From: Leifsonia sp. Leaf264
GTDB lineage: Bacteria > Actinomycetota > Actinomycetes > Actinomycetales > Microbacteriaceae
Direction: 5' to 3'
NCBI RefSeq assembly: GCF_001422325.1
Contig: NZ_LMMR01000005.1
Location: forward strand, 558,001-622,000
Length of the DNA stretch: 64,000 nt
A program made the translations under genes and the position numbers. The stretch's first letter is position 1, and each line of letters starts with the position of its first letter. Positions 1-64,000 of this stretch are shown here, piece after piece. The notes beneath the pieces are model-generated. The model was not told where the DNA came from. It was given only the letters and a program-made list of their open reading frames with translations, and searched no databases.

Positions 1-2
1 GA

Positions 3-137
3 TACGCGGAACTGCTGGAGCATCTGGAGTCGATCGGGATGAGCTTCACCTGGGTGGACGAGGACGGTGAGACCCCTGGTGACAGTGCCGGGCCCCGTCA
101 GATCGCCGCACGTTTGCGCGCGCCTTCCCTCCGTTAG
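3..137 (+). CDS. Partial hypothetical protein (C-terminal end)
   Basis: The reading frame is open from base 3 and stops at TAG 135-137, giving the last 44 residues of a protein that begins outside the window (contains LESIGMSFTWVDEDGE). The end is polar and acidic with no recognisable motif. It is followed 11 bases later by the motif block that precedes the next gene. No function can be assigned from this fragment. Confidence 0.5.
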   Translation, partial: YAELLEHLESIGMSFTWVDEDGETPGDSAGPRQIAARLRAPSLR

Positions 138-148
138 CCACGAGTGCC

Positions 149-166
149 GCCACATGGCTTAGGTGC
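149..166 (+). promoter_or_regulatory. Start-associated motif, abuts start (18 nt)
   Basis: GCCACATGGCTTAGGTGC ends exactly at the GTG start of the gene at 167. Putative leaderless promoter. Confidence 0.65.
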
Positions 167-937
167 GTGACTGTCAAATATGACTCAGTGAAGCTCCCGA
201 ACCCCCGCATCCCCTTTTCACCTGTTCCCTGGGGTGTAGCTACTCGGGTTCTTCTGGCTTTGACGACGGTCCTCGCCTGGGTGGTCGTCTCTCACAACGA
301 GCTTGTCGGTGGTTCCGCCAACGTCCTGCTGCTGCTCTTGGTGCTGGGAACGGCGTTCACTTCAGCTGTGTGGCTAGCCGGATCCGCATGGGGTCGGGCG
401 GAACGAGGTCTGATGAGCGCGCTCGGGGAGGGGCTCCTGTACGCCGCAATGGCGATCGTCCCGGGATACACAGCCGCATACGGCGGTGTGGGCTCCTACC
501 CGATCTTCTTGGTCGCCGTGCTGGTGTTCGGGGCAGATACGCTCCGAATCGCGCAGCTGACGCCCGCCTGGAAGGACAGCCAGGCGCGAAGCACCGTCAT
601 GCTACTCCGAAGCGCAGCGGCCGCTCTGACCGTAGCCGCCGTCGCAGTCATCTACTGGGCGTTCTTCGTCCTCCCAGTCACACACCCCACCTCCGGCGCT
701 GACGACCTGAACGTTGCTGTCGCCGGCGCCTACTGGGCGTCCATCGCCGTGGTTGCGTGTGTCAACGGGTGGCACTGGGCGAGATACGCTCGGAAGCTGT
801 CCGGGCTCCCCGGTGAGGACCGCCGTGCCGCAGTCAGTGCGCGGTTCGCATGGATGATCGTGGTCAGCTGGAATGCGGCCTTCGGGTCGACGTTCCTGTT
901 CCTCATCCCGATGCTCTACATGGTTCAAACCAGCTAG
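167..937 (+). CDS. Multi-pass membrane protein of unknown function
   Basis: 256 residues with about seven hydrophobic helices (near residues 27-43, 50-72, 88-105, 110-125, 148-170, 180-198 and 228-252) joined by short loops with basic residues (for example around WARYARKLSG), so an integral cytoplasmic-membrane protein. The GTG at 167 is chosen because the 18-base motif ends exactly there and no Shine-Dalgarno sequence is present, implying a leaderless message. It converges on the gene at 949. No catalytic or transporter signature was recognised. Confidence 0.75.
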   Translation: MTVKYDSVKLPNPRIPFSPVPWGVATRVLLALTTVLAWVVVSHNELVGGSANVLLLLLVLGTAFTSAVWLAGSAWGRAERGLMSALGEGLLYAAMAIVPGYTAAYGGVGSYPIFLVAVLVFGADTLRIAQLTPAWKDSQARSTVMLLRSAAAALTVAAVAVIYWAFFVLPVTHPTSGADDLNVAVAGAYWASIAVVACVNGWHWARYARKLSGLPGEDRRAAVSARFAWMIVVSWNAAFGSTFLFLIPMLYMVQTS

Positions 938-948
938 CGGCCGCGTCG

Positions 949-1644
949 CTAGCTGACGTTCACCACGATCTGACCGTGAGCGCCGGGGGTCCCGAAGGGG
1001 TTCCCTGCCTGCGGCACACGGGTGAGCGCGTCGTTGACCTGCCGTTCGACGTCCTGGAACTTCGACTTGAAGGCGAGGTCGTTGATGTCCAACCAGCCTC
1101 GGTCTCGGTCGTGGATGTCGTCGAGGACGTAGCCGGTCTCTTCCTTCCATCCGTGGACGTCGGTTGCTGCGCGGAGCTGGAACGCGTCAGCGTTCGGGTA
1201 TGCCGCCCTGATGTGCGCGGCTGCGAGCCGGCGGATCTTCGAGTTGTAGTTGGCGGTGGCCCGGTCCAGCTCAGCCTTTGCGATGTCAGAGTCAGCGGTC
1301 GCAGTTTCGACCAGGCCAACCGGCGCCTGCTCGACGATGTTCGTGTAGTCGAACGGTTTCGTCGGGTCGGGCACCACTTTGTACCCGAGGCCAGCTGAGC
1401 CGACGGCGAGGTCGAACATGGCGACGAAGTGACGGTTGGCAAGGAAGTTGTCGTTCCCTGGGGCTGCTGCACGGAACGCCGTCCACGCGTCGAACTGGGC
1501 GATGACCGCGGCGTGCTGCGGGTTGTCGAGGTCCAGTATGCCGGCGCCCGGCGACAGCTCGAGGTCAGCCCCGGACTGAGGTTTCGGGAGGGACCCGGCG
1601 AGCTTCCCGGAGGTCTTCTGGATGTGGCGGCTGTCAGCGGTCAT
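949..1644 (-). CDS. Hypothetical protein, 231 aa
   Basis: Soluble protein without signal peptide or membrane segment; composition Ala/Asp rich, with a probable helical middle (TADSDIAKAELDRATANYN). The start ATG at 1644 lies 18 bases after the motif; a longer reading frame exists upstream but would read through the motif. It is divergent from the gene at 1693, the two starts sharing a perfect inverted repeat. No family recognised. Confidence 0.7.
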   Translation of the reverse strand: MTADSRHIQKTSGKLAGSLPKPQSGADLELSPGAGILDLDNPQHAAVIAQFDAWTAFRAAAPGNDNFLANRHFVAMFDLAVGSAGLGYKVVPDPTKPFDYTNIVEQAPVGLVETATADSDIAKAELDRATANYNSKIRRLAAAHIRAAYPNADAFQLRAATDVHGWKEETGYVLDDIHDRDRGWLDINDLAFKSKFQDVERQVNDALTRVPQAGNPFGTPGAHGQIVVNVS

Positions 1645-1662
1645 GCTCCGTAGGTGTGTGGC
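1645..1662 (-). promoter_or_regulatory. Start-associated motif, abuts start (18 nt)
   Basis: GCCACACACCTACGGAGC on the minus strand ends at ATG 1644. Confidence 0.7.
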
Positions 1663-1686
1663 TGCACCGACCCAGCCACACACCTA
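1651..1686. repeat. Perfect 14-bp inverted repeat made of two opposed motifs
   Basis: TAGGTGTGTGGCTG (1651-1664) and its exact complement CAGCCACACACCTA (1673-1686) are separated by 8 bases. Each arm is the motif core of one of the divergent genes at 1644 (-) and 1693 (+). Confidence 0.9.
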
Positions 1687-1692
1687 GAAGCC
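1675..1692 (+). promoter_or_regulatory. Start-associated motif, abuts start (18 nt)
   Basis: GCCACACACCTAGAAGCC ends at ATG 1693. Confidence 0.7.
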
Positions 1693-2847
1693 ATGCCCAC
1701 AACTCAGACCGCCGAACGCGGCGGCTTCCGCGCCTCCGGAAAGACCGGCGGCACGCCCGGCTCGTACTCCGACAAGACCGGGCTCCCCTGCGACAACCAT
1801 GTGACGGAGTCCATGCTCTCCGCAGATCAGGTGATCACCGACATGATGCCGGATCACACCGAAAGCATCCGGAAGTACTACGCCGACACTGAGAAGAAGC
1901 ACTTCACCGGACACGACCAAGCCGGCTCCACCTTCCAGGAGGTCGGCTCTCTCCGGGAGCTGCTGCAGCTCGGGTTCGAGCAGCGAGGCGGACTCGGCGG
2001 CGACGACCGCGACGAGTTGATCGCGTTGGGCGCCGAACCGGACGGGTTCCTCGACGGGAAGCGGTACATCAAGATCGGCACCCCTGGGCTGCTCGGGATC
2101 ACGAACACAGCGGGGATGAACGCCGACGACCTGGTCACGGTGAAGCGAACCAAGACCGGGGTCCCCTGCACGATCGTCGCTGACGTCGGCGAGCAGCCGG
2201 CCGTCGACTTCGGGGTGGCGATCATCGCCGAGGACACGATGGGTGTGAAAGGCGAAGGCGTCGGCGGCGACCTCCTGATCACCGCGTTCCCCGGGCTCCC
2301 GACGAAGCCTGTGGTCAACTCGAAGGACGCGGAGCTGGTAGGGAAGGTCGACGCCCTCGAAGGGCAGAAGATCACCGTCACCCAGATGCGTGAACTGCTG
2401 GGCGGCGACGTGTGGGCGAACACCCGCGTCCTCCCCACAGGGACAGTGCCGTTGGAAGTGGCAGCCGCGTACGCCCGCACCGGGCCCTGGTACACACCGA
2501 CGTCGCCCCCAGTCCACGCGGAACGCCTGACCGAGCCGCTCACCTGGACTACCGGCAACGGCGACGCCATGACCGGTGAGCCGGGCGACTGGCTGCTGAC
2601 CGATGGTGAAACCCGGTGGACGGTGAAGCCGGAGATCTTCGCTTCCAGCTACTCCCCCACCGGCGACGGCCGCCACGTGAAGACCGCCGGCGCGCACGCT
2701 GCCGTCGTGGAGAAACCGTTCACCATCCAGACGCTGGAAGGCATGGGCGCGGCGAACGTCGGCGACTACGTCGTCTGCGGGGAGAACGGTGACGCCTTCG
2801 TCCTCACCCGCACCAACTTCCTGAAACGGTGCGCAGCAGCCGCCTGA
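1693..2847 (+). CDS. PGDYG-domain-like protein, 384 aa
   Basis: Soluble protein. The C-terminal third holds two similar modules: GEPGDWLLTDGETRWTVKPE with following FASSY near residues 294-320, and ANVGDYVVCGENGDAFVLTR near 352-372. The GDW/GDY-x-hydrophobic spacing followed by an aromatic (F..Y/F) resembles the PGDYG family, a small beta-rich domain of unknown function frequent in actinobacteria. The N-terminal 250 residues are not recognised. Start is fixed by the motif ending at 1693. It runs 29 bases before the next gene, which has its own motif. Confidence 0.6.
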   Translation: MPTTQTAERGGFRASGKTGGTPGSYSDKTGLPCDNHVTESMLSADQVITDMMPDHTESIRKYYADTEKKHFTGHDQAGSTFQEVGSLRELLQLGFEQRGGLGGDDRDELIALGAEPDGFLDGKRYIKIGTPGLLGITNTAGMNADDLVTVKRTKTGVPCTIVADVGEQPAVDFGVAIIAEDTMGVKGEGVGGDLLITAFPGLPTKPVVNSKDAELVGKVDALEGQKITVTQMRELLGGDVWANTRVLPTGTVPLEVAAAYARTGPWYTPTSPPVHAERLTEPLTWTTGNGDAMTGEPGDWLLTDGETRWTVKPEIFASSYSPTGDGRHVKTAGAHAAVVEKPFTIQTLEGMGAANVGDYVVCGENGDAFVLTRTNFLKRCAAAA

Positions 2848-2858
2848 GGCTGACCTCC

Positions 2859-2876
2859 GCCACATGCCCATAGAGC
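2859..2876 (+). promoter_or_regulatory. Start-associated motif, abuts start (18 nt)
   Basis: GCCACATGCCCATAGAGC ends at ATG 2877. Confidence 0.7.
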
Positions 2877-3899
2877 ATGAGCGACGCTGACCCCACACCG
2901 ACACCGGCCCTCCCTGAGACCGCTCCGGCGGCCGCCGCCCAGATGCCGGTCTGGAACTTCTCCGCCCCGTCCGGCCCGCTCGTGACGCCTGTGCAGGAGC
3001 ATGCGGCGCCGGCACCGGCTGAGCCTGTTGTTCAGACTGCTGCGTCTTCGCCGAGCTCGTCGAGCATTGTCGCCGCACGCGGCCCGCGGGTGACGTCAAC
3101 GACGATGGACGCGCGCTCCCCGTACGGCCTCGGAGTGTTCCTTTACGCGGTCACCTGGCTGGCCTTCATCACTATTTTCGTCAATGCGGTGCTGTCGTTC
3201 TTCCCGTACTTCCCCCACAAGGAACTGGTGATGATCGCGGGCGCGTTCGCTGGGGCTTGGGTTCCTTTCGCTGCCCTGTACCTGAAACTGCTGGGCACCC
3301 GTTTCGGCCGGAACAACAAATGGTTGTCGGCCTACATCGCCAGCCCGATCGTTGCCGTTGCTTCGACGGCATTCACATTGATCGGGATGTGGCTGCTGTT
3401 CGCAGAGGCTCACCTCGCGGGGATGGCGTATTGCATCTACATCCCGTTCTTCATCTGGTTCCTGATCTCAGGTCGCGCCTACCTCGAGGACACCGTCCCC
3501 TACACGACACCGTCCGATGACGACCGATTCGCTGCAGCGATACCCACCGCCTCGAAGGTGTTGTTCATCATCGCCATCGTCGTCTTCGTGATCTCGCTGG
3601 CCGCGGGTGCACTCGCGAACGTACAGCTCGCTGCGGGAATCGCCACAGCCGTCGCGGGTGGCGACGCTGCATCAGTACTGAAGGGTGCGGGAATTGCCGG
3701 CGCCATCGGTTCGCTGCAACTGCTGGTTCCGCTGATTCTCGCTTGGCGTGGCGCACTGCCTCAGATCGGACTGCGGAGCACAGGGCGTCGCTGGCTGACT
3801 GTAACGGTCCGCATTGTCGGCACTCTGCTGGTCCTGGCATTCCCGTTCGTCGTCCCGGCCATCATCGCAGCTCAGTACATGCAGCTCGCCGGCCACTGA
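2877..3899 (+). CDS. Membrane protein with proline/alanine-rich N-terminus
   Basis: 340 residues. The first ~75 are Pro/Ala/Ser-rich and without hydrophobic stretches (probably cytoplasmic and disordered); the rest holds about eight membrane helices, starting near GLGVFLYAVTWLAFITIFVN and ending with VLAFPFVVPAIIAAQYMQL. No transporter motif was recognised. The start abuts a motif block. It converges on the wall-hydrolase-like gene 15 bases downstream. Confidence 0.75.
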   Translation: MSDADPTPTPALPETAPAAAAQMPVWNFSAPSGPLVTPVQEHAAPAPAEPVVQTAASSPSSSSIVAARGPRVTSTTMDARSPYGLGVFLYAVTWLAFITIFVNAVLSFFPYFPHKELVMIAGAFAGAWVPFAALYLKLLGTRFGRNNKWLSAYIASPIVAVASTAFTLIGMWLLFAEAHLAGMAYCIYIPFFIWFLISGRAYLEDTVPYTTPSDDDRFAAAIPTASKVLFIIAIVVFVISLAAGALANVQLAAGIATAVAGGDAASVLKGAGIAGAIGSLQLLVPLILAWRGALPQIGLRSTGRRWLTVTVRIVGTLLVLAFPFVVPAIIAAQYMQLAGH

Positions 3900-3914
3900 C
3901 GGCATCCGCAAAAG

Positions 3915-4868
<954 letters not shown>

Positions 4869-4886
4869 AGCTGACAGACATGTGGC
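4869..4886 (-). promoter_or_regulatory. Start-associated motif, abuts start (18 nt)
   Basis: GCCACATGTCTGTCAGCT ends at GTG 4868; together with the signal peptide it rules out the longer upstream reading frame. Confidence 0.7.
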
Positions 4887-4901
4887 GCGGGTGCGCAGAA
4901 A

Positions 4902-4932
4902 GCCGTCCGGAGCAACGTTCACTCCGGACGGC
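4902..4932 (-). terminator. Hairpin after the cellulase gene
   Basis: GCCGTCCGGAG / CTCCGGACGGC, perfect 11-bp stem with a 9-base loop, 20 bases beyond the stop of the minus-strand cellulase. Confidence 0.7.
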
Positions 4933-4951
4933 TTCTGTTCGCGTGGGTCGC

Positions 4952-6997
4952 CTACTTGGTGACGGTCACTGCGAGGTCCTGGGCGGCCGGAGCTGCCTTC
5001 GAGTTCACCGTCAGTCCGAGGGTGCGGGACTGGCCGGCAGCAAGCGTGGTTCCGTAGTCGAAACCGGTGCAGGTGATGACCTTGCTGGCGAGGGTGCAGG
5101 TCATGCCCCATGCCGAGCTGATGCTGGTGGCGTTCGGCTCGTCGAAGGACACCTTCCACGTCTTCGCTGCGGCCTTCGCCGTGACGGTGACGTTCGCGGT
5201 GTACCCGCCAACCCACTTCGACGGGACGGTGAGCTTGCCCGTCACATCACCGGACGGCACCGGAGTCGGTGTCGGGGTGGGTGTCGGGGTGGGTGTAGGC
5301 GTCGGAGCCGGGGTGGTCGGCTTCGGGTCTGGGGTGACCTCGGTGGCCTGACCGTTCACCGCGAGAGCCTGCGCCTTCGGGGCGACAGCCGAGTCGACCG
5401 TCAGGCCGAGAACTGCTGTCTGTCCGGCGGCGAGCTTCGCTGCGTAGTCGTTGCCTTCGCAGGTGATGACCGGGGATGCGATCGTGCACTTCATGCCCCA
5501 GCTGTTCGCGATTCGGGTTGCCGTGGCGTCCGTCCAGCTGACCTTCCACGAAGGCAGAGCCTTACCTGCGGTGACAGTCACGTTGCCGGTGTACCCGCCG
5601 ATCCAGGAGTTCGGGATGGTGAGCTTCGCGGTTGCGTCGGTCGAACCGGTGGGCGGCGTCGTAGGCGGCGTGGTCGGGTCGGTCGTCGGCGGTGTCGTCG
5701 GCGGTGTCGTCGGCGGCGTGGTCGGGTCCGTCGTCGTCGGCGGGGTGGTCGTTGCCGGTCCACCGTTCTGGTAGTTCGGGACACCGAGCAGCGGTGCGAG
5801 AGCGGCGAGCTTCGCAGCCTCCGGGGTGCGCCAGTCGGTGCCGACCAGTCCGCCGGTGTCGCCGGAGTTCGGGTTGTACGACCAGAACGCCCAGCTGATG
5901 CCGTTCGTCTTCATGTAGGTGGCGAGGGTGTCGAGCCACTTCTTGTCGGAGTCCGTCTTGTAGGACGTGCCGAACTCACCGACCCAGACGGGGGCGATGT
6001 TCTCCTTGACGAGGTAGCCCCAGTTCTTGTCCCACAGTGCGGGCAGGTTCGCCGGGTACTTCGGGTCGGAGAACCACTTCTGGTTGTACACCGACGCGGG
6101 GTAGTCGTGAGGCGAGTAGACGACCTGGTTCTTGACGTTGAGGTTGACGAGCTTCGTCTTGGCGTCCTTCAGGCCACCTCCCCACCAGGTCCAGTCGTCG
6201 CCGGACTGCGCTTCGACACCTTCGACGATGATGAGCGCCTTCGGGTTGACAGCCTGGATGGCGTTGCCGGCCTTCTCAGCGGCGAGCTTCCAGTCGGTCT
6301 TCACGTTGCCGGTGCCCCATGTTGCGGCGCCGTGCGGCTCGTTGTGCAGGTCGAAGCCGATGACGTTGGTGTCGTTCTTGTAGCGGTTGGCGAGCATCGT
6401 CCAGTCGGAGATCCACTTCGTCTCCGGGTACGCGCCGGTGTACCAGAGCTCAGACTGTCCGCCGTAGTCGGGGCGGTGACGGTCGAGGATGACGTTCAGC
6501 CCGTTCGCCTTCGCGGAGGCGACGACGGCGTCCATGATCTGGATGGGGGTCTTGCCGACGAGGCCCGGGTTGGCGTACTCGTTCAGGGAGTCGGGCCGGG
6601 CGGTGGTCAGGCACTGGTTGGCGTACGGGAGGCGGATGGTGTTCATCCCGAACGACTTGATCTGCTTCACGGTCTGGTCGAGGTTCAGCGTCCACAGGCC
6701 GTGAGGCATGCAGTTGCTGGTCTCCAGGCCGAACCAGGACGCGGCCTTGATCGTGTAGGTGGCGCCGGAGTCGGTCTTGATCTTCGAACCGTCGGTGTGC
6801 AGGAAGCCGGGGAGTGCGGTCTGGTCGACGGTGTCAGCGGCGTTCGCTGCGACGGCGGACAGGCTGGCACCGGTCATGCCGGCGACGGCGAGAGCGACTG
6901 CAGCGGCGATGCCGGCGATGGTGCGCCTGTGGCGGGCCCGTCCGGTTCGGATGTTCGGGCTATCTGGGGCGCTCTCGCGCTTTCGGGAGGTGAGCAT
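4952..6997 (-). CDS. Secreted GH5 cellulase with two CBM2-type modules
   Basis: 681 residues; hydrolyses beta-1,4-glucan outside the cell. Signal peptide in residues 1-46 (RHRRTIAGIAAAVALAVAGM... ANA). The GH5 barrel spans about 50-390, with FDLHNEPHG (acid/base Glu near residue 219) and VWVGEFGTS (nucleophile Glu near 341). A TTP-rich linker is followed by a family 2 cellulose-binding-like module (starting near TAKLTIPNSWIGGYTGNVTV), a PT linker and a second similar module (GKLTVPSKWVGGYTANVTVT) ending the protein. Start ATG 6997 abuts the motif, excluding the ATG 33 bases upstream. Plasmid-borne GH5 cellulases with CBM2 are known virulence factors in Clavibacter (celA on pCM1); relation here is only by analogy. 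Confidence 0.9.
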   Translation of the reverse strand: MLTSRKRESAPDSPNIRTGRARHRRTIAGIAAAVALAVAGMTGASLSAVAANAADTVDQTALPGFLHTDGSKIKTDSGATYTIKAASWFGLETSNCMPHGLWTLNLDQTVKQIKSFGMNTIRLPYANQCLTTARPDSLNEYANPGLVGKTPIQIMDAVVASAKANGLNVILDRHRPDYGGQSELWYTGAYPETKWISDWTMLANRYKNDTNVIGFDLHNEPHGAATWGTGNVKTDWKLAAEKAGNAIQAVNPKALIIVEGVEAQSGDDWTWWGGGLKDAKTKLVNLNVKNQVVYSPHDYPASVYNQKWFSDPKYPANLPALWDKNWGYLVKENIAPVWVGEFGTSYKTDSDKKWLDTLATYMKTNGISWAFWSYNPNSGDTGGLVGTDWRTPEAAKLAALAPLLGVPNYQNGGPATTTPPTTTDPTTPPTTPPTTPPTTDPTTPPTTPPTGSTDATAKLTIPNSWIGGYTGNVTVTAGKALPSWKVSWTDATATRIANSWGMKCTIASPVITCEGNDYAAKLAAGQTAVLGLTVDSAVAPKAQALAVNGQATEVTPDPKPTTPAPTPTPTPTPTPTPTPVPSGDVTGKLTVPSKWVGGYTANVTVTAKAAAKTWKVSFDEPNATSISSAWGMTCTLASKVITCTGFDYGTTLAAGQSRTLGLTVNSKAAPAAQDLAVTVTK

Positions 6998-7015
6998 ACT
7001 GTGGTGCCATGTGGC
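6998..7015 (-). promoter_or_regulatory. Start-associated motif, abuts start (18 nt)
   Basis: GCCACATGGCACCACAGT ends at ATG 6997. Confidence 0.7.
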
Positions 7016-7080
7016 GAAGGGGTGGTTCATCGGGTGGTGTTGCTTTCTGATGGTTCGGGTTCGGCTGGGGGCAGCCGAGT

Positions 7081-7833
7081 TCAGATCTGGTCGTTCAGGA
7101 GTCTCTGCAGTTCTTCCTCCACCTCCTCAGCGTGTCGGTCGGCGATGGTGGCGCGTGCCTGGTCGCGAAGCTTCGCGAGGCGGGTGGCGTCACGTTTCGC
7201 GGTGACGGCGGCGACGGAGTCGTCGTAAGCGTCAGCCAGGACCCATCCGGAACGAATCCCGTAGGGGAAGGTGACATAGGTGGGGTCGGTCGACTTGTCA
7301 CGGAACGTGCCTTCCCGGACAGGACGGAGGACACCGTCGTCGACGAGCTCGGCGAGGCGCTTCTTCACATGGCCGGCCATGAGGTGCTCCGCAGCCCAAC
7401 CTTCGGGGGTCTTCCCACCGAACTCTGCTGACTGACGGCCGATCGACGGGTCAAACCCGATCAGTGCGGCGGTGAGGACCTTGAAGCTGACTGCCCGGGG
7501 TCCGGCGCTGTAACTGGTATCGGCAGACAGGTCTGCGATGACGTCGCGGACAGCTTCCTGGGACGGCGACAGTTTCGGTTCGATGAGATCCGGCAGCCCG
7601 CTCCCGTCGAAGATGACGGACTTGGTGTGGCTGTTGACGTGGACCCCGCAGACGATGACGTCGACGGTGTTGTAGACGGCGCTGGGAGCCTCCCCGTACT
7701 TCTCCGTGCGGCGTTCCGTCTTCACGTATTCGACAGCGCCGACGATGGTGCGTCCGTAGGGGAAGACGACACGGAGACGGTCGCCCTCTCTGATCCGGGC
7801 GAACATCTCCTCGGAGAACGGTTCTGAAGTCAT
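7081..7833 (-). CDS. Hypothetical protein, 250 aa
   Basis: Soluble protein; the N-terminal part (REGDRLRVVFPYGRTIVGAV) looks like a small beta barrel, the middle (VKKRLAELVDDGVLRPV) resembles a winged-helix-like segment, and the C-terminus (TIADRHAEEVEEELQRLL) is a charged helix. Unlike many neighbours it has a 17-base leader with AGAGGAAGGAA before ATG 7833, following a motif block. A nucleic-acid-binding role is possible but only suggested by the helix pattern. Confidence 0.7.
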   Translation of the reverse strand: MTSEPFSEEMFARIREGDRLRVVFPYGRTIVGAVEYVKTERRTEKYGEAPSAVYNTVDVIVCGVHVNSHTKSVIFDGSGLPDLIEPKLSPSQEAVRDVIADLSADTSYSAGPRAVSFKVLTAALIGFDPSIGRQSAEFGGKTPEGWAAEHLMAGHVKKRLAELVDDGVLRPVREGTFRDKSTDPTYVTFPYGIRSGWVLADAYDDSVAAVTAKRDATRLAKLRDQARATIADRHAEEVEEELQRLLNDQI

Positions 7834-7850
7834 GGGGTTCCTTCCTCTTC

Positions 7851-7868
7851 AGAACCCTCATGTGCGGC
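7851..7868 (-). promoter_or_regulatory. Start-associated motif with leader
   Basis: GCCGCACATGAGGGTTCT is followed at once by GAA and a Shine-Dalgarno sequence; start codon 17 bases further (7833). Confidence 0.65.
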
Positions 7869-7871
7869 ATC

Positions 7872-7889
7872 GCCACATTCCTGCTGGAC
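7872..7889 (+). promoter_or_regulatory. Start-associated motif, abuts start (18 nt)
   Basis: GCCACATTCCTGCTGGAC ends at GTG 7890; divergent from the block at 7851-7868 with 3 bases between. Confidence 0.55.
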
Positions 7890-8324
7890 GTGAACCCGCC
7901 CGACGTCCTCGACCATGCGACCGCTCATCTGACGCTCCGGGCCGCTCAGGTCACCGCTGTGCTTCTCGTTGCGGCGGATGTGGTCCAGGTTGCCGCGTCG
8001 CGGATGGGCGCGGAGGATGCTGCCGGGTATGCGCTGATCGGCTCGAACCTGCTGATCGGTTGCGTCATCCTCGCCACCTGCTTGTCCATGCATGCGCTGC
8101 TCCGACCTGGCGGCCGATGGGCGCAGGCGGCATGGTCGGCGGTCCTGACAGCGGCGATGGTCGTGTTCCTGGCCCACAGCTACCTCGGCCCGTGGGGGTT
8201 GCTGATGGCAGCCCTGGTGGCAGCTGCAGCGTTCACCTGCGGATGGTCTGTTCGCCACATGCCTGACAGATGGCTTCGCCGCCCTGACCCCGGAAGAACT
8301 GATGGCATCGAACAGGAAATCTGA
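7890..8324 (+). CDS. Small membrane protein, 144 aa
   Basis: About four hydrophobic helices (VTAVLLVAADVVQVA, LIGSNLLIGCVILATC, ...AVLTAAMVVFLAHSYLG, LLMAALVAAAAFTCGW). The GTG at 7890 is preferred over the in-frame ATG at 7860 because 7860 lies inside the opposite gene's motif while 7890 abuts its own. It overlaps the next gene by 23 bases, implying co-transcription. Function unknown. Confidence 0.65.
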   Translation: MNPPDVLDHATAHLTLRAAQVTAVLLVAADVVQVAASRMGAEDAAGYALIGSNLLIGCVILATCLSMHALLRPGGRWAQAAWSAVLTAAMVVFLAHSYLGPWGLLMAALVAAAAFTCGWSVRHMPDRWLRRPDPGRTDGIEQEI

Positions 8325-8955
8325 ACGTCTCCTCGCTGAGGCGTCATCGTTCGAACGTGACGCCCGCCGCCATCTCGCGGTCGCGCAGGAGGAATGGAAG
8401 GACGCAGGCCGCTCCTGGCTGTCGGTTGCCGCTCCGTCGTACCGGTACTTCATCTCCGGTGCGCTGATGCTCGCCGGAGGTGCCATCTGGGATGCTGTCA
8501 GCTACCACACCGACTGGTGGCGCTCCCCCGGCCTCTGGGCGATGGTGATCGGCGGCCTGGTCGCAGCGTTCGGGATCGCATCCGTGCAGAACGCCGTCGA
8601 CCGCCAAGCCGGCGCGAAAGGACGAGCCCGCGCCCATGAAGCCAAAGCTGAAGAGGCGACGAGGTTGTCGTTGCAGCTGCGCAGCCAGTCCTCGGATGCA
8701 GCCTCCGCTGAGCTCAGGAAAGCAGCTCTCCCGGCAGCGTCAGCGGCGATCGTCGCGAACATCGGCCGCAACACCCGCGACCTGACGAAGAACAGCGACG
8801 ACGCAGAACTGTGGGCGATCATCACCAGCCATAAGGATGAGACGAAGCTGATGGAGCTCGCGTCCGCCCACGAGTGGGACTCGAAGACGCTGAAAAGAGT
8901 TCGAGCGCTGAATGAGTCATGGCGCACCACCATGCGCGGCGAACTGCGCGACTAG
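8302..8955 (+). CDS. Two-helix membrane protein with long coiled cytoplasmic tail
   Basis: 217 residues. An amphipathic N-terminus (ERLLAEASSFERDARRHLAVA) precedes two membrane helices (YFISGALMLAGGAIWDAV and LWAMVIGGLVAAFGIASV), then an Ala/Arg/Glu-rich helical tail. Starts inside the end of the upstream membrane protein gene, so probably translated from the same message. The gene ends at a bidirectional terminator. No family recognised. Confidence 0.7.
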   Translation: MASNRKSERLLAEASSFERDARRHLAVAQEEWKDAGRSWLSVAAPSYRYFISGALMLAGGAIWDAVSYHTDWWRSPGLWAMVIGGLVAAFGIASVQNAVDRQAGAKGRARAHEAKAEEATRLSLQLRSQSSDAASAELRKAALPAASAAIVANIGRNTRDLTKNSDDAELWAIITSHKDETKLMELASAHEWDSKTLKRVRALNESWRTTMRGELRD

Positions 8956-8965
8956 GACATACAGA

Positions 8966-8997
8966 AGAAGGGCCGAAGGTGATCCTCCGGCCCTTCT
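8966..8997. terminator. Bidirectional hairpin between convergent genes
   Basis: AGAAGGGCCG / CGGCCCTTCT stem, extended inward by AGG/CCT after one mismatch; lies between the gene ending at 8955 (+) and that ending at 9011 (-). Confidence 0.7.
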
Positions 8998-9010
8998 GTC
9001 ATGTCACAGC

Positions 9011-9310
9011 TCAGACGTACTCGAACACCTTCTCGGTGACGAGGGCGTCCTCGATGAACGACGGTGCGAACACCTGCCCGTCCGGGATCGGCTCCAGCAG
9101 GTAGGAACGCCCGGCAGCGTCAGCGCAGTTGGCGCATTCCATCGCCCGGAGCACCGACCCGGCCGACTTCGCCCGGGTGGACTGCCCGGGAAGCTCCATC
9201 AGCTCCAGGAACGCGAAGCCGGCGTAGATCGGTGAGCACGACTGGCTCCCGTTGGAGGTGCATTCCACCCGGTTCCGGGCGACGCGGCGACGTGCGTGGA
9301 CGGCGTCCAT
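9011..9310 (-). CDS. Small cysteine-containing protein, 99 aa
   Basis: Soluble. Carries two Cys clusters, VECTSNGSQSCSP and MECANCADAAG, that could bind a metal ion. Translation starts at ATG 9310 after a perfect AGGAGG sited over the stop codon of the upstream gene, so it is the second gene of that operon. Function not recognised. Confidence 0.65.
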   Translation of the reverse strand: MDAVHARRRVARNRVECTSNGSQSCSPIYAGFAFLELMELPGQSTRAKSAGSVLRAMECANCADAAGRSYLLEPIPDGQVFAPSFIEDALVTEKVFEYV

Positions 9311-9319
9311 CGGCTCCTC

Positions 9320-10429
9320 CTAGAACTCGCTGGCAGCCAGGCGCGACGGCGTCGGGGTGCGAGGCGTCTGCGGCAGTCGTGCCGACGGGGTGGGGGCGAC
9401 GAACTCGTCGTCCACGGGGTTGATGGAACCCGCCTCGAACAGCTTGTGGAGGGTCTCCTGGTCGTCGGCCTGGGTGGGCTCCTCGACGGGAGCTCCGAGG
9501 CCGCGCGGGTAGTCGCTGCCTGCGATCGTCGCGGGCTGCTGCGTTGCGGCCACCTCGACGTTGGCGGTGACCGTTGCCGGCTCTGCCTGCGGGGCGTTCG
9601 CGACGAGGCCGGGAGCGATCACCTCGGGGATGCCTGCAGGCTCGACCGGCTTCGCCGTCACAGGGACAGAGTCGAAACCGATGGGCGCGCCGAGCAGGAA
9701 CCGGTCGTCACGGTCGGGGCGGCGGAAGGACAGCTCCATCGCCAGGAGACCGTACGCGGCAGCCCAGGCGAGGTTGCTGATGCCGGAGTCGGCGTCGACG
9801 TCCTCACCGGCCCAGTAGCGGTAGATCGCCGCCTGAGCCTGGCCGTAGTAGCTGCCGTAGGTGTTCTCGCCGAACTGTGCGAGCTCCGGGAAAGTGCCGA
9901 AGATCTCTGCCACCTGGGCAAGCGGGCGAAGGGTGATCAGGTCGTGACGGAGGTCCAGCGTGGCTGCCTCGTCGGCGACGGCGAAGCCGCGGTTGATGAC
10001 CTTCGGGGCTGCGGACACGGACATGTACTGTTCCATGTCTGCCAGGCCGACACCGTCGATCTGGTGCAGCGGTGCTGCATCCTTCGGGTTGGTGGCGGCG
10101 CCGTACGGGCGGCTGTCGAAGCCGGGGTGGGTGATGTTCGACTCGATGATCGTGAAGCAGTGCCAGACGAACGACGACAGGTGGTGAACTTCAGTCTCGG
10201 AGTCGAGGTCCTCACCGGCCCAGAACAGGTTCGCGTGCCGCTGCGCGGCGGCGTAGGACTTGCTGGTCTCGTACCCGAGGCGGAAGTTGTTCGGGGAGTA
10301 CTTCGCTGCTCCGCGGCCGTACAGCTTCGCGAGGTCGTTCACCGCGAGCGGTGGGATCAGGTCGTACGCCTGCTTCTTCACCCCCTTCGCAGCTCCGGTG
10401 GAACTGGTGGTGCGGGTCTCTGCTCCCAT
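9320..10429 (-). CDS. dATP/dGTP-diphosphohydrolase-type protein (DUF5664-like), duplicated
   Basis: 369 residues. Residues ~15-100 match the pattern of phage DUF5664 proteins: YDLIPPLAVNDLAKLYGRGA, KYSPNNFRLG, AAAQRHANLFWAGED, DSETEVHHL. The same order recurs from about residue 190: LRHDLITLRPLAQVAEIF, GENTYGSYYGQAQAAIY, RYWAGEDVDADSGISNLAWA, so the protein looks like a tandem duplication. Such enzymes dephosphorylate purine dNTPs or shape phage nucleotide pools; activity here is inferred. A Pro/Thr-rich C-terminal tail follows. ATG 10429 has a good AGAGGAGAT; a motif lies 52 bases upstream. Confidence 0.6.
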   Translation of the reverse strand: MGAETRTTSSTGAAKGVKKQAYDLIPPLAVNDLAKLYGRGAAKYSPNNFRLGYETSKSYAAAQRHANLFWAGEDLDSETEVHHLSSFVWHCFTIIESNITHPGFDSRPYGAATNPKDAAPLHQIDGVGLADMEQYMSVSAAPKVINRGFAVADEAATLDLRHDLITLRPLAQVAEIFGTFPELAQFGENTYGSYYGQAQAAIYRYWAGEDVDADSGISNLAWAAAYGLLAMELSFRRPDRDDRFLLGAPIGFDSVPVTAKPVEPAGIPEVIAPGLVANAPQAEPATVTANVEVAATQQPATIAGSDYPRGLGAPVEEPTQADDQETLHKLFEAGSINPVDDEFVAPTPSARLPQTPRTPTPSRLAASEF

Positions 10430-10480
10430 GGTTTCGTATCTCCTCTGAGGGGTCGGGGTGCCGCCTCTGGACAAAGGCTC

Positions 10481-10498
10481 AACACGTCCATGTGCGGA
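10481..10498 (-). promoter_or_regulatory. Start-associated motif with leader
   Basis: TCCGCACATGGACGTGTT then GAG; 51-base leader to ATG 10429. A CAAAACG element lies 14-15 bases upstream. Confidence 0.6.
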
Positions 10499-10536
10499 TC
10501 TGGGACGTTTTGGTTGAGCTCGCGGCGGCGGGTTTC

Positions 10537-10554
10537 AGAGGGAGGACATGTGGC
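10537..10554 (-). promoter_or_regulatory. Second motif of a tandem pair
   Basis: GCCACATGTCCTCCCTCT then GAA; same direction, 56 bases upstream of the block at 10481, just after the stop of the gene at 10569. Confidence 0.55.
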
Positions 10555-10568
10555 GACCCGCGAGATGC

Positions 10569-10764
10569 CTAGAGGCCGCTGACGATGAGGAGGATGCCGC
10601 CGGCTACGACGAGGAACCCGAGGAGCGGCCCGGCGATGCTCCATGCCTTGTTGCTGGAGCCGCGGTCGGCTGCCATGCGTTCCATGGCGCGGGCGCTCAC
10701 CTGCGGCGGGAGGCCGGCGGCTTCCAAGTCCTTGTGGGCGTTGATCAGGGCGATGCGTGCGGTG

Positions 10765-10772
<8 letters not shown>
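10569..10772 (-). CDS. Small single-helix membrane protein, 67 aa
   Basis: Cytoplasmic helical N-terminus and one C-terminal membrane helix (GPLLGFLVVAGGILLIVSGL). Its ATG overlaps the stop of the upstream gene by 8 bases (ATGACTGA), so the two are translationally coupled and may act together in the membrane. Confidence 0.7.
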
Positions 10773-11235
<463 letters not shown>

Positions 11236-11253
11236 GATCTGTGGGCATGTGGC
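11236..11253 (-). promoter_or_regulatory. Start-associated motif, abuts start (18 nt)
   Basis: GCCACATGCCCACAGATC ends at ATG 11235. Confidence 0.7.
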
Positions 11254-11263
11254 GACCACACGA

Positions 11264-11298
11264 AAGCGCCGCACCTCCGGTTGGGCGGTGCGGCGCTT
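11264..11298 (-). terminator. Hairpin after the long exonuclease gene
   Basis: AAGCGCCGCAC / GTGCGGCGCTT, perfect 11-bp stem, 10 bases past the stop at 11308. Confidence 0.75.
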
Positions 11299-11307
11299 CA
11301 CGGGGCG

Positions 11308-12903
11308 TCAGGCGGCTGCGACCTTCCCGGCGGTGGCGTGCAGCTTCGGCATCAGCGACTCCAGGACGTCGATCGGCTCGTTGTACAGTTCCGCGTCCTG
11401 AGCTCGCATCCGGTCGATGATCGGGGACAGGTCGATCTCCGTGTCGGTGGCGGCGGCGCGGACGGTGGCCAGGTCGTTGTCCCACTCGCCGTCAGCGTCG
11501 AGCCAGTCGACGACCAGGGCAGCTTGCGACTTCCGGGCTTCCTGTTCCGCGGCGCTCAGGTGCTCGGTGGTGTTCCGGGGGACGGCGCCGCGTGCGATGC
11601 CGGTCTGGCCCTTGAAGGTGAAAGTGCCGTCGCCGAGACGTCCCTGCTCTTCGAAGTCGACGGTGTCGTCGAGTGCGTCGAGGGTGGCGAGTTCAGCGTC
11701 GAGTGCTGCGTCGGCTTCCGGGTCGTCGATCAGGTCGGCGAGGACGGAGTCGTCCGCTGCGCCGGTGAGCATCCGTGCGAGGCTGCGGTCGGCTTCGTCG
11801 ATTTCGCGGTCCAGCTGCGGCTCAACCCAGAGGCCGGCGAGGCGCTCCTGCTCGGGGGTGGCGGTCACGCCGACGAGGGCGTTCGCGGCGTCCCATGCTT
11901 CAGCGGCGCGGGTCGATTCGGCGTTCTTCAGTGCTTCTGCTTCCATGATCTCTCGTTCGGCTTCTTCGGCGGCTCGGACTGCTGCCTTCTTGTTCTGGTC
12001 GGTGGTCTTCTTCGCGGCGTCCTGGGCGTCGATGTCTTCCAGGTGGGCGGCGAACTCAGGGTCGAAGGCGGCGACGGCGCGGTTCAGCTCCGACACCATT
12101 TCGGCGTGACGGTCGTCGCGGTCTTCCTGGGTGGGGGCGGTCAGCCCCTGCGCCTGGTACCACTTGTCGTACGGCAGGTCGTTGACGGCGTCGCCTTCAC
12201 GGAGCGGCCAGCGCCAGTCGATGTTCTCGTTGCCGGCGCCTTTGTTGCGGAAGTACGCCTGCAGGCTGGCGGCCTGCTTCGCAGCCCAGCGTGTCTGGCG
12301 GGCCTGGAGCTGGTCCATCGTCAGGTCGCCTTCCTTCTCGGCGACCTTGTCGAGCATCTTCCAGGCGACCAGGCCGGCTCCGATGGCGTCGGCGTCCGCG
12401 GTGTGGGCGTTCTCCAGGTTGACGTCGTACAGCTTGCAGATGTTGGAGAGCTTCCGCGGTCCCTTGCGGAACTGGTCCAGCTTCTTGTCGATGATGAACG
12501 GGTCGATCATGGTGCCGAGGTCTTCAATACCGTCGAGGCCGTGACGCTTCGCGTCCCGGTGGGTGATCGACACGTCGAACGCTCCGTTGAACGCCGTGAT
12601 GGGGATGCCGGCGTCGGAGGATGCCTTCAGGAGGCGGGTGATCTCTGCGACACCTTCCTTGTGGTTGGTGCCCTGGGTGCGGGCGATGTCGTTGGTGACA
12701 CCGTGGACGTCGATGGCTACCTGTGGGATCTCCATCTCCGGGTTGAGGAGGAAGTTGTGCTCCTCGAGGACGTTGCCGGCACGGTCGATGGTGGCGATGT
12801 AGGCGGTGACGATCCGGTCGGTGTCGTTGACACCGGTGGTTTCCGTGTCGAACACGGTCAGGCGGTCCAGCTCGGAGATGCGGCGGGTGTTTCTCTTGGT
12901 CAT
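11308..12903 (-). CDS. DEDDh (DnaQ-like) 3'-5' exonuclease with long C-terminal region
   Basis: 531 residues. N-terminal exonuclease fold: VFDTETTG (first Asp/Glu pair), HGVTNDIA, ITAFNGAFDVS (third acidic site) and NAHTADADA (His..Asp of the DEDDh type) within residues 10-185. Residues 200-531 are Ala/Glu-rich and helical, with the tag EEQGRLGDGTFTFK near 435, which recurs in the kinase-like gene at 38895. The N-terminal domain is paralogous to the next gene upstream (12952). Expected to degrade or proofread DNA or RNA ends. ATG 12903 is 19 bases from the motif start. Confidence 0.8.
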   Translation of the reverse strand: MTKRNTRRISELDRLTVFDTETTGVNDTDRIVTAYIATIDRAGNVLEEHNFLLNPEMEIPQVAIDVHGVTNDIARTQGTNHKEGVAEITRLLKASSDAGIPITAFNGAFDVSITHRDAKRHGLDGIEDLGTMIDPFIIDKKLDQFRKGPRKLSNICKLYDVNLENAHTADADAIGAGLVAWKMLDKVAEKEGDLTMDQLQARQTRWAAKQAASLQAYFRNKGAGNENIDWRWPLREGDAVNDLPYDKWYQAQGLTAPTQEDRDDRHAEMVSELNRAVAAFDPEFAAHLEDIDAQDAAKKTTDQNKKAAVRAAEEAEREIMEAEALKNAESTRAAEAWDAANALVGVTATPEQERLAGLWVEPQLDREIDEADRSLARMLTGAADDSVLADLIDDPEADAALDAELATLDALDDTVDFEEQGRLGDGTFTFKGQTGIARGAVPRNTTEHLSAAEQEARKSQAALVVDWLDADGEWDNDLATVRAAATDTEIDLSPIIDRMRAQDAELYNEPIDVLESLMPKLHATAGKVAAA

Positions 12904-12922
12904 GCGGACCTAAGTGTGCGGC
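12904..12922 (-). promoter_or_regulatory. Start-associated motif, abuts start (19 nt)
   Basis: GCCGCACACTTAGGTCCGC ends at ATG 12903. Confidence 0.65.
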
Positions 12923-12951
12923 CCGGCCGCATCTCCGAACGTCGGCGTGTC

Positions 12952-13725
12952 TTACGCTGCGGTGGTCTCCGTCAGCTGTGATGCGCGGCGGGACTCCCCC
13001 GCACGGATCGGCCATCCGCCGTCGACGACGGTCTCCGGGTCCTTGGTTCGGCGGAAGTACTCCTGCAGCGACGCAGCCTGCTCGGCAGCCCATGCCTTCT
13101 GATTCCGGTACAGGTCCTTCAGGGTCATGTCGCCGAACTTCTCGGTGAGCAGGTCCAGGACAGCCCAGCAGACCCCGCCGGTGGCGACGGCGTCTTCGCG
13201 GGCGTCGTGCGCACCGGTCAGGGTGACGCCGTAGTGGCCGGCGGTGTCGATCAGCTTCCGGGATCCGCGGCGGTACTTGTCGACTGCTTTGTCGACCACG
13301 TACGGGTCGATGACGCAGCCGAACGACGGGAACGCGCCGAGGTTGTGGCGGCGGAGCTCGGCGTTCAGCATCGACAGGTCGAACGCACCGTTGTACGCGA
13401 CGATCGGCAGGCCACGGTCGATGGAGCGTCGGATCACACGCTGGATCTCGGCGATGCCGACAGCGGCAGGCTGACCTGTGGCGGCGACCTCGTCTGTGAT
13501 CCCGTGGACAGCTGCTGCACCTTCGGGGATCGGGACGCCGGGGTTGATCAGCCACTCGTACTCGCCGGTGATCTCACCGGTGGTGCGGTTGATGCGGCCG
13601 AGGTACGCCGTCACAATGCGGTCCTCGTCGACGTTGATGCCGGTGGTCTCGAGGTCGAAGACGCAGATGTCTTCGATGTCGGAGATGACGGTTGGTTTGG
13701 GTGGCGCGGTTGTGGGTATGGTCAT
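12952..13725 (-). CDS. DEDDh (DnaQ-like) 3'-5' exonuclease, 257 aa
   Basis: A stand-alone exonuclease domain: VFDLETTGINVDEDRIVTAY, VHGITDEV, VAYNGAFDLS and GAHDAREDA carry the four acidic positions and the His. It aligns along its length with the N-terminal 230 residues of the downstream gene (shared WAAEQAASLQEYFR), so the pair arose by duplication. Each has its own motif; ATG 13725 abuts the block. Confidence 0.8.
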   Translation of the reverse strand: MTIPTTAPPKPTVISDIEDICVFDLETTGINVDEDRIVTAYLGRINRTTGEITGEYEWLINPGVPIPEGAAAVHGITDEVAATGQPAAVGIAEIQRVIRRSIDRGLPIVAYNGAFDLSMLNAELRRHNLGAFPSFGCVIDPYVVDKAVDKYRRGSRKLIDTAGHYGVTLTGAHDAREDAVATGGVCWAVLDLLTEKFGDMTLKDLYRNQKAWAAEQAASLQEYFRRTKDPETVVDGGWPIRAGESRRASQLTETTAA

Positions 13726-13743
13726 GAACCCGACATGTGCGGA
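13726..13743 (-). promoter_or_regulatory. Start-associated motif, abuts start (18 nt)
   Basis: TCCGCACATGTCGGGTTC ends at ATG 13725; AAAAAG-type element 14 bases upstream. Confidence 0.65.
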
Positions 13744-13780
13744 TTCTGGACTTTTTACGGCGGGTGCCCTGTCGGCCTGG

Positions 13781-13966
13781 TCAGAGGCGGATGAGGATGA
13801 CGTTCACCGGGACGTGGTCCGGCACTTGGTTCAGTTCGCGGATCCGGGCGGACAGCGCATCCCGCAACTCATGTGGTGAGGCGGCCTCCATCCGGACGGA
13901 CGGGTTTCGGACTGCACCGGTCCAGGTGCCGTCCTCGTAGGTGACGTCTGCAGCGAAGCTGCTCAT
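13781..13966 (-). CDS. Small HicB-like protein, 61 aa
   Basis: DVTYEDGTWTGAVRNPSVRM followed by EAASPHELRDALSARIREL resembles the beta-hairpin plus helix of HicB-type or DUF1902 small proteins, but no DNA-binding domain or HicA partner is present, so the resemblance is weak. It follows the gene at 14000 by 33 bases without a motif and is probably cotranscribed. Confidence 0.5.
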   Translation of the reverse strand: MSSFAADVTYEDGTWTGAVRNPSVRMEAASPHELRDALSARIRELNQVPDHVPVNVILIRL

Positions 13967-13999
13967 GGGTGATCACTCTTCCACTCGGCGTCGTTTCTG

Positions 14000-14347
14000 T
14001 CAGCCTTCGGTGTGGAACACCCTGACGTAGCGGTGGAGCACGAGGGCTGCGTGGGTGACGGAGTCGGCGGCGGTGAAGTCGTCGGAGTAGGTGAGCGCGT
14101 TCGCGATCAGCCAGTACACGCCGTCTTCCGTGCTGTCCTGCTCGTCGGGGTCGTCGAGGTCCTCGAACCCGGGGATGAAGTACGTCCCAGCACCGGGTTC
14201 GGCGAGTTCGTCCCAGTGTCGGCCGAGCTGGTACAGCCATTCGACTGCAGCGGATACCGGGTTTTCGGACTCGGTGACGTATTCGCGGAACTCCGCGAGG
14301 ATGAGGTTGGGTTCAGCTGAACCGAGCCCGGAGGTGAGCGTATTCAT
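14000..14347 (-). CDS. Hypothetical protein, 115 aa
   Basis: Soluble, acidic protein (DLDDPDEQDSTEDG) with aromatic-rich helices; no motif recognised. A 13-base leader (GAATGGAGAACCT) separates the motif from ATG 14347; motif and leader together contain a CTCCAT/ATGGAG hairpin that would overlap the ribosome-binding site. Confidence 0.65.
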   Translation of the reverse strand: MNTLTSGLGSAEPNLILAEFREYVTESENPVSAAVEWLYQLGRHWDELAEPGAGTYFIPGFEDLDDPDEQDSTEDGVYWLIANALTYSDDFTAADSVTHAALVLHRYVRVFHTEG

Positions 14348-14360
14348 AGGTTCTCCATTC

Positions 14361-14378
14361 AGGATGGAGCCATGTGGC
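14361..14378 (-). promoter_or_regulatory. Start-associated motif with leader
   Basis: GCCACATGGCTCCATCCT then GAA; 13-base leader to ATG 14347. Confidence 0.6.
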
Positions 14379-14392
14379 AGCTCGCCTGACGG

Positions 14393-14971
14393 TCAGCTGT
14401 GAGCTGTGCAGAACCTGTCGATGTCGGCCACATCCGCGGCGGTGATCCCGACAGCTTCATCGGTGGCGATGAGCAGGCCGGGGATGCCGGCGGCCACATC
14501 GTCGATGTTGAACGCCCGGTTGATGAGCCGTTCGCCGGCGATCTCGACGTCGTCCGCCCAGATGAACGGCTGGCCTGTGTGGGCGACCCGGGCTCGGAGG
14601 GCGTTCAGTTTCCAGCGGGCGTCGCGGAAGCCGCGGACCCGCGGTGGGATCTTGGCCAGCACGAAACCGCCGGCGAGCTTCCCTCCCAGGGCCTGGTCGA
14701 CGAGAGCGCGGGCGTTCGGCCCCCAGGTGGTCAGCCACCCCAGCTCGATCTGGTGGGTGCGGATGGTGTCGTCGAGCGCTGCGATGATGTCGGCGTCGAA
14801 GTCGATGACGTACTTCTGCCCGTGCGCGGTGCGGACCAGCACCCGGGTCAGACGAGCGGACGGAGCCTTCTTCTTGGTGTTCTCCTCGAAGACGTTGATG
14901 ACACCGTCGACGTCCAGCGCGAGAAGCGGTCGGGAGCCGTCGAACAGGTCGATCGGGAGGAGGGTTTCCAT
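14393..14971 (-). CDS. HAD-type phosphatase (HAD_SAK_2-like)
   Basis: 192 residues. LLALDVDGVINVFEE carries the HAD nucleophile/acid Asp pair; LGWLTTWGPNARALV is the motif II region, and FIWADDVEI near the end supplies the acidic motif. This short HAD form is typical of actinobacterial and phage proteins related to HAD domains of RNA-repair proteins. Substrate unknown. ATG 14971 abuts the motif, ruling out the longer frame. Confidence 0.75.
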   Translation of the reverse strand: METLLPIDLFDGSRPLLALDVDGVINVFEENTKKKAPSARLTRVLVRTAHGQKYVIDFDADIIAALDDTIRTHQIELGWLTTWGPNARALVDQALGGKLAGGFVLAKIPPRVRGFRDARWKLNALRARVAHTGQPFIWADDVEIAGERLINRAFNIDDVAAGIPGLLIATDEAVGITAADVADIDRFCTAHS

Positions 14972-14989
14972 GCCACCATCATGTGCGGA
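14972..14989 (-). promoter_or_regulatory. Start-associated motif, abuts start (18 nt)
   Basis: TCCGCACATGATGGTGGC ends at ATG 14971; CAAGACA 14 bases upstream. Confidence 0.7.
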
Positions 14990-15012
14990 CGCGCAATGTC
15001 TTGCCTGCACGC

Positions 15013-15018
15013 TAGTCT
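15013..15018 (+). promoter_or_regulatory. Canonical -10 (TAGTCT) of a leaderless-type promoter
   Basis: TAGTCT fits TANNNT and lies 7 bases before ATG 15026; the gene lacks the start-associated motif. Confidence 0.45.
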
Positions 15019-15025
15019 CAGCGGC

Positions 15026-15949
15026 ATGTCGCTGACTCAGCCTGATTCCTCGCGAGAGATCCCCCACAAACCGGAGTACGACGACGCGGTCGCCGAGGCA
15101 GCCCAGCTGGGTGCTGAGATCGGTGCGGACTACCCGGGTCTGTGGGAGCCGGACGAAGTGGTGGCGGCGAACCTCCGCGCCCTGGTGGAGACGCAGGTGA
15201 AGGCGCTCGCCCCGAAGCCCGCTGTGCAGAAAGGGTTGCACCTACTGAACGCGTTCCTGTTCGTGGTGGGGTTCGTCATCCTCATCTACGCGGCGGGGAA
15301 CGGCAGCTCGAACGAGTACAGCCCGAACTACGGCCGGGACATGTCCGGCTGGTGGGTGGCGTACTGGATCGTCACTGCACTGTGGATTGGCGGTCTCTGG
15401 TTGACGATGTCGCGGTGGTCAAAGCGGGGTCAGGCTCACACCGGCCTGGTGATCCGGATCCAACCCGCCATGTTGGATGCTGCGATTGGTGCGTTCTCCG
15501 AACGGAAAGTCGACGCTCTCAACTACACGGCGGACGACGCTGCGACCGAGTTCACGCCGGGCGGGCCGATGCCGGCCCCGCAACCGTACGGCGTCTCCCA
15601 TCAGGGTGCGGAGCAGCTGACGGCAGGGTGGATGCGGTTCTTCGGTGAAGCTGATGCTGTTGTGACACAGTTCACCGGCGATGGTGGGATCGACGCCCAG
15701 TCACAGCATTACATCGCGCAGACGAAGAACTACGCCGGGACTGTCGGTGTGGAGTCCGTCCGGGAGCTCGCCGGGGTGGTGGCCGCCGACGGCAGGAAAG
15801 GGCTGTTCTTCACCTCCGGCACCTACGCGGCCGGTGCGATCCAGTTCGCTGACCGGGTCGGGATCCTGCTGTTCAGGTACGACGCCGCGGCCGGGTCTCT
15901 GGAAGCGGCGAACGCTGCAGCGGAAGCGGTGTTCGTCCGTGGTCTCTAA
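15026..15949 (+). CDS. Membrane-anchored Mrr-like restriction endonuclease
   Basis: 307 residues. Two membrane helices (LLNAFLFVVGFVILIYAAG and WWVAYWIVTALWIGGLWLTM) connect to a C-terminal nuclease fold: QFTGDGGIDAQSQHYIAQTK gives the catalytic D...QxK of the Mrr_cat/PD-(D/E)xK family, followed by VGVESVRELAGVVAADG and a conserved-looking core. Such proteins cut foreign or modified DNA, and here would act at the membrane. No methyltransferase is nearby. The start has a TAGTCT -10-like hexamer rather than the motif common in the window. Confidence 0.75.
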   Translation: MSLTQPDSSREIPHKPEYDDAVAEAAQLGAEIGADYPGLWEPDEVVAANLRALVETQVKALAPKPAVQKGLHLLNAFLFVVGFVILIYAAGNGSSNEYSPNYGRDMSGWWVAYWIVTALWIGGLWLTMSRWSKRGQAHTGLVIRIQPAMLDAAIGAFSERKVDALNYTADDAATEFTPGGPMPAPQPYGVSHQGAEQLTAGWMRFFGEADAVVTQFTGDGGIDAQSQHYIAQTKNYAGTVGVESVRELAGVVAADGRKGLFFTSGTYAAGAIQFADRVGILLFRYDAAAGSLEAANAAAEAVFVRGL

Positions 15950-16261
15950 TCAGAGGACGCCGTCGTACCGTTCGGCGCTGAGTTCCGTCAGCCAGTAGTG
16001 CGTGCATCTGCCGTCGTGGGCGGCCGGGGTGATGGGTTCCAGCTGGTAGCGGACGACGTAGATCTTGTTGTCGCGGTTGGCGTACTTGTGCAGCACTCCG
16101 TCGATGATCAGCGGGGACATGGTCGTCCCCGTCCCGGCGAACCGGAACCATTCGCCGGTCGCGGAGACGTAGCCGAACCATCGGCCGAAGTTCCATTTGT
16201 CAGCCCAAGGGTCGACTGACGGCTTGGCGGCTGTTGATGCCTGGCTGGTGCTCACTGGCAT
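15950..16261 (-). CDS. Hypothetical protein, 103 aa
   Basis: Small soluble protein rich in aromatic residues (WADKWNFGRWFGYVSATGEW); beta-rich, no family recognised. Its stop directly abuts the stop of the Mrr-like gene on the other strand. A 27-base leader with GAAAGG separates the motif from ATG 16261. Confidence 0.65.
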   Translation of the reverse strand: MPVSTSQASTAAKPSVDPWADKWNFGRWFGYVSATGEWFRFAGTGTTMSPLIIDGVLHKYANRDNKIYVVRYQLEPITPAAHDGRCTHYWLTELSAERYDGVL

Positions 16262-16288
16262 GCCTTTCGGGGACGGTTGTCTGCTCTC

Positions 16289-16306
16289 GGCTCCTTCATG
16301 TGCGGC
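16289..16306 (-). promoter_or_regulatory. Start-associated motif with leader
   Basis: GCCGCACATGAAGGAGCC then GAG; CAAGACA 14 bases upstream as in the block at 14972. Confidence 0.65.
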
Positions 16307-16328
16307 GCCGGCCTGTCTTGCCGAAGCT

Positions 16329-17114
16329 CTAGGCGAGCATCTCCACGTCGAGGGTGTCGAGGGTGAGCAACGCGATGTTCCCTTTCTGGGTGTCGCAGCC
16401 GAGGGAGTAGACGCGGCGGCCGTCTCCGTAGTCGCGTCCGTCCGGGACGTGCATGTGACCGTGGGCGAGGATGCTCGGTCGGAGCGCTTCCCAGACTTGG
16501 CTGACCTGGGCGCGGGAATGTGCTGAGTAGCGGAGTTCGTCAGAGTGGAACCCGATCGGGTTCGTCGCCAGCAGCTGCTGCACCTTCAACGTGCCGTCGT
16601 TCACGGTCTCGTGGGTCAGCATGACATCGACCGGGCCGCCGGTCATCGCTGCAGCGACCTGCGTGTCGGTGATCTGCTCTTCCAACCACCAGTCACGGTT
16701 GACGGTCCGGTCCATGTAGTCGACGGAGTTCGCCCCGCCGAGGGACAGGAACCGGGTGGCGCCGAGGCGGAAGAAGTACGGGCGGGGAAGAACATGGATG
16801 TGGTCGGTCAGTTCGATGACCTGGCCGGGACGGCTCGCCCACAGCTTCTCCATGCGTGCATGGTCTTCATGGTTGCCGAGGGTGACGAGGATCCGTTCGA
16901 TGCCGGACTTCTTGCACCAGTAGTCGACAGACTTCAGGAACCCTTTCCCGCGCCGTTCCGGCCAGATGCCGAAGTCGCCGAGGTGCAGGATCGTCTTCAC
17001 GTCAGGGGCGGCACGGTGCAGTTTCGGGAGGATCGTCTGCACCCAGGTGACGTTGCCGTGCCAGTCGCCTGCAAGCGCAACCCGGTGCTCGTCGGTTGAA
17101 GTGAGATCGTCCAT
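16329..17114 (-). CDS. Calcineurin-like metallophosphoesterase
   Basis: 261 residues with all the metal-binding motifs of the family: LAGDWHGN, LHLGDFG, TLGNHED and, near the end, LAHGHMHV. The insertion between motifs contains LTHETVND. Expected to hydrolyse phosphomonoester or diester bonds with two metal ions in the cytoplasm; substrate unknown. ATG 17114 abuts the motif. Confidence 0.85.
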   Translation of the reverse strand: MDDLTSTDEHRVALAGDWHGNVTWVQTILPKLHRAAPDVKTILHLGDFGIWPERRGKGFLKSVDYWCKKSGIERILVTLGNHEDHARMEKLWASRPGQVIELTDHIHVLPRPYFFRLGATRFLSLGGANSVDYMDRTVNRDWWLEEQITDTQVAAAMTGGPVDVMLTHETVNDGTLKVQQLLATNPIGFHSDELRYSAHSRAQVSQVWEALRPSILAHGHMHVPDGRDYGDGRRVYSLGCDTQKGNIALLTLDTLDVEMLA

Positions 17115-17132
17115 GCCGCCATCATGTGCGGC
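17115..17132 (-). promoter_or_regulatory. Start-associated motif, abuts start (18 nt)
   Basis: GCCGCACATGATGGCGGC ends at ATG 17114; TGAAACC 14 bases upstream. Confidence 0.7.
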
Positions 17133-17143
17133 ACCGCCCGGTT

Positions 17144-17308
17144 TCAGCGCAGTGACATGACGACCGCGGTGCCGATCGCAGCCCACACCGGGATGCTCAG
17201 CGCCGCCCCGATCAGGAACCCACGGAACTTCGACACAGCCTTCTCCCGTTCGATCCGGTAGGTGCGCCAGACGACTTCAACGGCGGGCATGGGGAGGGTG
17301 TCGGTCAT
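17144..17308 (-). CDS. Small single-helix membrane protein, 54 aa
   Basis: Begins MTDTLPMPAVEVVWRTYRIE and ends in a hydrophobic helix (FLIGAALSIPVWAAIGTAVV). It has no motif or clear Shine-Dalgarno sequence of its own; it overlaps the region upstream of the phosphoesterase promoter. Coding is supported by the reading frame, composition and membrane helix only. Confidence 0.5.
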   Translation of the reverse strand: MTDTLPMPAVEVVWRTYRIEREKAVSKFRGFLIGAALSIPVWAAIGTAVVMSLR

Positions 17309-17421
17309 CAGGGCGGCTCAATCGTCTCGTGGTGTGGGTCGATCGTCCCAGTACAGGCTGAAGCCTTGTTGCTCAGGGGCTGTGAGCTACCGGTGCAACG
17401 GCCGTGAGGATGCCTCGGCTC

Positions 17422-17628
17422 TCAGATGAACTCGGACAACACCACGAGGAACAGCCCGACAAAGGAGATCACTGTGGGTATCACTGTCGACACTGAGTTC
17501 TGAGCCTCGATGATCGTGGATCCCACGACGAGCAGGATCATCCCGGCCAAGACCACAGCCAACGCCGGCAACGACATGCTGTCGAACTTGTCGGAGATGA
17601 AACTGGTGTGGATGGCGAGGTGATGCAC
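17422..17628 (-). CDS. Small two-helix membrane protein, 68 aa
   Basis: Two hydrophobic helices (LPALAVVLAGMILLVVGSTI and VIPTVISFVGLFLVVLSEFI). Start uncertain: GTG 17628 has GGAGA 11 bases upstream and lies 28 bases after a motif block; an internal ATG would give 51 residues. Function unknown. Confidence 0.5.
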   Translation of the reverse strand: MHHLAIHTSFISDKFDSMSLPALAVVLAGMILLVVGSTIIEAQNSVSTVIPTVISFVGLFLVVLSEFI

Positions 17629-17656
17629 GGGGGTGGGTCTCCAGGGTCGGTGATGT

Positions 17657-17674
17657 GCCACCGCCATGTGCGGA
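17657..17674 (-). promoter_or_regulatory. Start-associated motif with leader
   Basis: TCCGCACATGGCGGTGGC; 28-base leader to GTG 17628. No GAA at the expected position, so a weaker case. Confidence 0.45.
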
Positions 17675-17760
17675 AATGAGGAACCCTGCGCGACACCGCC
17701 CGCTCTGGGGTAAGGCCCTTCGCACCTATTGACGGACGCCTCTGCACGTTTCGGTGCCCC

Positions 17761-17778
17761 TCCGCACATGCAGGTTCC
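17761..17778 (+). promoter_or_regulatory. Start-associated motif, abuts start (18 nt)
   Basis: TCCGCACATGCAGGTTCC ends at an ATG (17779) that opens a 33-codon frame. Confidence 0.6.
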
Positions 17779-17880
17779 ATGCAACCGAGATCAGCCACCG
17801 AGGCTCCACCCCTGCCTGCTGTCGGCCCCGCGTTTAGGTTCGAGCCGACATCTATCAAGATCGAGGCCGTGAGCGCATGA
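17779..17880 (+). CDS. Small leader protein, 33 aa, coupled to the next gene
   Basis: ATG 17779 sits exactly 18 bases after the motif start, and its TGA overlaps the ATG of the next gene (ATGA at 17877). The peptide (MQPRSATEAPPLPAVG..., ending IEAVSA) has no recognisable domain. It either is a leader that couples translation of the membrane protein or a small protein in its own right; without the motif it would not be noticed. Confidence 0.45.
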   Translation: MQPRSATEAPPLPAVGPAFRFEPTSIKIEAVSA

Positions 17881-18548
17881 CAACATCGAAGACTGCTAGC
17901 CGGATCGCGATGGCTTGTGCACTCCTATTCATGGCTGTCGTCTGCCTTGCTGGCCTCGCATCATCCTCCCAAGTCAGCTCAACCCCTGTCAGCGTGGACA
18001 TGTGGAAGTTCATCTCTAGGGCAGGCCAGATTGCAACTGTGGGCAGCGTCGTCGTTTCGGCGGTCGCCATCATGTCAGACCGCATGAACAGCGCGAAGGA
18101 GAGAGCCGCGCAAACCGGCATCCAGAGAGAAGCCGCGCGGCCTTATGTCACAATCGGGCTCACTAATCGAGTTCCCGAAATCATTCTGGTGGTCACAAAT
18201 CACGGGTCGACTGCCGCACGCGACCTCAAGTTCTCGATCAGTCCTCGCCCTTACGAGACCGACCTCCACGAGATGCTCAACGAGTCGGTCATGATGACCG
18301 AGGGGCTGCCGATCCTTGCTCCAAAGGAAAGCGTAGCCACCCTCTTCGACGTTGTGGGCGAGTACCTTGCGCGCAAGAGCCCGAACCGGAAGTACAGAAT
18401 AAAGGTTTCGTACGTCGGCCCCTGGGGTGATCGCCACCAAGACACCTTCACCCTCGACCTCGAGTCGAGCAGGGGGCTCTTGACCCCCGGTGATACGACG
18501 AAACAAAGGGGAGCTCACGCCCTCGGCAAGCTCTTCGAAGGCGTTTAA
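17877..18548 (+). CDS. Membrane-anchored protein, 223 aa
   Basis: Two membrane helices near the N-terminus (IAMACALLFMAVVCLAGLAS and GQIATVGSVVVSAVAIM), then a beta-rich domain (ARPYVTIGLTNRVPEIILVV TNHGSTAARD, split here by a space) resembling immunoglobulin-like domains of unknown function. It depends on the 33-codon frame upstream, which overlaps by 4 bases. Ends at a bidirectional terminator. Confidence 0.65.
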   Translation: MTTSKTASRIAMACALLFMAVVCLAGLASSSQVSSTPVSVDMWKFISRAGQIATVGSVVVSAVAIMSDRMNSAKERAAQTGIQREAARPYVTIGLTNRVPEIILVVTNHGSTAARDLKFSISPRPYETDLHEMLNESVMMTEGLPILAPKESVATLFDVVGEYLARKSPNRKYRIKVSYVGPWGDRHQDTFTLDLESSRGLLTPGDTTKQRGAHALGKLFEGV

Positions 18549-18553
18549 TCAGC

Positions 18554-18593
18554 AGCCCGGCCAATGCCTCCTCCGAGGTCCCCTGGCCGGGCT
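18554..18593. terminator. Bidirectional hairpin between convergent genes
   Basis: AGCCCGGCCA / TGGCCGGGCT, 10-bp perfect stem, followed by TTCTTGTC. Confidence 0.7.
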
Positions 18594-18607
18594 TCTTGTC
18601 GCCGTGA

Positions 18608-20098
18608 TTAGCGCACCGCGTCGTATGCCTCGACTGCATTGTGGGACCTGAGCTCAGCCTCGACGGCCTTCTCTTCCGTTTCGGCGAGCCGCTGCTCCGC
18701 TCGTTCGAGTGCGGTGGTGTTGCGTTCGATGGCGCTGAGGGCGTTCGCCTGCTCCAGCTTGGCGAGGTTGTCTGGGGTCATGACGGTGGATGCGCCGCCC
18801 TGCTTGTACGCCCAGTCGGAGAGCTTCTGACGTGCGCTGGGTGTGATCTGCTCGTAGTCGCTGGGGTGCACGTTCCCCTGCGCGTCGAAGTCGACGCTGA
18901 GACGCCAGAAGTTGGGGTTCTTGCTGTAGTCCTTGCCGTTGATGACGAACGGTGAGTCCTTGAAGTCCAGGGTGAACTTCTCTGTCCCGCCGAACCTCAG
19001 GCTGGCGCGCCCGAACGGAGTGTCGACCGTTGCTGGAAGGGTCGATCGGATTTCTGACGAGTCCTTCTCGAAGGTGTCGGCCCCGTAGGTCTGGCGGTAG
19101 CTTGTGGCGGCTTCCGCGGCCGCCTGCTTCTTCATGTCCAGGTCAGCCGCGGCTTCATCTCGTCGCTTCCGGGTGTGCCGGACGGAGCTGAGGGCGGATG
19201 AGAGACGCTTGGCGGTGAGGTTCTCCTCGGTCATGATCGCTGCGGCCCCACCTTGGGTGAACGCCCAGTCGGCGAGCTTCTTCTCAGCGGCGGGGGTGAT
19301 GTTGCCGTAGCTGCTGCCCTCGGCCCGTCCGGACTTGACGAAGTCGACGCTGAGCGGGATGTAGGAGTCCGCTTCGCTGTAGTCCTTCCCGTTGACGACG
19401 AACGGGGAGCCCTTCTCGAACTTCAGTTGGAACATCGAGTCGTTGAAGTCGTCGATCCTGAGCTTGGCGCGTCCGAATGGGGTGTCGACGTGGGTGGGGA
19501 GCTCTTTGAGCGGGTCGGTCCTGTTCGCGAGGATCTCGTTGATCCGATCTTCGGCGGTGACTGCCGGCGCCGCCGGGGCGGTGAGGTCGACCTGACGGCC
19601 CTGCAGGATCGTTACTGACTCGCCGTTGCGGCCCTCCGCGGTGAGTTCGTAGTGTCCGGTGCCTTCGTTGTCCCAGTCGTCTCCGTCGACGGAGTCGAAC
19701 AGGGCGACTGGCTGGTCGTCGGAGTTCGCGCGGGTGTCGATCACATCGAACCCTGCTTGGCCGGCGAGGGTGGCGATGTAGTCGTTGGAGTCATCGGCGT
19801 TCTTGATCTCGTCGGGGATGACACCGTTCGCGAACGGGTACTTCTGGAGCAGCTCGGTGCGGAGCTCATCCTTGCTGAGGACGGCACCGTCGTACTCGTA
19901 CTGGGTGACCTTCTTCAGCGCCTCCTGGTACGCGGCGACGCGCTCGGGATCCCCGGCGATCTGAACCGGCACACCGCCGATGAAGATCTGCCTGCCGAAC
20001 TGGCCGCCGAGGTTCTTCCCTCCGGCGCCGATGGAGCCTGCCTGCTGGCGTGCGGATTCACGGTTCAACGCTGTGAGCGTGTTGGGTGTTGGTGACAT
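18608..20098 (-). CDS. Hypothetical protein with two internal repeats, 496 aa
   Basis: Soluble. Two ~110-residue repeats share VDTPFGRAKLRI/VDTPFGRASLRF, SPFVVNGKDYS/SPFVINGKDYS, PLSVDF/RLSVDF, ITPAAEKKLADWAFTQGGA versus ITPSARQKLSDWAYKQGGA, each followed by a charged helix; the last one is a predicted coiled coil (ERAEQRLAETEEKAVEAEL). N-terminus is Gly/Gln-rich. No known family. ATG 20098 abuts the motif and diverges from the large gene at 20159. Confidence 0.7.
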   Translation of the reverse strand: MSPTPNTLTALNRESARQQAGSIGAGGKNLGGQFGRQIFIGGVPVQIAGDPERVAAYQEALKKVTQYEYDGAVLSKDELRTELLQKYPFANGVIPDEIKNADDSNDYIATLAGQAGFDVIDTRANSDDQPVALFDSVDGDDWDNEGTGHYELTAEGRNGESVTILQGRQVDLTAPAAPAVTAEDRINEILANRTDPLKELPTHVDTPFGRAKLRIDDFNDSMFQLKFEKGSPFVVNGKDYSEADSYIPLSVDFVKSGRAEGSSYGNITPAAEKKLADWAFTQGGAAAIMTEENLTAKRLSSALSSVRHTRKRRDEAAADLDMKKQAAAEAATSYRQTYGADTFEKDSSEIRSTLPATVDTPFGRASLRFGGTEKFTLDFKDSPFVINGKDYSKNPNFWRLSVDFDAQGNVHPSDYEQITPSARQKLSDWAYKQGGASTVMTPDNLAKLEQANALSAIERNTTALERAEQRLAETEEKAVEAELRSHNAVEAYDAVR

Positions 20099-20116
20099 GC
20101 CGCGTATGTGTGTGGC
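20099..20116 (-). promoter_or_regulatory. Start-associated motif, abuts start (18 nt)
   Basis: GCCACACACATACGCGGC ends at ATG 20098. Confidence 0.7.
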
Positions 20117-20140
20117 TGCAGGGCATCAGGACCACCTAGT

Positions 20141-20158
20141 TCCGCGCATGTAGGTGGC
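20141..20158 (+). promoter_or_regulatory. Start-associated motif, abuts start (18 nt)
   Basis: TCCGCGCATGTAGGTGGC ends at ATG 20159; CAGGACC 14 bases upstream. Confidence 0.7.
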
Positions 20159-22906
20159 ATGACGATGGACAACTTTCCGCTCCCCGCTGACACCACCGGC
20201 ATCACCGATGCGATCTCTCGCACCTCTGATGCTGTCGAGCTCGCGAAGAGCGCCATGGAATCGCAGCCCGGCACCGACCTTGCCATCAGCGGCGGCGGTG
20301 AGGCTGTGGACATGAAGCGTCGGTTCGCCGCCCAGTACGGTTCGCTGACCGCTGCCCGGTCGACGGCGTTGGTGGCGGCTGAGGAGGCGAAGGCGGAGAT
20401 CAAACGTGTCCGCGACGCCGCTGATGCGATGATCCGCGCTGCTGAGGCTGACCTCCGAGCGAAGATGGCGGAGCTGGAACCTGTACTGAAGCAGGCGGAA
20501 CGGCTGAAGGACGGCATCGCCGCCCTGAACCTGTACCTGGGCCGTGACGAGCACATCGAGACGTTGCGGACCGGGGAGCCGGCACCAGCTGACACCCCTG
20601 TCCACATCCGTCAGCTGGTCGTGGCGATGGATGAGGAGTCCGCTCTCGCCGCTGAGAACGGCGGCATCGACTTCCGCGACGTCGCCCTGTTCGACGAGTG
20701 GCTGCTCGCCGACCCGAAGAACCTGGACCAGGTGATCCCGGACCAGAAGGGGATCGTCGCTGCGATCGCCCGCCGCTCCATGGTCGACTACGGAGAGCCG
20801 TGGACGAACATGGTGATGAACGAGAAGAACCACGAGACGTGGTGGCTGATCCGGAACGGCGAGAACCTGTACCGGATGACGATCAACGAGTTCAACGTCG
20901 GGTCCCGCCTCATCCCCCGCGCTGACGAGTTCACAGCCATGTTCGAACGCACCGGGTACGACGGGAAGAAGTACGCGTTGGAGCCCGGCTCCCGCGACTG
21001 GCTGAAAGCGGAGGAGATCGCTGACCTCCGCACCCGCCATTTCATGAAGATCGCCATGGTGCTGCAGGGCCTCGTCGCCCGCACCCCGATCCTTCACCCG
21101 CTGCCCACCCCGGACCTGAACCTGCTGGAGCAGGCCGCATACGACGACGGCTTCGTCCGCCTGATCGCCGACGACGAGAACGCTCTCGGCACCGGACGGC
21201 CCGACTTCCACACCTGGCTGAAGGAGAAGAACGCGAACCTCCGCGTCGGCCTCCGCGTCGTCGGCGGATACTCCGCCCGCACCTACCGGGAAGGTGAGGA
21301 GGACGCCGTCCACCCGAGCACCGCTTCCGCGCCGAAGTCCGCGACGCTGCAGATCATCAACCGGGAGCTGCCGGACGGGCGCCTGTCGTTCTCGTACAAA
21401 CGCACCGACAAGGTGTGGGGCCGTTACGGGGAGACCACCCCGAAGACGTCCGCGTCGTACCGGTTCAGCCGGTCAGCGACCGACGTCCTCGCGGTCGACT
21501 TCTGCACCGCGGAGGAGATCGCCTACTACCTGGAGTCCCGCTCCGAACGCCGCAGCTACCTGAAGATGTTCCCGGTGCTCCGCGCCGCCCTCGCGTTGAT
21601 CCGTGACGAGGAGGAGCAGGAAGCGCCGTTCCGTGACCTGATCACCGCCGAGCTGATGAAGCGTCACAACCTCGACCAGGCCGACGCTCACACCCTCATG
21701 CAGGAGCTTGTCATCTGGTGGAAGACCGCGAACAAGTGGGGCCGCCCGCTGAACGGCGACCAGGACGCGGAAGCGAAAGCCGCCCGTGTCATCCTCGCTG
21801 AAGCGAAGCGCCGCGCAGCCTCCACCGGCACCAGCAACGAAGACGTCCTCGTCGCGTCCTTGGTGGAGCAGCACCCGGATGCGATCGTCGTCGCCCGCCG
21901 CACCAACGACTACGTCGTCGTCGAGCGCATCCGCCGGGAGTGGTCGCATGAGAACGACGAAGGGAACACCTGGCACCACACCGCTGTCCCCGGCAACGTG
22001 TTCGTCAACGTCCACACTGTGTCGAAGGCCGGGAAGGTCACCGGGACGAAGGAGTGGACGACGGTGAACCGCGCGCAGATCGCCAAGTGGGTCATCCTCC
22101 ACCAGGCCGACGTCTGGGACAGCTGGAACATCGACGCGAAGGTGAAGGACTGGCTCACCGACGAGCAGATCACCGACCTGATCCTCGAACCGGTCCTCGC
22201 CAAGATCATCGACGGTGGCGGCACCCCGCTTCTGGTGTCCATGAACCACAAACAGCCGAGCTCACACCGGTTCATTGAAGGCCACATCCACTACCTGCCC
22301 GCCGGGTTCGGTGAAGGGGACCTGCTCCCCCGCCACTTCACCACCCCGAGCGCATGGTTCACCTACGGCCGCAACGGTGCACTGTACGTCGACGCCCACC
22401 CCACCCAGAAGTCGTGGGCAGGCGGATGGAACAGGGAGTATGAACGACCCTGGGAGGGGCACTCGGAGGCTCGGCAGATCGTCTGGCAGGATGAGCCCGC
22501 CATCGTGTCGACGGAGAAGCACCGTGACGCGTGGGCGATGCTGGATAAGGTCCGCACAGCCAACGAGAGAACCACCGAGGCGCTCATCGATTCGATCAAC
22601 GACGGATACCGCGACCGGGTAATCGCCGCTGAGAAGCAGAAGTTCATGGACGACTTCCACGACGACACCCTCTGGGAGGGTCACCTGTCCACCCTGACGA
22701 TCAAAGCGCCTCGGGATCAGCGATGGACGGGTCCGTCCTGGGATCAGAAGCGCACCTGGGGTGAGCTGTGGGGCGCGGTGAGCGCTGCAGTCGCAGCCGG
22801 CCGTGACCTGCACGGGCTCACCGTCGCGGAAGCGTTCGGTGCCGAAGCCGCAGCAGCATTCCCGGACGATCTTGCTGAGCTCCGTTTCGCGGAGGCGTCC
22901 GAGTAG
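20159..22906 (+). CDS. Large hypothetical protein, 915 aa
   Basis: Soluble. Residues ~30-130 form a long Ala/Glu/Lys-rich coiled coil (AAEEAKAEIKRVRDAADAMI). The remainder is mixed alpha/beta with Trp-rich stretches (NHETWWLIRNGENLYRMTIN, HTWLKEKNANLRVGLRVVGG, SERRSYLKMFPVLRAALALI). No nucleotide-binding or catalytic motif was recognised. It looks like the large unknown proteins of phages and plasmids. Chosen start ATG 20159 abuts the motif; the in-frame start at 20108 reads through the opposing one. Ends at a strong terminator. Confidence 0.7.
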   Translation: MTMDNFPLPADTTGITDAISRTSDAVELAKSAMESQPGTDLAISGGGEAVDMKRRFAAQYGSLTAARSTALVAAEEAKAEIKRVRDAADAMIRAAEADLRAKMAELEPVLKQAERLKDGIAALNLYLGRDEHIETLRTGEPAPADTPVHIRQLVVAMDEESALAAENGGIDFRDVALFDEWLLADPKNLDQVIPDQKGIVAAIARRSMVDYGEPWTNMVMNEKNHETWWLIRNGENLYRMTINEFNVGSRLIPRADEFTAMFERTGYDGKKYALEPGSRDWLKAEEIADLRTRHFMKIAMVLQGLVARTPILHPLPTPDLNLLEQAAYDDGFVRLIADDENALGTGRPDFHTWLKEKNANLRVGLRVVGGYSARTYREGEEDAVHPSTASAPKSATLQIINRELPDGRLSFSYKRTDKVWGRYGETTPKTSASYRFSRSATDVLAVDFCTAEEIAYYLESRSERRSYLKMFPVLRAALALIRDEEEQEAPFRDLITAELMKRHNLDQADAHTLMQELVIWWKTANKWGRPLNGDQDAEAKAARVILAEAKRRAASTGTSNEDVLVASLVEQHPDAIVVARRTNDYVVVERIRREWSHENDEGNTWHHTAVPGNVFVNVHTVSKAGKVTGTKEWTTVNRAQIAKWVILHQADVWDSWNIDAKVKDWLTDEQITDLILEPVLAKIIDGGGTPLLVSMNHKQPSSHRFIEGHIHYLPAGFGEGDLLPRHFTTPSAWFTYGRNGALYVDAHPTQKSWAGGWNREYERPWEGHSEARQIVWQDEPAIVSTEKHRDAWAMLDKVRTANERTTEALIDSINDGYRDRVIAAEKQKFMDDFHDDTLWEGHLSTLTIKAPRDQRWTGPSWDQKRTWGELWGAVSAAVAAGRDLHGLTVAEAFGAEAAAAFPDDLAELRFAEASE

Positions 22907-22921
22907 GCACCACGGCACGAA

Positions 22922-22962
22922 GAAGCCCGGCCGGTCCTCATGTGAGGCTCAGGCCGGGCTTC
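22922..22962. terminator. Bidirectional hairpin between convergent genes
   Basis: GAAGCCCGGCC / GGCCGGGCTTC, perfect 11-bp stem with a 19-base loop. Confidence 0.8.
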
Positions 22963-22976
22963 TGTCGTGAGGCGGG

Positions 22977-23123
22977 TCAGTACACGTCGTTCCCGCAGTA
23001 CGGGCACTTGTACTCAACGCTGGCGTGCATCTGGTCCTTGAACACCGTGTGGTTGTTGACGCAGGAGGCTTGCAGGTTCCAGTTACCGGTGCTGATCTTG
23101 GACGCTTCGGTCTTGAATCCCAT
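22977..23123 (-). CDS. Small zinc-ribbon-like protein, 48 aa
   Basis: ATG 23123 follows GAAGGAGAT; the product contains LQASCVNNHTVF and ends EYKCPYCGNDVY, so a Cys plus a CPYCG pair that could bind zinc. Too short for most gene finders but has a clear ribosome-binding site and ends just before a terminator. A degenerate motif-like TGCGCACACCCGAGAT precedes it. Confidence 0.6.
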   Translation of the reverse strand: MGFKTEASKISTGNWNLQASCVNNHTVFKDQMHASVEYKCPYCGNDVY

Positions 23124-23232
23124 CGGGCATCTCCTTCATCTCGGGTGTGCGCAGGAAAGGTGGGCCTGGAGAAATGCGCTGGCCCCAAGGTATCGGTGCG
23201 AACGCGCCAACGTCACCTTCGGCGTCTGGGAC

Positions 23233-23721
23233 TCAGGACCGCGGCACCGCGAGCTTCCCCGCTCGTGCCGATGCGTTCGCGTTTCGAACCCGGCGTGGGA
23301 TCTCCACCAGATCTGTGAGCCACCAGATGAAGAAGGTGATCAGCAGGACCAACCCGATCCAGATCAGGAAGTTCAACGCTGACACCATCGAGCCGATCAC
23401 CATGCACAGCACCCCCAACGCGACCAGCCCAAGCTGCCCGCCGGCATTGCCGTACCGGCCGATGTACCAGTTGTGAGCGGAGACGAAGCCGAGGAAGATC
23501 GCGAACACGTACGCAACACCGACCGAGTAAGCCTCCTCGGGCTCCGTCGGAACCGGCGGCGCATACACAGGGCCGGTCACTCTAGGAACCGGAGGAGCAG
23601 CGGCCGGCGGTGGCGGCGCCGGAACGCCCCAGTTGTTCCCGTCCCACCACCTGAGTGTGCCACCAGGGTCGTGATACCACCCCGGCGGCGTCGCTGACGG
23701 GCCAGTCGGCGTTTCGGTCAT
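23233..23721 (-). CDS. TM2-domain membrane protein with N-terminal DUF2510 motif
   Basis: 162 residues. The N-terminus carries PPGWYHDPGGTLRWWDGNNW, the tryptophan signature of DUF2510; a proline-rich linker follows; then a TM2 domain with AIFLGFVSAHNWYIGRYGNA and two or three hydrophobic helices ending LLITFFIWWLTDL. Such proteins are common actinobacterial membrane proteins of unknown role. Start ATG 23721 lies 7 bases after TACGGT, a usual -10 hexamer, and lacks the window's motif. A second DUF2510 protein lies at 25008. Confidence 0.8.
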   Translation of the reverse strand: MTETPTGPSATPPGWYHDPGGTLRWWDGNNWGVPAPPPPAAAPPVPRVTGPVYAPPVPTEPEEAYSVGVAYVFAIFLGFVSAHNWYIGRYGNAGGQLGLVALGVLCMVIGSMVSALNFLIWIGLVLLITFFIWWLTDLVEIPRRVRNANASARAGKLAVPRS

Positions 23722-23817
23722 GTTTGCCACCGTAGTGAACTGCTGTTCTCTCCGGAACCCGCCAGTTCGGGCCTCATCCACTTCCCGTTTCTCGGCCTCT
23801 CGAGGGAAACTGGTCTC

Positions 23818-24165
23818 ATGGACGACATCCACCGCCTGCTCGCGATGCGTGACAAGTACGCGGACCTCCACCCAGACTTCGTGTGGGACGAGGAGATCTC
23901 CGCCTGGTTCGTGAAGGATCTCGACGACCGGACCCGCGTGTGGGTGTCTCCGCTGATGTTCACGTTCGCTGTGATCGTCGGCGAGCCCGACGAACCGTTC
24001 TACGACGACCGGTGGTGCTTCGAGACGTCCGATGTAGCGCTGGCAGCGGCTGTCGCCTGGCAGGGCCCGTACCCGGGCTCGGAGCCGGTCGGATGGCATC
24101 GGCATCCGACGTCCGGGCGCCGGCGCGCGGAAGGTGACCCGGCTTCGGAGTACGTCGCCCACTGA
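23818..24165 (+). CDS. Hypothetical protein, 115 aa
   Basis: Soluble and aromatic-rich (HPDFVWDEEISAWFVKDLDD); C-terminal GWHRHPTSGRRRAEGDP resembles tails seen in uncharacterised actinobacterial phage and plasmid proteins. No motif block. It converges with the small gene at 24169 with a 3-base gap. Confidence 0.6.
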   Translation: MDDIHRLLAMRDKYADLHPDFVWDEEISAWFVKDLDDRTRVWVSPLMFTFAVIVGEPDEPFYDDRWCFETSDVALAAAVAWQGPYPGSEPVGWHRHPTSGRRRAEGDPASEYVAH

Positions 24166-24168
24166 CGT

Positions 24169-24378
24169 TCACTCGGCGGAGAACTTCTCCCACCATGCAC
24201 GCCGTCGCCCTTTCGGTTTCTGCGACGTGAGATGCCAGAATCCGCGGCAGGATTCGCATGGGTACGGGGCGACCGGCAGCTTCCCAGTTGGTGTGCCGTT
24301 CCGGCGGATCGCCTTCAACGCGGTGATCGCGTCACCGATCGACGTGTAGCGGCGTTTGGTGCAGGTGTGCTCAGGCAT
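24169..24378 (-). CDS. Small Cys/His-containing protein, 69 aa
   Basis: Basic protein with CTKRRYTSIGDAITALKAI and YPCESCRGFWHLT, i.e. three Cys and one His that could form a zinc site; this layout is common in small proteins of actinobacteriophages. ATG 24378 follows AGAGAGGGG. Function unknown. Confidence 0.6.
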   Translation of the reverse strand: MPEHTCTKRRYTSIGDAITALKAIRRNGTPTGKLPVAPYPCESCRGFWHLTSQKPKGRRRAWWEKFSAE

Positions 24379-24528
24379 GCGTGTGCAGCCCCTCTCTTTT
24401 CCGGGGTTGGGCCTGCACTGCGAACCGGCCCTCCAAGATCGGGGACGGCGGCCTGACTACGTGGCGCTTCGTCGCGTCACGGTCGAGTTGAGATTAGCAG
24501 CAGCCGGACATCCGGCTGGTGGCGGCAC

Positions 24529-24563
24529 AAAGCCCGGCCTATCGGGATGACAGGCCGGGCTTT
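24529..24563 (-). terminator. Hairpin after lipoprotein gene
   Basis: AAAGCCCGGCCT / AGGCCGGGCTTT, perfect 12-bp stem ending in TTT. Confidence 0.8.
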
Positions 24564-24576
24564 CAAGCGCATCGGA

Positions 24577-24897
24577 TCAGTACTCTGCTGCGTACTTCGG
24601 GCAGGCGACCTGCATGCCGGCGATCGCCGTGTACCGGGCGACGGAGTCGCTGCCGAGCTCGGGGGCGGTCCGGTAGAGCATCGCCTTCCAGGTCGGCTGC
24701 TCCGTGCCGTCTTCCGCCTCGTCGCAGCCCACCTGGATCAGACCGCGGATGGCATCGTCATCCATCAGCGTCTGCGGGATGTTCTGGTTGGTCCGAGCGG
24801 CGTCCACGGCTTCCTGGCTGACGCCGGAAGAAGCGCATCCGGCGAGGGACAAGGTGATCAGGGCTGCCGCGGCGACGGCGAAGATGGGTGAGCGCAT
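24577..24897 (-). CDS. Secreted lipoprotein, 106 aa (paralogue of 31119)
   Basis: Signal sequence with lipobox (AAALITLSLAGC, Cys near residue 21) followed by a small exported domain with two more Cys, one in GLIQVGCDEAEDG and one in GMQVACPKY. The gene at 31119 encodes a protein of identical length with the same architecture (VLSLAGC, SITHSGCD, GMQTACPD). Their leaders are also alike, from CAGCCGACACACAGCA to GAAGGAA and CCTCT. Attached to the outer face of the membrane; role unknown. Confidence 0.75.
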   Translation of the reverse strand: MRSPIFAVAAAALITLSLAGCASSGVSQEAVDAARTNQNIPQTLMDDDAIRGLIQVGCDEAEDGTEQPTWKAMLYRTAPELGSDSVARYTAIAGMQVACPKYAAEY

Positions 24898-24909
24898 AGA
24901 GGTTCCTTC

Positions 24910-24928
24910 AGTTCTGCTGTGTGTCGGC
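24910..24928 (-). promoter_or_regulatory. Divergent variant of the motif with leader
   Basis: GCCGACACACAGCAGAACT then GAA and a Shine-Dalgarno; the same sequence with few changes precedes the paralogue at 31452-31470. Confidence 0.5.
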
Positions 24929-25007
24929 TGGATACCGGCTTGCAGAGTATCTGGAAGCTCCGACATTGGCCGGGCGGCGCTCCAGAACCTTGCCGGAGCG
25001 GCGCGGC

Positions 25008-25568
25008 TCAGAGGTCTTCGAGCCGAGGATCGTCGAGCTCGAAGTCGAGGAGCCCCCGCTGCGAGGCGTCCGCGCACAGTTCCGTGTCGGACGCCTTCAC
25101 GCAGAGAAGGGCGAGGAGGCCATGTGCGTCTTCGTCCGTGTACGTTGTCAAAGCGCCGGCGCCGGGATGCGCCTTCAGCGCTGCCACCCACTCGTCAGCA
25201 GTGGAGCATCCGGTGGCTGTTCTGAGAAGCTCGCGATCGTTGTTGAGCTCGGCGACGTCCGCCGCATCAGCCATTGACGTGTCGCACGACGGCGAGATCA
25301 CCGGGTCGTCGAACGACTGAACGAGGAAAACGCCGATGCCTACCATCGCGGCGAGGCCGAGCATGATCACGTTGACGCCGAAGCAGCCGATCCGACCCTT
25401 CGTTGCGGTCACCGCAACCTCGGGTGTGGCTGCGGGACCCGAAACCGTCGAGTCCGCCACGACAGTTGGCCTGGCGTAAGCCGTCCATTCGTTCCCGTCC
25501 CACCACTGTTCCACGGTTGGATCGGAAGGATGCGGGAACCAGCCAGCGGGAGGGAGCGAATCAGACAT
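25008..25568 (-). CDS. DUF2510 membrane protein, 186 aa
   Basis: N-terminal DUF2510 signature (PAGWFPHPSDPTVEQWWDGN EWTAY, split by a space), one membrane helix (VNVIMLGLAAMVGIGVFLV) and a C-terminal exported domain with paired Cys (CDTSMADAADVAELN, TGCSTADEWVAALKAHPGAG, LLCVKASDTELC) resembling DUF732-type domains. Start ATG 25568 has a CAGACT hexamer 7 bases upstream and no motif block, as with the other DUF2510 gene. Confidence 0.7.
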   Translation of the reverse strand: MSDSLPPAGWFPHPSDPTVEQWWDGNEWTAYARPTVVADSTVSGPAATPEVAVTATKGRIGCFGVNVIMLGLAAMVGIGVFLVQSFDDPVISPSCDTSMADAADVAELNNDRELLRTATGCSTADEWVAALKAHPGAGALTTYTDEDAHGLLALLCVKASDTELCADASQRGLLDFELDDPRLEDL

Positions 25569-25660
25569 CGGTTGAAGTCTGCCAGCTCGCGCAGCTGACC
25601 GGCATGACGCGTAAGGGGGCCAGTCCCGCGGGCATTCGGCGGGTGCTCGGTGAGACAGCA

Positions 25661-25689
25661 AACGCCCCACCTGATCCAGGCGGGGCGTT
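25661..25689 (-). terminator. Hairpin after ParB-like gene
   Basis: AACGCCCC..CCTG / CAGG..GGGGCGTT with one internal mismatch, 16 bases past the stop at 25705. Confidence 0.75.
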
Positions 25690-25704
25690 CACGTGTGGTG
25701 CTGA

Positions 25705-26727
25705 CTACATAGGCTCGGGGAAGGCTTCTGCCTTCTCGCCGCCGGCCTTGAACTTGAGGGTGCCGACGATTGCGCCGTCGCGGTGCAGGTTCCACGCCTT
25801 CGCGGTGATGGCGAAGCGGTGGTACGGGGTCGCCTTCTTGGCGGATGCGCTGTCGCGAGCGAGGAAGTTGCGGAGGGCGAGGATGGGGTCACCCTCGGCG
25901 AGCCCGCTGCCCTTGATCAGCTTCTCGAAGAACGCCTTGCGGTCCAGCTCAGACTCCTCGTCGATGCGGTCGAACGCCCAGATGAGGATGGCGAGCTGCT
26001 TCATGGTGAGGCCGGGGACGCGCTTGGAGAGACCCTGGGCCTCGCGTGCGATGTCGCGCAGCTCGGGGTGCTGGCGGAGGAACTCGACTCCGGTGTTGAT
26101 GGTGATCTTGCCCTTGGGGGCGCTGCCGGGGACGCGCTCTCCGAGCTCCCAGCCCTGGATCGCCTTGATGGCGGTGGCGAGGCCGATGGTGTTGACCTCG
26201 CCGGCGTATTCGAGGATGTCGATGAGGGTGCGGGCCTTGCCGGTGTCGACGTTCTTCACGTTCTCGTCGTCGACGCCGGTGACGACGACGTTGCGGATGG
26301 AGACGCCGGTCTCCATGCATCCGAGGAGGCGGTGCTGGCCGTCAGCGATGAGGCCGGTCTTGGTGATGCTGATCGACTGGCCGTTGAAGACGTAGTCGCC
26401 GTTGTTGAGGTCGGTGATGATCTTGTTGAGGTTCTCGGCGGACGGCTTGCGGTTCCTGGTGTTGCGGCCGATGAGCATCCTCGCGTCCTCGGACGTGATG
26501 GTGACGACTGCGGCGTCTTCCTCCGCGAAGATGAACATGTGACCGTCGATGATGACGGAGTTCTCATCCATCCAGCTGGTGTCGGCTACGGCGTCCTTGA
26601 TGACGACCTCGGCAGCTTTCTTGGACACGGTGCGGCGCTTCGGGGCTGCCTTCTTGGCGGTGGCGCCGGCGGCGGCGACGGCTGCCTTCTTTGCGGTCGA
26701 GCTGGTCGTGGTGGCTGCAGCAGGCAA
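25705..26727 (-). CDS. ParB-like (ParB/Srx fold) protein, 340 aa
   Basis: A Lys/Ala-rich N-terminus precedes a ParB-type domain: NRKPSAENLNKIITDLNNGD, then TGLIADGQHRLLGCMETG, whose DGQHR is the nucleotide-binding/catalytic signature of the fold. The C-terminal half is helical (GLTMKQLAILIWAFDRI, KATPYHRFAITAKAWNLHRD). Such proteins are found on plasmids and phages as nucleases, CTPases or regulators; partitioning is not implied since no ParA is present. The next gene (26851) is a paralogue. TTG 26727 is taken as start for want of an ATG; the motif lies about 50 bases upstream. Confidence 0.7.
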   Translation of the reverse strand: MPAAATTTSSTAKKAAVAAAGATAKKAAPKRRTVSKKAAEVVIKDAVADTSWMDENSVIIDGHMFIFAEEDAAVVTITSEDARMLIGRNTRNRKPSAENLNKIITDLNNGDYVFNGQSISITKTGLIADGQHRLLGCMETGVSIRNVVVTGVDDENVKNVDTGKARTLIDILEYAGEVNTIGLATAIKAIQGWELGERVPGSAPKGKITINTGVEFLRQHPELRDIAREAQGLSKRVPGLTMKQLAILIWAFDRIDEESELDRKAFFEKLIKGSGLAEGDPILALRNFLARDSASAKKATPYHRFAITAKAWNLHRDGAIVGTLKFKAGGEKAEAFPEPM

Positions 26728-26761
26728 GGGTGTGGTTCCGTTTCTCGGAGGGGTAATTGTC

Positions 26762-26779
26762 TAAGCCAACATGCGCGGA
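26762..26779 (-). promoter_or_regulatory. Start-associated motif with leader
   Basis: TCCGCGCATGTTGGCTTA then GAC; 34-base leader to TTG 26727. Preceded by CATTTCTCCGCATG, as before the block at 43855. Confidence 0.55.
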
Positions 26780-26797
26780 CATGCGGAGAAATGCAGA

Positions 26798-26829
26798 GCA
26801 GCCCCGAACCATTTCAGGTCCGGGGCTGC
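26798..26829 (-). terminator. Hairpin after second ParB-like gene
   Basis: GCAGCCCCG / CGGGGCTGC, 9-bp perfect stem, 22 bases past the stop at 26851. Confidence 0.75.
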
Positions 26830-26850
26830 ATCAACGGCTTTCTGACGCTA

Positions 26851-27714
26851 TCACTTCGCCTTCGGGAACGACTCCGCACGGGTGCCGCCGCCGACGAAGG
26901 TCAGGTTCTTCTTCACGGTCTCACCCGACCGGTACAGGTTGAACGCCTTCACCGTGATCGCCAGCACCGTGCGGTTCGGGAGCTTGCTCATCGCGTCCTT
27001 GTTCACGATGAGCTGCTCACGCAGGACGAACACCGGGTCACCCTCGCCGTCGCTGTAGCCCTTGTGGAGCTTCTTGAAGAACTCAGCGGAGTCCTCGGTA
27101 CTGACCGGGGCGAAGATCCACAGGAGCGTCGCGACCTGCTTCGTGGAGAGGAAGCCGAGCTTGCGGGACAGGTTCTCCGCGTCCGATGCGATCTGCTTCA
27201 CCGACGGGTTCTTCGCCAGGAAGTCCAGGCTTGCCGGGATGGTGATCGCCGGACGGAACGGGTCCTTCTCCTGCTCGAACTCGCCGTTCTCGTACTCCTG
27301 GATGCCGTTCAGGGCAGCCTGCACGGCGTTGGCGCGGGTGATGCCGTTGTTGACTAGTGCGTCCTTCAGCTTGAACTGGGCGCCGCTGTCCATGGCGTTG
27401 CGTGCGGCGTAGGAGATGCCGGTGGCGATCGCCACCTTCACCGGAGTGTTGGCGCGGATGATGGCGGACAGCACGGCGGCGCCGTCGATCAGCTTGCCGT
27501 CGGGAGCGAACTTGATCGGGTTGCCGGTGAACATGAAGTTCCCGCCGCGGATGTCCGTCAGGATCTTCCGGACCGACTTCTGCGGCACGGGGCGGAGGTT
27601 CGCCGACGCGGCAAGGTAGCCCTCCGCGATCTTCGGGGTGACGATCGCGGAGATCGTCTTCTGGCTGGCGTGGTCGAGCTTGTCGATTGCGGGGGCGTTC
27701 TTCGTGTTGGTCAC
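26851..27714 (-). CDS. ParB-like paralogue lacking the DGQHR motif, 287 aa
   Basis: Aligns with the gene at 25705 over its length: PVPQKSVRKILTDIRGGNFM, KFAPDGKLIDGAAVLSAIIR (in place of the DGQHRLLG segment), LGFLSTKQVATLLWIFAPVS, LPNRTVLAITVKAFNLYRSG, RAESFPKAK. The catalytic DGQHR is replaced by DGAAV, so the protein probably cannot bind or cleave as the paralogue does and may act as a partner or regulator. GTG 27714 follows AAGGA. No motif seen in the short upstream space. Confidence 0.65.
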   Translation of the reverse strand: MTNTKNAPAIDKLDHASQKTISAIVTPKIAEGYLAASANLRPVPQKSVRKILTDIRGGNFMFTGNPIKFAPDGKLIDGAAVLSAIIRANTPVKVAIATGISYAARNAMDSGAQFKLKDALVNNGITRANAVQAALNGIQEYENGEFEQEKDPFRPAITIPASLDFLAKNPSVKQIASDAENLSRKLGFLSTKQVATLLWIFAPVSTEDSAEFFKKLHKGYSDGEGDPVFVLREQLIVNKDAMSKLPNRTVLAITVKAFNLYRSGETVKKNLTFVGGGTRAESFPKAK

Positions 27715-27812
27715 AGGTGGGGTCCTTGGTCCAGTGGGGCGGCGCGATTGCGTCCACTGGTCCTATGCGTGACCGGAGATGCCGGCTGTCAGTTTCTGCT
27801 CCCGGCGAGCGG

Positions 27813-28577
27813 CTACGGGCTGACGATCAGGGCGCCGCGGTTCAGCACAATCAGGTAGTCGTGGTGGTCGGCGTCGGTGATCGCGTCGTATCCGAGGGCT
27901 GCGGCGAGAGTGCCTTCGTTCCGCCAGACAGAACCGGAGAATGACTCTCGGTCGTCGAGGAGCCCGTCCTCGTTCTGCGGCAGGGAGTCCATGTACTCCT
28001 GGCGGAGGTCATGGATTTCCATCCAGTCGGCGATGTTCGCAGTGTCGGGCAGGGCGGCGATGATCCCGGTTCCAGGACCCTCGCCGTACAGGTCGATGGC
28101 GGTCGCCCGGTTCTCCTCGCCGCACATGAAGTAGGTGCCGCTCCCGGAGTCGCCCTTGCCGGGCCAGTACTCCCCCGACTTGAACGCTGCCGCCTGCTCC
28201 GGGAGGGCCACCCCACGGCTCAGCAGTCCGAACCTGGTCTTGGCGGCCTCCCGGTACACAGCGACAGTGTCGGTCGCCTTCTGCGGGAGCGCATCGAACC
28301 CTTGGCGTCGGGCGATCTCAGCGAGGACAGGGTCGGCGCCTCGTTCGAAGATCCCGTAGTGGTCGTTGTCGGCGGGGACGAACAGTGCCTTCATCTCCTC
28401 GGACAGCTCATGGCTGTCCACGGAGCCGACACCGACAGTGAGCTGAAACACGTCTCGGGCGGGGTTGTTCGGGCAGTTAGCCCAGGCGGGTGAGTCCTCG
28501 AAGTGGAACGAGTCCACACAGGTGGTGCAGGGACGCTTCACGCGGCCAGTAGCAGTGGCGAGCATGGACATGGTCAT
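27813..28577 (-). CDS. Possible ADP-ribosyltransferase-fold protein, 254 aa
   Basis: N-terminal Cys pair (RPCTTCVDSFHF) and further on FGLLSRGVALPEQAAAFKSG, GDSGSGTYFMCGEENRATAI. The order of an Arg-Gly, an S/G-x-GTYF strand and a later acidic segment recalls the ADP-ribosyltransferase exoenzyme fold, but the catalytic Glu is not certain, so the assignment is tentative. The ATG follows the stop of 28579 by one base; two nearby in-frame ATGs are alternatives. Cotranscribed with the upstream gene. Confidence 0.45.
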   Translation of the reverse strand: MTMSMLATATGRVKRPCTTCVDSFHFEDSPAWANCPNNPARDVFQLTVGVGSVDSHELSEEMKALFVPADNDHYGIFERGADPVLAEIARRQGFDALPQKATDTVAVYREAAKTRFGLLSRGVALPEQAAAFKSGEYWPGKGDSGSGTYFMCGEENRATAIDLYGEGPGTGIIAALPDTANIADWMEIHDLRQEYMDSLPQNEDGLLDDRESFSGSVWRNEGTLAAALGYDAITDADHHDYLIVLNRGALIVSP

Positions 28578-28578
28578 G

Positions 28579-29091
28579 TCACCAGCTCGCGAGGCCGACG
28601 TGGACGTAGTCGCTGTCCTCGTCGAAGCGGATGACGGTGGCGGAGAAGGCGCTGTCCGGCTGGTAGCCGGCCCATCCGTCGTTGGAAAACGTCTCCGACC
28701 CGGATCCCCAGCCGGCGTTGTGTTCCGTCGCCTGGAACTCGTGGGCGTCGTACCAGGAGCCGTTGAGCTCGAACAGGCGCATGTCGTACGACTCGTCGCC
28801 TTCGTCGATGTAGTCGAACTGGGAGGCGACCTCGCGGGGCACCTCAGCCAGCGACTGCAACGCGATCGGCTCCACCGTCTCGCTCATCGACACTTCACCG
28901 AACGGTGTGGTGAGCTTCCGCTCGGTCATCTCCACGGTTGGGGCGTCGACGGTGAGTGTGAGCCCTCCGGTGGTTGAGGCGCCGGGCTTGCAGCAGTCCT
29001 CCCACCCCTTGTCCTGGTAGTGCCAGTCCGGGTGGTTCGGTGCTGTGCTGGTGCAGAGGACCTGGTTCAGGCCGAGTTGCAGGGTGCTCAT
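28579..29091 (-). CDS. Hypothetical protein, 170 aa
   Basis: Soluble and acidic with paired Cys (WEDCCKPGAS) and an aromatic, Glu/Asp-rich C-terminal half (FDYIDEGDESYDMRLFELNG). No family recognised. First gene of a two-gene unit; ATG 29091 has AGAAGGAGAT and a ~46-base leader after the motif. Confidence 0.65.
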   Translation of the reverse strand: MSTLQLGLNQVLCTSTAPNHPDWHYQDKGWEDCCKPGASTTGGLTLTVDAPTVEMTERKLTTPFGEVSMSETVEPIALQSLAEVPREVASQFDYIDEGDESYDMRLFELNGSWYDAHEFQATEHNAGWGSGSETFSNDGWAGYQPDSAFSATVIRFDEDSDYVHVGLASW

Positions 29092-29137
29092 GGTCGATCT
29101 CCTTCTGTTCCGGGCGGGAATGCGGCCGCCCTATTTC

Positions 29138-29156
29138 GGAGACGTAGGTGTGTGGC
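29138..29156 (-). promoter_or_regulatory. Start-associated motif with leader (19 nt form)
   Basis: GCCACACACCTACGTCTCC then GAA; leader to ATG 29091. The CTACGTCT form recurs at 32232 and 33613. Confidence 0.65.
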
Positions 29157-29178
29157 TGGCTCTGGCGCGGACCGGTTC

Positions 29179-29922
29179 CTAGAGGGTGATCTCGGGGGCA
29201 CCGAAGCCGCGGGGAGCGTAGGAGCCTGCTGTCGACTTTCCGGTGGTCTTCGCCCGCGCTGCTCCGGAGCCCTGGCTTGCAGGTGCTTTCTGGGGTCCGC
29301 GGTATCGGGTGAAGGTGTCCGCCTGTTTCCGGGCGGCTTCCACCGCAGGCGCACGGTCGGGACCCTGCCAGTTGTAGCGGTGGAGTTTCGTCGCGTCGGC
29401 CATCTCTGTCAGCCGTCGGCCGGCGTCGCGCATCACGGTTCGGACCTGCTTGCGTTCCACGTCGGACGCGGTCCGCATCCTGGCGTCGAGCTCCTTCGTC
29501 CACTCTGCGATGCGACGGTTGGGCAGGTTCGCGTACCCGCCGAGCTTGTAGGAGTGCGCTTCGATCTGGGCGTTGGTCAGATCCTTTGCGATGTACTGGA
29601 TAAGCCGTCGCTTCGCGGGGCCGTGATAGATCGCACCGTCGGTCTGCGCCTTCGCGGCCATGTCGTCAAGCCCAGATATTTCCAGCGTGTCGTAGACGAC
29701 GTTGTGGCCGCCGGGGTTGCTTCCCCGCCATGCGTCGTGCGCTGCCTCCTGGGAGGGGTGGCCGGTGCTCACCCACTGGAACGACGACCATTCGTAGTCG
29801 ACATCCCATTCCGGGTCGTAGTCCTCGTCGTCGTAAGCGTCGTGGGTGTTGGCGGTGTAAAACCCTCGGTTCCAGGTGCCGTCCGGGGACTGCCAGATGA
29901 CGTTCTCTCGGTTGAAGCTCAT
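29179..29922 (-). CDS. Hypothetical protein with STAGS-type C-terminal tail, 247 aa
   Basis: Acidic N-terminus rich in Trp and Tyr (YDDEDYDPEWDVDYEW), helical middle (RTASDVERKQVRTVMRDAGR), basic region, then the tail KSTAGSYAPRGFGAPEITL. The gene at 59053 ends in a closely similar tail although the rest is unlike. ATG 29922 abuts the motif. Function unknown. Confidence 0.65.
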   Translation of the reverse strand: MSFNRENVIWQSPDGTWNRGFYTANTHDAYDDEDYDPEWDVDYEWSSFQWVSTGHPSQEAAHDAWRGSNPGGHNVVYDTLEISGLDDMAAKAQTDGAIYHGPAKRRLIQYIAKDLTNAQIEAHSYKLGGYANLPNRRIAEWTKELDARMRTASDVERKQVRTVMRDAGRRLTEMADATKLHRYNWQGPDRAPAVEAARKQADTFTRYRGPQKAPASQGSGAARAKTTGKSTAGSYAPRGFGAPEITL

Positions 29923-29940
29923 GCAATCTAGGTGTGTGGC
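29923..29940 (-). promoter_or_regulatory. Start-associated motif, abuts start (18 nt)
   Basis: GCCACACACCTAGATTGC ends at ATG 29922. Confidence 0.7.
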
Positions 29941-29952
29941 TCGGGGGATGCA

Positions 29953-29986
29953 GGAAGCCCGCAGAACCGAAGTTCCACGGGCTTCC
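29953..29986 (-). terminator. Hairpin after cation transporter gene
   Basis: GGAAGCCCG / CGGGCTTCC, 9-bp perfect stem, 14 bases past the stop at 30001. Confidence 0.75.
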
Positions 29987-30000
29987 GCACACTGCCGAGG

Positions 30001-30930
30001 TCAGGCGGTGGCCAACTCGCTGTCCCGGTAGACGTCCGGTTCGATGTAGATGACCTTTGCGCTGGGCACTGCGGCGCGGATGCGCGCTTCGATCAGGTCG
30101 ATCGACGATGCGACCTCCTCGAAGGAGATGCCGGCTGGGACGCTGACCTTGACCACTACGAGCAGCTCCTCAGGGCCGAGGTGCAGGGTGCGCATGTGGA
30201 TGATCCGGTCTGCTTCGTCGCCGTTCAGGACGGCGTCGCGGATCGCGTCGACGTCGGACGGGGATGCGCCCTCGCCGATCAGGAGACTCTTCGTCTCGAA
30301 GCCGATGATGATGGCGACTCCGACGAGCAGCACTCCGATGAGGATGGTGCCGGCAGCGTCGAAGATGCCGTTCCCGGTGATCACGGTGAGGCCGACGCCG
30401 AGCAGCGCGAGGATCAGTCCGGTGATCGCAGCGAAGTCTTCCAGGATGACGACGAGGAGCTCCGGCGCTTTCGCGTCGCGGATGAACTGAGGCCAGGAGG
30501 CTGAGCCGCGCAGCTTGTTCGATTCCTTCATCGCTGTGCGGAGCGACATGCCTTCCAGGCCGATCGAGACGACGAGGACGATCACGGGCAGGAGCCACAC
30601 CTCGATCGGTTGCGGGTGGGACAGCTTCTCGATGCCTTCGTAGATGGAGTACAGGCCGCCGACGGTGAACAGGATGAGAGCAACCAGGAACGCGTACACG
30701 TACCGTTCGCGGCCGTACCCGAAGGGATGGTGCTCGTCGGCTTTCCGGCGTGACTGGCGGCCGCCGAGGAGAAGCAGCACCTGGTTGCCGGAATCGGCGA
30801 ATGAATGGATCGCTTCCGCGAGCATTGCTGCGCTGCCGGATACAGCGGCGGCGATCGACTTCGTCACGGCGATTCCGAGGTTCGCGGACAGGGCGGCGAA
30901 GATCGCTTTGTTGCTTCCGCTGGTGCTCAC
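30001..30930 (-). CDS. Cation diffusion facilitator family transporter
   Basis: 309 residues, six membrane helices and a cytoplasmic C-terminal domain. AEAIHSFADSGNQ (helix 2 metal site), HPFGYGRERYVYAF and LEDFAAITGLI (helix 5 metal site) are CDF signatures; the C-terminal domain (HMRTLHLGPEELLVVVKVSV) is the ferredoxin-like metal-sensing part. Expected to export divalent metal by proton antiport. GTG 30930 follows AAGGGGG; the longer upstream frame reads through leader sequence. An unusual cargo gene for this accessory region. Confidence 0.9.
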   Translation of the reverse strand: MSTSGSNKAIFAALSANLGIAVTKSIAAAVSGSAAMLAEAIHSFADSGNQVLLLLGGRQSRRKADEHHPFGYGRERYVYAFLVALILFTVGGLYSIYEGIEKLSHPQPIEVWLLPVIVLVVSIGLEGMSLRTAMKESNKLRGSASWPQFIRDAKAPELLVVILEDFAAITGLILALLGVGLTVITGNGIFDAAGTILIGVLLVGVAIIIGFETKSLLIGEGASPSDVDAIRDAVLNGDEADRIIHMRTLHLGPEELLVVVKVSVPAGISFEEVASSIDLIEARIRAAVPSAKVIYIEPDVYRDSELATA

Positions 30931-31008
30931 AGGCTGGCCCCCTTGATGTTCGTGGCCTGGCTGGAGTGCTTCATGTCGTTCTCGGCTTTCGGTTGTGGTG
31001 ACGGTTTC

Positions 31009-31026
31009 ACTACCTCCATGGGCGGA
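31009..31026 (-). promoter_or_regulatory. Start-associated motif variant with long leader
   Basis: TCCGCCCATGGAGGTAGT then GAA; about 78-base leader to GTG 30930; TGAAAGC 14 bases upstream. Confidence 0.55.
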
Positions 31027-31068
31027 TTCGACTGCTTTCACGCGGTCTCGGGTTCCTGTCCAAGGGAA

Positions 31069-31101
31069 GAAGCCCGGCGCCTTCGTGGGCAGCCGGGCTT
31101 C
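31069..31101 (-). terminator. Hairpin after lipoprotein paralogue
   Basis: GAAGCCCGGC / GCCGGGCTTC, 10-bp perfect stem. Confidence 0.75.
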
Positions 31102-31118
31102 TCCTTGTTCTGATGGGC

Positions 31119-31439
31119 TCAGCCGAGCTGGTCCAGCTGGTCCAGCTTGTCGGGGCAGGCGGTCTGCATCCCCAGGGTGGCGACGTTCTTCGCGCCTTCA
31201 GCTGACAGGGCGGCGGGGTTCTCGGCGTAGACCTGCTCCGCCCATCCGCTGTAGGAGTCGGAGTGCTCGACTCGGTCGCAGCCGGAGTGGGTGATCGAGG
31301 CGAGCTGCTCGTCGGTGAGCCCGTCGATGTTGAGGCCGGTGGAGCGCATCTCGTCGACGAGCGCTCCGTCGTTGGAGCATCCGGCGAGGGAGAGGACGAT
31401 GGCTGCTGCGGCCGCGAAGGCGAGGATGGGTTTACGCAA
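31119..31439 (-). CDS. Secreted lipoprotein, 106 aa (paralogue of 24577)
   Basis: Lipobox IVLSLAGC after an Ala-rich signal helix, then an exported domain with SITHSGCDRVEHS and LGMQTACPDKL. Same length and Cys positions as 24577. Starts at TTG 31439, aligned with the ATG of the paralogue, after GAAGGAAG. Terminators of the two genes also share the AAGCCCGGC core, suggesting duplication of the whole unit. Confidence 0.7.
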   Translation of the reverse strand: MRKPILAFAAAAAIVLSLAGCSNDGALVDEMRSTGLNIDGLTDEQLASITHSGCDRVEHSDSYSGWAEQVYAENPAALSAEGAKNVATLGMQTACPDKLDQLDQLG

Positions 31440-31451
31440 GAGGCTTCCTTC

Positions 31452-31470
31452 AGGTTTGCTGTGTGTCGGC
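31452..31470 (-). promoter_or_regulatory. Divergent variant of the motif with leader
   Basis: GCCGACACACAGCAAACCT then GAA; matches the copy upstream of 24897. Confidence 0.5.
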
Positions 31471-31513
31471 TGGATCGCCTCGGGAAGGCTATGGGTGGCC
31501 GCCGACACCAACC

Positions 31514-32209
31514 TCAGTGGAACGCGTACCGTTCGATCGGTTCGATCAGCTGGCTGTACCGCTGAGCTTCAGCGTCCCAGTGCGGGTCCTGCGTCCGGTG
31601 CTGCAGGATGAGGGCGCTGTCGCGGGCGAGGACGAGCTGGTTGTACGCGTGCCCGTAGCAGGCGGCGATGCTCTGCAGGTCCTCTGCCGGCTTCTCCATC
31701 GCCTTGCCGATGTACTCCCAGTACTCCTTGTCGGCGCGCTCCGCGACACCTTCGACGGAGTCGGTGGACACGTTCGGGTGGCGGATCACCTTCTCGAGGA
31801 TGCCGGGGCCGGCGTGCACGTCGTCGACCAGCTTCGCCAAGGTTCCAGCGCCGGTGTTCGGGAGTTCGGTTGCCATGAAGCGGACGCGGGGACGGTTGTA
31901 GACGTCCTTCCGGTTCAGCTCGCGGCTGACAGCCGATTCGATCTCCTCCGCGGTCAAGTCCGGGTTGGAGAGGGCGTGCATGCGGTCGTCGGCGGACTTT
32001 CGGCCGTCGTAGGCCGGGAACGGGGAGAACACCCGACCGGGACGGATGAACTGGTTCTCGACCGGCGACACCGACTCCGGCAGGTGCCCGCCGACGGGGA
32101 TCTCCTCCCCTGCGGTGTGCTGCGCCTGGCGGAACTTCCCGTCCTTCGCGTGCGGGTGCTTCTGGTGGTGCTCAACGAGCTCCGCCCCGGTCAACGTTCC
32201 GTCCGACAT
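31514..32209 (-). CDS. LRV-like helical repeat protein with N-terminal GKF tag, 231 aa
   Basis: Residues 20-40 hold HAKDGKFRQAQHTAGEEIPV. The rest is helical with repeats of the type MHALSNPDLTAEEIESAVSR, FMATELPNTGAGTLAKLV, KVIRHPNVSTDSVEGVAERA; the HPN-x-S/T turns and Leu spacing resemble leucine-rich-variant (LRV) or armadillo-like repeats that make a protein-binding solenoid. Genes at 32932, 38119 and 58477 are relatives. ATG 32209 has AAAGGAAAGG and a leader after the motif. Confidence 0.6.
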   Translation of the reverse strand: MSDGTLTGAELVEHHQKHPHAKDGKFRQAQHTAGEEIPVGGHLPESVSPVENQFIRPGRVFSPFPAYDGRKSADDRMHALSNPDLTAEEIESAVSRELNRKDVYNRPRVRFMATELPNTGAGTLAKLVDDVHAGPGILEKVIRHPNVSTDSVEGVAERADKEYWEYIGKAMEKPAEDLQSIAACYGHAYNQLVLARDSALILQHRTQDPHWDAEAQRYSQLIEPIERYAFH

Positions 32210-32231
32210 GTGATGCCTTTCCTTTGTGGTC

Positions 32232-32250
32232 AGAGACGTAGGTGTGTGGC
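32232..32250 (-). promoter_or_regulatory. Start-associated motif with leader (19 nt form)
   Basis: GCCACACACCTACGTCTCT then GAC; 22-base leader to ATG 32209. Confidence 0.65.
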
Positions 32251-32898
32251 CTACCTGCGGCGCCGGTTGGTTTCCAGGTCGTGGTCGTCGGCGATGATGC
32301 GCAGGTCCTGGAGGATCTCCCCGATCGCGAGCGAGTCCCCGTCGAATCGGCGGCTGCTGCGGTTTTCGGTGTCGAGGTCGTCCAGGTCGGCGGCGATGTC
32401 GTTCACTCGTTCCACCTTCACGCGGGCTTCGTCGAACGGGTCGTCGGTTCCGGTGGGGGCGTCGAGGGTATCGATGATCTTCTGCACCCATGCTGCTGGG
32501 CCGTCGTCGATGTCATGTTCGATGCTGCTCATCTGGGTGAGCATGTCCCGAAGCCCGTCGCCGTGCTGGTCGAGGGTGTCGGCGACAGCAGCGGTTCGCA
32601 TCGCAGCTCCGACAGGGTCGACGTCGTCCATCCGCACGGCCATCGCTTCACGGATCCTCCCGACCAGTTCGATGTTCGCGATCGGGTCTGCAGTCACCGG
32701 CAGGATCTGCTGTCGTTCCACGACACCGTCCATTGTGAGAACCACTCCGCGGTACTGTCCGGCCGATCGGGCGCGGTCTCCGCGCATCGAGCACAGCAGC
32801 TCGTCGTTGGATCCGGCCATGTGTGAGGCTTTGACGCCGCAAGCTTCCGGGTGCGGGCAGGCCACCTCGTTCTTCGGCAGGGTTCGTTGGGGGTTCAT
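32251..32898 (-). CDS. Hypothetical protein with N-terminal Cys/His cluster, 215 aa
   Basis: The start VACPHPEACGVKASHMAGSN and LLCSMRG contain three Cys and two His that may bind zinc; the remainder is acidic and helical (RTAAVADTLDQHGDGLRDML). Starts at ATG 32898 after AAAGGATC, 33 bases behind the upstream helical repeat gene, without a motif of its own: second gene of an operon. Confidence 0.65.
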   Translation of the reverse strand: MNPQRTLPKNEVACPHPEACGVKASHMAGSNDELLCSMRGDRARSAGQYRGVVLTMDGVVERQQILPVTADPIANIELVGRIREAMAVRMDDVDPVGAAMRTAAVADTLDQHGDGLRDMLTQMSSIEHDIDDGPAAWVQKIIDTLDAPTGTDDPFDEARVKVERVNDIAADLDDLDTENRSSRRFDGDSLAIGEILQDLRIIADDHDLETNRRRR

Positions 32899-32931
32899 GA
32901 TGATCCTTTCGGTGGTGAAGTCGGGTGGCAC

Positions 32932-33612
32932 TCAGGCCTGTTGCCGCTTGGCCTGCTGGTTCAGGGCTTGGTAGTGGGTTGCCTCTCGGCTCCAGTGCAT
33001 GACGGCGTTGTCGACGTTCCGGCTGGCGAGGACGGCGGCGACCCCGGCGAGGTGGCCGGTGGAGCGTTCCAGCTTCCAGTAGGCCGCGTTGAGCTCGTCG
33101 GCGTCGGTGGCGTCGGAGATGGAGTCGATGGCGTTCTGGTAGGCGGCGAAGCCGTCGACGCGGAGGCGTTGGATGGTCTCGTTGGACGTGTTCGGGTGGC
33201 GGAGGACGTTCTCCCGGATCCCGAGTCCTGCGGCGCCGCCGGAGCTGATGAAGTCGAGGAGCGTGCGCGACGAGTTCGGGTGCTCGGACGCGATCATCTT
33301 CACCTCGTCGAAGTGCAGCCTGTCTTTCCGTGACAGCTCACGGAACACGATCTGCTCGAGCTCGTCGCCGAGCAGTTCCGGGTTCCGCAGTGCGTCCATG
33401 CGGACGGATCCTTCGTGGCGGTGGTTGTACTTCTCGTACGGGACGGCGCGGCGCCGGGCTGCGGTCGGGGACGGTTCGATGAAGCTGAGGACGGGCGTTT
33501 CGCCGGGGACCTCACGGAGGGTGGGGAACTGGCCGGTGCGGGCGTCGTGGACGGTGCCGGACTTCTTCGAGAAGGTGACGGGGGCGGTGTAGCGCGGGTC
33601 ATTGATCGGCAT
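32932..33612 (-). CDS. LRV-like helical repeat protein with N-terminal GQF tag, 226 aa
   Basis: HDARTGQFPTLREVPGETPV near residues 22-41 parallels the tag of 31514. Repeats follow: MDALRNPELLGDELEQIVFR, IASEHPNSSRTLLDFI, NVLRHPNTSNETIQRL. The same helical solenoid class; a binding platform is inferred. ATG 33612 is 19 bases from the motif start. Confidence 0.6.
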   Translation of the reverse strand: MPINDPRYTAPVTFSKKSGTVHDARTGQFPTLREVPGETPVLSFIEPSPTAARRRAVPYEKYNHRHEGSVRMDALRNPELLGDELEQIVFRELSRKDRLHFDEVKMIASEHPNSSRTLLDFISSGGAAGLGIRENVLRHPNTSNETIQRLRVDGFAAYQNAIDSISDATDADELNAAYWKLERSTGHLAGVAAVLASRNVDNAVMHWSREATHYQALNQQAKRQQA

Positions 33613-33631
33613 GAAGACGTAGGTGTGTGGC
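33613..33631 (-). promoter_or_regulatory. Start-associated motif, abuts start (19 nt)
   Basis: GCCACACACCTACGTCTTC ends at ATG 33612. Confidence 0.7.
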
Positions 33632-33772
33632 CGGCCTGGGTGAATCGCGCGCGGACCGGTAAAAGCAAGCCCTTACCCGCTCATCTTCACCGACAGAGAG
33701 CAGCCTGAAAGCTTCGATGTCGGGAGGTGCTGGGATGCTCACCATCCCCACCCACGACACGAAGGGCCATCC

Positions 33773-34216
33773 TTGGCAGAACAGACCCTCGACCGCGACT
33801 ACCTGTCCGAGATCACCGGCCTCGACGGAGCGGTACAGCTGACCAGCCGCCTGCTGGCCGGCCTGGTGTACACAGGATGGCAGACCCGGTTCATGGAGAG
33901 CCCCGCCCGGATCCGGAAGCTCGGAGCTGAAACTGCAGAGCTCCGAGGCCGGGCCGCCGGAGACCGGGACAGGATCCCCACCCCGATGGTTCAGCAGGTG
34001 TCGTGGATGATCGCCGAGCACGCCGAAGCTGTGACCACCGGACGGACCGACATGAACAGCCTGGTGCTGATCATCGACGGTGACTGGGTCCGCGCCGGAG
34101 TGCACGACACCGAAACCGCCCCGTTCGTCATGGTCCGCGGCGGGTACAGCCGACCGACATTCGTTCAGCTGGCGATCGCCCTAGCCACGCTGAAAGAGCG
34201 GATGCTGGCCAGCTGA
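33773..34216 (+). CDS. Hypothetical protein, 147 aa
   Basis: Soluble, mixed alpha/beta. TTG 33773 is taken as start because GAAGGG precedes it at normal spacing; no ATG is near. LIIDGDWVRAGVHDTETAPF forms a probable beta core. There is no motif block in the 160 bases upstream, unlike most genes here. Converges with the M23 gene. Confidence 0.55.
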   Translation: MAEQTLDRDYLSEITGLDGAVQLTSRLLAGLVYTGWQTRFMESPARIRKLGAETAELRGRAAGDRDRIPTPMVQQVSWMIAEHAEAVTTGRTDMNSLVLIIDGDWVRAGVHDTETAPFVMVRGGYSRPTFVQLAIALATLKERMLAS

Positions 34217-34240
34217 CACGCGCCGGAAGCCAGGCTCAGC

Positions 34241-35419
34241 TCAGCCGAGGCCTGCGCCGACCGCAGCCATGAACGGTTGCGGGTTGATCCGGGCGCCGTC
34301 CTGGAACACTTCGAAATGCAGGTGGCAGCCGGTTGACGCACCCGTCGATCCGACGGAGGCGATGTTCTGCCCGGCGGTCACATGCTGCCCGACGGTCACG
34401 TAGATGCCGCCATCGACAATGTGGGCGTACCCGGTCTCCGTTCCGGCGCCGTGGGAGATCCTGATGAAGTTGCCGTACGTGCCGAGGGGACCAGCCCACA
34501 CCACCGTTCCGGAGTACGCAGCGAAGATCGGGGAGCCGCACGCAGCGCCGAGGTCGGTCCCGTAATGGGTGCCGCCGGAGCAGCCCCCGGCGGTGCAGAT
34601 GACAGACCTGGGGCCGAACCGGTCTGTGATGCTGCCAGCGGCGGGGCGGGCCCACCCCGACGTCTGCACGATCCCCGGCAGCCCAGCTGTTCCGGAGAAC
34701 CCAGCCACAGTCGCTGTCTCCGTCGCCTGCAGGAACTTCAGCTGCTCCACCATCTGGGCCACCTGAGCCGCCTGAGCGGTAACAGCAGCCTGAGCGGCCT
34801 TCTGCAAGGCGGTCGCCTCGGCGAGCTTCTTCTTCGTGGAGTCCCGCAGCTTCTTCGTGGCGGCCTCGGCGGCCGAAGCGTTCCGGTCCAGTGCGTCCGC
34901 AGTCTTGGACGCTACGGTCGCGGACTCATACAGGTCGGCGGTGCCGTCAGCCAGCTTCGACAGACGACCCAACTTCGACAGCATCTCGGTGGCGCCACCC
35001 TCATCGCTGAGGAACAGCTTCGCGGTGGTAGCCGAGGGGTCCCCGCCACCCCGATACATCTGCGCTGCGATCCTCCCGGCCTGAGCTTCGGTGCGGCGAG
35101 CTTCACGTCGGGCGGCATCCGCCTTCACCTGCAAGGTGTCTGACCGTTCCGCGGCAGCGTCCAACTTCTGCTGCGCTTCCTCCAACGCGGCCGCGGCGGT
35201 TGTTGCGGCTTTCTGGGCGGCGGCTGCCTTCCCCTGCTGCTTGGCGAGGAGCGCCTGCAACTGGCCGACCTTCGCCACTGTCTGTTCGGTGGAGGTCTTC
35301 GCTGCAAGGACATCGTCCCAGTTCGGTGCGGTGTCGGCAGCTGCCGGGGTAGCGACAAGGAGCACAACTGCGACTGCAGCGACAACGGACGCGGCGATCC
35401 GGCTGGTGCGGTTGGGCAT
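34241..35419 (-). CDS. Secreted M23 family endopeptidase with coiled coil
   Basis: 392 residues. Signal peptide ending VLLVATPAAA; a long Ala/Gln-rich coiled coil (about 40-250, with QKAATTAAAALEEAQQKLDA); then a LytM/M23 domain with THYGTDLGAACGSPIFAAYS (HxxxD zinc ligands) and TGCHLHFEV (HxH). Cuts peptidoglycan cross-bridges; such enzymes aid conjugation machines or cell separation. ATG 35419 has CAGGAG; divergent from the pilin-like gene with which it shares an inverted repeat. Confidence 0.85.
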   Translation of the reverse strand: MPNRTSRIAASVVAAVAVVLLVATPAAADTAPNWDDVLAAKTSTEQTVAKVGQLQALLAKQQGKAAAAQKAATTAAAALEEAQQKLDAAAERSDTLQVKADAARREARRTEAQAGRIAAQMYRGGGDPSATTAKLFLSDEGGATEMLSKLGRLSKLADGTADLYESATVASKTADALDRNASAAEAATKKLRDSTKKKLAEATALQKAAQAAVTAQAAQVAQMVEQLKFLQATETATVAGFSGTAGLPGIVQTSGWARPAAGSITDRFGPRSVICTAGGCSGGTHYGTDLGAACGSPIFAAYSGTVVWAGPLGTYGNFIRISHGAGTETGYAHIVDGGIYVTVGQHVTAGQNIASVGSTGASTGCHLHFEVFQDGARINPQPFMAAVGAGLG

Positions 35420-35462
35420 GGATTGGTGCTCCTGGGTGGGGTGTGCCGGGCGGGTGGACGGC

Positions 35463-35480
35463 GACATGAAGACATGTGGC
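35463..35480 (-). promoter_or_regulatory. Start-associated motif with leader
   Basis: GCCACATGTCTTCATGTC; 43-base leader to ATG 35419. Confidence 0.55.
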
Positions 35481-35513
35481 AAGTCCTCAGATGCCGAGGT
35501 TTGCCACATGTCT
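35470..35513. repeat. 13-bp inverted repeat of opposed motifs
   Basis: AGACATGTGGCAA (35470-35482) and TTGCCACATGTCT (35501-35513), perfect arms with an 18-base spacer that itself contains CCTC/GAGG. Located between divergent envelope genes. Confidence 0.9.
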
Positions 35514-35520
35514 CCGCGGT
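35503..35520 (+). promoter_or_regulatory. Start-associated motif with leader
   Basis: GCCACATGTCTCCGCGGT then GAA; 20-base leader to GTG 35541. Confidence 0.6.
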
Positions 35521-35540
35521 GAACCCGAAAGGCATTTCCC

Positions 35541-37229
35541 GTGTACCGCAACGCCCGTATCCCTGCCCGCCGTCTGATCTCGAACGTCAGGGCCGCGATC
35601 GACTTGGCGTCGATCATGGTCGGTGTCCTCGTCATCGCCATCGTCGGAGGGGTGATCTCAACGTCGCTCTTCGCCGTGGTCCCCTGGGCGCAGGATGAGG
35701 CCGCAAAGCAGTCGCTAGGTGCCGTCATGGATGCGGAGTCAGCGGAGCGGGGAGCCGGAGATGACCATGCATTCAAGTCGACAGACCAGCTTGGCCAGTA
35801 CCTGCACGACCCCACCGGCGTCGCCGTAGATGCGAACGAGGACGGCAGCTGCTACGTCGCAGCCTCACGGTCGGCCACGACAGAGACGTTCTACGTCACG
35901 TCGACCAACCCGAAGCCCGTGAAGTACGAGTACGGGGTCACCGACACATCCAGCTGCGTCCCGTTCTCAGACGTGCTCGCCCAACTGCCGGCAGTCGCCG
36001 TCTCAATGCCCGGCTCCGGCCAGTACCTGAAAGAGATCGTCGGGACCGCCAACGACTACGCCGTTGCCCCGAACCTCGGAGCGATCGAACGAGGTCTTGT
36101 CACCGACCCCGGGTTCAACAACACCCGCGCCGCGCACCCCGAGATCACCGCACCGTGGACGGATGTGGCTCCCACCGTGAAGCCCGCCTCGAACACCCAG
36201 TTCTCCATCGGTTTCGACGACGGTCAGGCACAGCCCAGCGGCAGCGACGTCAACTTCGGCAAGCGCGTCGGAGTCGTCACATTCGACAAGGTGTACGTCG
36301 GCGCCGTCCAGGTGTACGGCGGACAGAAGGTGCTGTGCACGCTCCCCGAGGAGATCAACACCGCGAAGGCTTTCCTTGACGCTGTCGGTGCAGACCTCAC
36401 CTGCCCGACATCGACCAGCGGACAGGCGATCGTCAGCATGTGGGCGTGGGGCAACTCAGTTGCACCGACCGCCGACGCCCGCGGCAACGGATATGGAGAG
36501 ATGACCCCCGAGAACATCGCGAAGTTCGCCTCCGCCCGGAGGCTCACCTCGGTGAACGTGTCAGTGCCCTGGGCGGCATCCAACGCCGGCCCGATCCGAG
36601 ACTGGGTGCACAACACCGTCGAAGCGCTCCACAACCGCGGCATCAAGGCGTACGCACTCGGCGGCGAGAACACCTGGGTCGACTCCCCCATCCTCGCGGC
36701 AACCTGGGCTGAATCAGCGCTGGCATCAGGAGACTTCGACGGCATCCAGTTCGACATCGAACCGTGGGTTCTCGGCTACGACGCTTCCGTGTACGCCCCG
36801 AAGCTCGCAACGCTGTTCGATGCGACCCGTGCAGAGATCGGCGGGTCCGTCCCCGTCAACTCCGACCTCCCGTGGTGGCTCGCAGTCACCGACGCCGGCG
36901 GCCAGTCCGCAATGGACGTCATCCTCCCCCACATCGACTCAGCAGCAGTCGTCGTGTTCATCGACCACGCAGACGGCGCGGGCGGCATCATCCAGATCGC
37001 AGCCCCGGCTGTAGCGAAGATGGCAGCGTCAGGCAAGCCGTGGACGGTTGGTGTAGAGACGGAGAACCCCGTGACTGTGAACATCGGCCCGGAGTTCACC
37101 TTCTACGAAGAAGGAGCCAAGGCCCTCAACACCGAAGCGAAGAAGGTGAAGACCGCGTTCAAGAACATCGCCGGGTTCAAGGGTGTGACCGTGGAGCACA
37201 TGCGCAGCTGGGCTCAGCTCCGCCCCTGA
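35541..37229 (+). CDS. Pilin-like N-terminus fused to a glycosidase-like TIM barrel
   Basis: 562 residues. The N-terminus (MYRNARIPARRLISNVRAAI then DLASIMVGVLVIAIVGGVIS) is a short basic leader and one hydrophobic helix, like type IV pilins and pseudopilins, followed by a Cys-containing extracellular part. From about residue 290: VSMWAWGNSV, GPIRDWVHNTVEALHNRGIK, and DFDGIQFDIEPW, the last resembling the DxD-x-E strand of GH18-like barrels; WLAVTDAGGQSAMDVILPHI follows. A pilus- or membrane-tethered carbohydrate-active or binding protein is inferred. GTG start has AAAGG; the motif lies 38 bases upstream. Confidence 0.6.
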   Translation: MYRNARIPARRLISNVRAAIDLASIMVGVLVIAIVGGVISTSLFAVVPWAQDEAAKQSLGAVMDAESAERGAGDDHAFKSTDQLGQYLHDPTGVAVDANEDGSCYVAASRSATTETFYVTSTNPKPVKYEYGVTDTSSCVPFSDVLAQLPAVAVSMPGSGQYLKEIVGTANDYAVAPNLGAIERGLVTDPGFNNTRAAHPEITAPWTDVAPTVKPASNTQFSIGFDDGQAQPSGSDVNFGKRVGVVTFDKVYVGAVQVYGGQKVLCTLPEEINTAKAFLDAVGADLTCPTSTSGQAIVSMWAWGNSVAPTADARGNGYGEMTPENIAKFASARRLTSVNVSVPWAASNAGPIRDWVHNTVEALHNRGIKAYALGGENTWVDSPILAATWAESALASGDFDGIQFDIEPWVLGYDASVYAPKLATLFDATRAEIGGSVPVNSDLPWWLAVTDAGGQSAMDVILPHIDSAAVVVFIDHADGAGGIIQIAAPAVAKMAASGKPWTVGVETENPVTVNIGPEFTFYEEGAKALNTEAKKVKTAFKNIAGFKGVTVEHMRSWAQLRP

Positions 37230-37246
37230 ATTGCTCCTGCGCCGGC

Positions 37247-38095
37247 TCAGCCGCGTCGGAGGAACGACAGCAGCGTGCGTCGCTTCGACGCGGGCGCGGG
37301 CGCGGGCACGGTTTCGGATCGGGGCGGCAACGCCGGGACGTCGGCCAGGACGAGCGGCGTCCGCTCCGGAAGGGGCGGAACAGGCGGCAGGTCGTAGATG
37401 ACCGGCTGGGTTGCGGCAGGGCGCCACGGAGGCAGCGGCGGAACCGGGACCTCCCCGACAGGAGCGATCCGCTCCCGCGGTGCGGGTGCCGGCTTCAGGT
37501 GCTCCGGAATGGTGATCAACTTCGGGCCGCCAGGTGCGGTTGCCGCAGGCTGGAGACCTCCGGGCGGCGCCCATGGGCTCTCTGCCGGATCAGTTTCGGA
37601 CAGCTCGTCCCATGCCGGCATCTGGATGAGCCCGGAGACGACAGTCTCGGAGGCCAGGCGCGCCTGCAGGACGTGGTCCTCGGCTGAGCCGACGACGCTG
37701 AGGGCGGAGCCGCTCATGCGGGTCTGGTTGCGGAGGTACTGGTCGTCGACAACACGGGTGGGGTCACCGTCGATCCACCATTCGTCATCTCCGGCTTTCG
37801 TGTATCGGTAGCCGCGGGACAGCACATCGGTCTTCGCCGGCACGTCGGACGGGTCAACGTCGGCAGCTTCGTATGAGAAGTCGACTTCGATCTCGTCGGC
37901 AAGGACCGGGGTTGAATCCAAGACGGTGGTCGACGCGTCGTGTGGTGCTGCACCGTGCCAGGCTGCAGCAGGCACGCCTCCACCTTTGCCTTGGGCGCGA
38001 CGGATGTTGCCGTCTGAACCTTTCACGCACAGGCCGTAGCCCGGGATGAAGCGGGTCTCGGATGGAACTGTCGGGGTCTTCTTGGTTTTCGGCAT
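37247..38095 (-). CDS. Proline-rich hypothetical protein, 282 aa
   Basis: N-terminal folded part (RFIPGYGLCVKGSDGNIRRA, YTKAGDDEWWIDGD) and a long Pro-rich tail (PPLPPWRPAATQPVIYDLPP) ending in the basic SKRRTLLSFLRRG. Likely intrinsically disordered C-terminus serving in protein binding. ATG 38095 abuts the motif. No family recognised. Confidence 0.65.
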   Translation of the reverse strand: MPKTKKTPTVPSETRFIPGYGLCVKGSDGNIRRAQGKGGGVPAAAWHGAAPHDASTTVLDSTPVLADEIEVDFSYEAADVDPSDVPAKTDVLSRGYRYTKAGDDEWWIDGDPTRVVDDQYLRNQTRMSGSALSVVGSAEDHVLQARLASETVVSGLIQMPAWDELSETDPAESPWAPPGGLQPAATAPGGPKLITIPEHLKPAPAPRERIAPVGEVPVPPLPPWRPAATQPVIYDLPPVPPLPERTPLVLADVPALPPRSETVPAPAPASKRRTLLSFLRRG

Positions 38096-38113
38096 GCGAT
38101 GTAGGTGTGTGGC
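38096..38113 (-). promoter_or_regulatory. Start-associated motif, abuts start (18 nt)
   Basis: GCCACACACCTACATCGC ends at ATG 38095. Confidence 0.7.
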
Positions 38114-38118
38114 GCCAA

Positions 38119-38793
38119 TCAGTAGTCGTACAGGTCAGCGACGGACGCGGCGAGGTCATGGACGTGTGCGACGTCAGCCCAGGGGCGACCGTCGATGTCG
38201 GCGACTCCGCGGGCGGCGAGGACGTTGGAGACCAAACCGATGTGCTCGGCGACTCGTGAGAACGACACCTTCGCTTCGTCGATGCCGGCGGCGACGCCTT
38301 CCCGGTGGGCGTAGAAGTTGGAGACGGCCTCCTGGTAGAACCGAGTCAGTGTCTCCACGCTTGCTTCAGGGTGGACGGCTGCGGCGTTTCGGACAGGCAG
38401 GTGGGCAAGCCCAGTGTGCTGAGTGATGGCGTGCAGCAGCCCGCAGTCGGCGGACGGGTGCGATGCGATCGCGGCGAGGGCCGGGGCGGACTTGTACGTG
38501 TTCCGTCGGCCCAGCTCGAACTGGGCCGCTTCGGTGATCTCTCCCAGCTCGAGGTGGGGGTTGGCGAGAGCGTCGAGGCGTGCGTATTCAGCAGCGTCCG
38601 GCACGTAGATCGGGTACTCGTCGAAGTCCGCGAAGGGGCGGGTGTAGTCGTGGTCCTCGTCGGTGAACTCCAAGTAGGCATCGGCGGGGTGACCGACGAC
38701 CTTCTTGAACTGCATGGTGATCGGGTCTCGGTCGCGTGCGGCTTCGAACTCGGCGAGGCTCCGGCCGAACAGTTTCCTGGTCTTCGATGGCAT
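38119..38793 (-). CDS. LRV-like helical repeat protein, 224 aa
   Basis: Relative of 31514 and 32932: LDALANPHLELGEITEAAQF, AIASHPSADCGLLHAITQ, AAVHPEASVETLTRF show the same NPxL and HP-x-x-S/T turns. It lacks the GKF tag; its N-terminus is RKLFGRSLAEFEAARDRDP. ATG 38793 has AGAAGGAGC and a 26-base leader. A protein-binding solenoid is inferred. Confidence 0.6.
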   Translation of the reverse strand: MPSKTRKLFGRSLAEFEAARDRDPITMQFKKVVGHPADAYLEFTDEDHDYTRPFADFDEYPIYVPDAAEYARLDALANPHLELGEITEAAQFELGRRNTYKSAPALAAIASHPSADCGLLHAITQHTGLAHLPVRNAAAVHPEASVETLTRFYQEAVSNFYAHREGVAAGIDEAKVSFSRVAEHIGLVSNVLAARGVADIDGRPWADVAHVHDLAASVADLYDY

Positions 38794-38819
38794 AGCGGTT
38801 GTGCTCCTTCTACGGTTTC

Positions 38820-38838
38820 GGATCCGTATGTGTGCGGG
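38820..38838 (-). promoter_or_regulatory. Start-associated motif with leader
   Basis: CCCGCACACATACGGATCC then GAA; 26-base leader to ATG 38793. Confidence 0.6.
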
Positions 38839-38874
38839 CGGATTCCGGCTGTGTCGGTCCGGGCGTTTCGCCGC

Positions 38875-38892
38875 GCCGGGGAGACATGTGGC
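38875..38892 (-). promoter_or_regulatory. Second motif of a tandem pair
   Basis: GCCACATGTCTCCCCGGC; 54 bases upstream of the previous block in the same direction, directly after the kinase-like gene, as in the pair at 10481/10537. Confidence 0.5.
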
Positions 38893-38894
38893 GA

Positions 38895-39956
38895 CTAGGC
38901 GGTGGGAGCGGTCCTGGCGAGGTTTTCCAGCATCTGGATCTCCTGCGACCAGTCGTTCGACTTGTCGGTGGACATGAACCCGATGACGGTGTCGGTTACG
39001 GACGGGAGCAGCATCGGGTCGTCGATCGCGGCTTCCAGGTCGTCGATCTCGCCAGCCCAGTCGTTGCTGTCATCTCCGTGCAGCATCTCGGTGACCATGG
39101 AGATCGTCAGCTCGCGGTGCTCGCGCACGTCGATGCGTTCATTCGCCGCTGCGTTCACAGGGCGGGCGGCGTCATCGATCGGCAGCCCCTGCTTGAAGGT
39201 GAACGTCCCATCGCCGAGACGGCCCTGGTCCTCCGAAGGAGCGGCCACGCGTCGTGCGCGGTCGACGATCCCTTGCAGCTTGGTGACTGCCAGGTCGTTC
39301 TGCTTGTGGAGCGCTTCGGTGAGCTGTTCGTCGGTCGGGTCGGTACCGGCCAAGCCGGCGCCGCTGATCAGCTCGTCGCGTCGACGGCGCGGCGTGATGT
39401 CCTGCTCCTGGGCGGTCGGGCGGATGTAGCTCGGGATGGCGCGCAGATTCGCGGCGTGATACACCCCGACGGGGAGGTTGTCGTGGTTGTCCTTCCGGAC
39501 CTTCTCCAGCGTGCGGATGACGCCTTCGCCGACCCCGCGGCCGCCTGCGGCGATCCGGGCTGCGTCACGAGCGATGGCGACGTCGACGGGGATGGGGAAG
39601 TCGATGACGTGGACGATCGCGCCCAAGCTGTTCGCGAACGCTGCAGTGTCATGCAACGAGCCGGTCTTCACGTGGGTGTTGTCGAGGATGACGTCGTGGC
39701 CGGCGGCGACAGCCTGTCGGACCAGCTCCTCAGAGGCGAGGGTCACCTGGTTCTCGTCGATCTCCGGACCCCAGTAGGTTCCGAACATGTCGAAGCGGAG
39801 GTCATCCCGGTTCACCCGGACGGTGTGACCATCCGACGATGCTTCCTGCAGCTTCGCCCAGGTGGTCTTTCCGGAGCCGGGGATCCCGCGGGTTAGGTAG
39901 ACGCGCGGAGGCTGTGCGAGATCGCGGGAGCTCTGGTGTGCTTGTGTGAGAGTCAT
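38895..39956 (-). CDS. Polynucleotide-kinase-like P-loop ATPase, 353 aa
   Basis: Walker A YLTRGIPGSGKTTWAK, then VRVNRDDLR and VILDNTHVK, the pattern of T4 Pnkp-like 5'-kinases (AAA_33). The region VDVAIARDAARIAAGGRGVG gives the lid Arg residues. The C-terminal 150 residues are helical and contain EDQGRLGDGTFTFK, a tag shared with the exonuclease at 11308. May phosphorylate 5' ends in RNA or DNA repair. Its ATG overlaps the stop of the upstream gene (ATGA). Confidence 0.75.
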   Translation of the reverse strand: MTLTQAHQSSRDLAQPPRVYLTRGIPGSGKTTWAKLQEASSDGHTVRVNRDDLRFDMFGTYWGPEIDENQVTLASEELVRQAVAAGHDVILDNTHVKTGSLHDTAAFANSLGAIVHVIDFPIPVDVAIARDAARIAAGGRGVGEGVIRTLEKVRKDNHDNLPVGVYHAANLRAIPSYIRPTAQEQDITPRRRRDELISGAGLAGTDPTDEQLTEALHKQNDLAVTKLQGIVDRARRVAAPSEDQGRLGDGTFTFKQGLPIDDAARPVNAAANERIDVREHRELTISMVTEMLHGDDSNDWAGEIDDLEAAIDDPMLLPSVTDTVIGFMSTDKSNDWSQEIQMLENLARTAPTA

Positions 39957-41029
39957 CGGAGGCCCAACGCCTTCGCGATCTCATCCGTGGACATGGCGGC
40001 GACTTCCGCCTTCGCCTTCTTCGCAGCGGCGCGCTTCGCAGAGGCCTTCGCCTTCTCGGCGGCTGCGTACTCCTGGTCGCGGTCGGTGGCGGTGCGGACG
40101 AACGGGATGAACGAGCCGCTGGCTCGGGTGTAGTCGCCGCCGCGGTCGATGGTGTGACGACCGTACTGTTCGATGATCGCCTCGAGTCGCTTCTCCATCC
40201 GTGCGGTTCGGTCGTTCAACGCGTACGGGGCGTACTCCTTCGGGTCGCGGGTTTCCGCGTCGGTGAGGCCGTTGATGACGACGTGGATGGACTGCCCGCC
40301 GGCGTACTTGTCCGTGTTCACTGTCCAGGTGGCGTGGTCTGGGATCAGTCCGGCCTTCTGGGCGTACTTGAAGTCCTGGCGGACGCTCGCTGCGACCTTG
40401 GCGACGTCGGGGTAGGTGCCGTCGTACTTTGCGCCCCGGAACTGTCCATTCCAGGCGTCGCCGAGGTACTCGTCACCTTCGGCGAAGATGTCGTACTTCA
40501 CTCCGTCGCGCCACCACTCCTCTGACCCGTCCGGGTGGACGACGGCGGGGTCGCCGAGTCGGTGGGGCTGCCCGTCGTGGAAGTAGCGGTGGACGCCGCC
40601 CTCTTCGATGTGGGCTTCCCAGGAGTGGCCGTCTTCGTCGTAGGCCCAGTACTGGGTGCGGATGCCGTCGGCGTCCGTGTGGGTGTAGCGGAGCTCCAGC
40701 TTGACGTCGTCGGAGAAGGGCTCGAACAGGTAGTTGCCGTCGAGCATGTAGTACCCGCCGCCGTCGCGGTAAACGACTGCGTGGCCGTCTTCGCGGTGCA
40801 GAGCTCGGGAGCCGTCTGCCGAGGTCTTGAAGTATTGAGTGGTGCCGTGCTCGTTGACCTCGACGGTGTCGTACCCGCCGGCGGCCGTTGAGGTGAGCTC
40901 GCCGAAGTCGGCGTCGCTCAGGACGTGGCTGACGAATGTGCCTGGCTTCGCAGTGCTGTTGGCGGCGGCGTGGCCGGCGCCGTTCCGGTCGACGGTGGCG
41001 GGGCCGGTGAATGTCTTCTGATTTCCCAT
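39953..41029 (-). CDS. Hypothetical protein with HR-DGxP-type repeats, 358 aa
   Basis: Soluble. Centre rich in Tyr/Trp/Gly hairpins, for example VHRYFHDGQPHRLGDPAVVH followed by PDGSEEWWRDG, and HREDGHAVVYRDGGGYYMLD: the MORN-like repeat style seen in phage proteins. C-terminus is a basic Ala/Lys coiled coil (AAEKAKASAKRAAAKKAKAE). Starts at ATG 41029 abutting the motif and is coupled to the kinase-like gene, so the two may act together. Confidence 0.6.
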   Translation of the reverse strand: MGNQKTFTGPATVDRNGAGHAAANSTAKPGTFVSHVLSDADFGELTSTAAGGYDTVEVNEHGTTQYFKTSADGSRALHREDGHAVVYRDGGGYYMLDGNYLFEPFSDDVKLELRYTHTDADGIRTQYWAYDEDGHSWEAHIEEGGVHRYFHDGQPHRLGDPAVVHPDGSEEWWRDGVKYDIFAEGDEYLGDAWNGQFRGAKYDGTYPDVAKVAASVRQDFKYAQKAGLIPDHATWTVNTDKYAGGQSIHVVINGLTDAETRDPKEYAPYALNDRTARMEKRLEAIIEQYGRHTIDRGGDYTRASGSFIPFVRTATDRDQEYAAAEKAKASAKRAAAKKAKAEVAAMSTDEIAKALGLR

Positions 41030-41047
41030 ACGCCGTAGGTGTGTGGC
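41030..41047 (-). promoter_or_regulatory. Start-associated motif, abuts start (18 nt)
   Basis: GCCACACACCTACGGCGT ends at ATG 41029. Confidence 0.7.
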
Positions 41048-41053
41048 GTCGCC

Positions 41054-41911
41054 CTAGCCGCGGCCGACACGCACGTGGACGGCGGTGATGTCGTCGACAT
41101 GCTTCGAGCGCGGGTAGGTGATGAAGTCTGGGTCGTTGTCGTACGCCTGCAGGAGCCGGATCGCAGGGATGTGCAGGGAGGTTTCGGTGACGGTGCGGCG
41201 AAGGTGGTCCCAGTCATCGAACAGCCCGATCTCCACCGCTGCCGCGTACCCGTCGGTGGCGAGGATGACGTCGGTCACCTGTGTGGCGTCCCACTCCCGG
41301 TAGGTGGCCAGCGGGATGCCGGCGCCGTCGAGGGTGAGGACGGAGTAGCCGTGTGGGGTGTTCATGTGTCGGCGTGCGAACACTTTCGCGTCGTGGACGT
41401 ACTTCATGCCCTCACGGGCGGTGATTCCGCGAGCGTCGGCTTCCGACTGTGCGGCGGCGAGCATGTCGGCGTCCAGCTGGAGAAGGACGGGGCTGTTCAG
41501 CTCTTCGAAGGTGCCGTCGGTGAGGAACACCACCGCTGACACGTCTGCGAAGGACAGCACTTGCAGCTTCCCGTCGCGGACTCGAGCGATGGCGCCGGCG
41601 GCGGACGGTCGGAACTCGGTCGGGCGGGACGGGTCTGAGAGGGTTCGGCCGGGTTCGGTGTCGGCGACGGCCGCCACGGCTTCGGCAGCGATGTCGTGGA
41701 GGGTGCCGGGGCCGGATACGGTGGCTGCGAGCTGTTGGGTGAGGGTGTGGGAGAACCATTCGACGTCGGTGCCCCAGTCGGTGATCTGCTCCCCTCCGAG
41801 CCCGGAGGCTCCGTCTAGGACGATCGCTGCGTCGCTAGTGACGGCGAACGCGTCTTCAGAGAATGAGCGTCGGCCGCGGGCGTAGGTGCTGGAGCTGAGG
41901 TTGTGTGCCAC
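41054..41911 (-). CDS. PP2C-like phosphatase (paralogue of 41947)
   Basis: 285 residues. STYARGRRSFSEDAFAVTSD, AIVLDGASGLGG, SAAGAIARVRDGKLQVLSFA, VILATDGYAAAVEIG and VDDITAVHVRV follow the order of PP2C motifs, with Asp at the metal-binding positions. Probable Ser/Thr protein phosphatase in the cytoplasm; no kinase is visible in the window. GTG 41911 abuts the motif. The adjacent upstream gene is a close paralogue with its own motif. Confidence 0.65.
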   Translation of the reverse strand: MAHNLSSSTYARGRRSFSEDAFAVTSDAAIVLDGASGLGGEQITDWGTDVEWFSHTLTQQLAATVSGPGTLHDIAAEAVAAVADTEPGRTLSDPSRPTEFRPSAAGAIARVRDGKLQVLSFADVSAVVFLTDGTFEELNSPVLLQLDADMLAAAQSEADARGITAREGMKYVHDAKVFARRHMNTPHGYSVLTLDGAGIPLATYREWDATQVTDVILATDGYAAAVEIGLFDDWDHLRRTVTETSLHIPAIRLLQAYDNDPDFITYPRSKHVDDITAVHVRVGRG

Positions 41912-41929
41912 GCCCTGAAGGCATGTGGC
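41912..41929 (-). promoter_or_regulatory. Start-associated motif, abuts start (18 nt)
   Basis: GCCACATGCCTTCAGGGC ends at GTG 41911. Confidence 0.7.
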
Positions 41930-41946
41930 GGAAGCTTCTCGCCCTG

Positions 41947-42795
41947 TCAGGCGAATCGGAGGTGGACGGCGGTCATGTCGTCGATCGCCTTGAACCGCGG
42001 GTGCTTCTCGAAGTCGGGGTCGGCGGTGTACGCGTCGATGATCTTGTCGGCGACCGCAGCGAGGCCGTCCTTGTTGATTGCGGTCAGCAGCTCGCTGTAG
42101 GTGTCGTACACGCCGGCGCAGGTGACCGCGGCGGCGTACCCGTCTGTGAGGAGCAGCACTTCTTGTACGGTACCGGCGGGGTAGCTGGCGGACAGTCCGT
42201 TCTGGACTCCGGACCCGTCCAGGCTGAGGACCGGGTAGCCGTGGTCTTCGTCGTTGATCAGGGTCCGCTTCCGCACCTTCAGGTGGCCGATGTGGTTGAC
42301 GGCTTCTCGGAAGGTGATGCCTTGCTCGTCAGCGATCTGACGGGCGGCGACGAACATGGTCTCTTCGATCTGCGGCAGGACGGTGTCTGTGATGACGTCG
42401 ACACCGCCGTCGTGCCGGACGACGGCTACGACATCCGCGAGGACGTGCACCTGGACGTTTCCGCGCCAGACGCGGCATGCGGTGCCGGCGGCCGCGGGCT
42501 GGAACTCGACCGGGTGTGTTCCGTCGATGAGGGCGCTCGGGGAGACTGAGTGCAGGTCTGCGAGGCTTCGGGCGAACGCTTGGGCGACTGTCGGTGCGCT
42601 CTGCAGGTGACTGGTGGTGCCGATGGCGGTGTTGTGGGCGAACCATTGGGAGTCGCTGGACCAGCCTGACTCGTTCACGTCGCCGAGCCCGGAGGCGCCG
42701 TCGATGAGGACGGCGGAGTTCGCGGTGACGGAGAATGCATCCTCGGAGAAGTCACAGCGGCCGCGGGCGTAGGTGTTGATGGTTGGGTGGCGCAC
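41947..42795 (-). CDS. PP2C-like phosphatase (paralogue of 41054)
   Basis: 282 residues with INTYARGRCDFSEDAFSVTA, AVLIDGASGLGD, VLLLTDGYAAAVTC and IDDMTAVHLRFA, parallel to the neighbour. GTG 42795 is chosen: it abuts the motif and the two paralogues then begin within one residue of each other; the in-frame GTG at 42933 would add 46 residues and read through the motif. The pair could have opposite or sequential roles in one phosphorylation switch. Confidence 0.65.
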   Translation of the reverse strand: MRHPTINTYARGRCDFSEDAFSVTANSAVLIDGASGLGDVNESGWSSDSQWFAHNTAIGTTSHLQSAPTVAQAFARSLADLHSVSPSALIDGTHPVEFQPAAAGTACRVWRGNVQVHVLADVVAVVRHDGGVDVITDTVLPQIEETMFVAARQIADEQGITFREAVNHIGHLKVRKRTLINDEDHGYPVLSLDGSGVQNGLSASYPAGTVQEVLLLTDGYAAAVTCAGVYDTYSELLTAINKDGLAAVADKIIDAYTADPDFEKHPRFKAIDDMTAVHLRFA

Positions 42796-42813
42796 ATCGG
42801 GAAGGCATGTGGC
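42796..42813 (-). promoter_or_regulatory. Start-associated motif, abuts start (18 nt)
   Basis: GCCACATGCCTTCCCGAT ends at GTG 42795; ten leading bases match the paralogue's block. Confidence 0.7.
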
Positions 42814-42939
42814 AGAAATGCTGGCATCCTTGGCCGCCGGTGTATCCAGCAGGCCGAGGAATGACAGGTTGAGCGGACCGCCGCGAAGGGCGTTGACGCC
42901 AGCCTCGCGACGGTCCGAGTTGATGATGGTCACGGGCGT

Positions 42940-43836
42940 CTAGGCCGCCTTGGGGGCGAGCCGGACCATGTCCTTGGGTGCGTTGATGCGACCGACGCCG
43001 GGGATCTCCACCTTGTAGGTGACTCCGTTCACCTTGACGATCTTTCCGACGAGGCCGTGGTACTTCGGGGAGCGGGGCGCGTAGATGACGACCTGCGAGT
43101 CGTTGGGGATTCGGTATCCGGTCGGGACGGGGCGGGCGTCATCCGCGGTGAATGCCGCCTTGGTGGCAGCAGGCTGCAGCGCGTGGAGAGCGGCGCGAAC
43201 CTCGGCGGCGCTCTTCCCGGGGACCGGGTGGTTGGCGCCGCGGCCGCCGACGACGAAGTTGACGTTCTGGAAGTGGATGGTCCAGCGGGTGCCGTCCATC
43301 TTCGCGAACTCGTACTTGGTCTGTCGGGGCTGGACGATGATGCCGACTTCGCCGGTCTTGGTGATGATCTTGTCGCCGCGGCGGGCGAGCGGCGTGAATC
43401 GGCCCTGGAACACCTCGCGGTAGGCGGGCTCGCCAACCTCAGCGCCGGCGTTGTCGATCTTGGCGGCGTTGATCGCCTTCTGCTTCGCGGTGTAGTACGG
43501 GTTGGATCCGCAACGCTCTCCGGTGCAGCCGATCTCGCGCGCCTTCCGCTTCCACTCGGCGCCGTGGTGGACGGACTTGCCGCGGCTTCCGTAGTAGGAG
43601 CGCTCGTAGGTGACCCCGACGAGAGCGTGCGCGATCTCGTGGAGGATCGTGTTGAGGACCTCAGCCTCGGTGGCGACCGCTGCGTACTTGCGGCTGATGG
43701 TGATCCTCTTGGACGCGAAGTGGCAGCAGCCCATTCGGCGTTCGGCGTTGTCCCACTGGAAGCGCCAGCCGGCTTCGATGAGGTTGTGCTCGGTCATCTT
43801 CTGGTGGGTGAGGGTGCGTGCTGCTGTCAGGTCCAT
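42940..43836 (-). CDS. SprT-like zinc metalloprotease-type protein, 298 aa
   Basis: N-terminal SprT-like domain: WDNAERRMGCCHFASKRITI, then LNTILHEIAHALVG with HEIAH zinc ligands, a HHGAEWKRKAREIG segment giving the third His, and a Cys pair (CTGERCGSNP) like the SprT zinc ribbon. The C-terminal half holds two small barrel-like segments (RRGDKIITKTGEVGIIVQPR; SPKYHGLVGKIVKVNGVTYK). Probable protease or nucleic-acid-bound repair protein. ATG 43836 has AAGAAGGAG. Confidence 0.75.
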   Translation of the reverse strand: MDLTAARTLTHQKMTEHNLIEAGWRFQWDNAERRMGCCHFASKRITISRKYAAVATEAEVLNTILHEIAHALVGVTYERSYYGSRGKSVHHGAEWKRKAREIGCTGERCGSNPYYTAKQKAINAAKIDNAGAEVGEPAYREVFQGRFTPLARRGDKIITKTGEVGIIVQPRQTKYEFAKMDGTRWTIHFQNVNFVVGGRGANHPVPGKSAAEVRAALHALQPAATKAAFTADDARPVPTGYRIPNDSQVVIYAPRSPKYHGLVGKIVKVNGVTYKVEIPGVGRINAPKDMVRLAPKAA

Positions 43837-43854
43837 GAGGTTCTCCTTCTTCTC

Positions 43855-43872
43855 GTCACCTTCATGTGCGGC
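43855..43872 (-). promoter_or_regulatory. Start-associated motif with leader
   Basis: GCCGCACATGAAGGTGAC then GAG; 18-base leader to ATG 43836. Confidence 0.65.
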
Positions 43873-43910
43873 ATGCGGAGAAAATGGTGAACAGCGACTC
43901 GGCGGACGAA

Positions 43911-43941
43911 GAAGGGCCGGAGTGCGAAACCCCGGCCCTTC
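43911..43941 (-). terminator. Hairpin after the surface protein gene
   Basis: GAAGGGCCGG / CCGGCCCTTC, 10-bp perfect stem, 14 bases past the stop at 43955. Confidence 0.8.
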
Positions 43942-43954
43942 CTCTACCTAGCTA

Positions 43955-46900
43955 TCAGGCGGTACGTCGACGACGGATCCACAGGACCATTGCGGCGACC
44001 AGGAACGCGATCGACAGCAGGGTGCCGGCGAGGATGCCGCCGTAGATCAGCTTGACGCTGACGCCGGAGTACTCGATGACGTCCATGAGGCCCTTGATGC
44101 GGGACCGCTTCAGGGTGGTGCGCTCGTGGAAGTCGGTGAAGTCGCCGGCGGAGATCACGGTGCCGTCAGCGGCGTGGAGAGTCGCGACCCACTGGACCTT
44201 GCCGAGCTGGGTGACGAGCTGTCCGGCCGACTTGACGGTGATCACTTGGTCGTTGGACTCCTGACCGACCTTGGAGACGCCTTCTCCGTTCACCGGGAAC
44301 TTCTGCTCATGCCATGAGGCGTTGAACAGGTGAGCTTCGTCCTGGACGAGCTCCTCACCCTGCGGCGCCAGGTAGGCATCGAAGGTGAGGTACGAACCCG
44401 GGGCGACGATGCCGGTGACGGTCGCAGTGTCGTAGGCGTCCTCGCCGATGTAGCCCTGGGCTGCCTCGGTGGCGAAAGTCGGCCACTGGACGCTGGTGAT
44501 CTCGTCCTTCTGACCGCACTCTCCGGTGTGGATGACGGTGTCGTTGACCGTGGCGACTTCCTGCCAGAAGATCGTTCCGACGTCGGTGGCCTTCACAGCG
44601 AAGTCCTCCGAGGTGACGTCGCCTTCCATGTCGAGGTGGTGCGTCTTCGTGGACTGAAGGACACGGTTGTCTGCTGTGCAGACAGGTGCTGCTTCAGCGT
44701 CGGTGTCCTCGTCGGCCGCGGCGGGCTGAAGGTAGGCGTTGAACTGGATGTCGACACCTTCGGGCGGGAGGAACCCTTCCACCTTGGCGTTGTCGCGGAC
44801 GGTGGAGAACGGTGTGGCGAACGGCTCAGCATTGGTCGAGACCTTCGGGACGCTCAGCTTGGAAGCTTCGTCGGGGTTCTGGCCGCAGACGTCCTTCCAG
44901 ATCTCCACGTCGCCGATCTTGGCGGTGGCGACCCAGAGGATGGTGGACTCGGTGAACCCGTCACCGACGTCGGACATGACAACCTTGAACGCTTCGGACT
45001 TCGCCTCCCCTGCCTCGGTGAGGTGGGTGGGGGCGGTCGAGTTGTAGACCCGGTTCTCCGGTGCGCACACCGGGGTGCCGTCACCGTTCGGGTCCTGGCG
45101 GAAACCTTCGAAGGTGATGTCGATGCCCTCAGGGCGGAGGAACCCGGTGACGGTGGCAGTGTCGGTGACGGTGGATCCGGGCACGGACTGGTCGAGAGCG
45201 TCGGTGACGACGTTCGGGACGGACACAATCGTGGTTTCATCCGGGTCGGTCCCGCAGCCGTCCTGCCAGACCTGGACTCCGTTGATGGAGCCTGTCGCGA
45301 CCCACAGGATGGTGCCGGCGTGGGACATGTCCAGCTTGAAGTCGTCCGAGCGGGCCTCGCCGGCAGTGGTCAGGTGAACAGCGGATGCGTTGGTCAGACC
45401 AGCGCCGGCGGTGGTGACGTCGCAGACCGGGGTGGTGTACCCGGCAGGCTGAACGTAGCCGGCCCAGGTGACGTCGACTCCTTCAGCGGGGATGAACCCG
45501 GAGACGGTAGCGGAGTCGAACACGGTGGAGCCCGGCGTGGACTGGTCGAGCGCGTCCGTCTTGAACTTCGGGACGGAGACCTTTGTCTGCTCGTTCGGGT
45601 CGGTGCCGCAGCCGTCCTGCCAGACCGGAACGGTGCCGATTCGGGCGGAAGCGACCCACAGCAGGGTGCCCTGGTGGCGCATGTCGAGGTGGAACACTTC
45701 GGACTGGACATCACCGGACGCGGTGACGGGGGTCCACGCTGCGCTCTTCAGGACGCTGTTCGCGGCGGTGCAGATGGGAGTGGTGTACCCGTCGGGCTGA
45801 ACGAACGCTTCCCAGCTCAGGAACACCTTCTCGGCGGGGATGAACCCGTTGACGTTGGCGGTGTCGACCGCGGTGGACCCGGGAGTGGATTCGGTCGTGG
45901 CGACAGTCTTGAACGTCGGGACCTTCACTGCGGTGCGCTCGTCGGGGTCGGTGCCGCAGCCGTCCTTCCACACCTCGACCGTGCCGACTTTCGCCGTTGC
46001 GACCCAGACGAGGACGCCGACGTGGGACATGTCGAGGTTGGTGGCGTTGGAGCTCTTGGTTCCGGCGGTGGTGAAGTGCTGGGTGCCGGGGGTGACGCCC
46101 GGCCATACGGCCAGGTTCGCGGTGGTGCACGTCGCGGTGGTGAAACCAGCGGGCTGCACGTACGCCGCCCAGGTGACGTCCACACCTTCCGGTGAGATGA
46201 AGCCGGTGACGGTGATCGTGTCGGACGCGGTCGAGCCTGGTGCGGACTGGTCGGTGGCGTCAGTCTTGAATGTCGGGACTGACACGATGGTGGTTTCATC
46301 CGGGTCGGTGCCGCAGCCGTCCTTCCAGAACTGCGTGGTGGTGCCGCCGAGGTTGGCGGTTGCCACCCAGTAGATCTTGCCGACATGGGCTTTGGTCAGC
46401 CCGAAGGGGTCAGTGGTGAGCTTCTGAGGTGTGGTGCCTGCCGCGAGGAACTTCTTCGGGCTCGTGTACAGCAGGGTCTTCCCCGTGCCTGTGTCGACGC
46501 AGGCAGGCGTGGTGGCGCCGGGCTTCTGCAGGTACGCCTTGAAGGTGACGTCGATCCCCTGTGCGGGCACGACACCGGTGATGGTCACCGTGTCCTTCAT
46601 GGTGGAGCCCGGTGTGGCCTGCACGGTCGCGTTGGTGGAGAAGGACGGGATCACGAACGGGGTCTCAGCGGTGAGTCCGAATGCGTCCTGGTCGACGTAC
46701 CCGTCGGGGAGGAAGTTCTTCACCAAGGTGGTCTGGTCTGCCTCTGCGACCTTCCACACCCAGGTGTAGTAGCCGGTGCCGGCCACCGTCTTGATCGCAG
46801 CGCCGGTGCCAGGGTCGCGGGCAATCGCGGAGTAGGAGATGTTGGGGCCGTCGGCCGCGGTCGTAGTCACCGTAGCTGTTCCTGCGACCTTGGACAGGGC

Positions 46901-48079
46901 GCTGGCGGGCACGGTGGTCGACTGGGTCGGCTTGGTGCTGAAAGGCCCGTACAGCGTCCCCTTGGCCTTCAGGACGATGAAGTTGCCGCCGTTGGTCGCC
47001 CAGGTGGTTCCGTTCTTCACTCCGAACGTGACCGTGTCGGCGAAGTTCTGCCCGGCTTTCAGGTAGGCGGTGGGGACGGACGTGGTGACTGTCGGCTCGA
47101 AGTTCACCTGGCGGTTTACGGGGTCGGTGCCGCTGATCTTGAAGCTCTGGTACTCGGCGCCGGTTCCGTTCACAATGCGCTGCTGATCCGCGTCAGAGTA
47201 GTAGACGTTCACCGAGTCGGCCGTGGTTCCAGCGTTCGACTGGAAGGTACCCGTCGCCGAGATCTTGTAGGAGCTCGCTCCTGTCGGTGGGACGCCGGTG
47301 ATCGCGTAGGCGACGCCGGGCTTGATGTCGGTGCGGGTGGCGCCGGCGCCCTTGAACCGGCCGTTGGTGAGGGTGACAGTGCCCGCCTTGGTGTTCGCGG
47401 GGGTGTTCTTGACGGTGATGGTTCCGTTGTAGTTGTTGTTCCCGTCGACCGCGAAGGTGATCTGACCGTAGCCGTCGGGGATCTGGTAGTTGTAGTTCGC
47501 GAGCGTCTCCGCCCAGATCCAGTCGACGTCGGCCTGGATTGCTCCGTCTCCGTTGGACCAGAAGCGTCCGTCGGGGTTGGAGGCTGAGCCGCGGTGGTCG
47601 TTCAACGAGGTGAGGTTGTACACGGAGGCGCTGACCGCGGCGGCGGTCGAGTTCGCCATCGCGGCGCCGTTCTCCTGGCCCCAGCGGTTCAGGATGTAGT
47701 TCAGCTTTCGGGTGTCGTCGCTTCCGAGGTATCGGGAGGTGGTGCCGCGCCCGTCAAGGTGACCTGACGAGAGGTTCGGTCCGCCGGTGGCACCGGACGG
47801 CCAGTCGTTGACGGGGTCGATGCAGTACGCCCAACCCCAGCTTCCTGTTCCGTACGCGCCGAGGTCGCCGCCATAAGGGGTGACGGTGCTCGAGTGCGGG
47901 CCGTTGGATGCAGCCTGGACGGTGATCGCGGTGAGTGCTCCACCGGAGATGACGGCGACGACAGCGGCGATCGCCGTGATGGTGCGTACGATGCGGCGGC
48001 GCGGAGACACAGCTCCGGCGTGGGAACCGGCGGCAGCACTGCGGGCGGCGCGACCGAACAGCTTCTCTGGAAGCTTCAC
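43955..48079 (-). CDS. Large repeat-containing surface protein (adhesin-like), 1374 aa
   Basis: Signal peptide (RRRIVRTITAIAAVVAVISG), then a thioester-type head domain (GAYGTGSWGWAYCIDPVND, NYILNRWGQENGAAMANSTA) like those of Gram-positive VaFE/TQXA surface proteins, a beta-rich region, and seven ~110-residue repeats from about residue 480. Repeat starts include VPTFKTDATDQSAPGSTASD and VPKFKTDALDQSTPGSTVFD, with TVTGFISPEGVDVTWAAYVQ and WKDGCGTDPDE as conserved parts. It ends with a membrane helix and RRRRTA, without an LPXTG signal. Predicted to project from the cell and bind a surface or partner cell. GTG 48079 has GAGGTGA. Confidence 0.75.
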   Translation of the reverse strand: MKLPEKLFGRAARSAAAGSHAGAVSPRRRIVRTITAIAAVVAVISGGALTAITVQAASNGPHSSTVTPYGGDLGAYGTGSWGWAYCIDPVNDWPSGATGGPNLSSGHLDGRGTTSRYLGSDDTRKLNYILNRWGQENGAAMANSTAAAVSASVYNLTSLNDHRGSASNPDGRFWSNGDGAIQADVDWIWAETLANYNYQIPDGYGQITFAVDGNNNYNGTITVKNTPANTKAGTVTLTNGRFKGAGATRTDIKPGVAYAITGVPPTGASSYKISATGTFQSNAGTTADSVNVYYSDADQQRIVNGTGAEYQSFKISGTDPVNRQVNFEPTVTTSVPTAYLKAGQNFADTVTFGVKNGTTWATNGGNFIVLKAKGTLYGPFSTKPTQSTTVPASALSKVAGTATVTTTAADGPNISYSAIARDPGTGAAIKTVAGTGYYTWVWKVAEADQTTLVKNFLPDGYVDQDAFGLTAETPFVIPSFSTNATVQATPGSTMKDTVTITGVVPAQGIDVTFKAYLQKPGATTPACVDTGTGKTLLYTSPKKFLAAGTTPQKLTTDPFGLTKAHVGKIYWVATANLGGTTTQFWKDGCGTDPDETTIVSVPTFKTDATDQSAPGSTASDTITVTGFISPEGVDVTWAAYVQPAGFTTATCTTANLAVWPGVTPGTQHFTTAGTKSSNATNLDMSHVGVLVWVATAKVGTVEVWKDGCGTDPDERTAVKVPTFKTVATTESTPGSTAVDTANVNGFIPAEKVFLSWEAFVQPDGYTTPICTAANSVLKSAAWTPVTASGDVQSEVFHLDMRHQGTLLWVASARIGTVPVWQDGCGTDPNEQTKVSVPKFKTDALDQSTPGSTVFDSATVSGFIPAEGVDVTWAGYVQPAGYTTPVCDVTTAGAGLTNASAVHLTTAGEARSDDFKLDMSHAGTILWVATGSINGVQVWQDGCGTDPDETTIVSVPNVVTDALDQSVPGSTVTDTATVTGFLRPEGIDITFEGFRQDPNGDGTPVCAPENRVYNSTAPTHLTEAGEAKSEAFKVVMSDVGDGFTESTILWVATAKIGDVEIWKDVCGQNPDEASKLSVPKVSTNAEPFATPFSTVRDNAKVEGFLPPEGVDIQFNAYLQPAAADEDTDAEAAPVCTADNRVLQSTKTHHLDMEGDVTSEDFAVKATDVGTIFWQEVATVNDTVIHTGECGQKDEITSVQWPTFATEAAQGYIGEDAYDTATVTGIVAPGSYLTFDAYLAPQGEELVQDEAHLFNASWHEQKFPVNGEGVSKVGQESNDQVITVKSAGQLVTQLGKVQWVATLHAADGTVISAGDFTDFHERTTLKRSRIKGLMDVIEYSGVSVKLIYGGILAGTLLSIAFLVAAMVLWIRRRRTA

Positions 48080-48115
48080 AGGTCACCTCATTTTCTACTC
48101 AGGCGGAAGATCTTC

Positions 48116-48133
48116 ACTGAGTAGGTATGTGGC
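48116..48133 (-). promoter_or_regulatory. Start-associated motif with leader
   Basis: GCCACATACCTACTCAGT then GAA; 36-base leader to GTG 48079. Confidence 0.6.
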
Positions 48134-48182
48134 GAATGCTGGGGTCAGGTACTGGCGGCCGGCCAGCGACAAACCATGCGTT

Positions 48183-48200
48183 TCCGCGCATGCAGGTGTC
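48183..48200 (+). promoter_or_regulatory. Start-associated motif, upstream member of a pair
   Basis: TCCGCGCATGCAGGTGTC then GAA; no start codon follows directly; second copy 80 bases downstream. Confidence 0.45.
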
Positions 48201-48240
48201 GAAGAAAGATAGACGAACTGGGTCCAGAAATTGCTCGTGA

Positions 48241-48260
48241 AAAGCGAACAAAAGCGAACA
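48241..48260. repeat. Tandem 10-mer AAAGCGAACA x2
   Basis: Two adjacent perfect copies in an AT-rich stretch just upstream of the motif at 48263; possible operator. Confidence 0.6.
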
Positions 48261-48262
48261 GG

Positions 48263-48280
48263 CCCGCACATGTTTGTAAT
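48263..48280 (+). promoter_or_regulatory. Start-associated motif with leader
   Basis: CCCGCACATGTTTGTAAT then GAA; 15-base leader with AAGAAGGAAG to ATG 48296. Confidence 0.55.
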
Positions 48281-48295
48281 GAAGAAGGAAGACAC

Positions 48296-48481
48296 ATGCG
48301 AAACGAAACGGAGCAGTCGATGATCGAGAGAAATCACCCCGTATCGCGCATGTTGTTCACGTCAGGGAGACGCGCAACTCCCTCAAATACCACCTGTGGC
48401 TTCCACCCCGGCTCTCATGCCGGGAGCCGGGATGCCGCCACGGGGAAGCTCACTCAGGAATGTCGCAACCGTAGACGTTGA
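48296..48481 (+). CDS. Small basic protein, 61 aa, opposite strand
   Basis: ATG 48296 follows AAGAAGGAAG and a motif block whose predicted start point falls on GAA, so the signals agree with a real gene. The product (MRNETEQSMIERNHPVSRML..., ending CRNRRR) is basic with two Cys. It reads through the terminator hairpin and overlaps antisense the last 32 bases of 48450. Low confidence, since the coding part overlaps the hairpin of the opposite gene. Confidence 0.4.
   Translation: MRNETEQSMIERNHPVSRMLFTSGRRATPSNTTCGFHPGSHAGSRDAATGKLTQECRNRRR
48407..48431 (-). terminator. Hairpin after coiled-coil membrane protein gene
   Basis: CCCGGCTC / GAGCCGGG, 8-bp stem, 19 bases past the stop at 48450. 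Confidence 0.55.
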
Positions 48482-49580
48482 CCGTCTGGCCGTCGATTGA
48501 GTAGTCGTACGCGTAGTCGACGTTGATGATCGACGTGCCACCGGCACCGGGGTTGTGGCTGTACATGAGGAACGACGGGAAGCCGTCGCAGCCGGGACGG
48601 TAGTCACCGTTCGCCTGAACGTAGACGTTCTCGTCGAGGACGGGAGGAGCCGGGTTGCTGGGAGCGCCACCATCTGAGCTGGGGGCACCGCCGGACGACG
48701 GAGCACCACCAGACGAGGGCGCACCGGAGCCGCTGTCGCCCGAGCCGCCGTCGCTGTACTCAGAGTCGTCAGAGTAACCGCCCTCGTCGGCCTGAGCTGC
48801 TGCATCCGCTGCAGCCTGTGCTTCTGCTGCTGCCTTCGCGGCAGCTGCGGCGGCAGCGGCGGCTACCGCGGTGGCCTGGGACTTGTTGACGGCGTCGTCG
48901 GCGGTCTTGACCGCGGCGAGGGCCTTGGCGACATCACCGTCGCCGGAGATGGCCGCGTTCAGTACCTTCACGGCCTTCGCGACAGCGTCCTTCGAGGCCT
49001 TGTCTGCCAGCGTCTGCTTCTTGGTGACCTGGTCGGCGACCGGGCCGGCTGACTTCGCAGCTGCGAGGTATGCGGCGGTGACGGCCTTCTTCGCCTTGGC
49101 GATCGCCTTGATGTCGTCGCCGGCGGCTGCCTTCACGAGTGCGTCGCGGGCTGTTTCGAATGCTGCAGCCTGCTTCGGGTCGATGTAGCCCTTGTAGGTG
49201 GCGCCGAACTTCGCGAACGTGTCGTTGTAGCTGGTGGCGTCCTTCTGGGCGGCGGTGAGCTCGGCGGCTGCCTTCAGCTCGGCGGCCTGCTCGGCTGCGA
49301 GCTGCTCGGCGACGACCTGCTTGTTGTGCTCGTCGACGGCGGTGACGGTGACCGGGATGGCGACGGCGGAGATGACGATGACGGCGGCTGCGACAGCGGC
49401 GATGACCTTGGTCGGCTTCGGCAGCTGGTTCCAGAACGCCGAGGCCTTGCCGGTGAGTGTGGCGGGAGCGGGAGGTGCGAATGTGGGCACCTCGACCTGC
49501 TCGGTCGATGCGGCGGTGGGCTCAGCCCAGGCGGCCGCCTCGGTGGGGGCGTCGGTGGTCGGCGTGGTGTTCTCGGTCAT
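48450..49580 (-). CDS. Membrane-anchored Ala-rich coiled-coil protein, 376 aa
   Basis: Pro/Thr/Ala-rich cytoplasmic N-terminus, one membrane helix (VIAAVAAAVIVISAVAIPVT), then a ~200-residue Ala/Lys/Asp helical stalk (TKKQTLADKASKDAVAKAVK), a Ser/Gly/Pro linker (GAPSSGGAPSSGGAPSSDGG) and a C-terminal domain with paired Cys (GDYRPGCDGFPSFLMYSHNP, NVYGCDIPE). An exported stalk with a small head; sits next to the surface protein and may be its partner. ATG 49580 has AAGGAG. Confidence 0.65.
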   Translation of the reverse strand: MTENTTPTTDAPTEAAAWAEPTAASTEQVEVPTFAPPAPATLTGKASAFWNQLPKPTKVIAAVAAAVIVISAVAIPVTVTAVDEHNKQVVAEQLAAEQAAELKAAAELTAAQKDATSYNDTFAKFGATYKGYIDPKQAAAFETARDALVKAAAGDDIKAIAKAKKAVTAAYLAAAKSAGPVADQVTKKQTLADKASKDAVAKAVKVLNAAISGDGDVAKALAAVKTADDAVNKSQATAVAAAAAAAAAKAAAEAQAAADAAAQADEGGYSDDSEYSDGGSGDSGSGAPSSGGAPSSGGAPSSDGGAPSNPAPPVLDENVYVQANGDYRPGCDGFPSFLMYSHNPGAGGTSIINVDYAYDYSIDGQTVNVYGCDIPE

Positions 49581-49731
49581 CGGTACTCAATCTCCTTGTG
49601 CTGCACAGTTGGGTACCCTGATGCCGGCTAAGGGGAAATGATATCTGCGTGTCCGTTAGTCCTCGTCGTAGTCTCTTCAGCCGTTTCAGGGTGTCGCGTT
49701 CCGGCTTTTCCGGTTCGCGACTTTCTTGCTT

Positions 49732-49749
49732 GATACCTGCATGTGCGGC
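49732..49749 (-). promoter_or_regulatory. Start-associated motif with long leader
   Basis: GCCGCACATGCAGGTATC then AAG; about 150 bases to ATG 49580. CAGAACC 15 bases upstream. Confidence 0.5.
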
Positions 49750-49938
49750 ACTCCAGGGGTTCTGCGGAACGCAATGACGGATCCGTCCGGTGTCAAATCG
49801 GGGGTTGTTGCGGCGCGTCGCCTTTAATAGAGCCGATCTGCGGGGTTCTGCACAAAACACCAGCACCCCCACAACTGGGTACAGTTTCGGGTCTCAAAGC
49901 CGACAGAACAGACCTGATCCGCACATCCGAACGCGCAA

Positions 49939-49968
49939 TGGGCGGCAGGTCCGAAGACCCACCGCCCA
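49939..49968 (-). terminator. Hairpin after nucleotidyltransferase gene
   Basis: TGGGCGG / CCGCCCA stem, 22 bases past the stop at 49991. Confidence 0.55.
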
Positions 49969-49990
49969 ATCTGGTACCCCTGATCTGGTG

Positions 49991-50851
49991 TCAGGCGAAG
50001 CCCCACGTACGAAGCTGAACCCGGGTCAGCCAGGAGTCTGCCCATGCCTGGTCGCCGCACTGAGGCAGCGAGGTGGATGCCATGCCCGACTCGATCTTCG
50101 CCTCCAGCTCCGCCCCCTCCGCGAGGACATCGTCGAGCGACCGGTCACCGCGACGGATGGCACGAATCGACTCGGCCACATCCTCAGGAAGCGGAATGTG
50201 GAGCGTGCCGTCGTTCAGGACGCCGAGCCCCTGATGACCCAGACGGATGTAGTGGGCGGCGAACTTCGAGTCGAACCCGTGGGCGTCGATGAGCTCCGGT
50301 CGGGAGATCCGGCGGTTCTTCTTCGTCGCCGACACGTTCTCCTTCTGTCGCTGCATGTAGTGGAAGTGAGCCTTGACCAGCTCCACGGACATGAACCTGT
50401 GGCGGTTCTCCCGAAGCTCAGCACCGAACTCATTCTCGAATAGCAGGTAGGACTCGTCCACGAACAGCGGTGTGAGGACGCTGGGGTTGCCGTTCACGGC
50501 CAGCGACGCCCACTTCCGGGCCGGGTAGATCTTGATGTCGAAGTCGCCAGCCAGTGAACGCGGAGCCTTCCTGCGAAGCTCCGATTCCTCATGAGCCAGA
50601 GCCTCGGGTGTCCTGGCCCGGAGAAGTGCCTCCTTCTGCGCTCGCTCCACAGCGGTGCGGTACGTCCACTGGGCGGGCGACATGCCGGTGCCGAGGACGT
50701 CGTTGATAGCTTCAACCGCGATGCCCAGGTGGTCGATGTCGGAGTTCCCGTCGGACAGGGCCGTGCCGTGCACCTCGGACCCGTCGATGGTGCGCAGAAG
50801 AATAGGGAGCGCGTCGAGCTCCTCGAGGCTGAGCCGCTGCTCTGAAGGCAT
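49991..50851 (-). CDS. Nucleotidyltransferase of the pol-beta-like superfamily (COG3541 type)
   Basis: 286 residues. TIDGSEVHGTALSDGNSDID is the GS...D-x-D active site; the middle has AGDFDIKIYPARKWASLAVN, and the C-terminal part AAHYIRLGHQGLGVLNDGTL with HIPLPEDV matches the conserved end of the phage/bacterial predicted nucleotidyltransferase family. Likely transfers a nucleotide to an RNA or protein substrate. Start not certain: ATG 50851 is used; GTG 50887 lies only 13 bases after the motif start. Confidence 0.7.
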   Translation of the reverse strand: MPSEQRLSLEELDALPILLRTIDGSEVHGTALSDGNSDIDHLGIAVEAINDVLGTGMSPAQWTYRTAVERAQKEALLRARTPEALAHEESELRRKAPRSLAGDFDIKIYPARKWASLAVNGNPSVLTPLFVDESYLLFENEFGAELRENRHRFMSVELVKAHFHYMQRQKENVSATKKNRRISRPELIDAHGFDSKFAAHYIRLGHQGLGVLNDGTLHIPLPEDVAESIRAIRRGDRSLDDVLAEGAELEAKIESGMASTSLPQCGDQAWADSWLTRVQLRTWGFA

Positions 50852-50882
50852 GATGGGGTCCGATCGTTCAGGTGATTTCTTC

Positions 50883-50900
50883 ATCACCTACATGGGCGGA
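50883..50900 (-). promoter_or_regulatory. Start-associated motif variant with leader
   Basis: TCCGCCCATGTAGGTGAT then GAA; CAGAACT 14 bases upstream; 31-base leader to ATG 50851. Confidence 0.6.
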
Positions 50901-51221
50901 TCAGACCAGTTCTGCGGCAGCCAGCTCGTCGATACGGGTGACCGTGGTGGTCACTCGGTGGGTGCCGGCGTACCCCTCGTTTGCGTCGAGCCCGCCGATG
51001 ATGAACTGGGCCGGGCGACCGACCGTGCAGTCGATCAGCTGGAAAAGTTGCACCGCATCGCCGTCGCGGCGGAGCGGGGATGACGGGTCCGCGAGTTCGA
51101 TGTCGGTGATGCCGACGCTCGGCAGCCGGGTGAGGGTCCTGCCGTCGATGTCGATCAGGTATTCACTGCCACTGGCAGTCGCGACCCGGTAAGCGCCGGC
51201 CACAGAGTTGAGGGTTTCCAT
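50901..51221 (-). CDS. Hypothetical protein, 106 aa
   Basis: Small soluble beta-rich protein (YLIDIDGRTLTRLPSVGITD; AGTHRVTTTVTRIDELAAAE). ATG 51221 abuts the motif; its first codons (METL) and promoter resemble those of the HAD gene at 14971. No family recognised. Confidence 0.65.
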   Translation of the reverse strand: METLNSVAGAYRVATASGSEYLIDIDGRTLTRLPSVGITDIELADPSSPLRRDGDAVQLFQLIDCTVGRPAQFIIGGLDANEGYAGTHRVTTTVTRIDELAAAELV

Positions 51222-51239
51222 GCCACGGTCATGTGCGGA
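51222..51239 (-). promoter_or_regulatory. Start-associated motif, abuts start (18 nt)
   Basis: TCCGCACATGACCGTGGC ends at ATG 51221. Confidence 0.7.
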
Positions 51240-51251
51240 CAGACGCAGAAA

Positions 51252-51277
51252 CGGCCGCCGGTGTGCACCGACGGCCG
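51252..51277 (-). terminator. Hairpin after VirB6/TrbL-like gene
   Basis: CGGCCG..GGT / ACC..CGGCCG with one mismatch, 17 bases past the stop at 51294. Confidence 0.65.
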
Positions 51278-51293
51278 CCTCATCTGCCGTGTG

Positions 51294-54200
51294 TTACTGC
51301 TGGTTCTTGGTCTTCCACTGGTCGAACGCCTGAGCGTCAGCCAGGTTGGTCGACGCGGCCCGCTGCTGCGCGAACACCGGCTGGAGCGTCGGCCCGGCCG
51401 GGGCCGGAGCCTGCTGCGGTGCCTGCTGCGGGGCGGCGCCGGGAACTGCTGCGCCCGGAGCGGGTGCTGCAGGTGCGCCACCCGGGTTGGTGCGCTGCGT
51501 TGCAGCCTTCGCCACGTGCTTCTCGTACTCGGTCTGGCCTTGGACCTTGTCCGAGACTTCCTTCGCCTTCAGGAGCCGTTCTCGGATCTCGGTTTCCTGT
51601 GTCGCGTAGGTGTCGGCCTTCGCGCTGTCCGCCAGGGTCATCTTGTCGGACACCTTCTTGTGCAGCTTCACTGCACTGTAGGCAGCGATTCCGACGGGAC
51701 CTGCGATGACGGCCGCTGTTGCCGGCAGGCCGTGCTTCAGGGCCCAACCGGTGCCCTTGGCTGCTTCCTTCGTCACGGAGCCGAGCGCCTGCTTGGAGAA
51801 CTTCACCGGGTGCTTCGCGAGGTCCCGGAGGTCCTCCCCTGCCTGGTCCTTCCAGTTCCACTTCGGGTCGCGGAGCTTCTCGCGGCCTTCGGGTGTCGCT
51901 GCTTCCTGCGGTGCGGTGAGCACCGACGCGGCGGAGTCGCCGTCGTGGAGCAAGTCGTCGAACGGCTTGGCCTCCTTCTCGTCCGGGGCTTCCGGTGCGA
52001 AGCTGCCGTCGATGGTGGAGTCGCGGCCGAACTCGGTCGACGCTGCAGCCATGTCTGCGGCTGCTGACGGGTTCGTCGGTCCGGCATCGTTCGCGGCGGC
52101 GGTGCCTGCAGCTGCACCCGCAGCGGCGGCAGCCGCGGCGGCCGCGGCGGTGTCGTCCTTGCCGAAGAGCTCCTCCCGGATGCGTGCTTCCATGGCGGTG
52201 GTGTCGCCGGTCTGGTCGAACAGCTTCCGTTCCTTCTTCGCGGCGTTCGCCTCGTCCTTGTTCTTCTTCTCCAGGGCCTTCGTCTCAGCCTTGGTGCGGG
52301 GCAGGTCGCCGGAGCCGGAACGGTTGCCGGCAGCACCGGATGCTCCGTTTCCGCCGGGGCCGGAGGTGATGCCTCGGCCGGTCGCCAGGGGGTTGCCGTT
52401 CTCGTCGACGCCGCCCTTGTTGCGGTTCAGGCCGAGGGTGTCGCGAGCCTTTCCGGTCGCCTTGTTCCAGGTGCGGTTCTGGACCGAGTTCACCAGTGCG
52501 CCGCCGGCTGCTGCAGCTCCGCCGCCCCACGCCATCATTCCGGCTGGGGTCATCGGTGACGGCTTCTTCAGGACGTTCTTGAACAGCATGTGGAGGCCGA
52601 CCATGGCGAAGATCGGTGCCATGCCCACCCAGACGATGCTGATCAGGGTGCCTGGTGCGGCGAGGACCAGCCCCATGTCGATCATCGACTGGGTCATCCA
52701 GGTGACGAGGACGAAGATGAGGGTGCTGGCGGAGGCGAGGACGGTGAAGCCGACGACCTGCTTCAGCATGCTGGCGAGCTTCGCTCCGGGGCCCTCGCGG
52801 GAGAACATGGAGGCGATGAGGGTGATCATCATGGTCATGACTGTGAGGACGGCCATGATCTTGGCGAACATGATGATGCCGGACAGGGCAACGCCGAGGA
52901 TCAGCGTGACGACGATCGTGGACAGGTAGGACATCAGGATGAGTCCGAGGGATGCGAACCCGTCGCCGGAGTTGACGCTGTTGACGAAGTTCGTCACCTC
53001 AGGGTCGTTGCTGTACTCGTTGATCTCGGCGGATCCGCCTTCGCCGACGCCGATGCGGAATCCGCTCCAGTAGTCGTCTTCGCCGTCAGCGCCGTCCATG
53101 CCGTTGCCGGACACCTGGGTGTCGTGCTGCCACCAGGTCTTGCAGTACTGGGCGTCCATCCAGGGCTTGCTGGTGTCTCCGAAGCGGTACTTGAACGCGT
53201 CCTCGATGTACCAGCTGTCGCCGTCCCAGTTGCAGGCGGCCCAGGCGATCATCGACTTGGCTTCGTCGGCGTTGTTGTACTGGTGCCATGCGCGGGACTT
53301 GTCGCCCGTGTTGTTTCCGGCTTCTGCTGAGCTGGCGATACCGGGGACGCCGTCGGTGGTCAGGTTGAACTGTGTGGTGGTGCTGACACCGATGAGCTGG
53401 TCGGCGCGGTGGCACCAGACCTTGTTGGCGTAGGGGTTGCCGGCGCCGAACTGGACGGACTTCCAGGTTTCCAGGGCGGTGGTCTGCCAGAGGGAGCTGA
53501 TCGATTCGAGGGTGGCTGAGGAGCCGTTGGATTTGAACGCGGACTGCTGGGCGGCGGCGATGTTCGCTTCGTACCTGTCGCAGGAGAGCTGCCCGCCGAG
53601 TTTGCCTTCGACCTCCGCGGTGCCGGTGGACGGGTCGGAGAAGTTGATGGCGTTCAGGGAGCTGAGGGCGGCGTTCATGCCGTCGTCGAGGAAGCCGGTG
53701 GTGGTTTTCAGCAGCCAGGCCGGCGATCCGGTGCCGGGTGTGAAGCCGGCGCCGGTGCCGTGGCTGGCTGTAGCTCCGGTTCCGAGCATGCCGATGAAGG
53801 CTACGGTGCCGACGACGCCGAGCATCCGCTTCCACAGGCGGGAGGAGTCACGGCCGCGGGCTTGGTTCCAGAAGATGGCGCCGAGCAGGGCGATCGCCAC
53901 GGCCACGAAGATGAGCGGCTGCGACCAGACGGCGTTCTTCAGCTTCTTCGTTCCCTCGTCGATCTTCTCCCCGAGAGCGTCGATCGGCTGCATGTCTGCA
54001 GCGAAGTCGGACAGCATCCCGGTGAGTCCCCAGAGGAGGCTGAGCCCGGAGAGACACATCTCCTTCATGGACTTCTGGACGTTGAGACCGGCGGACTTGA
54101 AGATGTCGTCCGGCTCGCGGACGTACAGTTTCGACGTGATGTCGGACCAACGGTTCAGCCCGATCCACTCGCTCGTCTTCGGGTCGTCGCTGCCGGACGG

Positions 54201-54410
54201 CTTGACCGACGGCGACGGGTCGCCGAGGGCTGCCGACGCCTGGACTGACGTGGAAGCGAGCTCGACCTGAGCTGACGCCACAGACTGGGTGATCTCGGAC
54301 TGGTGGCTGATGACTGCGGCGTTTGCGGCGGTCGGTGCGAAGACGATGGACAGCGCGATGAACGCCCCGATGAGGGTGGCCAGTCGAGTGCGTCTGGTGG
54401 GGGTGTTCAT
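51294..54410 (-). CDS. VirB6/TrbL-like T4SS membrane protein, 1038 aa
   Basis: Signal peptide (GAFIALSIVFAPTAANA), exported segment, two helices (LIFVAVAIALLGAIFWNQA; LGVVGTVAFIGMLGTGATA), a Cys/Trp-rich extracellular loop, then a cluster of about five helices (LGLILMSYLSTIVVTLILGV, IMAVLTVMTMMITLIASMF, GFTVLASASTLIFVLVTWMT, LISIVWVGMAPIFAMVGLHM) and a 400-residue Ala/Lys/Glu-rich cytoplasmic tail with coiled coils and a PAPGAAVPGAAPQQAPQQ linker. This layout fits the channel protein of actinobacterial conjugation systems; the call rests on topology and neighbours. ATG 54410 follows AGGA, 12 bases after the PrgI-like gene. Confidence 0.7.
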   Translation of the reverse strand: MNTPTRRTRLATLIGAFIALSIVFAPTAANAAVISHQSEITQSVASAQVELASTSVQASAALGDPSPSVKPSGSDDPKTSEWIGLNRWSDITSKLYVREPDDIFKSAGLNVQKSMKEMCLSGLSLLWGLTGMLSDFAADMQPIDALGEKIDEGTKKLKNAVWSQPLIFVAVAIALLGAIFWNQARGRDSSRLWKRMLGVVGTVAFIGMLGTGATASHGTGAGFTPGTGSPAWLLKTTTGFLDDGMNAALSSLNAINFSDPSTGTAEVEGKLGGQLSCDRYEANIAAAQQSAFKSNGSSATLESISSLWQTTALETWKSVQFGAGNPYANKVWCHRADQLIGVSTTTQFNLTTDGVPGIASSAEAGNNTGDKSRAWHQYNNADEAKSMIAWAACNWDGDSWYIEDAFKYRFGDTSKPWMDAQYCKTWWQHDTQVSGNGMDGADGEDDYWSGFRIGVGEGGSAEINEYSNDPEVTNFVNSVNSGDGFASLGLILMSYLSTIVVTLILGVALSGIIMFAKIMAVLTVMTMMITLIASMFSREGPGAKLASMLKQVVGFTVLASASTLIFVLVTWMTQSMIDMGLVLAAPGTLISIVWVGMAPIFAMVGLHMLFKNVLKKPSPMTPAGMMAWGGGAAAAGGALVNSVQNRTWNKATGKARDTLGLNRNKGGVDENGNPLATGRGITSGPGGNGASGAAGNRSGSGDLPRTKAETKALEKKNKDEANAAKKERKLFDQTGDTTAMEARIREELFGKDDTAAAAAAAAAAGAAAGTAAANDAGPTNPSAAADMAAASTEFGRDSTIDGSFAPEAPDEKEAKPFDDLLHDGDSAASVLTAPQEAATPEGREKLRDPKWNWKDQAGEDLRDLAKHPVKFSKQALGSVTKEAAKGTGWALKHGLPATAAVIAGPVGIAAYSAVKLHKKVSDKMTLADSAKADTYATQETEIRERLLKAKEVSDKVQGQTEYEKHVAKAATQRTNPGGAPAAPAPGAAVPGAAPQQAPQQAPAPAGPTLQPVFAQQRAASTNLADAQAFDQWKTKNQQ

Positions 54411-54422
54411 GGAGTCTTCGTC

Positions 54423-54953
54423 CTAGTCGAGAAGGTCTGAGCGTGTGGTGGGGGTGGCTTGGGTCTTGGCCGTCTTCCCGTAGGCGGGTGCGAGGGAGAC
54501 ATCCCGTCGGGTCTTCCCCTTCGCAGGCAGAGGGTCGGGGCCGAACAGGTCCGGCCCGGGGATGGAGGTCCCGCCGAGCACCGCCTCCGAAGAGGAGACG
54601 ACCCGGCCGATGCTGGAGTGCTTCGGGAGTGGGACGCCGCAGACGAGGATCTGCTTCGACAGCTCCTTGGCGGCTTTCCGGTCGACCAGCAGTTTGTACA
54701 TCGGCATCTGCAGGCCCTTCTGTGCCCTGTACCGGAACAGGAACCATCCCAGTACAGAGCACAGAGCAGGCACGATGACGAGGGCGGGCATGCCGATGAT
54801 CGCGTAGACGATGATCGTCGGGAACAACGAGGCGATGAGCGAGAAGATCGTGATGATCGTCGTCGTCTTATCAGCCTCGAAGGTCAGGATGATGATCTTC
54901 CGGTCGACGTTCTTCTTTCGCCCAGTGAGGTGCGTGAGCGAATAGAAGTACAT
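54423..54953 (-). CDS. VirB3/PrgI-like T4SS membrane protein, 176 aa
   Basis: Two adjacent membrane helices (ITIFSLIASLFPTIIVYAII and ALVIVPALCSVLGWFLFRYR) preceded by a short folded part and followed by GLQMPMYKLLVDRKAAKELS and a disordered tail. Size, topology and its position between the pilin-like and TrbL-like genes fit PrgI/VirB3-family inner-membrane components. It starts 3 bases after the stop of 54957; part of the same operon. No VirB4 ATPase follows, unlike in most T4SS loci. Confidence 0.6.
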   Translation of the reverse strand: MYFYSLTHLTGRKKNVDRKIIILTFEADKTTTIITIFSLIASLFPTIIVYAIIGMPALVIVPALCSVLGWFLFRYRAQKGLQMPMYKLLVDRKAAKELSKQILVCGVPLPKHSSIGRVVSSSEAVLGGTSIPGPDLFGPDPLPAKGKTRRDVSLAPAYGKTAKTQATPTTRSDLLD

Positions 54954-54956
54954 GGC

Positions 54957-55292
54957 TTACGCGGAGGTGCCGGAGATCGACTGCAGCAGCTTCACTGCGG
55001 CGTTGATGACGAGCTGGAGGGCTGTCAGGATCGCCGGGATCAGGAAGTTCGGGCCGATCATCAGTCCGCCGAGGGCCAGGGTCCACCAGATGGGGCTCTG
55101 GCGGGCGCCGCCTCCGCGTCGCTTGTCCCAGAAGAACTTCAGGATGGACCATGCGATCAGGGCGACGCCGACGATGGTGACCGTCGTCTCGACGGCGCTT
55201 CCCTCGTAGGAGCCCGACACCTTCTGCCAGAAGGTGCTCCATGCGCCCTTGAGGTCCAGCGTGCTGGAGGTTCCTGCGGTGTGGATGAGCAT
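54957..55292 (-). CDS. VirB2/TrbC-like membrane protein, 111 aa
   Basis: Hydrophobic helices at VETTVTIVGVALIAWSILKF, WWTLALGGLMIGPNFLIPAI and LQLVINAAVKLLQSI with a basic GGG loop between (DKRRGGGARQS): the layout of T4SS pilin-like subunits, though no signal peptide is evident. First gene of the transfer-like operon. ATG 55292 has GAAAGG; a motif lies about 42 bases upstream. Confidence 0.6.
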   Translation of the reverse strand: MLIHTAGTSSTLDLKGAWSTFWQKVSGSYEGSAVETTVTIVGVALIAWSILKFFWDKRRGGGARQSPIWWTLALGGLMIGPNFLIPAILTALQLVINAAVKLLQSISGTSA

Positions 55293-55334
55293 TATGTGTG
55301 CCTTTCAGGTCGTTGCGGCTTTCCAGCCGGGGCT

Positions 55335-55352
55335 GACCGCAAGACATGTGGC
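55335..55352 (-). promoter_or_regulatory. Start-associated motif with leader
   Basis: GCCACATGTCTTGCGGTC; 42-base leader to ATG 55292; second motif at 55381 in the same direction. Confidence 0.55.
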
Positions 55353-55380
55353 GAATCGCCGGTGTCCTTGTAGGTCAACC

Positions 55381-55399
55381 GGAGGCATAAGTGTGCGGC
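55381..55399 (-). promoter_or_regulatory. Second motif of a tandem pair
   Basis: GCCGCACACTTATGCCTCC; overlaps the arm of the terminator at 55395 and lies 47 bases upstream of the block at 55335. No start codon at the expected place. Confidence 0.45.
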
Positions 55400-55425
55400 C
55401 GGTTCAGGAGTCCCGAACCGGCCGC
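55395..55425 (-). terminator. Hairpin after acidic protein gene
   Basis: GCGGCCGGTTC / GAACCGGCCGC, perfect 11-bp stem with a 9-base loop. Confidence 0.8.
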
Positions 55426-55446
55426 TGGTGGTGCTTGTGACGCTGC

Positions 55447-56664
55447 TTAGACGAGACGGCGCGTGCGCTTCTCGGCTCCTTCAGTCGCCAGGTGGAGTGC
55501 GGACTCCCACAGCTCGTGGGCGTAGTCAGCGCGAGCGCGGACCATCTCCACGAAGTCCTCCTTGGCGGACTGGGTGATGTTTCCGAACGGGGCGAACAGG
55601 GCGTCCGAACCGTCGGTCTTGTAGCCGAACATGAAGTCGCTGCAGGCGTCGAGGACGTCCTCCTGGTTGCGGAGGGTGGCGGCGACCTTGCGGCCTTCCT
55701 TCTCGGTGAAGAGGTCGGAGACCGGTGCGGGTGCGTCGAACGCGACGGCGACAGCCGGGTAGAAGTTCCGTCGGGTCTGGGCGAGGCTGAGGTTCCCGAC
55801 TTCGCGGGCTTCCAGCATCTGGTCTGCGACGGAGCCCTCGCCCACGTAGGTGGTGCCGCGGCCGTAGCCGGAGTCCTCCATGACCTCGTCAGCGAACGTC
55901 TCCGAGTACGCGTCGAGGCTGGTGTTGCCTCCGGCGAGGTACTTCTCGAACCCCTTCTCCGGGCGGTTGCGGGGGTTGAAGTTGGAGCCGACACGCATCT
56001 CCTTGGCGAGCAGCGACACCTCACGCTTGGTGTAGCTCACGCCGACACGCTCAGCTTCGTCGATGGCCTGCTTCAGCAGACCGATCGCCTTCTTCGTCTC
56101 GTGGCGGACGCCTTCGTTGATGATGCGCGACGGGATCTTGTTCCCGACGGACTGGATGACCTTCTTGTTGACGACCTTGCCGACGTGGACACGGTCGTAC
56201 ATCTCGGCGACGAGGGTGCCGGCGGCTTCCGTCATCTGCTCGTACGTCATCGGGGTGCGGCTGTAGATGCCGGCCATGACCTTGTTGGCTTCGTGGAGCA
56301 GCTGGCTTGCGCCTTCGCGGACGATCTTGTTGTCGGAGGAGCGGATCATCGCGGTGAAGTTGGCGTAGCCTTCGTCGTCGATGTCGTAGTCGTCCGACTC
56401 GTCGTCCTCGTCCTCAGCGACGTTCTCAGCGTCGACGTCGTTCAGGTCCTCGTCGGCGTCCGGCTCGGTGAGGTGCTCGTAGGTGGCGAGGAGCTCGTCG
56501 AGGTTCTCCGGCTCGACGATGTCGGTTCCGAGGACCATGCCGTCGACGCGGTAGGTCTTCTCGCCGTAGCGTCCCTTCTCGCCCAGACCCTGCTTGCGGG
56601 GCTGGACCGTCTGGACTGCAACGAGCTTCGGAGCGGCGGTCGTGGAGGTGGTGTTTTTCGTCAT
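55447..56664 (-). CDS. Acidic hypothetical protein, 405 aa
   Basis: Soluble. A very acidic stretch (LNDVDAENVAEDEDDESDDY) follows a short basic N-terminus; the rest is helical (HETKKAIGLLKQAIDEAERV). No family recognised. ATG 56664 abuts the motif. It lies between the T4SS-like operon and the signal peptidase, so it may belong to the transfer functions. Confidence 0.65.
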   Translation of the reverse strand: MTKNTTSTTAAPKLVAVQTVQPRKQGLGEKGRYGEKTYRVDGMVLGTDIVEPENLDELLATYEHLTEPDADEDLNDVDAENVAEDEDDESDDYDIDDEGYANFTAMIRSSDNKIVREGASQLLHEANKVMAGIYSRTPMTYEQMTEAAGTLVAEMYDRVHVGKVVNKKVIQSVGNKIPSRIINEGVRHETKKAIGLLKQAIDEAERVGVSYTKREVSLLAKEMRVGSNFNPRNRPEKGFEKYLAGGNTSLDAYSETFADEVMEDSGYGRGTTYVGEGSVADQMLEAREVGNLSLAQTRRNFYPAVAVAFDAPAPVSDLFTEKEGRKVAATLRNQEDVLDACSDFMFGYKTDGSDALFAPFGNITQSAKEDFVEMVRARADYAHELWESALHLATEGAEKRTRRLV

Positions 56665-56682
56665 GAACCGTAGGTGTGCGGC
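56665..56682 (-). promoter_or_regulatory. Start-associated motif, abuts start (18 nt)
   Basis: GCCGCACACCTACGGTTC ends at ATG 56664. Confidence 0.7.
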
Positions 56683-56732
56683 ACATTTCGGGTCCGATTC
56701 GGTGACGGCGTGTCGCCAGTGCTGACGCGGAA

Positions 56733-57443
56733 TTAGCCGTTCAGGCCGGGGACCAATTTCAGGTCCGCGAGAGGCCACAGGACCACGGCGGCTCGCCCCA
56801 TGACGAGGTCTTCGTCGACGTACGGTCCGGACGGGTCGTCCTGGTGGAATCGGGAGTCCGCGGAGTTCTCCCGGTTGTCTCCCATGACCCACAACTTCCC
56901 GTCGGGGACGGTGATGTCGAACGGGACTGTGGAGGCGCTGGTGACGGTCCTCGGCAGGTACGGTTCGTCCAGCGGGGCGTCGTTCAGGAGGAGGACCCCG
57001 TCTGATCCGACGGCCACGTGGTCGCCGGGGAGGCCGATGACGCGTTTGACGAGCAGGTCTCCGTGGGTGTCGGCGATCACTTTCGCGTCCACCAGGAACT
57101 CGTACAGCGGGTCCGGCATGGTTTGGGTGTTCGGAGGAAGCCATCCGCCCGGGTCTTCGAACACGACGACGTCGCCTCGTTCGATATCGAATACGTGCCC
57201 GGTGAGTTGCTCCACGCCGACCCTGTCGCCGACCTTCAACGTCGGGTCCATCGATGCGCTGGGGATCAGGGCGAGGGTGAACAGGTACTGCCGGATGAGG
57301 ACGGCGGCGACGATGGAGACGGCGATCACGATCGTGTAGCTCAGCAGGCGTCTCCACCCGCGGCCGCGTCGCTGCTTCGTCATCGCCTTCCGGCGCGTCG
57401 GCTGTGCGCGGCGGCCCCGCGACTTCTCTGTCTCATCCGTCAC
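56733..57443 (-). CDS. lepB: Signal peptidase I
   Basis: 236 residues. Basic N-terminus, one membrane helix (TIVIAVSIVAAVLIRQYLF), then LIPSASMDPTLKVGDRV with the catalytic Ser before Met, GDVVVFEDPGGW, HGDLLVKRVIGLPGD with the catalytic Lys, and VMGDNRENSADSRF. Removes signal peptides on the outer membrane face. A signal peptidase on an accessory element next to secreted and T4SS-like proteins suggests processing of the element's own exports. GTG 57443 abuts the motif. Confidence 0.95.
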   Translation of the reverse strand: MTDETEKSRGRRAQPTRRKAMTKQRRGRGWRRLLSYTIVIAVSIVAAVLIRQYLFTLALIPSASMDPTLKVGDRVGVEQLTGHVFDIERGDVVVFEDPGGWLPPNTQTMPDPLYEFLVDAKVIADTHGDLLVKRVIGLPGDHVAVGSDGVLLLNDAPLDEPYLPRTVTSASTVPFDITVPDGKLWVMGDNRENSADSRFHQDDPSGPYVDEDLVMGRAAVVLWPLADLKLVPGLNG

Positions 57444-57461
57444 ACGGGAAAGGCATGTGGC
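57444..57461 (-). promoter_or_regulatory. Start-associated motif, abuts start (18 nt)
   Basis: GCCACATGCCTTTCCCGT ends at GTG 57443. Confidence 0.7.
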
Positions 57462-57468
57462 GGAACGG

Positions 57469-58293
57469 TCAGGTTCGGCAGCCGACCAGGATCGCTTTCA
57501 TGGACTCCCGCTCGCCGTCTGTGACGGTCAGCGCGTACTTCGTTTTCACGGTGATCTGGCGGGCCAGGAAGTCGCAGGCGTAGGTGACGTCCGGTGGGGC
57601 CCACTGGTCGGCGGGACGGCCGGCCCGAGCGGACGAGGATGCTTCGTCGACGGTGATCATGTTCAGCGGGTCGTTGGCGAACTTCACCAGCTTCACCGGG
57701 TTCCAGGTGCTCGCCCCGGACTGCCAAGCGTCAGCGAGGCCCACAACGCGGTCCACGGTGATGGAGGCGGGGCTCTGCTTGCTGGTGTACTCCACCTTCG
57801 CTCCGGTGTACGGGTCGGTCAGCGAACCGGACTTCACCGTGCAGCCGTCCTTCGACTTCACCACTTTGGTGAGGTCGCGGTCCAAGGTGTCCGCGAAGGT
57901 GTCGCAGCCGTTCCTGTTGATGTCGACCCATCCGTCGCCGAACTCCGATGCGTCGAAGTTGTCGGCTGGGTCGTCTGTCGCGCCGAGCTTCTCCAAGCTC
58001 TTCAGGGCGCTCTTCGCTGAGATCGTCAGCTTCTTCGCCGGGGTGGCGGACTTCTTATCGTCGATGGTCTGCTCCACCTCAGCGGGTTCGCCCGGCGGGG
58101 CGTCGTCCGCTTCCTCTTCGGCGGTGGTGGACCCGGTGACAGACATGATCGCTGACGCGACTTCGCCGAGGGCGGCGTTCACTTTCGGCATCTGTCCGGA
58201 GGTGCTGAGCAGCACCACCAAGGCGATGACTCCGAGGAGGACGACGAAGCCGTTCTGGAAGAACCCTCCGCCGTTGTTCTGTCCGGGGCGCAT
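57469..58293 (-). CDS. Exported HNH (DUF1524)-like protein with altered active site
   Basis: 274 residues. One membrane helix (GFVVLLGVIALVVLL), a Pro/Glu linker, then a DUF1524-type secreted nuclease fold: DINRNGCDTFADTLDRDL, SITVDRVVGLADAWQSGAST, VKFANDPLNMITVDEA, WAPPDVTYACDFLARQ and ITVKTKYALTVTDGERESM. The usual DHVV His is replaced by Arg (DRVV), and the usual Asn..Lys segment reads SSSARAGRP, so nuclease activity is doubtful. Its ATG shares one base with the upstream stop (TGATG). Confidence 0.75.
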   Translation of the reverse strand: MRPGQNNGGGFFQNGFVVLLGVIALVVLLSTSGQMPKVNAALGEVASAIMSVTGSTTAEEEADDAPPGEPAEVEQTIDDKKSATPAKKLTISAKSALKSLEKLGATDDPADNFDASEFGDGWVDINRNGCDTFADTLDRDLTKVVKSKDGCTVKSGSLTDPYTGAKVEYTSKQSPASITVDRVVGLADAWQSGASTWNPVKLVKFANDPLNMITVDEASSSARAGRPADQWAPPDVTYACDFLARQITVKTKYALTVTDGERESMKAILVGCRT

Positions 58294-58457
58294 CAGAACG
58301 GGACGGTGACGTCGATGGGGATGAACGGTCGGTCCGACAGCTGCACGGCGTCCAGGAAGACTGTGACGTCAGGCTGCGCCGCCTCATCGAACATGCTGGC
58401 GAAATCATCCGCGTTGATGGAGTCGGTGACGGCGTCCGCGTCGAAGAAAATGTCCAT
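58293..58457 (-). CDS. Small acidic protein, 54 aa
   Basis: MDIFFDADAVTDSINADDFA...PIDVTVPF; acidic, aromatic-rich. ATG 58457 abuts the motif exactly, supporting this short gene; the stop TGA overlaps the ATG of the exported nuclease-like protein, so it is coupled to it and could be a partner or an immunity-like factor (inference only). Confidence 0.55.
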   Translation of the reverse strand: MDIFFDADAVTDSINADDFASMFDEAAQPDVTVFLDAVQLSDRPFIPIDVTVPF

Positions 58458-58475
58458 GAGGCTTACATGCGCGGT
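58458..58475 (-). promoter_or_regulatory. Start-associated motif variant, abuts start (18 nt)
   Basis: ACCGCGCATGTAAGCCTC ends at ATG 58457. Confidence 0.6.
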
Positions 58476-58476
58476 T

Positions 58477-59034
58477 TCACGCAGCAATGCGGGAAACAGG
58501 GCTCAGCTGGATCGGGGCCGCCCCGATGCCGGCAACCTCCAAGGTGCGCTTGGCGGCAGCAGCCACGACAGCGTCATCGGCGTCGGAGAGGAAGTCCAGG
58601 ATCTCCGGGTGGAGGCACCTGTTGCGGGCGGCGACCAGCTGCTCCTCGGGGAACGCTTCGTCGACCAGGTCCAGCTGCACTGTGAACGGGAGCTTCCCGA
58701 AGCTCGGGTTGGCGAACGCGCCGGCCGGGACCAGCAGACGGCTCTCGTGAAGGTGGAGCAGGTCGCCGGCGTTCAGCGATCGGTTCGACTGCGCAGCCTC
58801 AGCGATCAGCAGGTTCTCGTCCGCCGCCATGCTGAGCGCCGCCCGCCGGTCAGCCCAGGCGGCCTCCTGGGCGCGGGCGTCGTCGTACCGACGGAACCCA
58901 GCCTCCCAGTCGGCGGTGAACTCGTCAGCTTCCCATTGGAAGTCGGGGAGTTCAGCTTCGTGGCAGGGAGCTGAGGAGTACCGGCCGTTGCTGCTGCGGG
59001 GCTGGTCGATGAGAGCTGAGTCGGTGGTCTGCAT
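58477..59034 (-). CDS. LRV-like helical repeat protein with N-terminal GRY tag, 185 aa
   Basis: DQPRSSNGRYSSAPCHEAEL near residues 10-29 matches the GKF/GQF tag of 31514 and 32932. The helical part has ALSMAADENLLIAEAAQSNR, AFANPSFGKLPFTVQL and RNRCLHPEILDFLSDADDAV, i.e. the same NP and HP turns. A shorter member of the family. ATG 59034 abuts the motif. Confidence 0.55.
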   Translation of the reverse strand: MQTTDSALIDQPRSSNGRYSSAPCHEAELPDFQWEADEFTADWEAGFRRYDDARAQEAAWADRRAALSMAADENLLIAEAAQSNRSLNAGDLLHLHESRLLVPAGAFANPSFGKLPFTVQLDLVDEAFPEEQLVAARNRCLHPEILDFLSDADDAVVAAAAKRTLEVAGIGAAPIQLSPVSRIAA

Positions 59035-59052
59035 GAGTTCTAGGTGTGTGGC
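59035..59052 (-). promoter_or_regulatory. Start-associated motif, abuts start (18 nt)
   Basis: GCCACACACCTAGAACTC ends at ATG 59034. Confidence 0.7.
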
Positions 59053-59943
59053 TCAGAAGTGCAGCGGCGCGCCTTCGTAGCCGCCGAAGTTCCGGTTCGT
59101 GAACGAACCGGCGGTGGACGCAGCGGAGGTCTTCCCGCGCTGGGTGCGTGCCGGCGACTGCCCCTGTGACTTCAACGCCTGGTTCAAGTTCCGGCGGCTG
59201 GCTGCGGCAGCTGACCGCGCCAGCTTGTCGTAATCACCTCGGGAGTAACGCTTCCCGTCAGTCATGACGAACTCGTCTGTCTGCCACGGGGCTTCGATCG
59301 CACCGATCGGCCCGAACCCAACGGTGACGTAGTTCCCGCCGTTTCCGTAGTCCCGGCCCTCACGGTTGTACTCGTCGTTGCCGGAGATCACGCCCCCGGT
59401 GTTCTTCCGCCATTTGACGTCGCGGAGCGACTTGAAGAACGCCTCGGCGACAGCGCCGCCGCGTGCTGAACTGACTGCGTGGTTGTTCTCGCCCACGGAC
59501 CAGGTGACGGTACCTCTGTCCTTGTTGAAGGTGATGCATCCGCCATGAGGGGACGCGCTGAACTCCGTGGTGCGGTTGGTGGGGAAGTTCATGTCTGACT
59601 TCAACACCCGCGTCGGCTTGTCCTTGAATGCTCGGCCGTACTTGACCACCGCTTCGATGTCGTCAGAGAGGTCCACGTCGATGGAGACGCCGGAGGACCA
59701 CCGGGATGGGGCGCTGATCACCTTCTTGGTTCTGGCGTGCTTGTCGCAGTAGTCGTCGAACGCTTTGTTGTACTCGCCGCGGTCCGACTTCTGCTTGGCG
59801 GTCAGTCCAGCCCAGAACTTCTGGGTGTGCTCGAACACCACCTCCTTGTGGGCGCGGTCGGCTTCTTCGACGGCTTTGCGGAGCTGGGCGAACCCGGACG
59901 AAGGAAGGGTGATGGTCCCCTCCTCCCATTCGTACTTGGACAT
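59053..59943 (-). CDS. Hypothetical protein with STAGS-type C-terminal tail, 296 aa
   Basis: Charged helical N-terminus, beta-rich middle (SASPHGGCITFNKDRGTVTW, GGNYVTVGFGPIG), basic stretch and the tail SAASTAGSFTNRNFGGYEGA, which parallels the end of 29179. Starts 14 bases after the upstream gene with GGAG, so it is the second gene of that operon. Function unknown. Confidence 0.65.
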   Translation of the reverse strand: MSKYEWEEGTITLPSSGFAQLRKAVEEADRAHKEVVFEHTQKFWAGLTAKQKSDRGEYNKAFDDYCDKHARTKKVISAPSRWSSGVSIDVDLSDDIEAVVKYGRAFKDKPTRVLKSDMNFPTNRTTEFSASPHGGCITFNKDRGTVTWSVGENNHAVSSARGGAVAEAFFKSLRDVKWRKNTGGVISGNDEYNREGRDYGNGGNYVTVGFGPIGAIEAPWQTDEFVMTDGKRYSRGDYDKLARSAAAASRRNLNQALKSQGQSPARTQRGKTSAASTAGSFTNRNFGGYEGAPLHF

Positions 59944-59957
59944 GTTCTAGCTCCGGC

Positions 59958-60860
59958 TCAGACGGCAGCGTCGTAGTAGATCTCGAACTCGATGTCCGAG
60001 CCGAACGGTGGAACCAGGCGGGTGCCGGCGGTTCCCGTGCCGGCGCGGTCGGTCATACGAACCGGGGAGCCGTTCTCGAGGATGTCGGGGAGGTCATCCT
60101 CGGACTTGCCGAGAGCTGAGACGACATCGGAGGTGTGCGCCTTCGTGGAGTCGAACCAGAAGATGAACGACGACGGGGTCTCGCGTGTCGGGTCGCCCAA
60201 CGCTTCACCGCGGACGGTGGCGGCATGGGCATAGCCGAGAGCTTTGGCGAAGCGGCGCATCTCGTCGTCGTCCAGAGGGCGGGTGGTCTGGATACGGATC
60301 TGGCTGGTGTCGTAGGTGGGCTGAGCGCCGGCGCCGGAACGGCGGAACACGGTCCCGTCGTCGGTGATGACCGTGTCGTGGAACGAGCCGAGGCGGGCGG
60401 CCTCAGCTGCGTTGGGGAACGAATACGTCGTAGTGGGTGTGGTTTGAGCAGCGCGAGCCGGCGTCGGGACGGCGACGGGCGTCACGGGTGCGGCGACATG
60501 GAGGCCGAGGACCTTCTCCAAGCTGACAGCGACGTCCACACGGCCGGACGCAGCGAGCTCGTTGATGAGGGCGGACACACGGGTGGCGTCCTCGTCGGAG
60601 TACCCGTGCTCCTCCTCGAACAGCTCTCGGTACAGGTCGGCACGGACCAGGTCGTTGTCGGCATGAGCCTGGTTCAGACGGTCCGCGAACTCCTCTGTTG
60701 CCGTCAGGCCCAGGGTCTTGCCGTTTCGGGCCAGCCAGTCGGAGACGTCGGCGGCGCTGACGTTCTCGCGGATGGTGGTCTGTGCTGCCGCGAAGGTGCG
60801 GAAGTCGGCGCGGCCGTTGGCGGCACGGTTGGTGTGGATGCTGGTGTCGAACTTGCTCAT
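59958..60860 (-). CDS. Hypothetical protein, 300 aa
   Basis: Helical N-terminal half (TEEFADRLNQAHADNDLVRA, EHGYSDEDATRVSALINELA), Pro/Thr linker, then a mixed C-terminal domain (IRIQTTRPLDDDEMRRFAKA, PSSFIFWFDSTKAHTSDVVS, PPFGSDIEFEIYYDAAV). No family recognised. ATG 60860 is 19 bases from the motif start. Confidence 0.65.
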   Translation of the reverse strand: MSKFDTSIHTNRAANGRADFRTFAAAQTTIRENVSAADVSDWLARNGKTLGLTATEEFADRLNQAHADNDLVRADLYRELFEEEHGYSDEDATRVSALINELAASGRVDVAVSLEKVLGLHVAAPVTPVAVPTPARAAQTTPTTTYSFPNAAEAARLGSFHDTVITDDGTVFRRSGAGAQPTYDTSQIRIQTTRPLDDDEMRRFAKALGYAHAATVRGEALGDPTRETPSSFIFWFDSTKAHTSDVVSALGKSEDDLPDILENGSPVRMTDRAGTGTAGTRLVPPFGSDIEFEIYYDAAV

Positions 60861-60879
60861 GACGTTCTAGGTGTGTGGC
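60861..60879 (-). promoter_or_regulatory. Start-associated motif, abuts start (19 nt)
   Basis: GCCACACACCTAGAACGTC ends at ATG 60860. Confidence 0.7.
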
Positions 60880-60890
60880 GCAGCCCCAGG

Positions 60891-62351
60891 TCAGCTCAGG
60901 CCGTCCCGGTAGTTCTCTTCCGTCCAGGCCCACTGGTCGATGATCGGCGAGACTTCGTAACCGGCGGCGATGATCTGCTGCTCGTTCTCGCTGGTGCGGG
61001 CGCGGTACGGTTCCCCCGCCGCCCACAGGTCCGGAGTGTCGATGTGCAGGTGGGCGACGTCGATCGGGATTCCTGCGCGCTGGACGAGTCGGAGTCGTCC
61101 CGGGGTTCCGCCGGCAGTGACGAACGCGGCGACACCGTTCGCGGCGGCAGTGCGAAGACCGGAGCCGTGGTGCTGGTTCGAGCGGCGGCCGTCGGCCAGG
61201 GCCATCGTCCACGGTGACAGGTCAGTCAGTTTCGCATCCGCCAGCGCACCCCATTGGGCGGGTTCCGTGAACCCGGAGTTCCGGTACGCGGCCGCCTGGG
61301 TCGGGGTGGTCCGCCCGAGCGTGACAGCGTTGACGATCCGGTCGGCGTTCCGGGAGCCGGACGGTGCTGAACCGAGCAAGTCACGCCATGCCCGGAACTG
61401 GGGAGCGCTGGTGACGCCAGCTGCAGTCAGGGCGGTGAGCTCGGCGATGCTCAACGACTTCTCGGCGGTGCGCAAGCTCTTCGCGTGCTGGCCTTCGACG
61501 CCAGCAGCGACCAGGGCGGCGACGTCAGCCGGTGCGAAGTTCGCGCCGTACAGCTTCGCGGAGCCCGCAGACACCATCCATTCCGGCTTACGGGCGTACC
61601 GGAGGTTGTGGTCGATGTACTTCGACACCAGGTCAGGCTTCAGCTTCGACTCGGCCGCGAACTCATCGAAGTCGTGCGGGTTGAACGCGTCGGGGTGGCC
61701 GGCGACAACCCACGGTTCCACGCCGGTGTTCGCGTACGCGGCGGCGTCATCCGGGGTGATGCCGGTGTCGTGCAGGGTTCGGAGCAGTGACCAGTCGCGA
61801 GCCCAGAGGCGCAGCTTCGGGTTGTCGTTGATCGCAGCCATCCAAGTGGCAGCGTCATCATCGTCGAGGTCACCGAGTGCGACAATCGGGTCAGGGGCGC
61901 CGGAGAAGCCGAGCTCCATCAGACGGTCGATCCGGTCCGAGGTGATTCCCTTCTCCAGCAGCGGCTGCAGGTGGCCGCGGTACCGCTGGTTGTCGCGGGT
62001 GGCGACCGCCATCAGGTCGTTGACGGTGAGGCTGTTCTCGTCCAGGAACTCCGCCGACGGCACGCCATGAGGCTGCCAGCCGAACGTCGGCACAGTCGCC
62101 TCCGCATACTCGGCGTAGAACCGGGCGTCGACAGAAGAGTGAAGGGAGCGTTGGATGTCCCGCTGGGCGTGATGCCGGGCACCGGTCTCGGTAAATGCCC
62201 CCGTCGCCATGTACACGTCGAAGATCCGCTCCTCGGCGCTCTTCTCGGGGACCAGGTCGGCGAACTCCTTCGCGGACTGAGCCTTATCGGAGAACTCGCC
62301 GATGACGTTGCGGTTGACGTCATCCTCGCTGAAACGCTTGATGGTGGGCAT
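60891..62351 (-). CDS. Large helical repeat protein, 486 aa (paralogue of 62375)
   Basis: Made of ~30-residue helical units with a recurring G-I/V-T/S-x-x-x-A pattern (LLEKGITSDRIDRLMELGFS, DTGITPDDAAAYANTGVEPW). The C-terminal third (GRTTPTQAAAYRNSGFTEPA; GGTPGRLRLVQRAGIPIDVA; LWAAGEPYRAR) aligns with the next gene. A protein-interaction scaffold is inferred. ATG 62351 is placed by the motif. Confidence 0.65.
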   Translation of the reverse strand: MPTIKRFSEDDVNRNVIGEFSDKAQSAKEFADLVPEKSAEERIFDVYMATGAFTETGARHHAQRDIQRSLHSSVDARFYAEYAEATVPTFGWQPHGVPSAEFLDENSLTVNDLMAVATRDNQRYRGHLQPLLEKGITSDRIDRLMELGFSGAPDPIVALGDLDDDDAATWMAAINDNPKLRLWARDWSLLRTLHDTGITPDDAAAYANTGVEPWVVAGHPDAFNPHDFDEFAAESKLKPDLVSKYIDHNLRYARKPEWMVSAGSAKLYGANFAPADVAALVAAGVEGQHAKSLRTAEKSLSIAELTALTAAGVTSAPQFRAWRDLLGSAPSGSRNADRIVNAVTLGRTTPTQAAAYRNSGFTEPAQWGALADAKLTDLSPWTMALADGRRSNQHHGSGLRTAAANGVAAFVTAGGTPGRLRLVQRAGIPIDVAHLHIDTPDLWAAGEPYRARTSENEQQIIAAGYEVSPIIDQWAWTEENYRDGLS

Positions 62352-62370
62352 GGGTTCTACGTGTGTGGGG
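62352..62370 (-). promoter_or_regulatory. Start-associated motif variant, abuts start
   Basis: CCCCACACACGTAGAACCC ends at ATG 62351. Confidence 0.6.
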
Positions 62371-62374
62371 CGTG

Positions 62375-63850
62375 TCACACCTGGTAGGTGTCCTCGGACC
62401 ACTGCAGAGGCGTTCCGGCTCCGCGGCCGAACCGGGCCGGCTCCTCAGCTTCCAGCTGCGCCTGACGGGCCCGGAACTTCTCCCCCGCCTTCCACAGGTC
62501 GCGGGTTCGGATGAACCGGTGCGCCTGATCGATCGGGATCCCGGCGCGCTGCACGATCCGAAGCTGGTCCGGGGTGCCGCCGGCCGCGGCGAACGATGCA
62601 AGACCGGCCGCCGCCGGGCCGTACAGGCTGAACCCGTGGATGCTGTTGGCGCGGCGGCCGTCGAGCAGAGCGGCGTGCCAAGGGGTGAGATCGTCGATGC
62701 CGGAAGCGGCGATGGTGTTCCAGTGCTCAGGCTGGTCCCAGCCGAACTCCTTGTAGTGGGCGGCGCGGCGGGCGGTGGTGCCGGCAGCGGCAGCCAATCG
62801 GGTGATCTTCCCGATCCGCTCCACGTCGGCGTTGTACCCGTACTCGGGGACGCCGGCGAGCTCACGCCATCCCTTCAGCTCGTCACCAGAGACGATCCCG
62901 GCAGCGGCGAGTCTCAGGAGATCCTTTGCGCTCAGGCTCTTCTCCGCGCCGCGGAGGCTTCGCATCTGCTTCGGGTCCATGCCTTCGCTCGACAGCCACG
63001 ACATGTCAGACGGGTCGAAGTTCGGGCCGTACGCGACAACGACCTCAGGTGAGACAGCACGGAGCGAGTGGCGGATGTTGTGTTCTAGGAATGCTTCCAG
63101 CCGCGGCGTCTTCAGTTTGGACTTTGAGGCGTACTCACGGATCGCCTCCGGTGTGACACCCCATGAGCTGTACTGGGCGATGAACGAGCCAGAAACGCCG
63201 GTCCCGGCGAAGGACTTCACCAGGTGAGGATCGAGCCCCTTGTCGACCACAGCCTTCAGGTCACGGTACGTCCGCACCGTCTCGCGCAGCTCCTTGTGTT
63301 CCTTCAACGCCAGAACCCAGCCTTGCACCTGCAGTTGGGTGGCGTTCGAGTAGGCGAGCAACGCCTCCGGCTGAGCGGGGACTCCGAGCGCGATGTAGTC
63401 CTCCACCTTCTCTGCGGTCATCCCAGCAAACAGCAGCTTCTCGGTGCTGTTCCGGTACCGGCCGCCGTCCAGCTCAGCCAACGCCAGCATCTCCTCGACG
63501 GTGTGACCGGAACCCCACAAGCGGATCAGGTTCGGGAGCCCGAAGTTGTCCCGCCGGCCGATGGTCGCCACCCGGTAGTCGGCGCCGAACTCAGCAGGGA
63601 TCCCGCGGCGCTCGAAAGCCTCCAGGTCACGATCAGCGATCTCACGCGCAGCATGCTCGGTGTACGAGCCCAGACTCATGAGGGTCTGGAAGATCCGCTC
63701 GCCCTGCTCCGACGTGACAGTCGGCATGGCGTCCAGCGGTCCGAACTCTGCAGCATGCAACGCCTCAGCGGCCGGGTCCAAGGCGTATTGGCCGGACGCG
63801 ACGAAGATCAGCTGGTTCTTGTTGTTGCGGCGGGTGACTTTGTTGGGCAT
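62375..63850 (-). CDS. Large helical repeat protein, 491 aa (paralogue of 60891)
   Basis: Same architecture as the neighbour: LLFAGMTAEKVEDYIALGVP, SSWGVTPEAIREYASKSKLK, then GTTARRAAHYKEFGWDQPEH, GGTPDQLRIVQRAGIPIDQA and LWKAGEKFRAR. The N-terminus adds KVTRRNNKNQLIFVASGQYA. ATG 63850 is 19 bases from the motif start; an inner ATG at the MPTVTSEQ site would match the paralogue's beginning but has no motif. Confidence 0.65.
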   Translation of the reverse strand: MPNKVTRRNNKNQLIFVASGQYALDPAAEALHAAEFGPLDAMPTVTSEQGERIFQTLMSLGSYTEHAAREIADRDLEAFERRGIPAEFGADYRVATIGRRDNFGLPNLIRLWGSGHTVEEMLALAELDGGRYRNSTEKLLFAGMTAEKVEDYIALGVPAQPEALLAYSNATQLQVQGWVLALKEHKELRETVRTYRDLKAVVDKGLDPHLVKSFAGTGVSGSFIAQYSSWGVTPEAIREYASKSKLKTPRLEAFLEHNIRHSLRAVSPEVVVAYGPNFDPSDMSWLSSEGMDPKQMRSLRGAEKSLSAKDLLRLAAAGIVSGDELKGWRELAGVPEYGYNADVERIGKITRLAAAAGTTARRAAHYKEFGWDQPEHWNTIAASGIDDLTPWHAALLDGRRANSIHGFSLYGPAAAGLASFAAAGGTPDQLRIVQRAGIPIDQAHRFIRTRDLWKAGEKFRARQAQLEAEEPARFGRGAGTPLQWSEDTYQV

Positions 63851-63869
63851 GCACCCATAAGTGTGTGGC
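63851..63869 (-). promoter_or_regulatory. Start-associated motif, abuts start (19 nt)
   Basis: GCCACACACTTATGGGTGC ends at ATG 63850. Confidence 0.65.
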
Positions 63870-64000
63870 TACGCGGCCTCAGCGGGAGCTTCATCCGTGG
63901 CGGCAGCCTTCGTCCGCGGCGCAGGAGCTCCAGCCTTCACAGCCTTGCCGACACAGCCCAGAGTGAGCGTGCATTTCGTCGGGACGGTGCCGGTGCCGAT
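63869..64000 (-). CDS. Partial hypothetical protein (C-terminal end)
   Basis: Open on the minus strand from the window edge to TAG at 63871-63869; 43 residues (IGTGTVPTKCTLTLGCVGKA... then PRTKAAATDEAPAEAA). Basic then Ala/Pro-rich; two Cys. The rest lies outside the window; no function assigned. Confidence 0.5.
   Translation of the reverse strand: MGTGTVPTKCTLTLGCVGKAVKAGAPAPRTKAAATDEAPAEAA

Follow-up and report, generated by a model that had tools for sequence, protein, structure and literature searches.

Introduction

SigN (ZpdN), encoded by plasmid pBS32 of Bacillus subtilis, is described as a plasmid sigma factor with its own consensus, a regulon on its own plasmid and autoactivation; its promoters comprise -35 and -10 elements, and it is induced after DNA damage, with cell death following (PMC6751061). 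The Start-Associated Sequences (SAS; GGGATAGGAGCCC) of cluster K mycobacteriophages contain a Shine-Dalgarno core, typically lie 3-7 bp before the start codon and have been proposed to act in translation; the paper reporting them also mentions the stoperators of cluster A mycobacteriophages (PMC3203893). The Bifidobacterium breve megaplasmid pMP7017 carries a tRNA array together with a tmRNA, and its mapped promoters, TTGACA-n17-TATAAT, correspond to the host consensus (PMC10832533).

The window analyzed here, a stretch of 64,000 nt, is part of C5, a 701-kb contig representing a plasmid-like element on which an 18-base block recurs in roughly 370-400 copies. The titles and abstracts that we searched among PMC open-licence papers describe neither this motif nor the promoters of C5 and its relatives. 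The likeness to SigN lies in a plasmid-encoded sigma factor directing genes of its own plasmid, the C5 factor being only predicted. Compared with SigN promoters as reported, however, the C5 block is G+C-rich, adjoins the presumed +1 and often lacks a -35 element; roughly every second first gene of the 701-kb element has it, and related plasmids have different versions. Like SAS it is asymmetric, dispersed and close to the starts of unrelated genes, but it has no Shine-Dalgarno core; it either runs right up to the start codon or stands at a good distance upstream of genes most of which bear a Shine-Dalgarno sequence. C5 resembles pMP7017 as an actinobacterial megaplasmid with a tRNA array and tmRNA, and differs from it in that the promoters reported for pMP7017 are of the host type.

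Stoperators of cluster A phages, 13-bp sites that are dispersed and act in transcription, are bound by the phage repressor and are not fixed to gene starts, whereas the C5 block is tied to them. The proposal in the initial annotation that the motif is distinct from both SAS and stoperators is upheld by its register to gene starts and by the missing Shine-Dalgarno core. The promoters of phages T7, T3 and SP6 consist of one block by +1, used replicon-wide with fixed geometry, diverging between relatives and read by a single-subunit RNA polymerase; the C5 block has a similar place at the presumed +1, constant geometry and diverged relatives, while a counterpart of the polymerase did not appear in a search of C5 that was itself uninformative. 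Late promoters of phage T4 are of the -10 type without a -35 element and are read by the divergent sigma gp55 on the host polymerase; the predicted C5 system shares this combination, but the T4 promoters are A+T-rich, belong to a phage and need a sliding clamp, and the C5 block is G+C-rich and belongs to a plasmid.

Results

The nearest relatives of C5 are plasmids of 375-608 kb from Curtobacterium and Arthrobacter-type bacteria, its placement among plasmids being derived from dnaE. C5, pS16 and pACHL01 all carry a related DnaE, both sigma-like families described below and many tRNA genes with a tmRNA; "Micrococcales giant plasmids with dnaE, tRNA array and tmRNA" is a grouping made in the present analysis. 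The DnaE search also returned three related viral contigs, which are distant and were left out of the comparison. C5 has 797 predicted proteins and a non-coding share of 14% (its final 121 bases are outside all counts). ATPases of the FtsK/SpoIIIE and T2SSE types are among its conserved genes. A Pfam scan of seven conserved proteins, a set without g612 (829 aa), gave nuclease-, FtsK-, T2SSE- or helicase-like matches for four and nothing for the other three, one of which carries a Walker-type motif. Several large C5 proteins have no annotation, for example that at 43955-48079 of the window (1374 aa). We also considered C5 as a phage, some of six large proteins scanned having weak terminase-type and stronger Hoc/Ig-type PHROG matches; this was rejected because dnaE groups with plasmids and the conserved genes include the FtsK/SpoIIIE- and T2SSE-type ATPases. 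Another candidate that we dismissed, g414 as a polymerase, has a Walker-type motif and probably resembles a conjugation ATPase.

Using position weight matrices (PWMs) of three block classes with a threshold of >12 bits and the reversed sequence as control, we found 399 matches in C5 and 32 in reversed C5. The window holds 49 of these matches, in keeping with the about 50 copies first reported; the consensus proposed at that time, with at most one mismatch, gave 32 matches in the window against a mean of 8.67 and a maximum of 16 in shuffled sequences. Strict class patterns gave 277 sites in C5, 4 in reversed C5 and 36 in the window. Of the 277 strict sites, 243 lie mostly outside predicted coding sequences. 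The statement that the block is always oriented toward a gene was too strong, since for 38 of the 277 the next predicted start on the same strand is more than 300 bases away. The enrichment reaches beyond the window, the block being spread over C5 and not limited to 149-63869. Of 53 exact matches to the core pattern in the whole genome, 52 are on C5 and 1 is on the other host contigs, and the block is nearly absent from the remaining host genome, as it is from 397 further genomes sampled in the family.

In a de novo motif search of 582 upstream regions of C5 (regions with gaps of <15 bases were excluded from the motif searches), the block emerged as the first motif, present in 296, its start most commonly at -18 (94 cases) and then at -19 (18); six rounds of this search on C5 yielded nothing like a standard actinobacterial promoter. 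There are at least three block classes, which goes beyond what had been foreseen. The frame common to the three sub-forms is KCC at -18 to -16, C at -14 and mostly YR at -1/+1. Position -11 in class 2 is G, not A. Class 3 has a weak -35 element, CAGWW at -32 to -28; none was detectable in classes 1 and 2. The Shine-Dalgarno core AGGAG is absent from the block logos.

The block is placed in two ways. Either it ends at the start codon, and most such genes lack a Shine-Dalgarno sequence, or 32-120 bases separate it from the gene downstream, and most of these genes have one; a Shine-Dalgarno-like sequence was found in 5/76 leaderless and 77/122 leadered genes (p 1e-16). Where no start codon follows the block, bases 18-19 are pyrimidine-purine in 135 of 169 sites. 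Among the strict sites in the window, 19 of 36 end at ATG or GTG with an offset of 18 or 19; the initial annotation had counted about 27 from a looser list.

In the window, two class 1 blocks stand back to back, one at 1645..1662 on the minus strand before a leaderless ATG at 1644, the other at 1675..1692 on the plus strand with an ATG directly after it at 1693 (the automatic start was 1654), and the -35 positions of each fall inside the other block. Further class 1 blocks, all on the minus strand, precede leaderless ATG codons: 29923..29940 (ATG 29922), 33613..33631 (19 bases; ATG 33612), 38096..38113 (ATG 38095), 41030..41047 (ATG 41029, with the coupled gene behind, 38895-39956, having no listed block), 59035..59052 (ATG 59034) and 60861..60879 (19 bases; ATG 60860). 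The class 2 block at 41912..41929 (minus) precedes a leaderless GTG at 41911; class 2-like blocks lie at 149..166 (plus; GTG directly after at 167), 2859..2876 (plus; leaderless ATG 2877) and 11236..11253 (minus; ATG directly after at 11235). A class 3 block is found at 20141..20158 (plus; leaderless ATG 20159), a class 3-like block at 13726..13743 (minus; leaderless ATG 13725 of an exonuclease-domain protein) and class 3-type blocks, all on the minus strand with leaderless ATG codons, at 14972..14989 (ATG 14971), 17115..17132 (ATG 17114) and 51222..51239 (ATG 51221). Leaders follow the class 1 block at 32233..32250 (minus), upstream of gene 31514-32209 with a AAAGGAAAGG-type Shine-Dalgarno sequence, the class 3 block at 43855..43872 (minus), upstream of gene 42940-43836 with the Shine-Dalgarno sequence GAAGGAG, and the class 2 block at 8254..8271 (plus), 48 bases before gene 8302-8955.

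Only 1 of 212 inner genes of tight operons on C5 (gap of at most 15 bases) has a block, against 282 of the 585 genes that do not tightly follow another. Genes inside operons do lack the block, as had been noted, but gene 8302, given as an example, was ill chosen, since it has the strict class 2 site at 8254. The estimate of about one block per transcription unit was right in linking the block to first genes and too high in number, the proportion being closer to one per two.

The same architecture, with another sequence, is seen in relatives. De novo searches returned KCCGCACACATnnnnGSC|ATG in 129 of 337 regions of pACHL01 and CCGCGCATAGRnnnRGC|ATG in 206 of 487 regions of pS16, both most commonly at -18, in agreement with the initial interpretation, for which a scan of relatives had been suggested as a check. 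PWM-selected sites of pS16 and pACHL01 have A at -11 in 98-100%, and pACHL01 has a clear -35 element, CGGKGAG at -38 to -32. At 14 bits, the C5 PWMs found 12 matches in pS16 (15 reversed) and 10 in pACHL01 (2 reversed), and in the reciprocal scan of C5 the pS16 PWMs found 5 (2 reversed) and the pACHL01 PWMs 5 (4 reversed). Judged from these sequences, the block codes of C5, pS16 and pACHL01 differ while the distance to the start is equal, and each examined member of the giant-plasmid family appears to have its own version, which had not been foreseen.

Block presence tended to be shared between orthologues: for C5 and pS16, 26 pairs had it in both, 34 in C5 only, 11 in pS16 only and 92 in neither (p 2.7e-6), and for C5 and pACHL01 the corresponding numbers were 15, 21, 12 and 44 (p 0.033), a test partly confounded by common operon position. 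Blocks precede 137/488 first-type and 11/178 inner genes in pS16, and 108/338 and 4/90 in pACHL01, the operon rule being looser in both than on C5. Of 45 regions on two contigs of genome G262, contigs chosen for carrying g709/g738-type genes, 20 showed a pS16-type block, in 12 cases at -18/-19; for one of the two, C19, taken alone, the de novo search returned no block and the PWM 12 matches (1 reversed).

Two C5 genes are candidates for the reader of the block. The 405-aa sigma-like protein g709 (55447..56664, minus strand), a candidate reader of one promoter class, has homologues on 8 related plasmids, and its own class 1 block at 56665..56682 (minus), directly before ATG 56664, scores 24.1 bits with the PWM. 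Downstream of it lies a conserved cluster that includes the 1038-aa g706 (51294..54410, minus), probably a membrane protein of a transfer apparatus; g709, in a transfer-type cluster, could serve only that operon. The second candidate, g738 (C5:648134-649015), lies about 10 kb from dnaE. In tblastn searches of 72,556 plasmid records, the two families each matched the same 8, all related plasmids, 7 of which were found with the C5 g709 as query. Scans of viral contigs found no g709.

The top PDB match of the g738 profile was the sigma-28 factor FliA (E 0.0012), collinear over regions 2-3; its 15 matches up to E 10 comprised 8 sigma factors, 6 eIF2-alpha and 1 hypothetical protein. Pfam Sigma70_r3 was the top weak match in 3 of 4 family members and the second in the fourth, scoring 17-22.5 bits in all four, below the cut-off of 25.3. 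All 5 PDB matches of the g709 profile up to E 10 were sigma factors (E 0.014 or worse); region 2 scored 17.3 and 16.8 bits in 2 of 4 members, below the cut-off of 24, and the Pfam scan gave no sigma match in the C5 and pS16 members. None of the 4 g709 and 4 g738 members scanned reached a Pfam cut-off. An hhalign comparison of g709 with a mixed sigma set gave a probability of 12%, an uninformative value, the set being quickly made and several members seemingly misframed. The AlphaFold model of the Arthrobacter terrae g709 homologue is all helical, with a mean pLDDT of 51.7. The sigma homology of the candidate readers is weak, and we infer the reader protein from these matches; g738 may work like a sigma factor, though below the curated sigma-70 cut-offs.

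Co-occurrence of g709 and the block was mixed, for which reason g709 alone is not claimed as the reader. G232 C7 has both families and no clear block (4 matches, 2 reversed); among five g709-only loci examined, the block is lacking in G389, G308 and G239, and some pS16-type matches occur in G089 (8, 0 reversed) and G279 (15, 5 reversed). No block was found at g738, dnaE or the other C5 sigma genes g364, 356507 and 475959. Among the factors encoded by C5 there are also a FliA-like, an ECF and two ECF-like ones. The FliA-like g109 was rejected as a general reader, as it adjoins flagellin on C5 and its pS16 counterpart lies inside a flagellar cluster; such a reader is also disfavoured by the region 2 search of pACHL01, which gave only a helicase-sigma fusion and the g709 homologue. 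The region 2 matches of C5 include nothing like the fusion, which was rejected as a family-wide reader, and g735 (1046 aa), suggested by its position, is not a sigma factor.

Discussion

We count as observed the position of the block, its specificity, the arrangement of leaders and the parallel seen in both relatives. The block is built like a core promoter whose +1 would be base 19, a reading that the sequence supports well. The initial view that the motif is the promoter or regulatory code of an entire element gains from the C5-wide enrichment, the near-absence inside operons, the blocks of the relatives and the near-absence from the host and from other genomes of the family. YR at the predicted +1 and the Shine-Dalgarno split between leaderless and leadered genes agree indirectly with the proposed transcript ends. 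Transcription would begin at base 19, sometimes 20; with a start at base 19, transcripts would often open with the first letter of the start codon, A or G, and so be leaderless, while the remaining genes would have a leader after the block, mostly with a Shine-Dalgarno sequence. The promoter information would reside in -18 to -1, mainly in an extended -10 block rich in G+C (CCRC at -17 to -14 onward). We consider it probable (about 0.6) that the blocks serve as promoters across the replicon and that a divergent sigma-70-like protein encoded by the plasmid reads them together with the host core RNA polymerase. The transcription start, the sigma function and the assignment of factors to classes are inferred parts of this reading. 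Against it speak the weak sigma homology of both families, their uneven co-occurrence with the block, the chance that g709 serves its own operon alone, the g738-like match on host contig C1, the lack of a block at g738, dnaE and other sigma genes, the G at -11 in class 2, the other sigma factors of C5 and the looser operon rule of the relatives.

Other explanations were weighed. A plasmid activator or sigma-binding protein could retarget the RNA polymerase of the host together with one of the host's sigma factors, as phage T4 does with AsiA/MotA, the block then being partly an activator site. Several observations would fit: PF00562 (RNA polymerase beta) has a single match in the genome, on C6 and not on C5; WhiB-type proteins are carried by pS16 and D40; and C5 classes 1 and 2 lack a -35 element. 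Yet no WhiB match appeared on C5 or pACHL01 at E 1, the core pattern occurs only once in 53 on the other contigs of the host, and the block spans the -10 region to +1, normally the place of sigma rather than of an activator, so that we regard retargeting as unlikely. That the plasmid has an unrecognised RNA polymerase of its own, with the block as its T7-type promoter ending at +1, appears improbable. A single replicon-specific block by +1 with fixed geometry does recall T7, T3 and SP6, and the large unannotated proteins, the 1374-aa one among them, would offer room for such an enzyme, but PF00562 is confined to C6, no DFDGD motif occurs among the 797 predicted C5 proteins, and four of the seven conserved proteins scanned are of the nuclease, FtsK, T2SSE or helicase type. 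A PF00940 (T7-type polymerase) search gave no match and is uninformative, its control being silent in all 14 genomes.

Asymmetric, dispersed and oriented sites would also be expected of stoperator-like operators of one repressor that overlap ordinary promoters. The exact register with the presumed start site, the near-absence inside operons (1/212) and the failure of six search rounds on C5 to return a standard actinobacterial promoter motif make this very improbable. A signal in translation initiation or the mRNA, as proposed for the mycobacteriophage SAS, is hardly to be reconciled with a block that lacks a Shine-Dalgarno core, lies 32-120 bases upstream of leadered genes with a separate Shine-Dalgarno-like sequence in 77/122, and keeps YR at bases 18-19 even where no start codon follows; the fixed distance to many start codons speaks for it, and we give it a very slight chance. 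A compositional or repeat artefact, for which we found nothing in favour, is practically negligible in view of the reversed-sequence, shuffle, host-contig and other-genome controls.

Returning to the plasmid-encoded sigma-like factor, the reader would be the g738 family, the g709 family or both, and different classes might depend on different factors. A single protein serving hundreds of sites would make promoters and reader drift together, which would explain a different consensus at the same distance in each plasmid lineage. Different signals at the same position suggest that each plasmid may have partly private gene switching in its host. We extend this tentatively, at slightly less than even odds, to a private orthogonal transcription system of the giant-plasmid family, with a new, highly diverged branch of sigma-like proteins, hundreds of leaderless-capable extended -10 promoters, factor-promoter co-drift and a separate code for each lineage in an unchanged geometry, comparable to T7-like phages and their polymerases.

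If this is true, giant plasmids in common actinobacteria of soils and plants would own a promoter code besides tRNAs, a tmRNA and a replicative polymerase, and thereby a degree of independence from the host that is otherwise seen mainly in phages. They would provide natural orthogonal promoter-factor sets compatible with actinobacterial RNA polymerase and a test case for the joint change of a whole promoter set and its reader, and the block would be a simple aid for finding transcription starts, correcting start codons and spotting relatives in assemblies.

Among the sigma-like genes outside C5, a g709-like gene in G350 and a g738-like gene in G078 each contain a stop, and host contig C1 has a weaker g738-like match in a stretch (L182) that was part of the PWM control.

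A start-associated block along the whole contig

The window forms bases 558001-622000 of contig NZ_LMMR01000005.1 (C5), one of 11 contigs in a genome of 4.54 Mb. The initial annotation had reported a dispersed motif at fixed distance from gene starts, and this observation is confirmed: its consensus, with one mismatch allowed, occurs 32 times in the window, against a shuffle mean of 8.67. The 18-base block falls into three classes, defined by the patterns KCCRCAYACCTA (class 1, 63 strict sites on C5), KCCACATGNCT (class 2, 93 sites) and KCCGC[A/G]CATGNNGG (class 3, 121 sites). Together these give 277 strict sites on the whole of C5 and 4 in the reversed sequence. The enrichment extends well beyond the window, since position weight matrices (PWMs) of the classes at 12 bits yield 399 matches on C5 versus 32 reversed, with 49 inside the window.

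The block is largely confined to this contig. Of 53 matches to the pattern KCCRCAYACCTAS in the genome, 52 are on C5 (the reversed pattern gives 4); lengthened by one base, the pattern matches 35 times here and at most twice in each of 397 other family genomes. In 102,843 bases of other host contigs the PWMs found 6 matches and 2 reversed, compared with a rate of 57 per 100 kb on C5. An unseeded motif search of 582 upstream regions of C5 ranked the block first, in 296 regions, with its start most commonly at -18 from the gene start (94), then at -19 (18). After it in the ranking came the start codon, with the periodicity of coding sequence, and a Shine-Dalgarno sequence, GRAGGA.

Evidence for the block as a probable promoter

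Of the 277 strict sites, 243 lie mostly outside genes, although the non-coding share of C5 is 14%. A block lies within 120 bases of 1 of the 212 C5 genes that follow a neighbour on the same strand at no more than 15 bases, and of 282 of the 585 others. The division is less strict on the Curtobacterium plasmid pS16 (11/178 tight-operon genes vs 137/488 others) and on pACHL01, an Arthrobacter-type plasmid of Pseudarthrobacter chlorophenolicus A6 (4/90 vs 108/338). The rule that genes inside operons lack the block thus stands, but one example offered for it, the gene at 8302, does not, as a strict class 2 site is located 48 bases upstream.

A Shine-Dalgarno-like sequence is present at 5 of 76 C5 sites with a predicted start at 18-19 and at 77 of 122 with a start at 32-120 (p = 1e-16); the corresponding values are 12/84 and 42/63 for pS16, and 3/53 and 28/48 for pACHL01. 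In 169 sites neither position 18 nor position 19 begins a start codon; at 135 of these, bases 18-19, which are not fixed by the class patterns, are pyrimidine-purine, as expected of a transcription start. If the block were instead a translation signal, the leadered genes would be left unaccounted for. A block placed upstream of +1, with the mRNA either leaderless or leadered, would account for the intergenic placement, the operon rule, the Shine-Dalgarno split and the pyrimidine-purine step alike. We put the probability that the block is a promoter at about 0.9; this reading, in line with the earlier proposal of a promoter or regulatory code for a whole element, is well supported by the sequence.

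The automatic starts at window 1654-1693 and 10765-11259 are upstream of block-linked ATG codons (1693 and 11235), and the blocks there suggest corrected leaderless starts.

Anatomy of the three classes

With base 19 numbered +1, the class patterns themselves fix KCC (-18 to -16) and C (-14) in all three classes. T occupies -8 in 60% of class 3 sites and is fixed by the pattern in classes 1 and 2. Positions -1 and +1, which the patterns leave free, are mostly Y and R, respectively, in all three. Upstream of the block, no element was found for class 1, only TYC directly before the block for class 2, and for class 3 a further element, CAGWW (-32 to -28). The relatives have CGGKGAG at -38 to -32 (pACHL01) and mainly a preferred C at -33 (pS16). 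Leaderless sites make up 38/63 of class 1, 14/93 of class 2 and 24/121 of class 3 (p = 2e-10). The three are also spread unevenly along C5 (p = 8e-8). This uneven spread and the leaderless bias of class 1 would fit either different regulation or different proteins reading the blocks.

The blocks at window 1645-1662 and 1675-1692 stand back to back, with the -35 position of each inside the other. Two class 2-type blocks (35480 minus, 35503 plus) are likewise back to back at window 35463-35520, with divergent genes on either side.

C5 as a probable giant plasmid

C5 has 701,121 bases, with 797 genes predicted by a gene finder (86% coding coverage) and a G+C content of ~65%; eight sampled stretches of other contigs have 68-70% in six cases, and 62% and 54% in two. 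It carries 42 tRNA genes and a tmRNA gene, 39 of these 43 within bases 5,894-22,352, where 38 tRNA genes and the tmRNA all lie on the minus strand; four more tRNA genes are elsewhere on C5. Sets with tmRNA are also present on pS16 (38 tRNA/tmRNA genes) and pACHL01 (42). The nearest plasmid DnaE proteins to that of C5 are from the Curtobacterium plasmids pS16, pCPAA3 and D40 (546-608 kb; 49.5-50.8% identity), followed by five Arthrobacter-type plasmids (375-440 kb; 43.5-46.6%). In the Curtobacterium literature, pCPAA3 is described as a giant plasmid carrying polymerase III genes (PMC8929003). Given the tRNA/tmRNA set, the plasmid location of the DnaE relatives and this description, C5 is most likely a giant plasmid.

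A cellulase (GH5) with a cellulose-binding domain is encoded at window 4952-7030, and D40 encodes a GH6 protein. A FliA-like sigma factor beside flagellin (C5:102730-104560) and a flagellar cluster on pS16 (352622-364448) indicate plasmid-borne flagellar genes. The 102-base NDM-19 prediction in PLSDB for D40 (locus L053, 26286-26387) is very likely spurious at that length.

Related plasmids carry blocks of their own

Parts of 43 kb from pS16, D40 and pACHL01 contain no match to the C5 patterns, save for one KCCGCACATG in pACHL01. Unseeded searches of whole plasmids returned KCCGCACACATnnnnGSC followed by ATG in 129 of 337 regions of pACHL01, and CCGCGCATAGRnnnRGC followed by ATG in 206 of 487 regions of pS16, with -18 the commonest position in both. 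Minor second forms are TCTACGCATG in pACHL01 (26 matches, 0 reversed) and CGCCGCAT in pS16 (135 matches, 50 reversed). At 14 bits (reversed matches in parentheses), the C5 PWMs match 368 (13) times on C5, 12 (15) on pS16 and 10 (2) on pACHL01; the pS16 PWM 136 (2) on pS16, 5 (2) on C5 and 32 (4) on pACHL01; and the pACHL01 PWM 188 (0) on pACHL01, 5 (4) on C5 and 33 (2) on pS16. The C5 code is therefore well apart, while those of pS16 and pACHL01 cross-match somewhat.

C5 and pS16 have 163 reciprocal best pairs: a block precedes both genes in 26 (7 of them leaderless in both), the C5 gene only in 34, the pS16 gene only in 11 and neither in 92 (p = 2.7e-6); for 92 pairs with pACHL01 the counts are 15, 21, 12 and 44 (p = 0.033), shared operon position contributing to both tests. 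That many promoters would have been altered together, with place and spacing kept, points to a trans-acting reader for each replicon.

Candidate readers

The sole match to RNA polymerase beta in the genome is on contig C6, and the DFDGD motif was not found in predicted C5 proteins. Two of the genes shared by C5, pS16 and pACHL01, in a comparison that also took in parts of D40, look sigma-like. The first, g738 (C5:648134-649015 as aligned), lies ~10 kb from dnaE and has homologues on pS16, D40 and pACHL01. Its family occurs in 8 records among 72,556 plasmids, identical to the 8 heading the DnaE list. The best PDB match of its profile is sigma-28 FliA, aligned along regions 2-3 (E = 0.0012), and next comes SigA (0.07); the 15 matches up to E = 10 comprise 8 sigma factors, 6 eIF2-alpha and 1 hypothetical protein. 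Sigma70_r3 is the top weak Pfam match, below cut-off, in 3 of 4 members. C5 and pACHL01 have single copies and pS16 three further paralogues (two short); no block was found upstream of g738.

The second, g709 (window 55447-56664, minus, 405 aa), is found in the same 8 of 72,556 plasmid records (7 with the C5 query). Stretches resembling DDIAQET, RSLDA and SLSQRQVTKHR recur in many members, all 5 PDB matches of its profile are weak ones to sigma factors (E = 0.014 at best), and the gene has a class 1 block (24.1 bits) that runs up to its ATG. A homologue modelled with AlphaFold gave a structure of low confidence, which carries no weight here. On pACHL01, 41 otherwise unlike proteins (the homologue itself excluded) weakly match the g709 profile, apparently via an N-terminal RVPxGxPTGGQFAxTxHAE-type tag seen in the alignment.

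In 398 family genomes, host included, g709-like genes occur in 9 and g738-like genes in 4; a weaker second g738-like match (30 bits) is on host contig C1 (451576-452034). Two other genomes, G262 and G232, have both families. In G262, 20 of the 45 regions on the two contigs bearing these genes have a pS16-type block, which sits at -18/-19 in 12; it is clear on contig C20, and on C19 alone by PWM only (12 matches vs 1 reversed). No clear block was found in the 14 regions of G232. Of the g709-only genomes, five of six were examined: three have no block and two some pS16-type matches. G089, a single-contig genome of another genus, has two divergent pS16-type blocks near its g709 homologue (C1, near 2466818-2466899). 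In G389 a sequence like C5 class 2 directly precedes the ATG of the homologue (C1, just before 825344), and no block set was found around that gene. This mixed co-occurrence and the weak sigma matches make g738 and g709 candidate readers, and we somewhat favour a plasmid-encoded sigma-like protein as the reader of the blocks. That the plasmids possess a private, co-drifting transcription system is a more tentative proposal, which we place a little below even odds.

In T7-type phages promoters and polymerase drift together, and the proposed co-drift on these plasmids would resemble theirs. SigN of pBS32 governs a plasmid sigma regulon (PMC6751061), which here would be extended over a large replicon. 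The actinobacterial megaplasmid pMP7017 also has a tRNA array; in contrast to C5, its mapped promoters follow the host consensus (PMC10832533). The Start-Associated Sequence contains a Shine-Dalgarno core, which usually sits 3-7 bp ahead of the start (PMC3203893), and the block is a different motif. No description of the block was found in open-licence literature.

Other sigma-type proteins are encoded on these plasmids. At C5:356507-357169 and 475959-476735 there are ECF-like proteins with matches to sigma region 4 and none to region 2 at the threshold used. A 990-aa fusion of unusual architecture on pACHL01 (377249-380221) joins a ResIII/DEAD-type helicase to sigma-70 regions 2, 3 and 4, with a helicase-associated domain and, weakly, sigma region 1.2.
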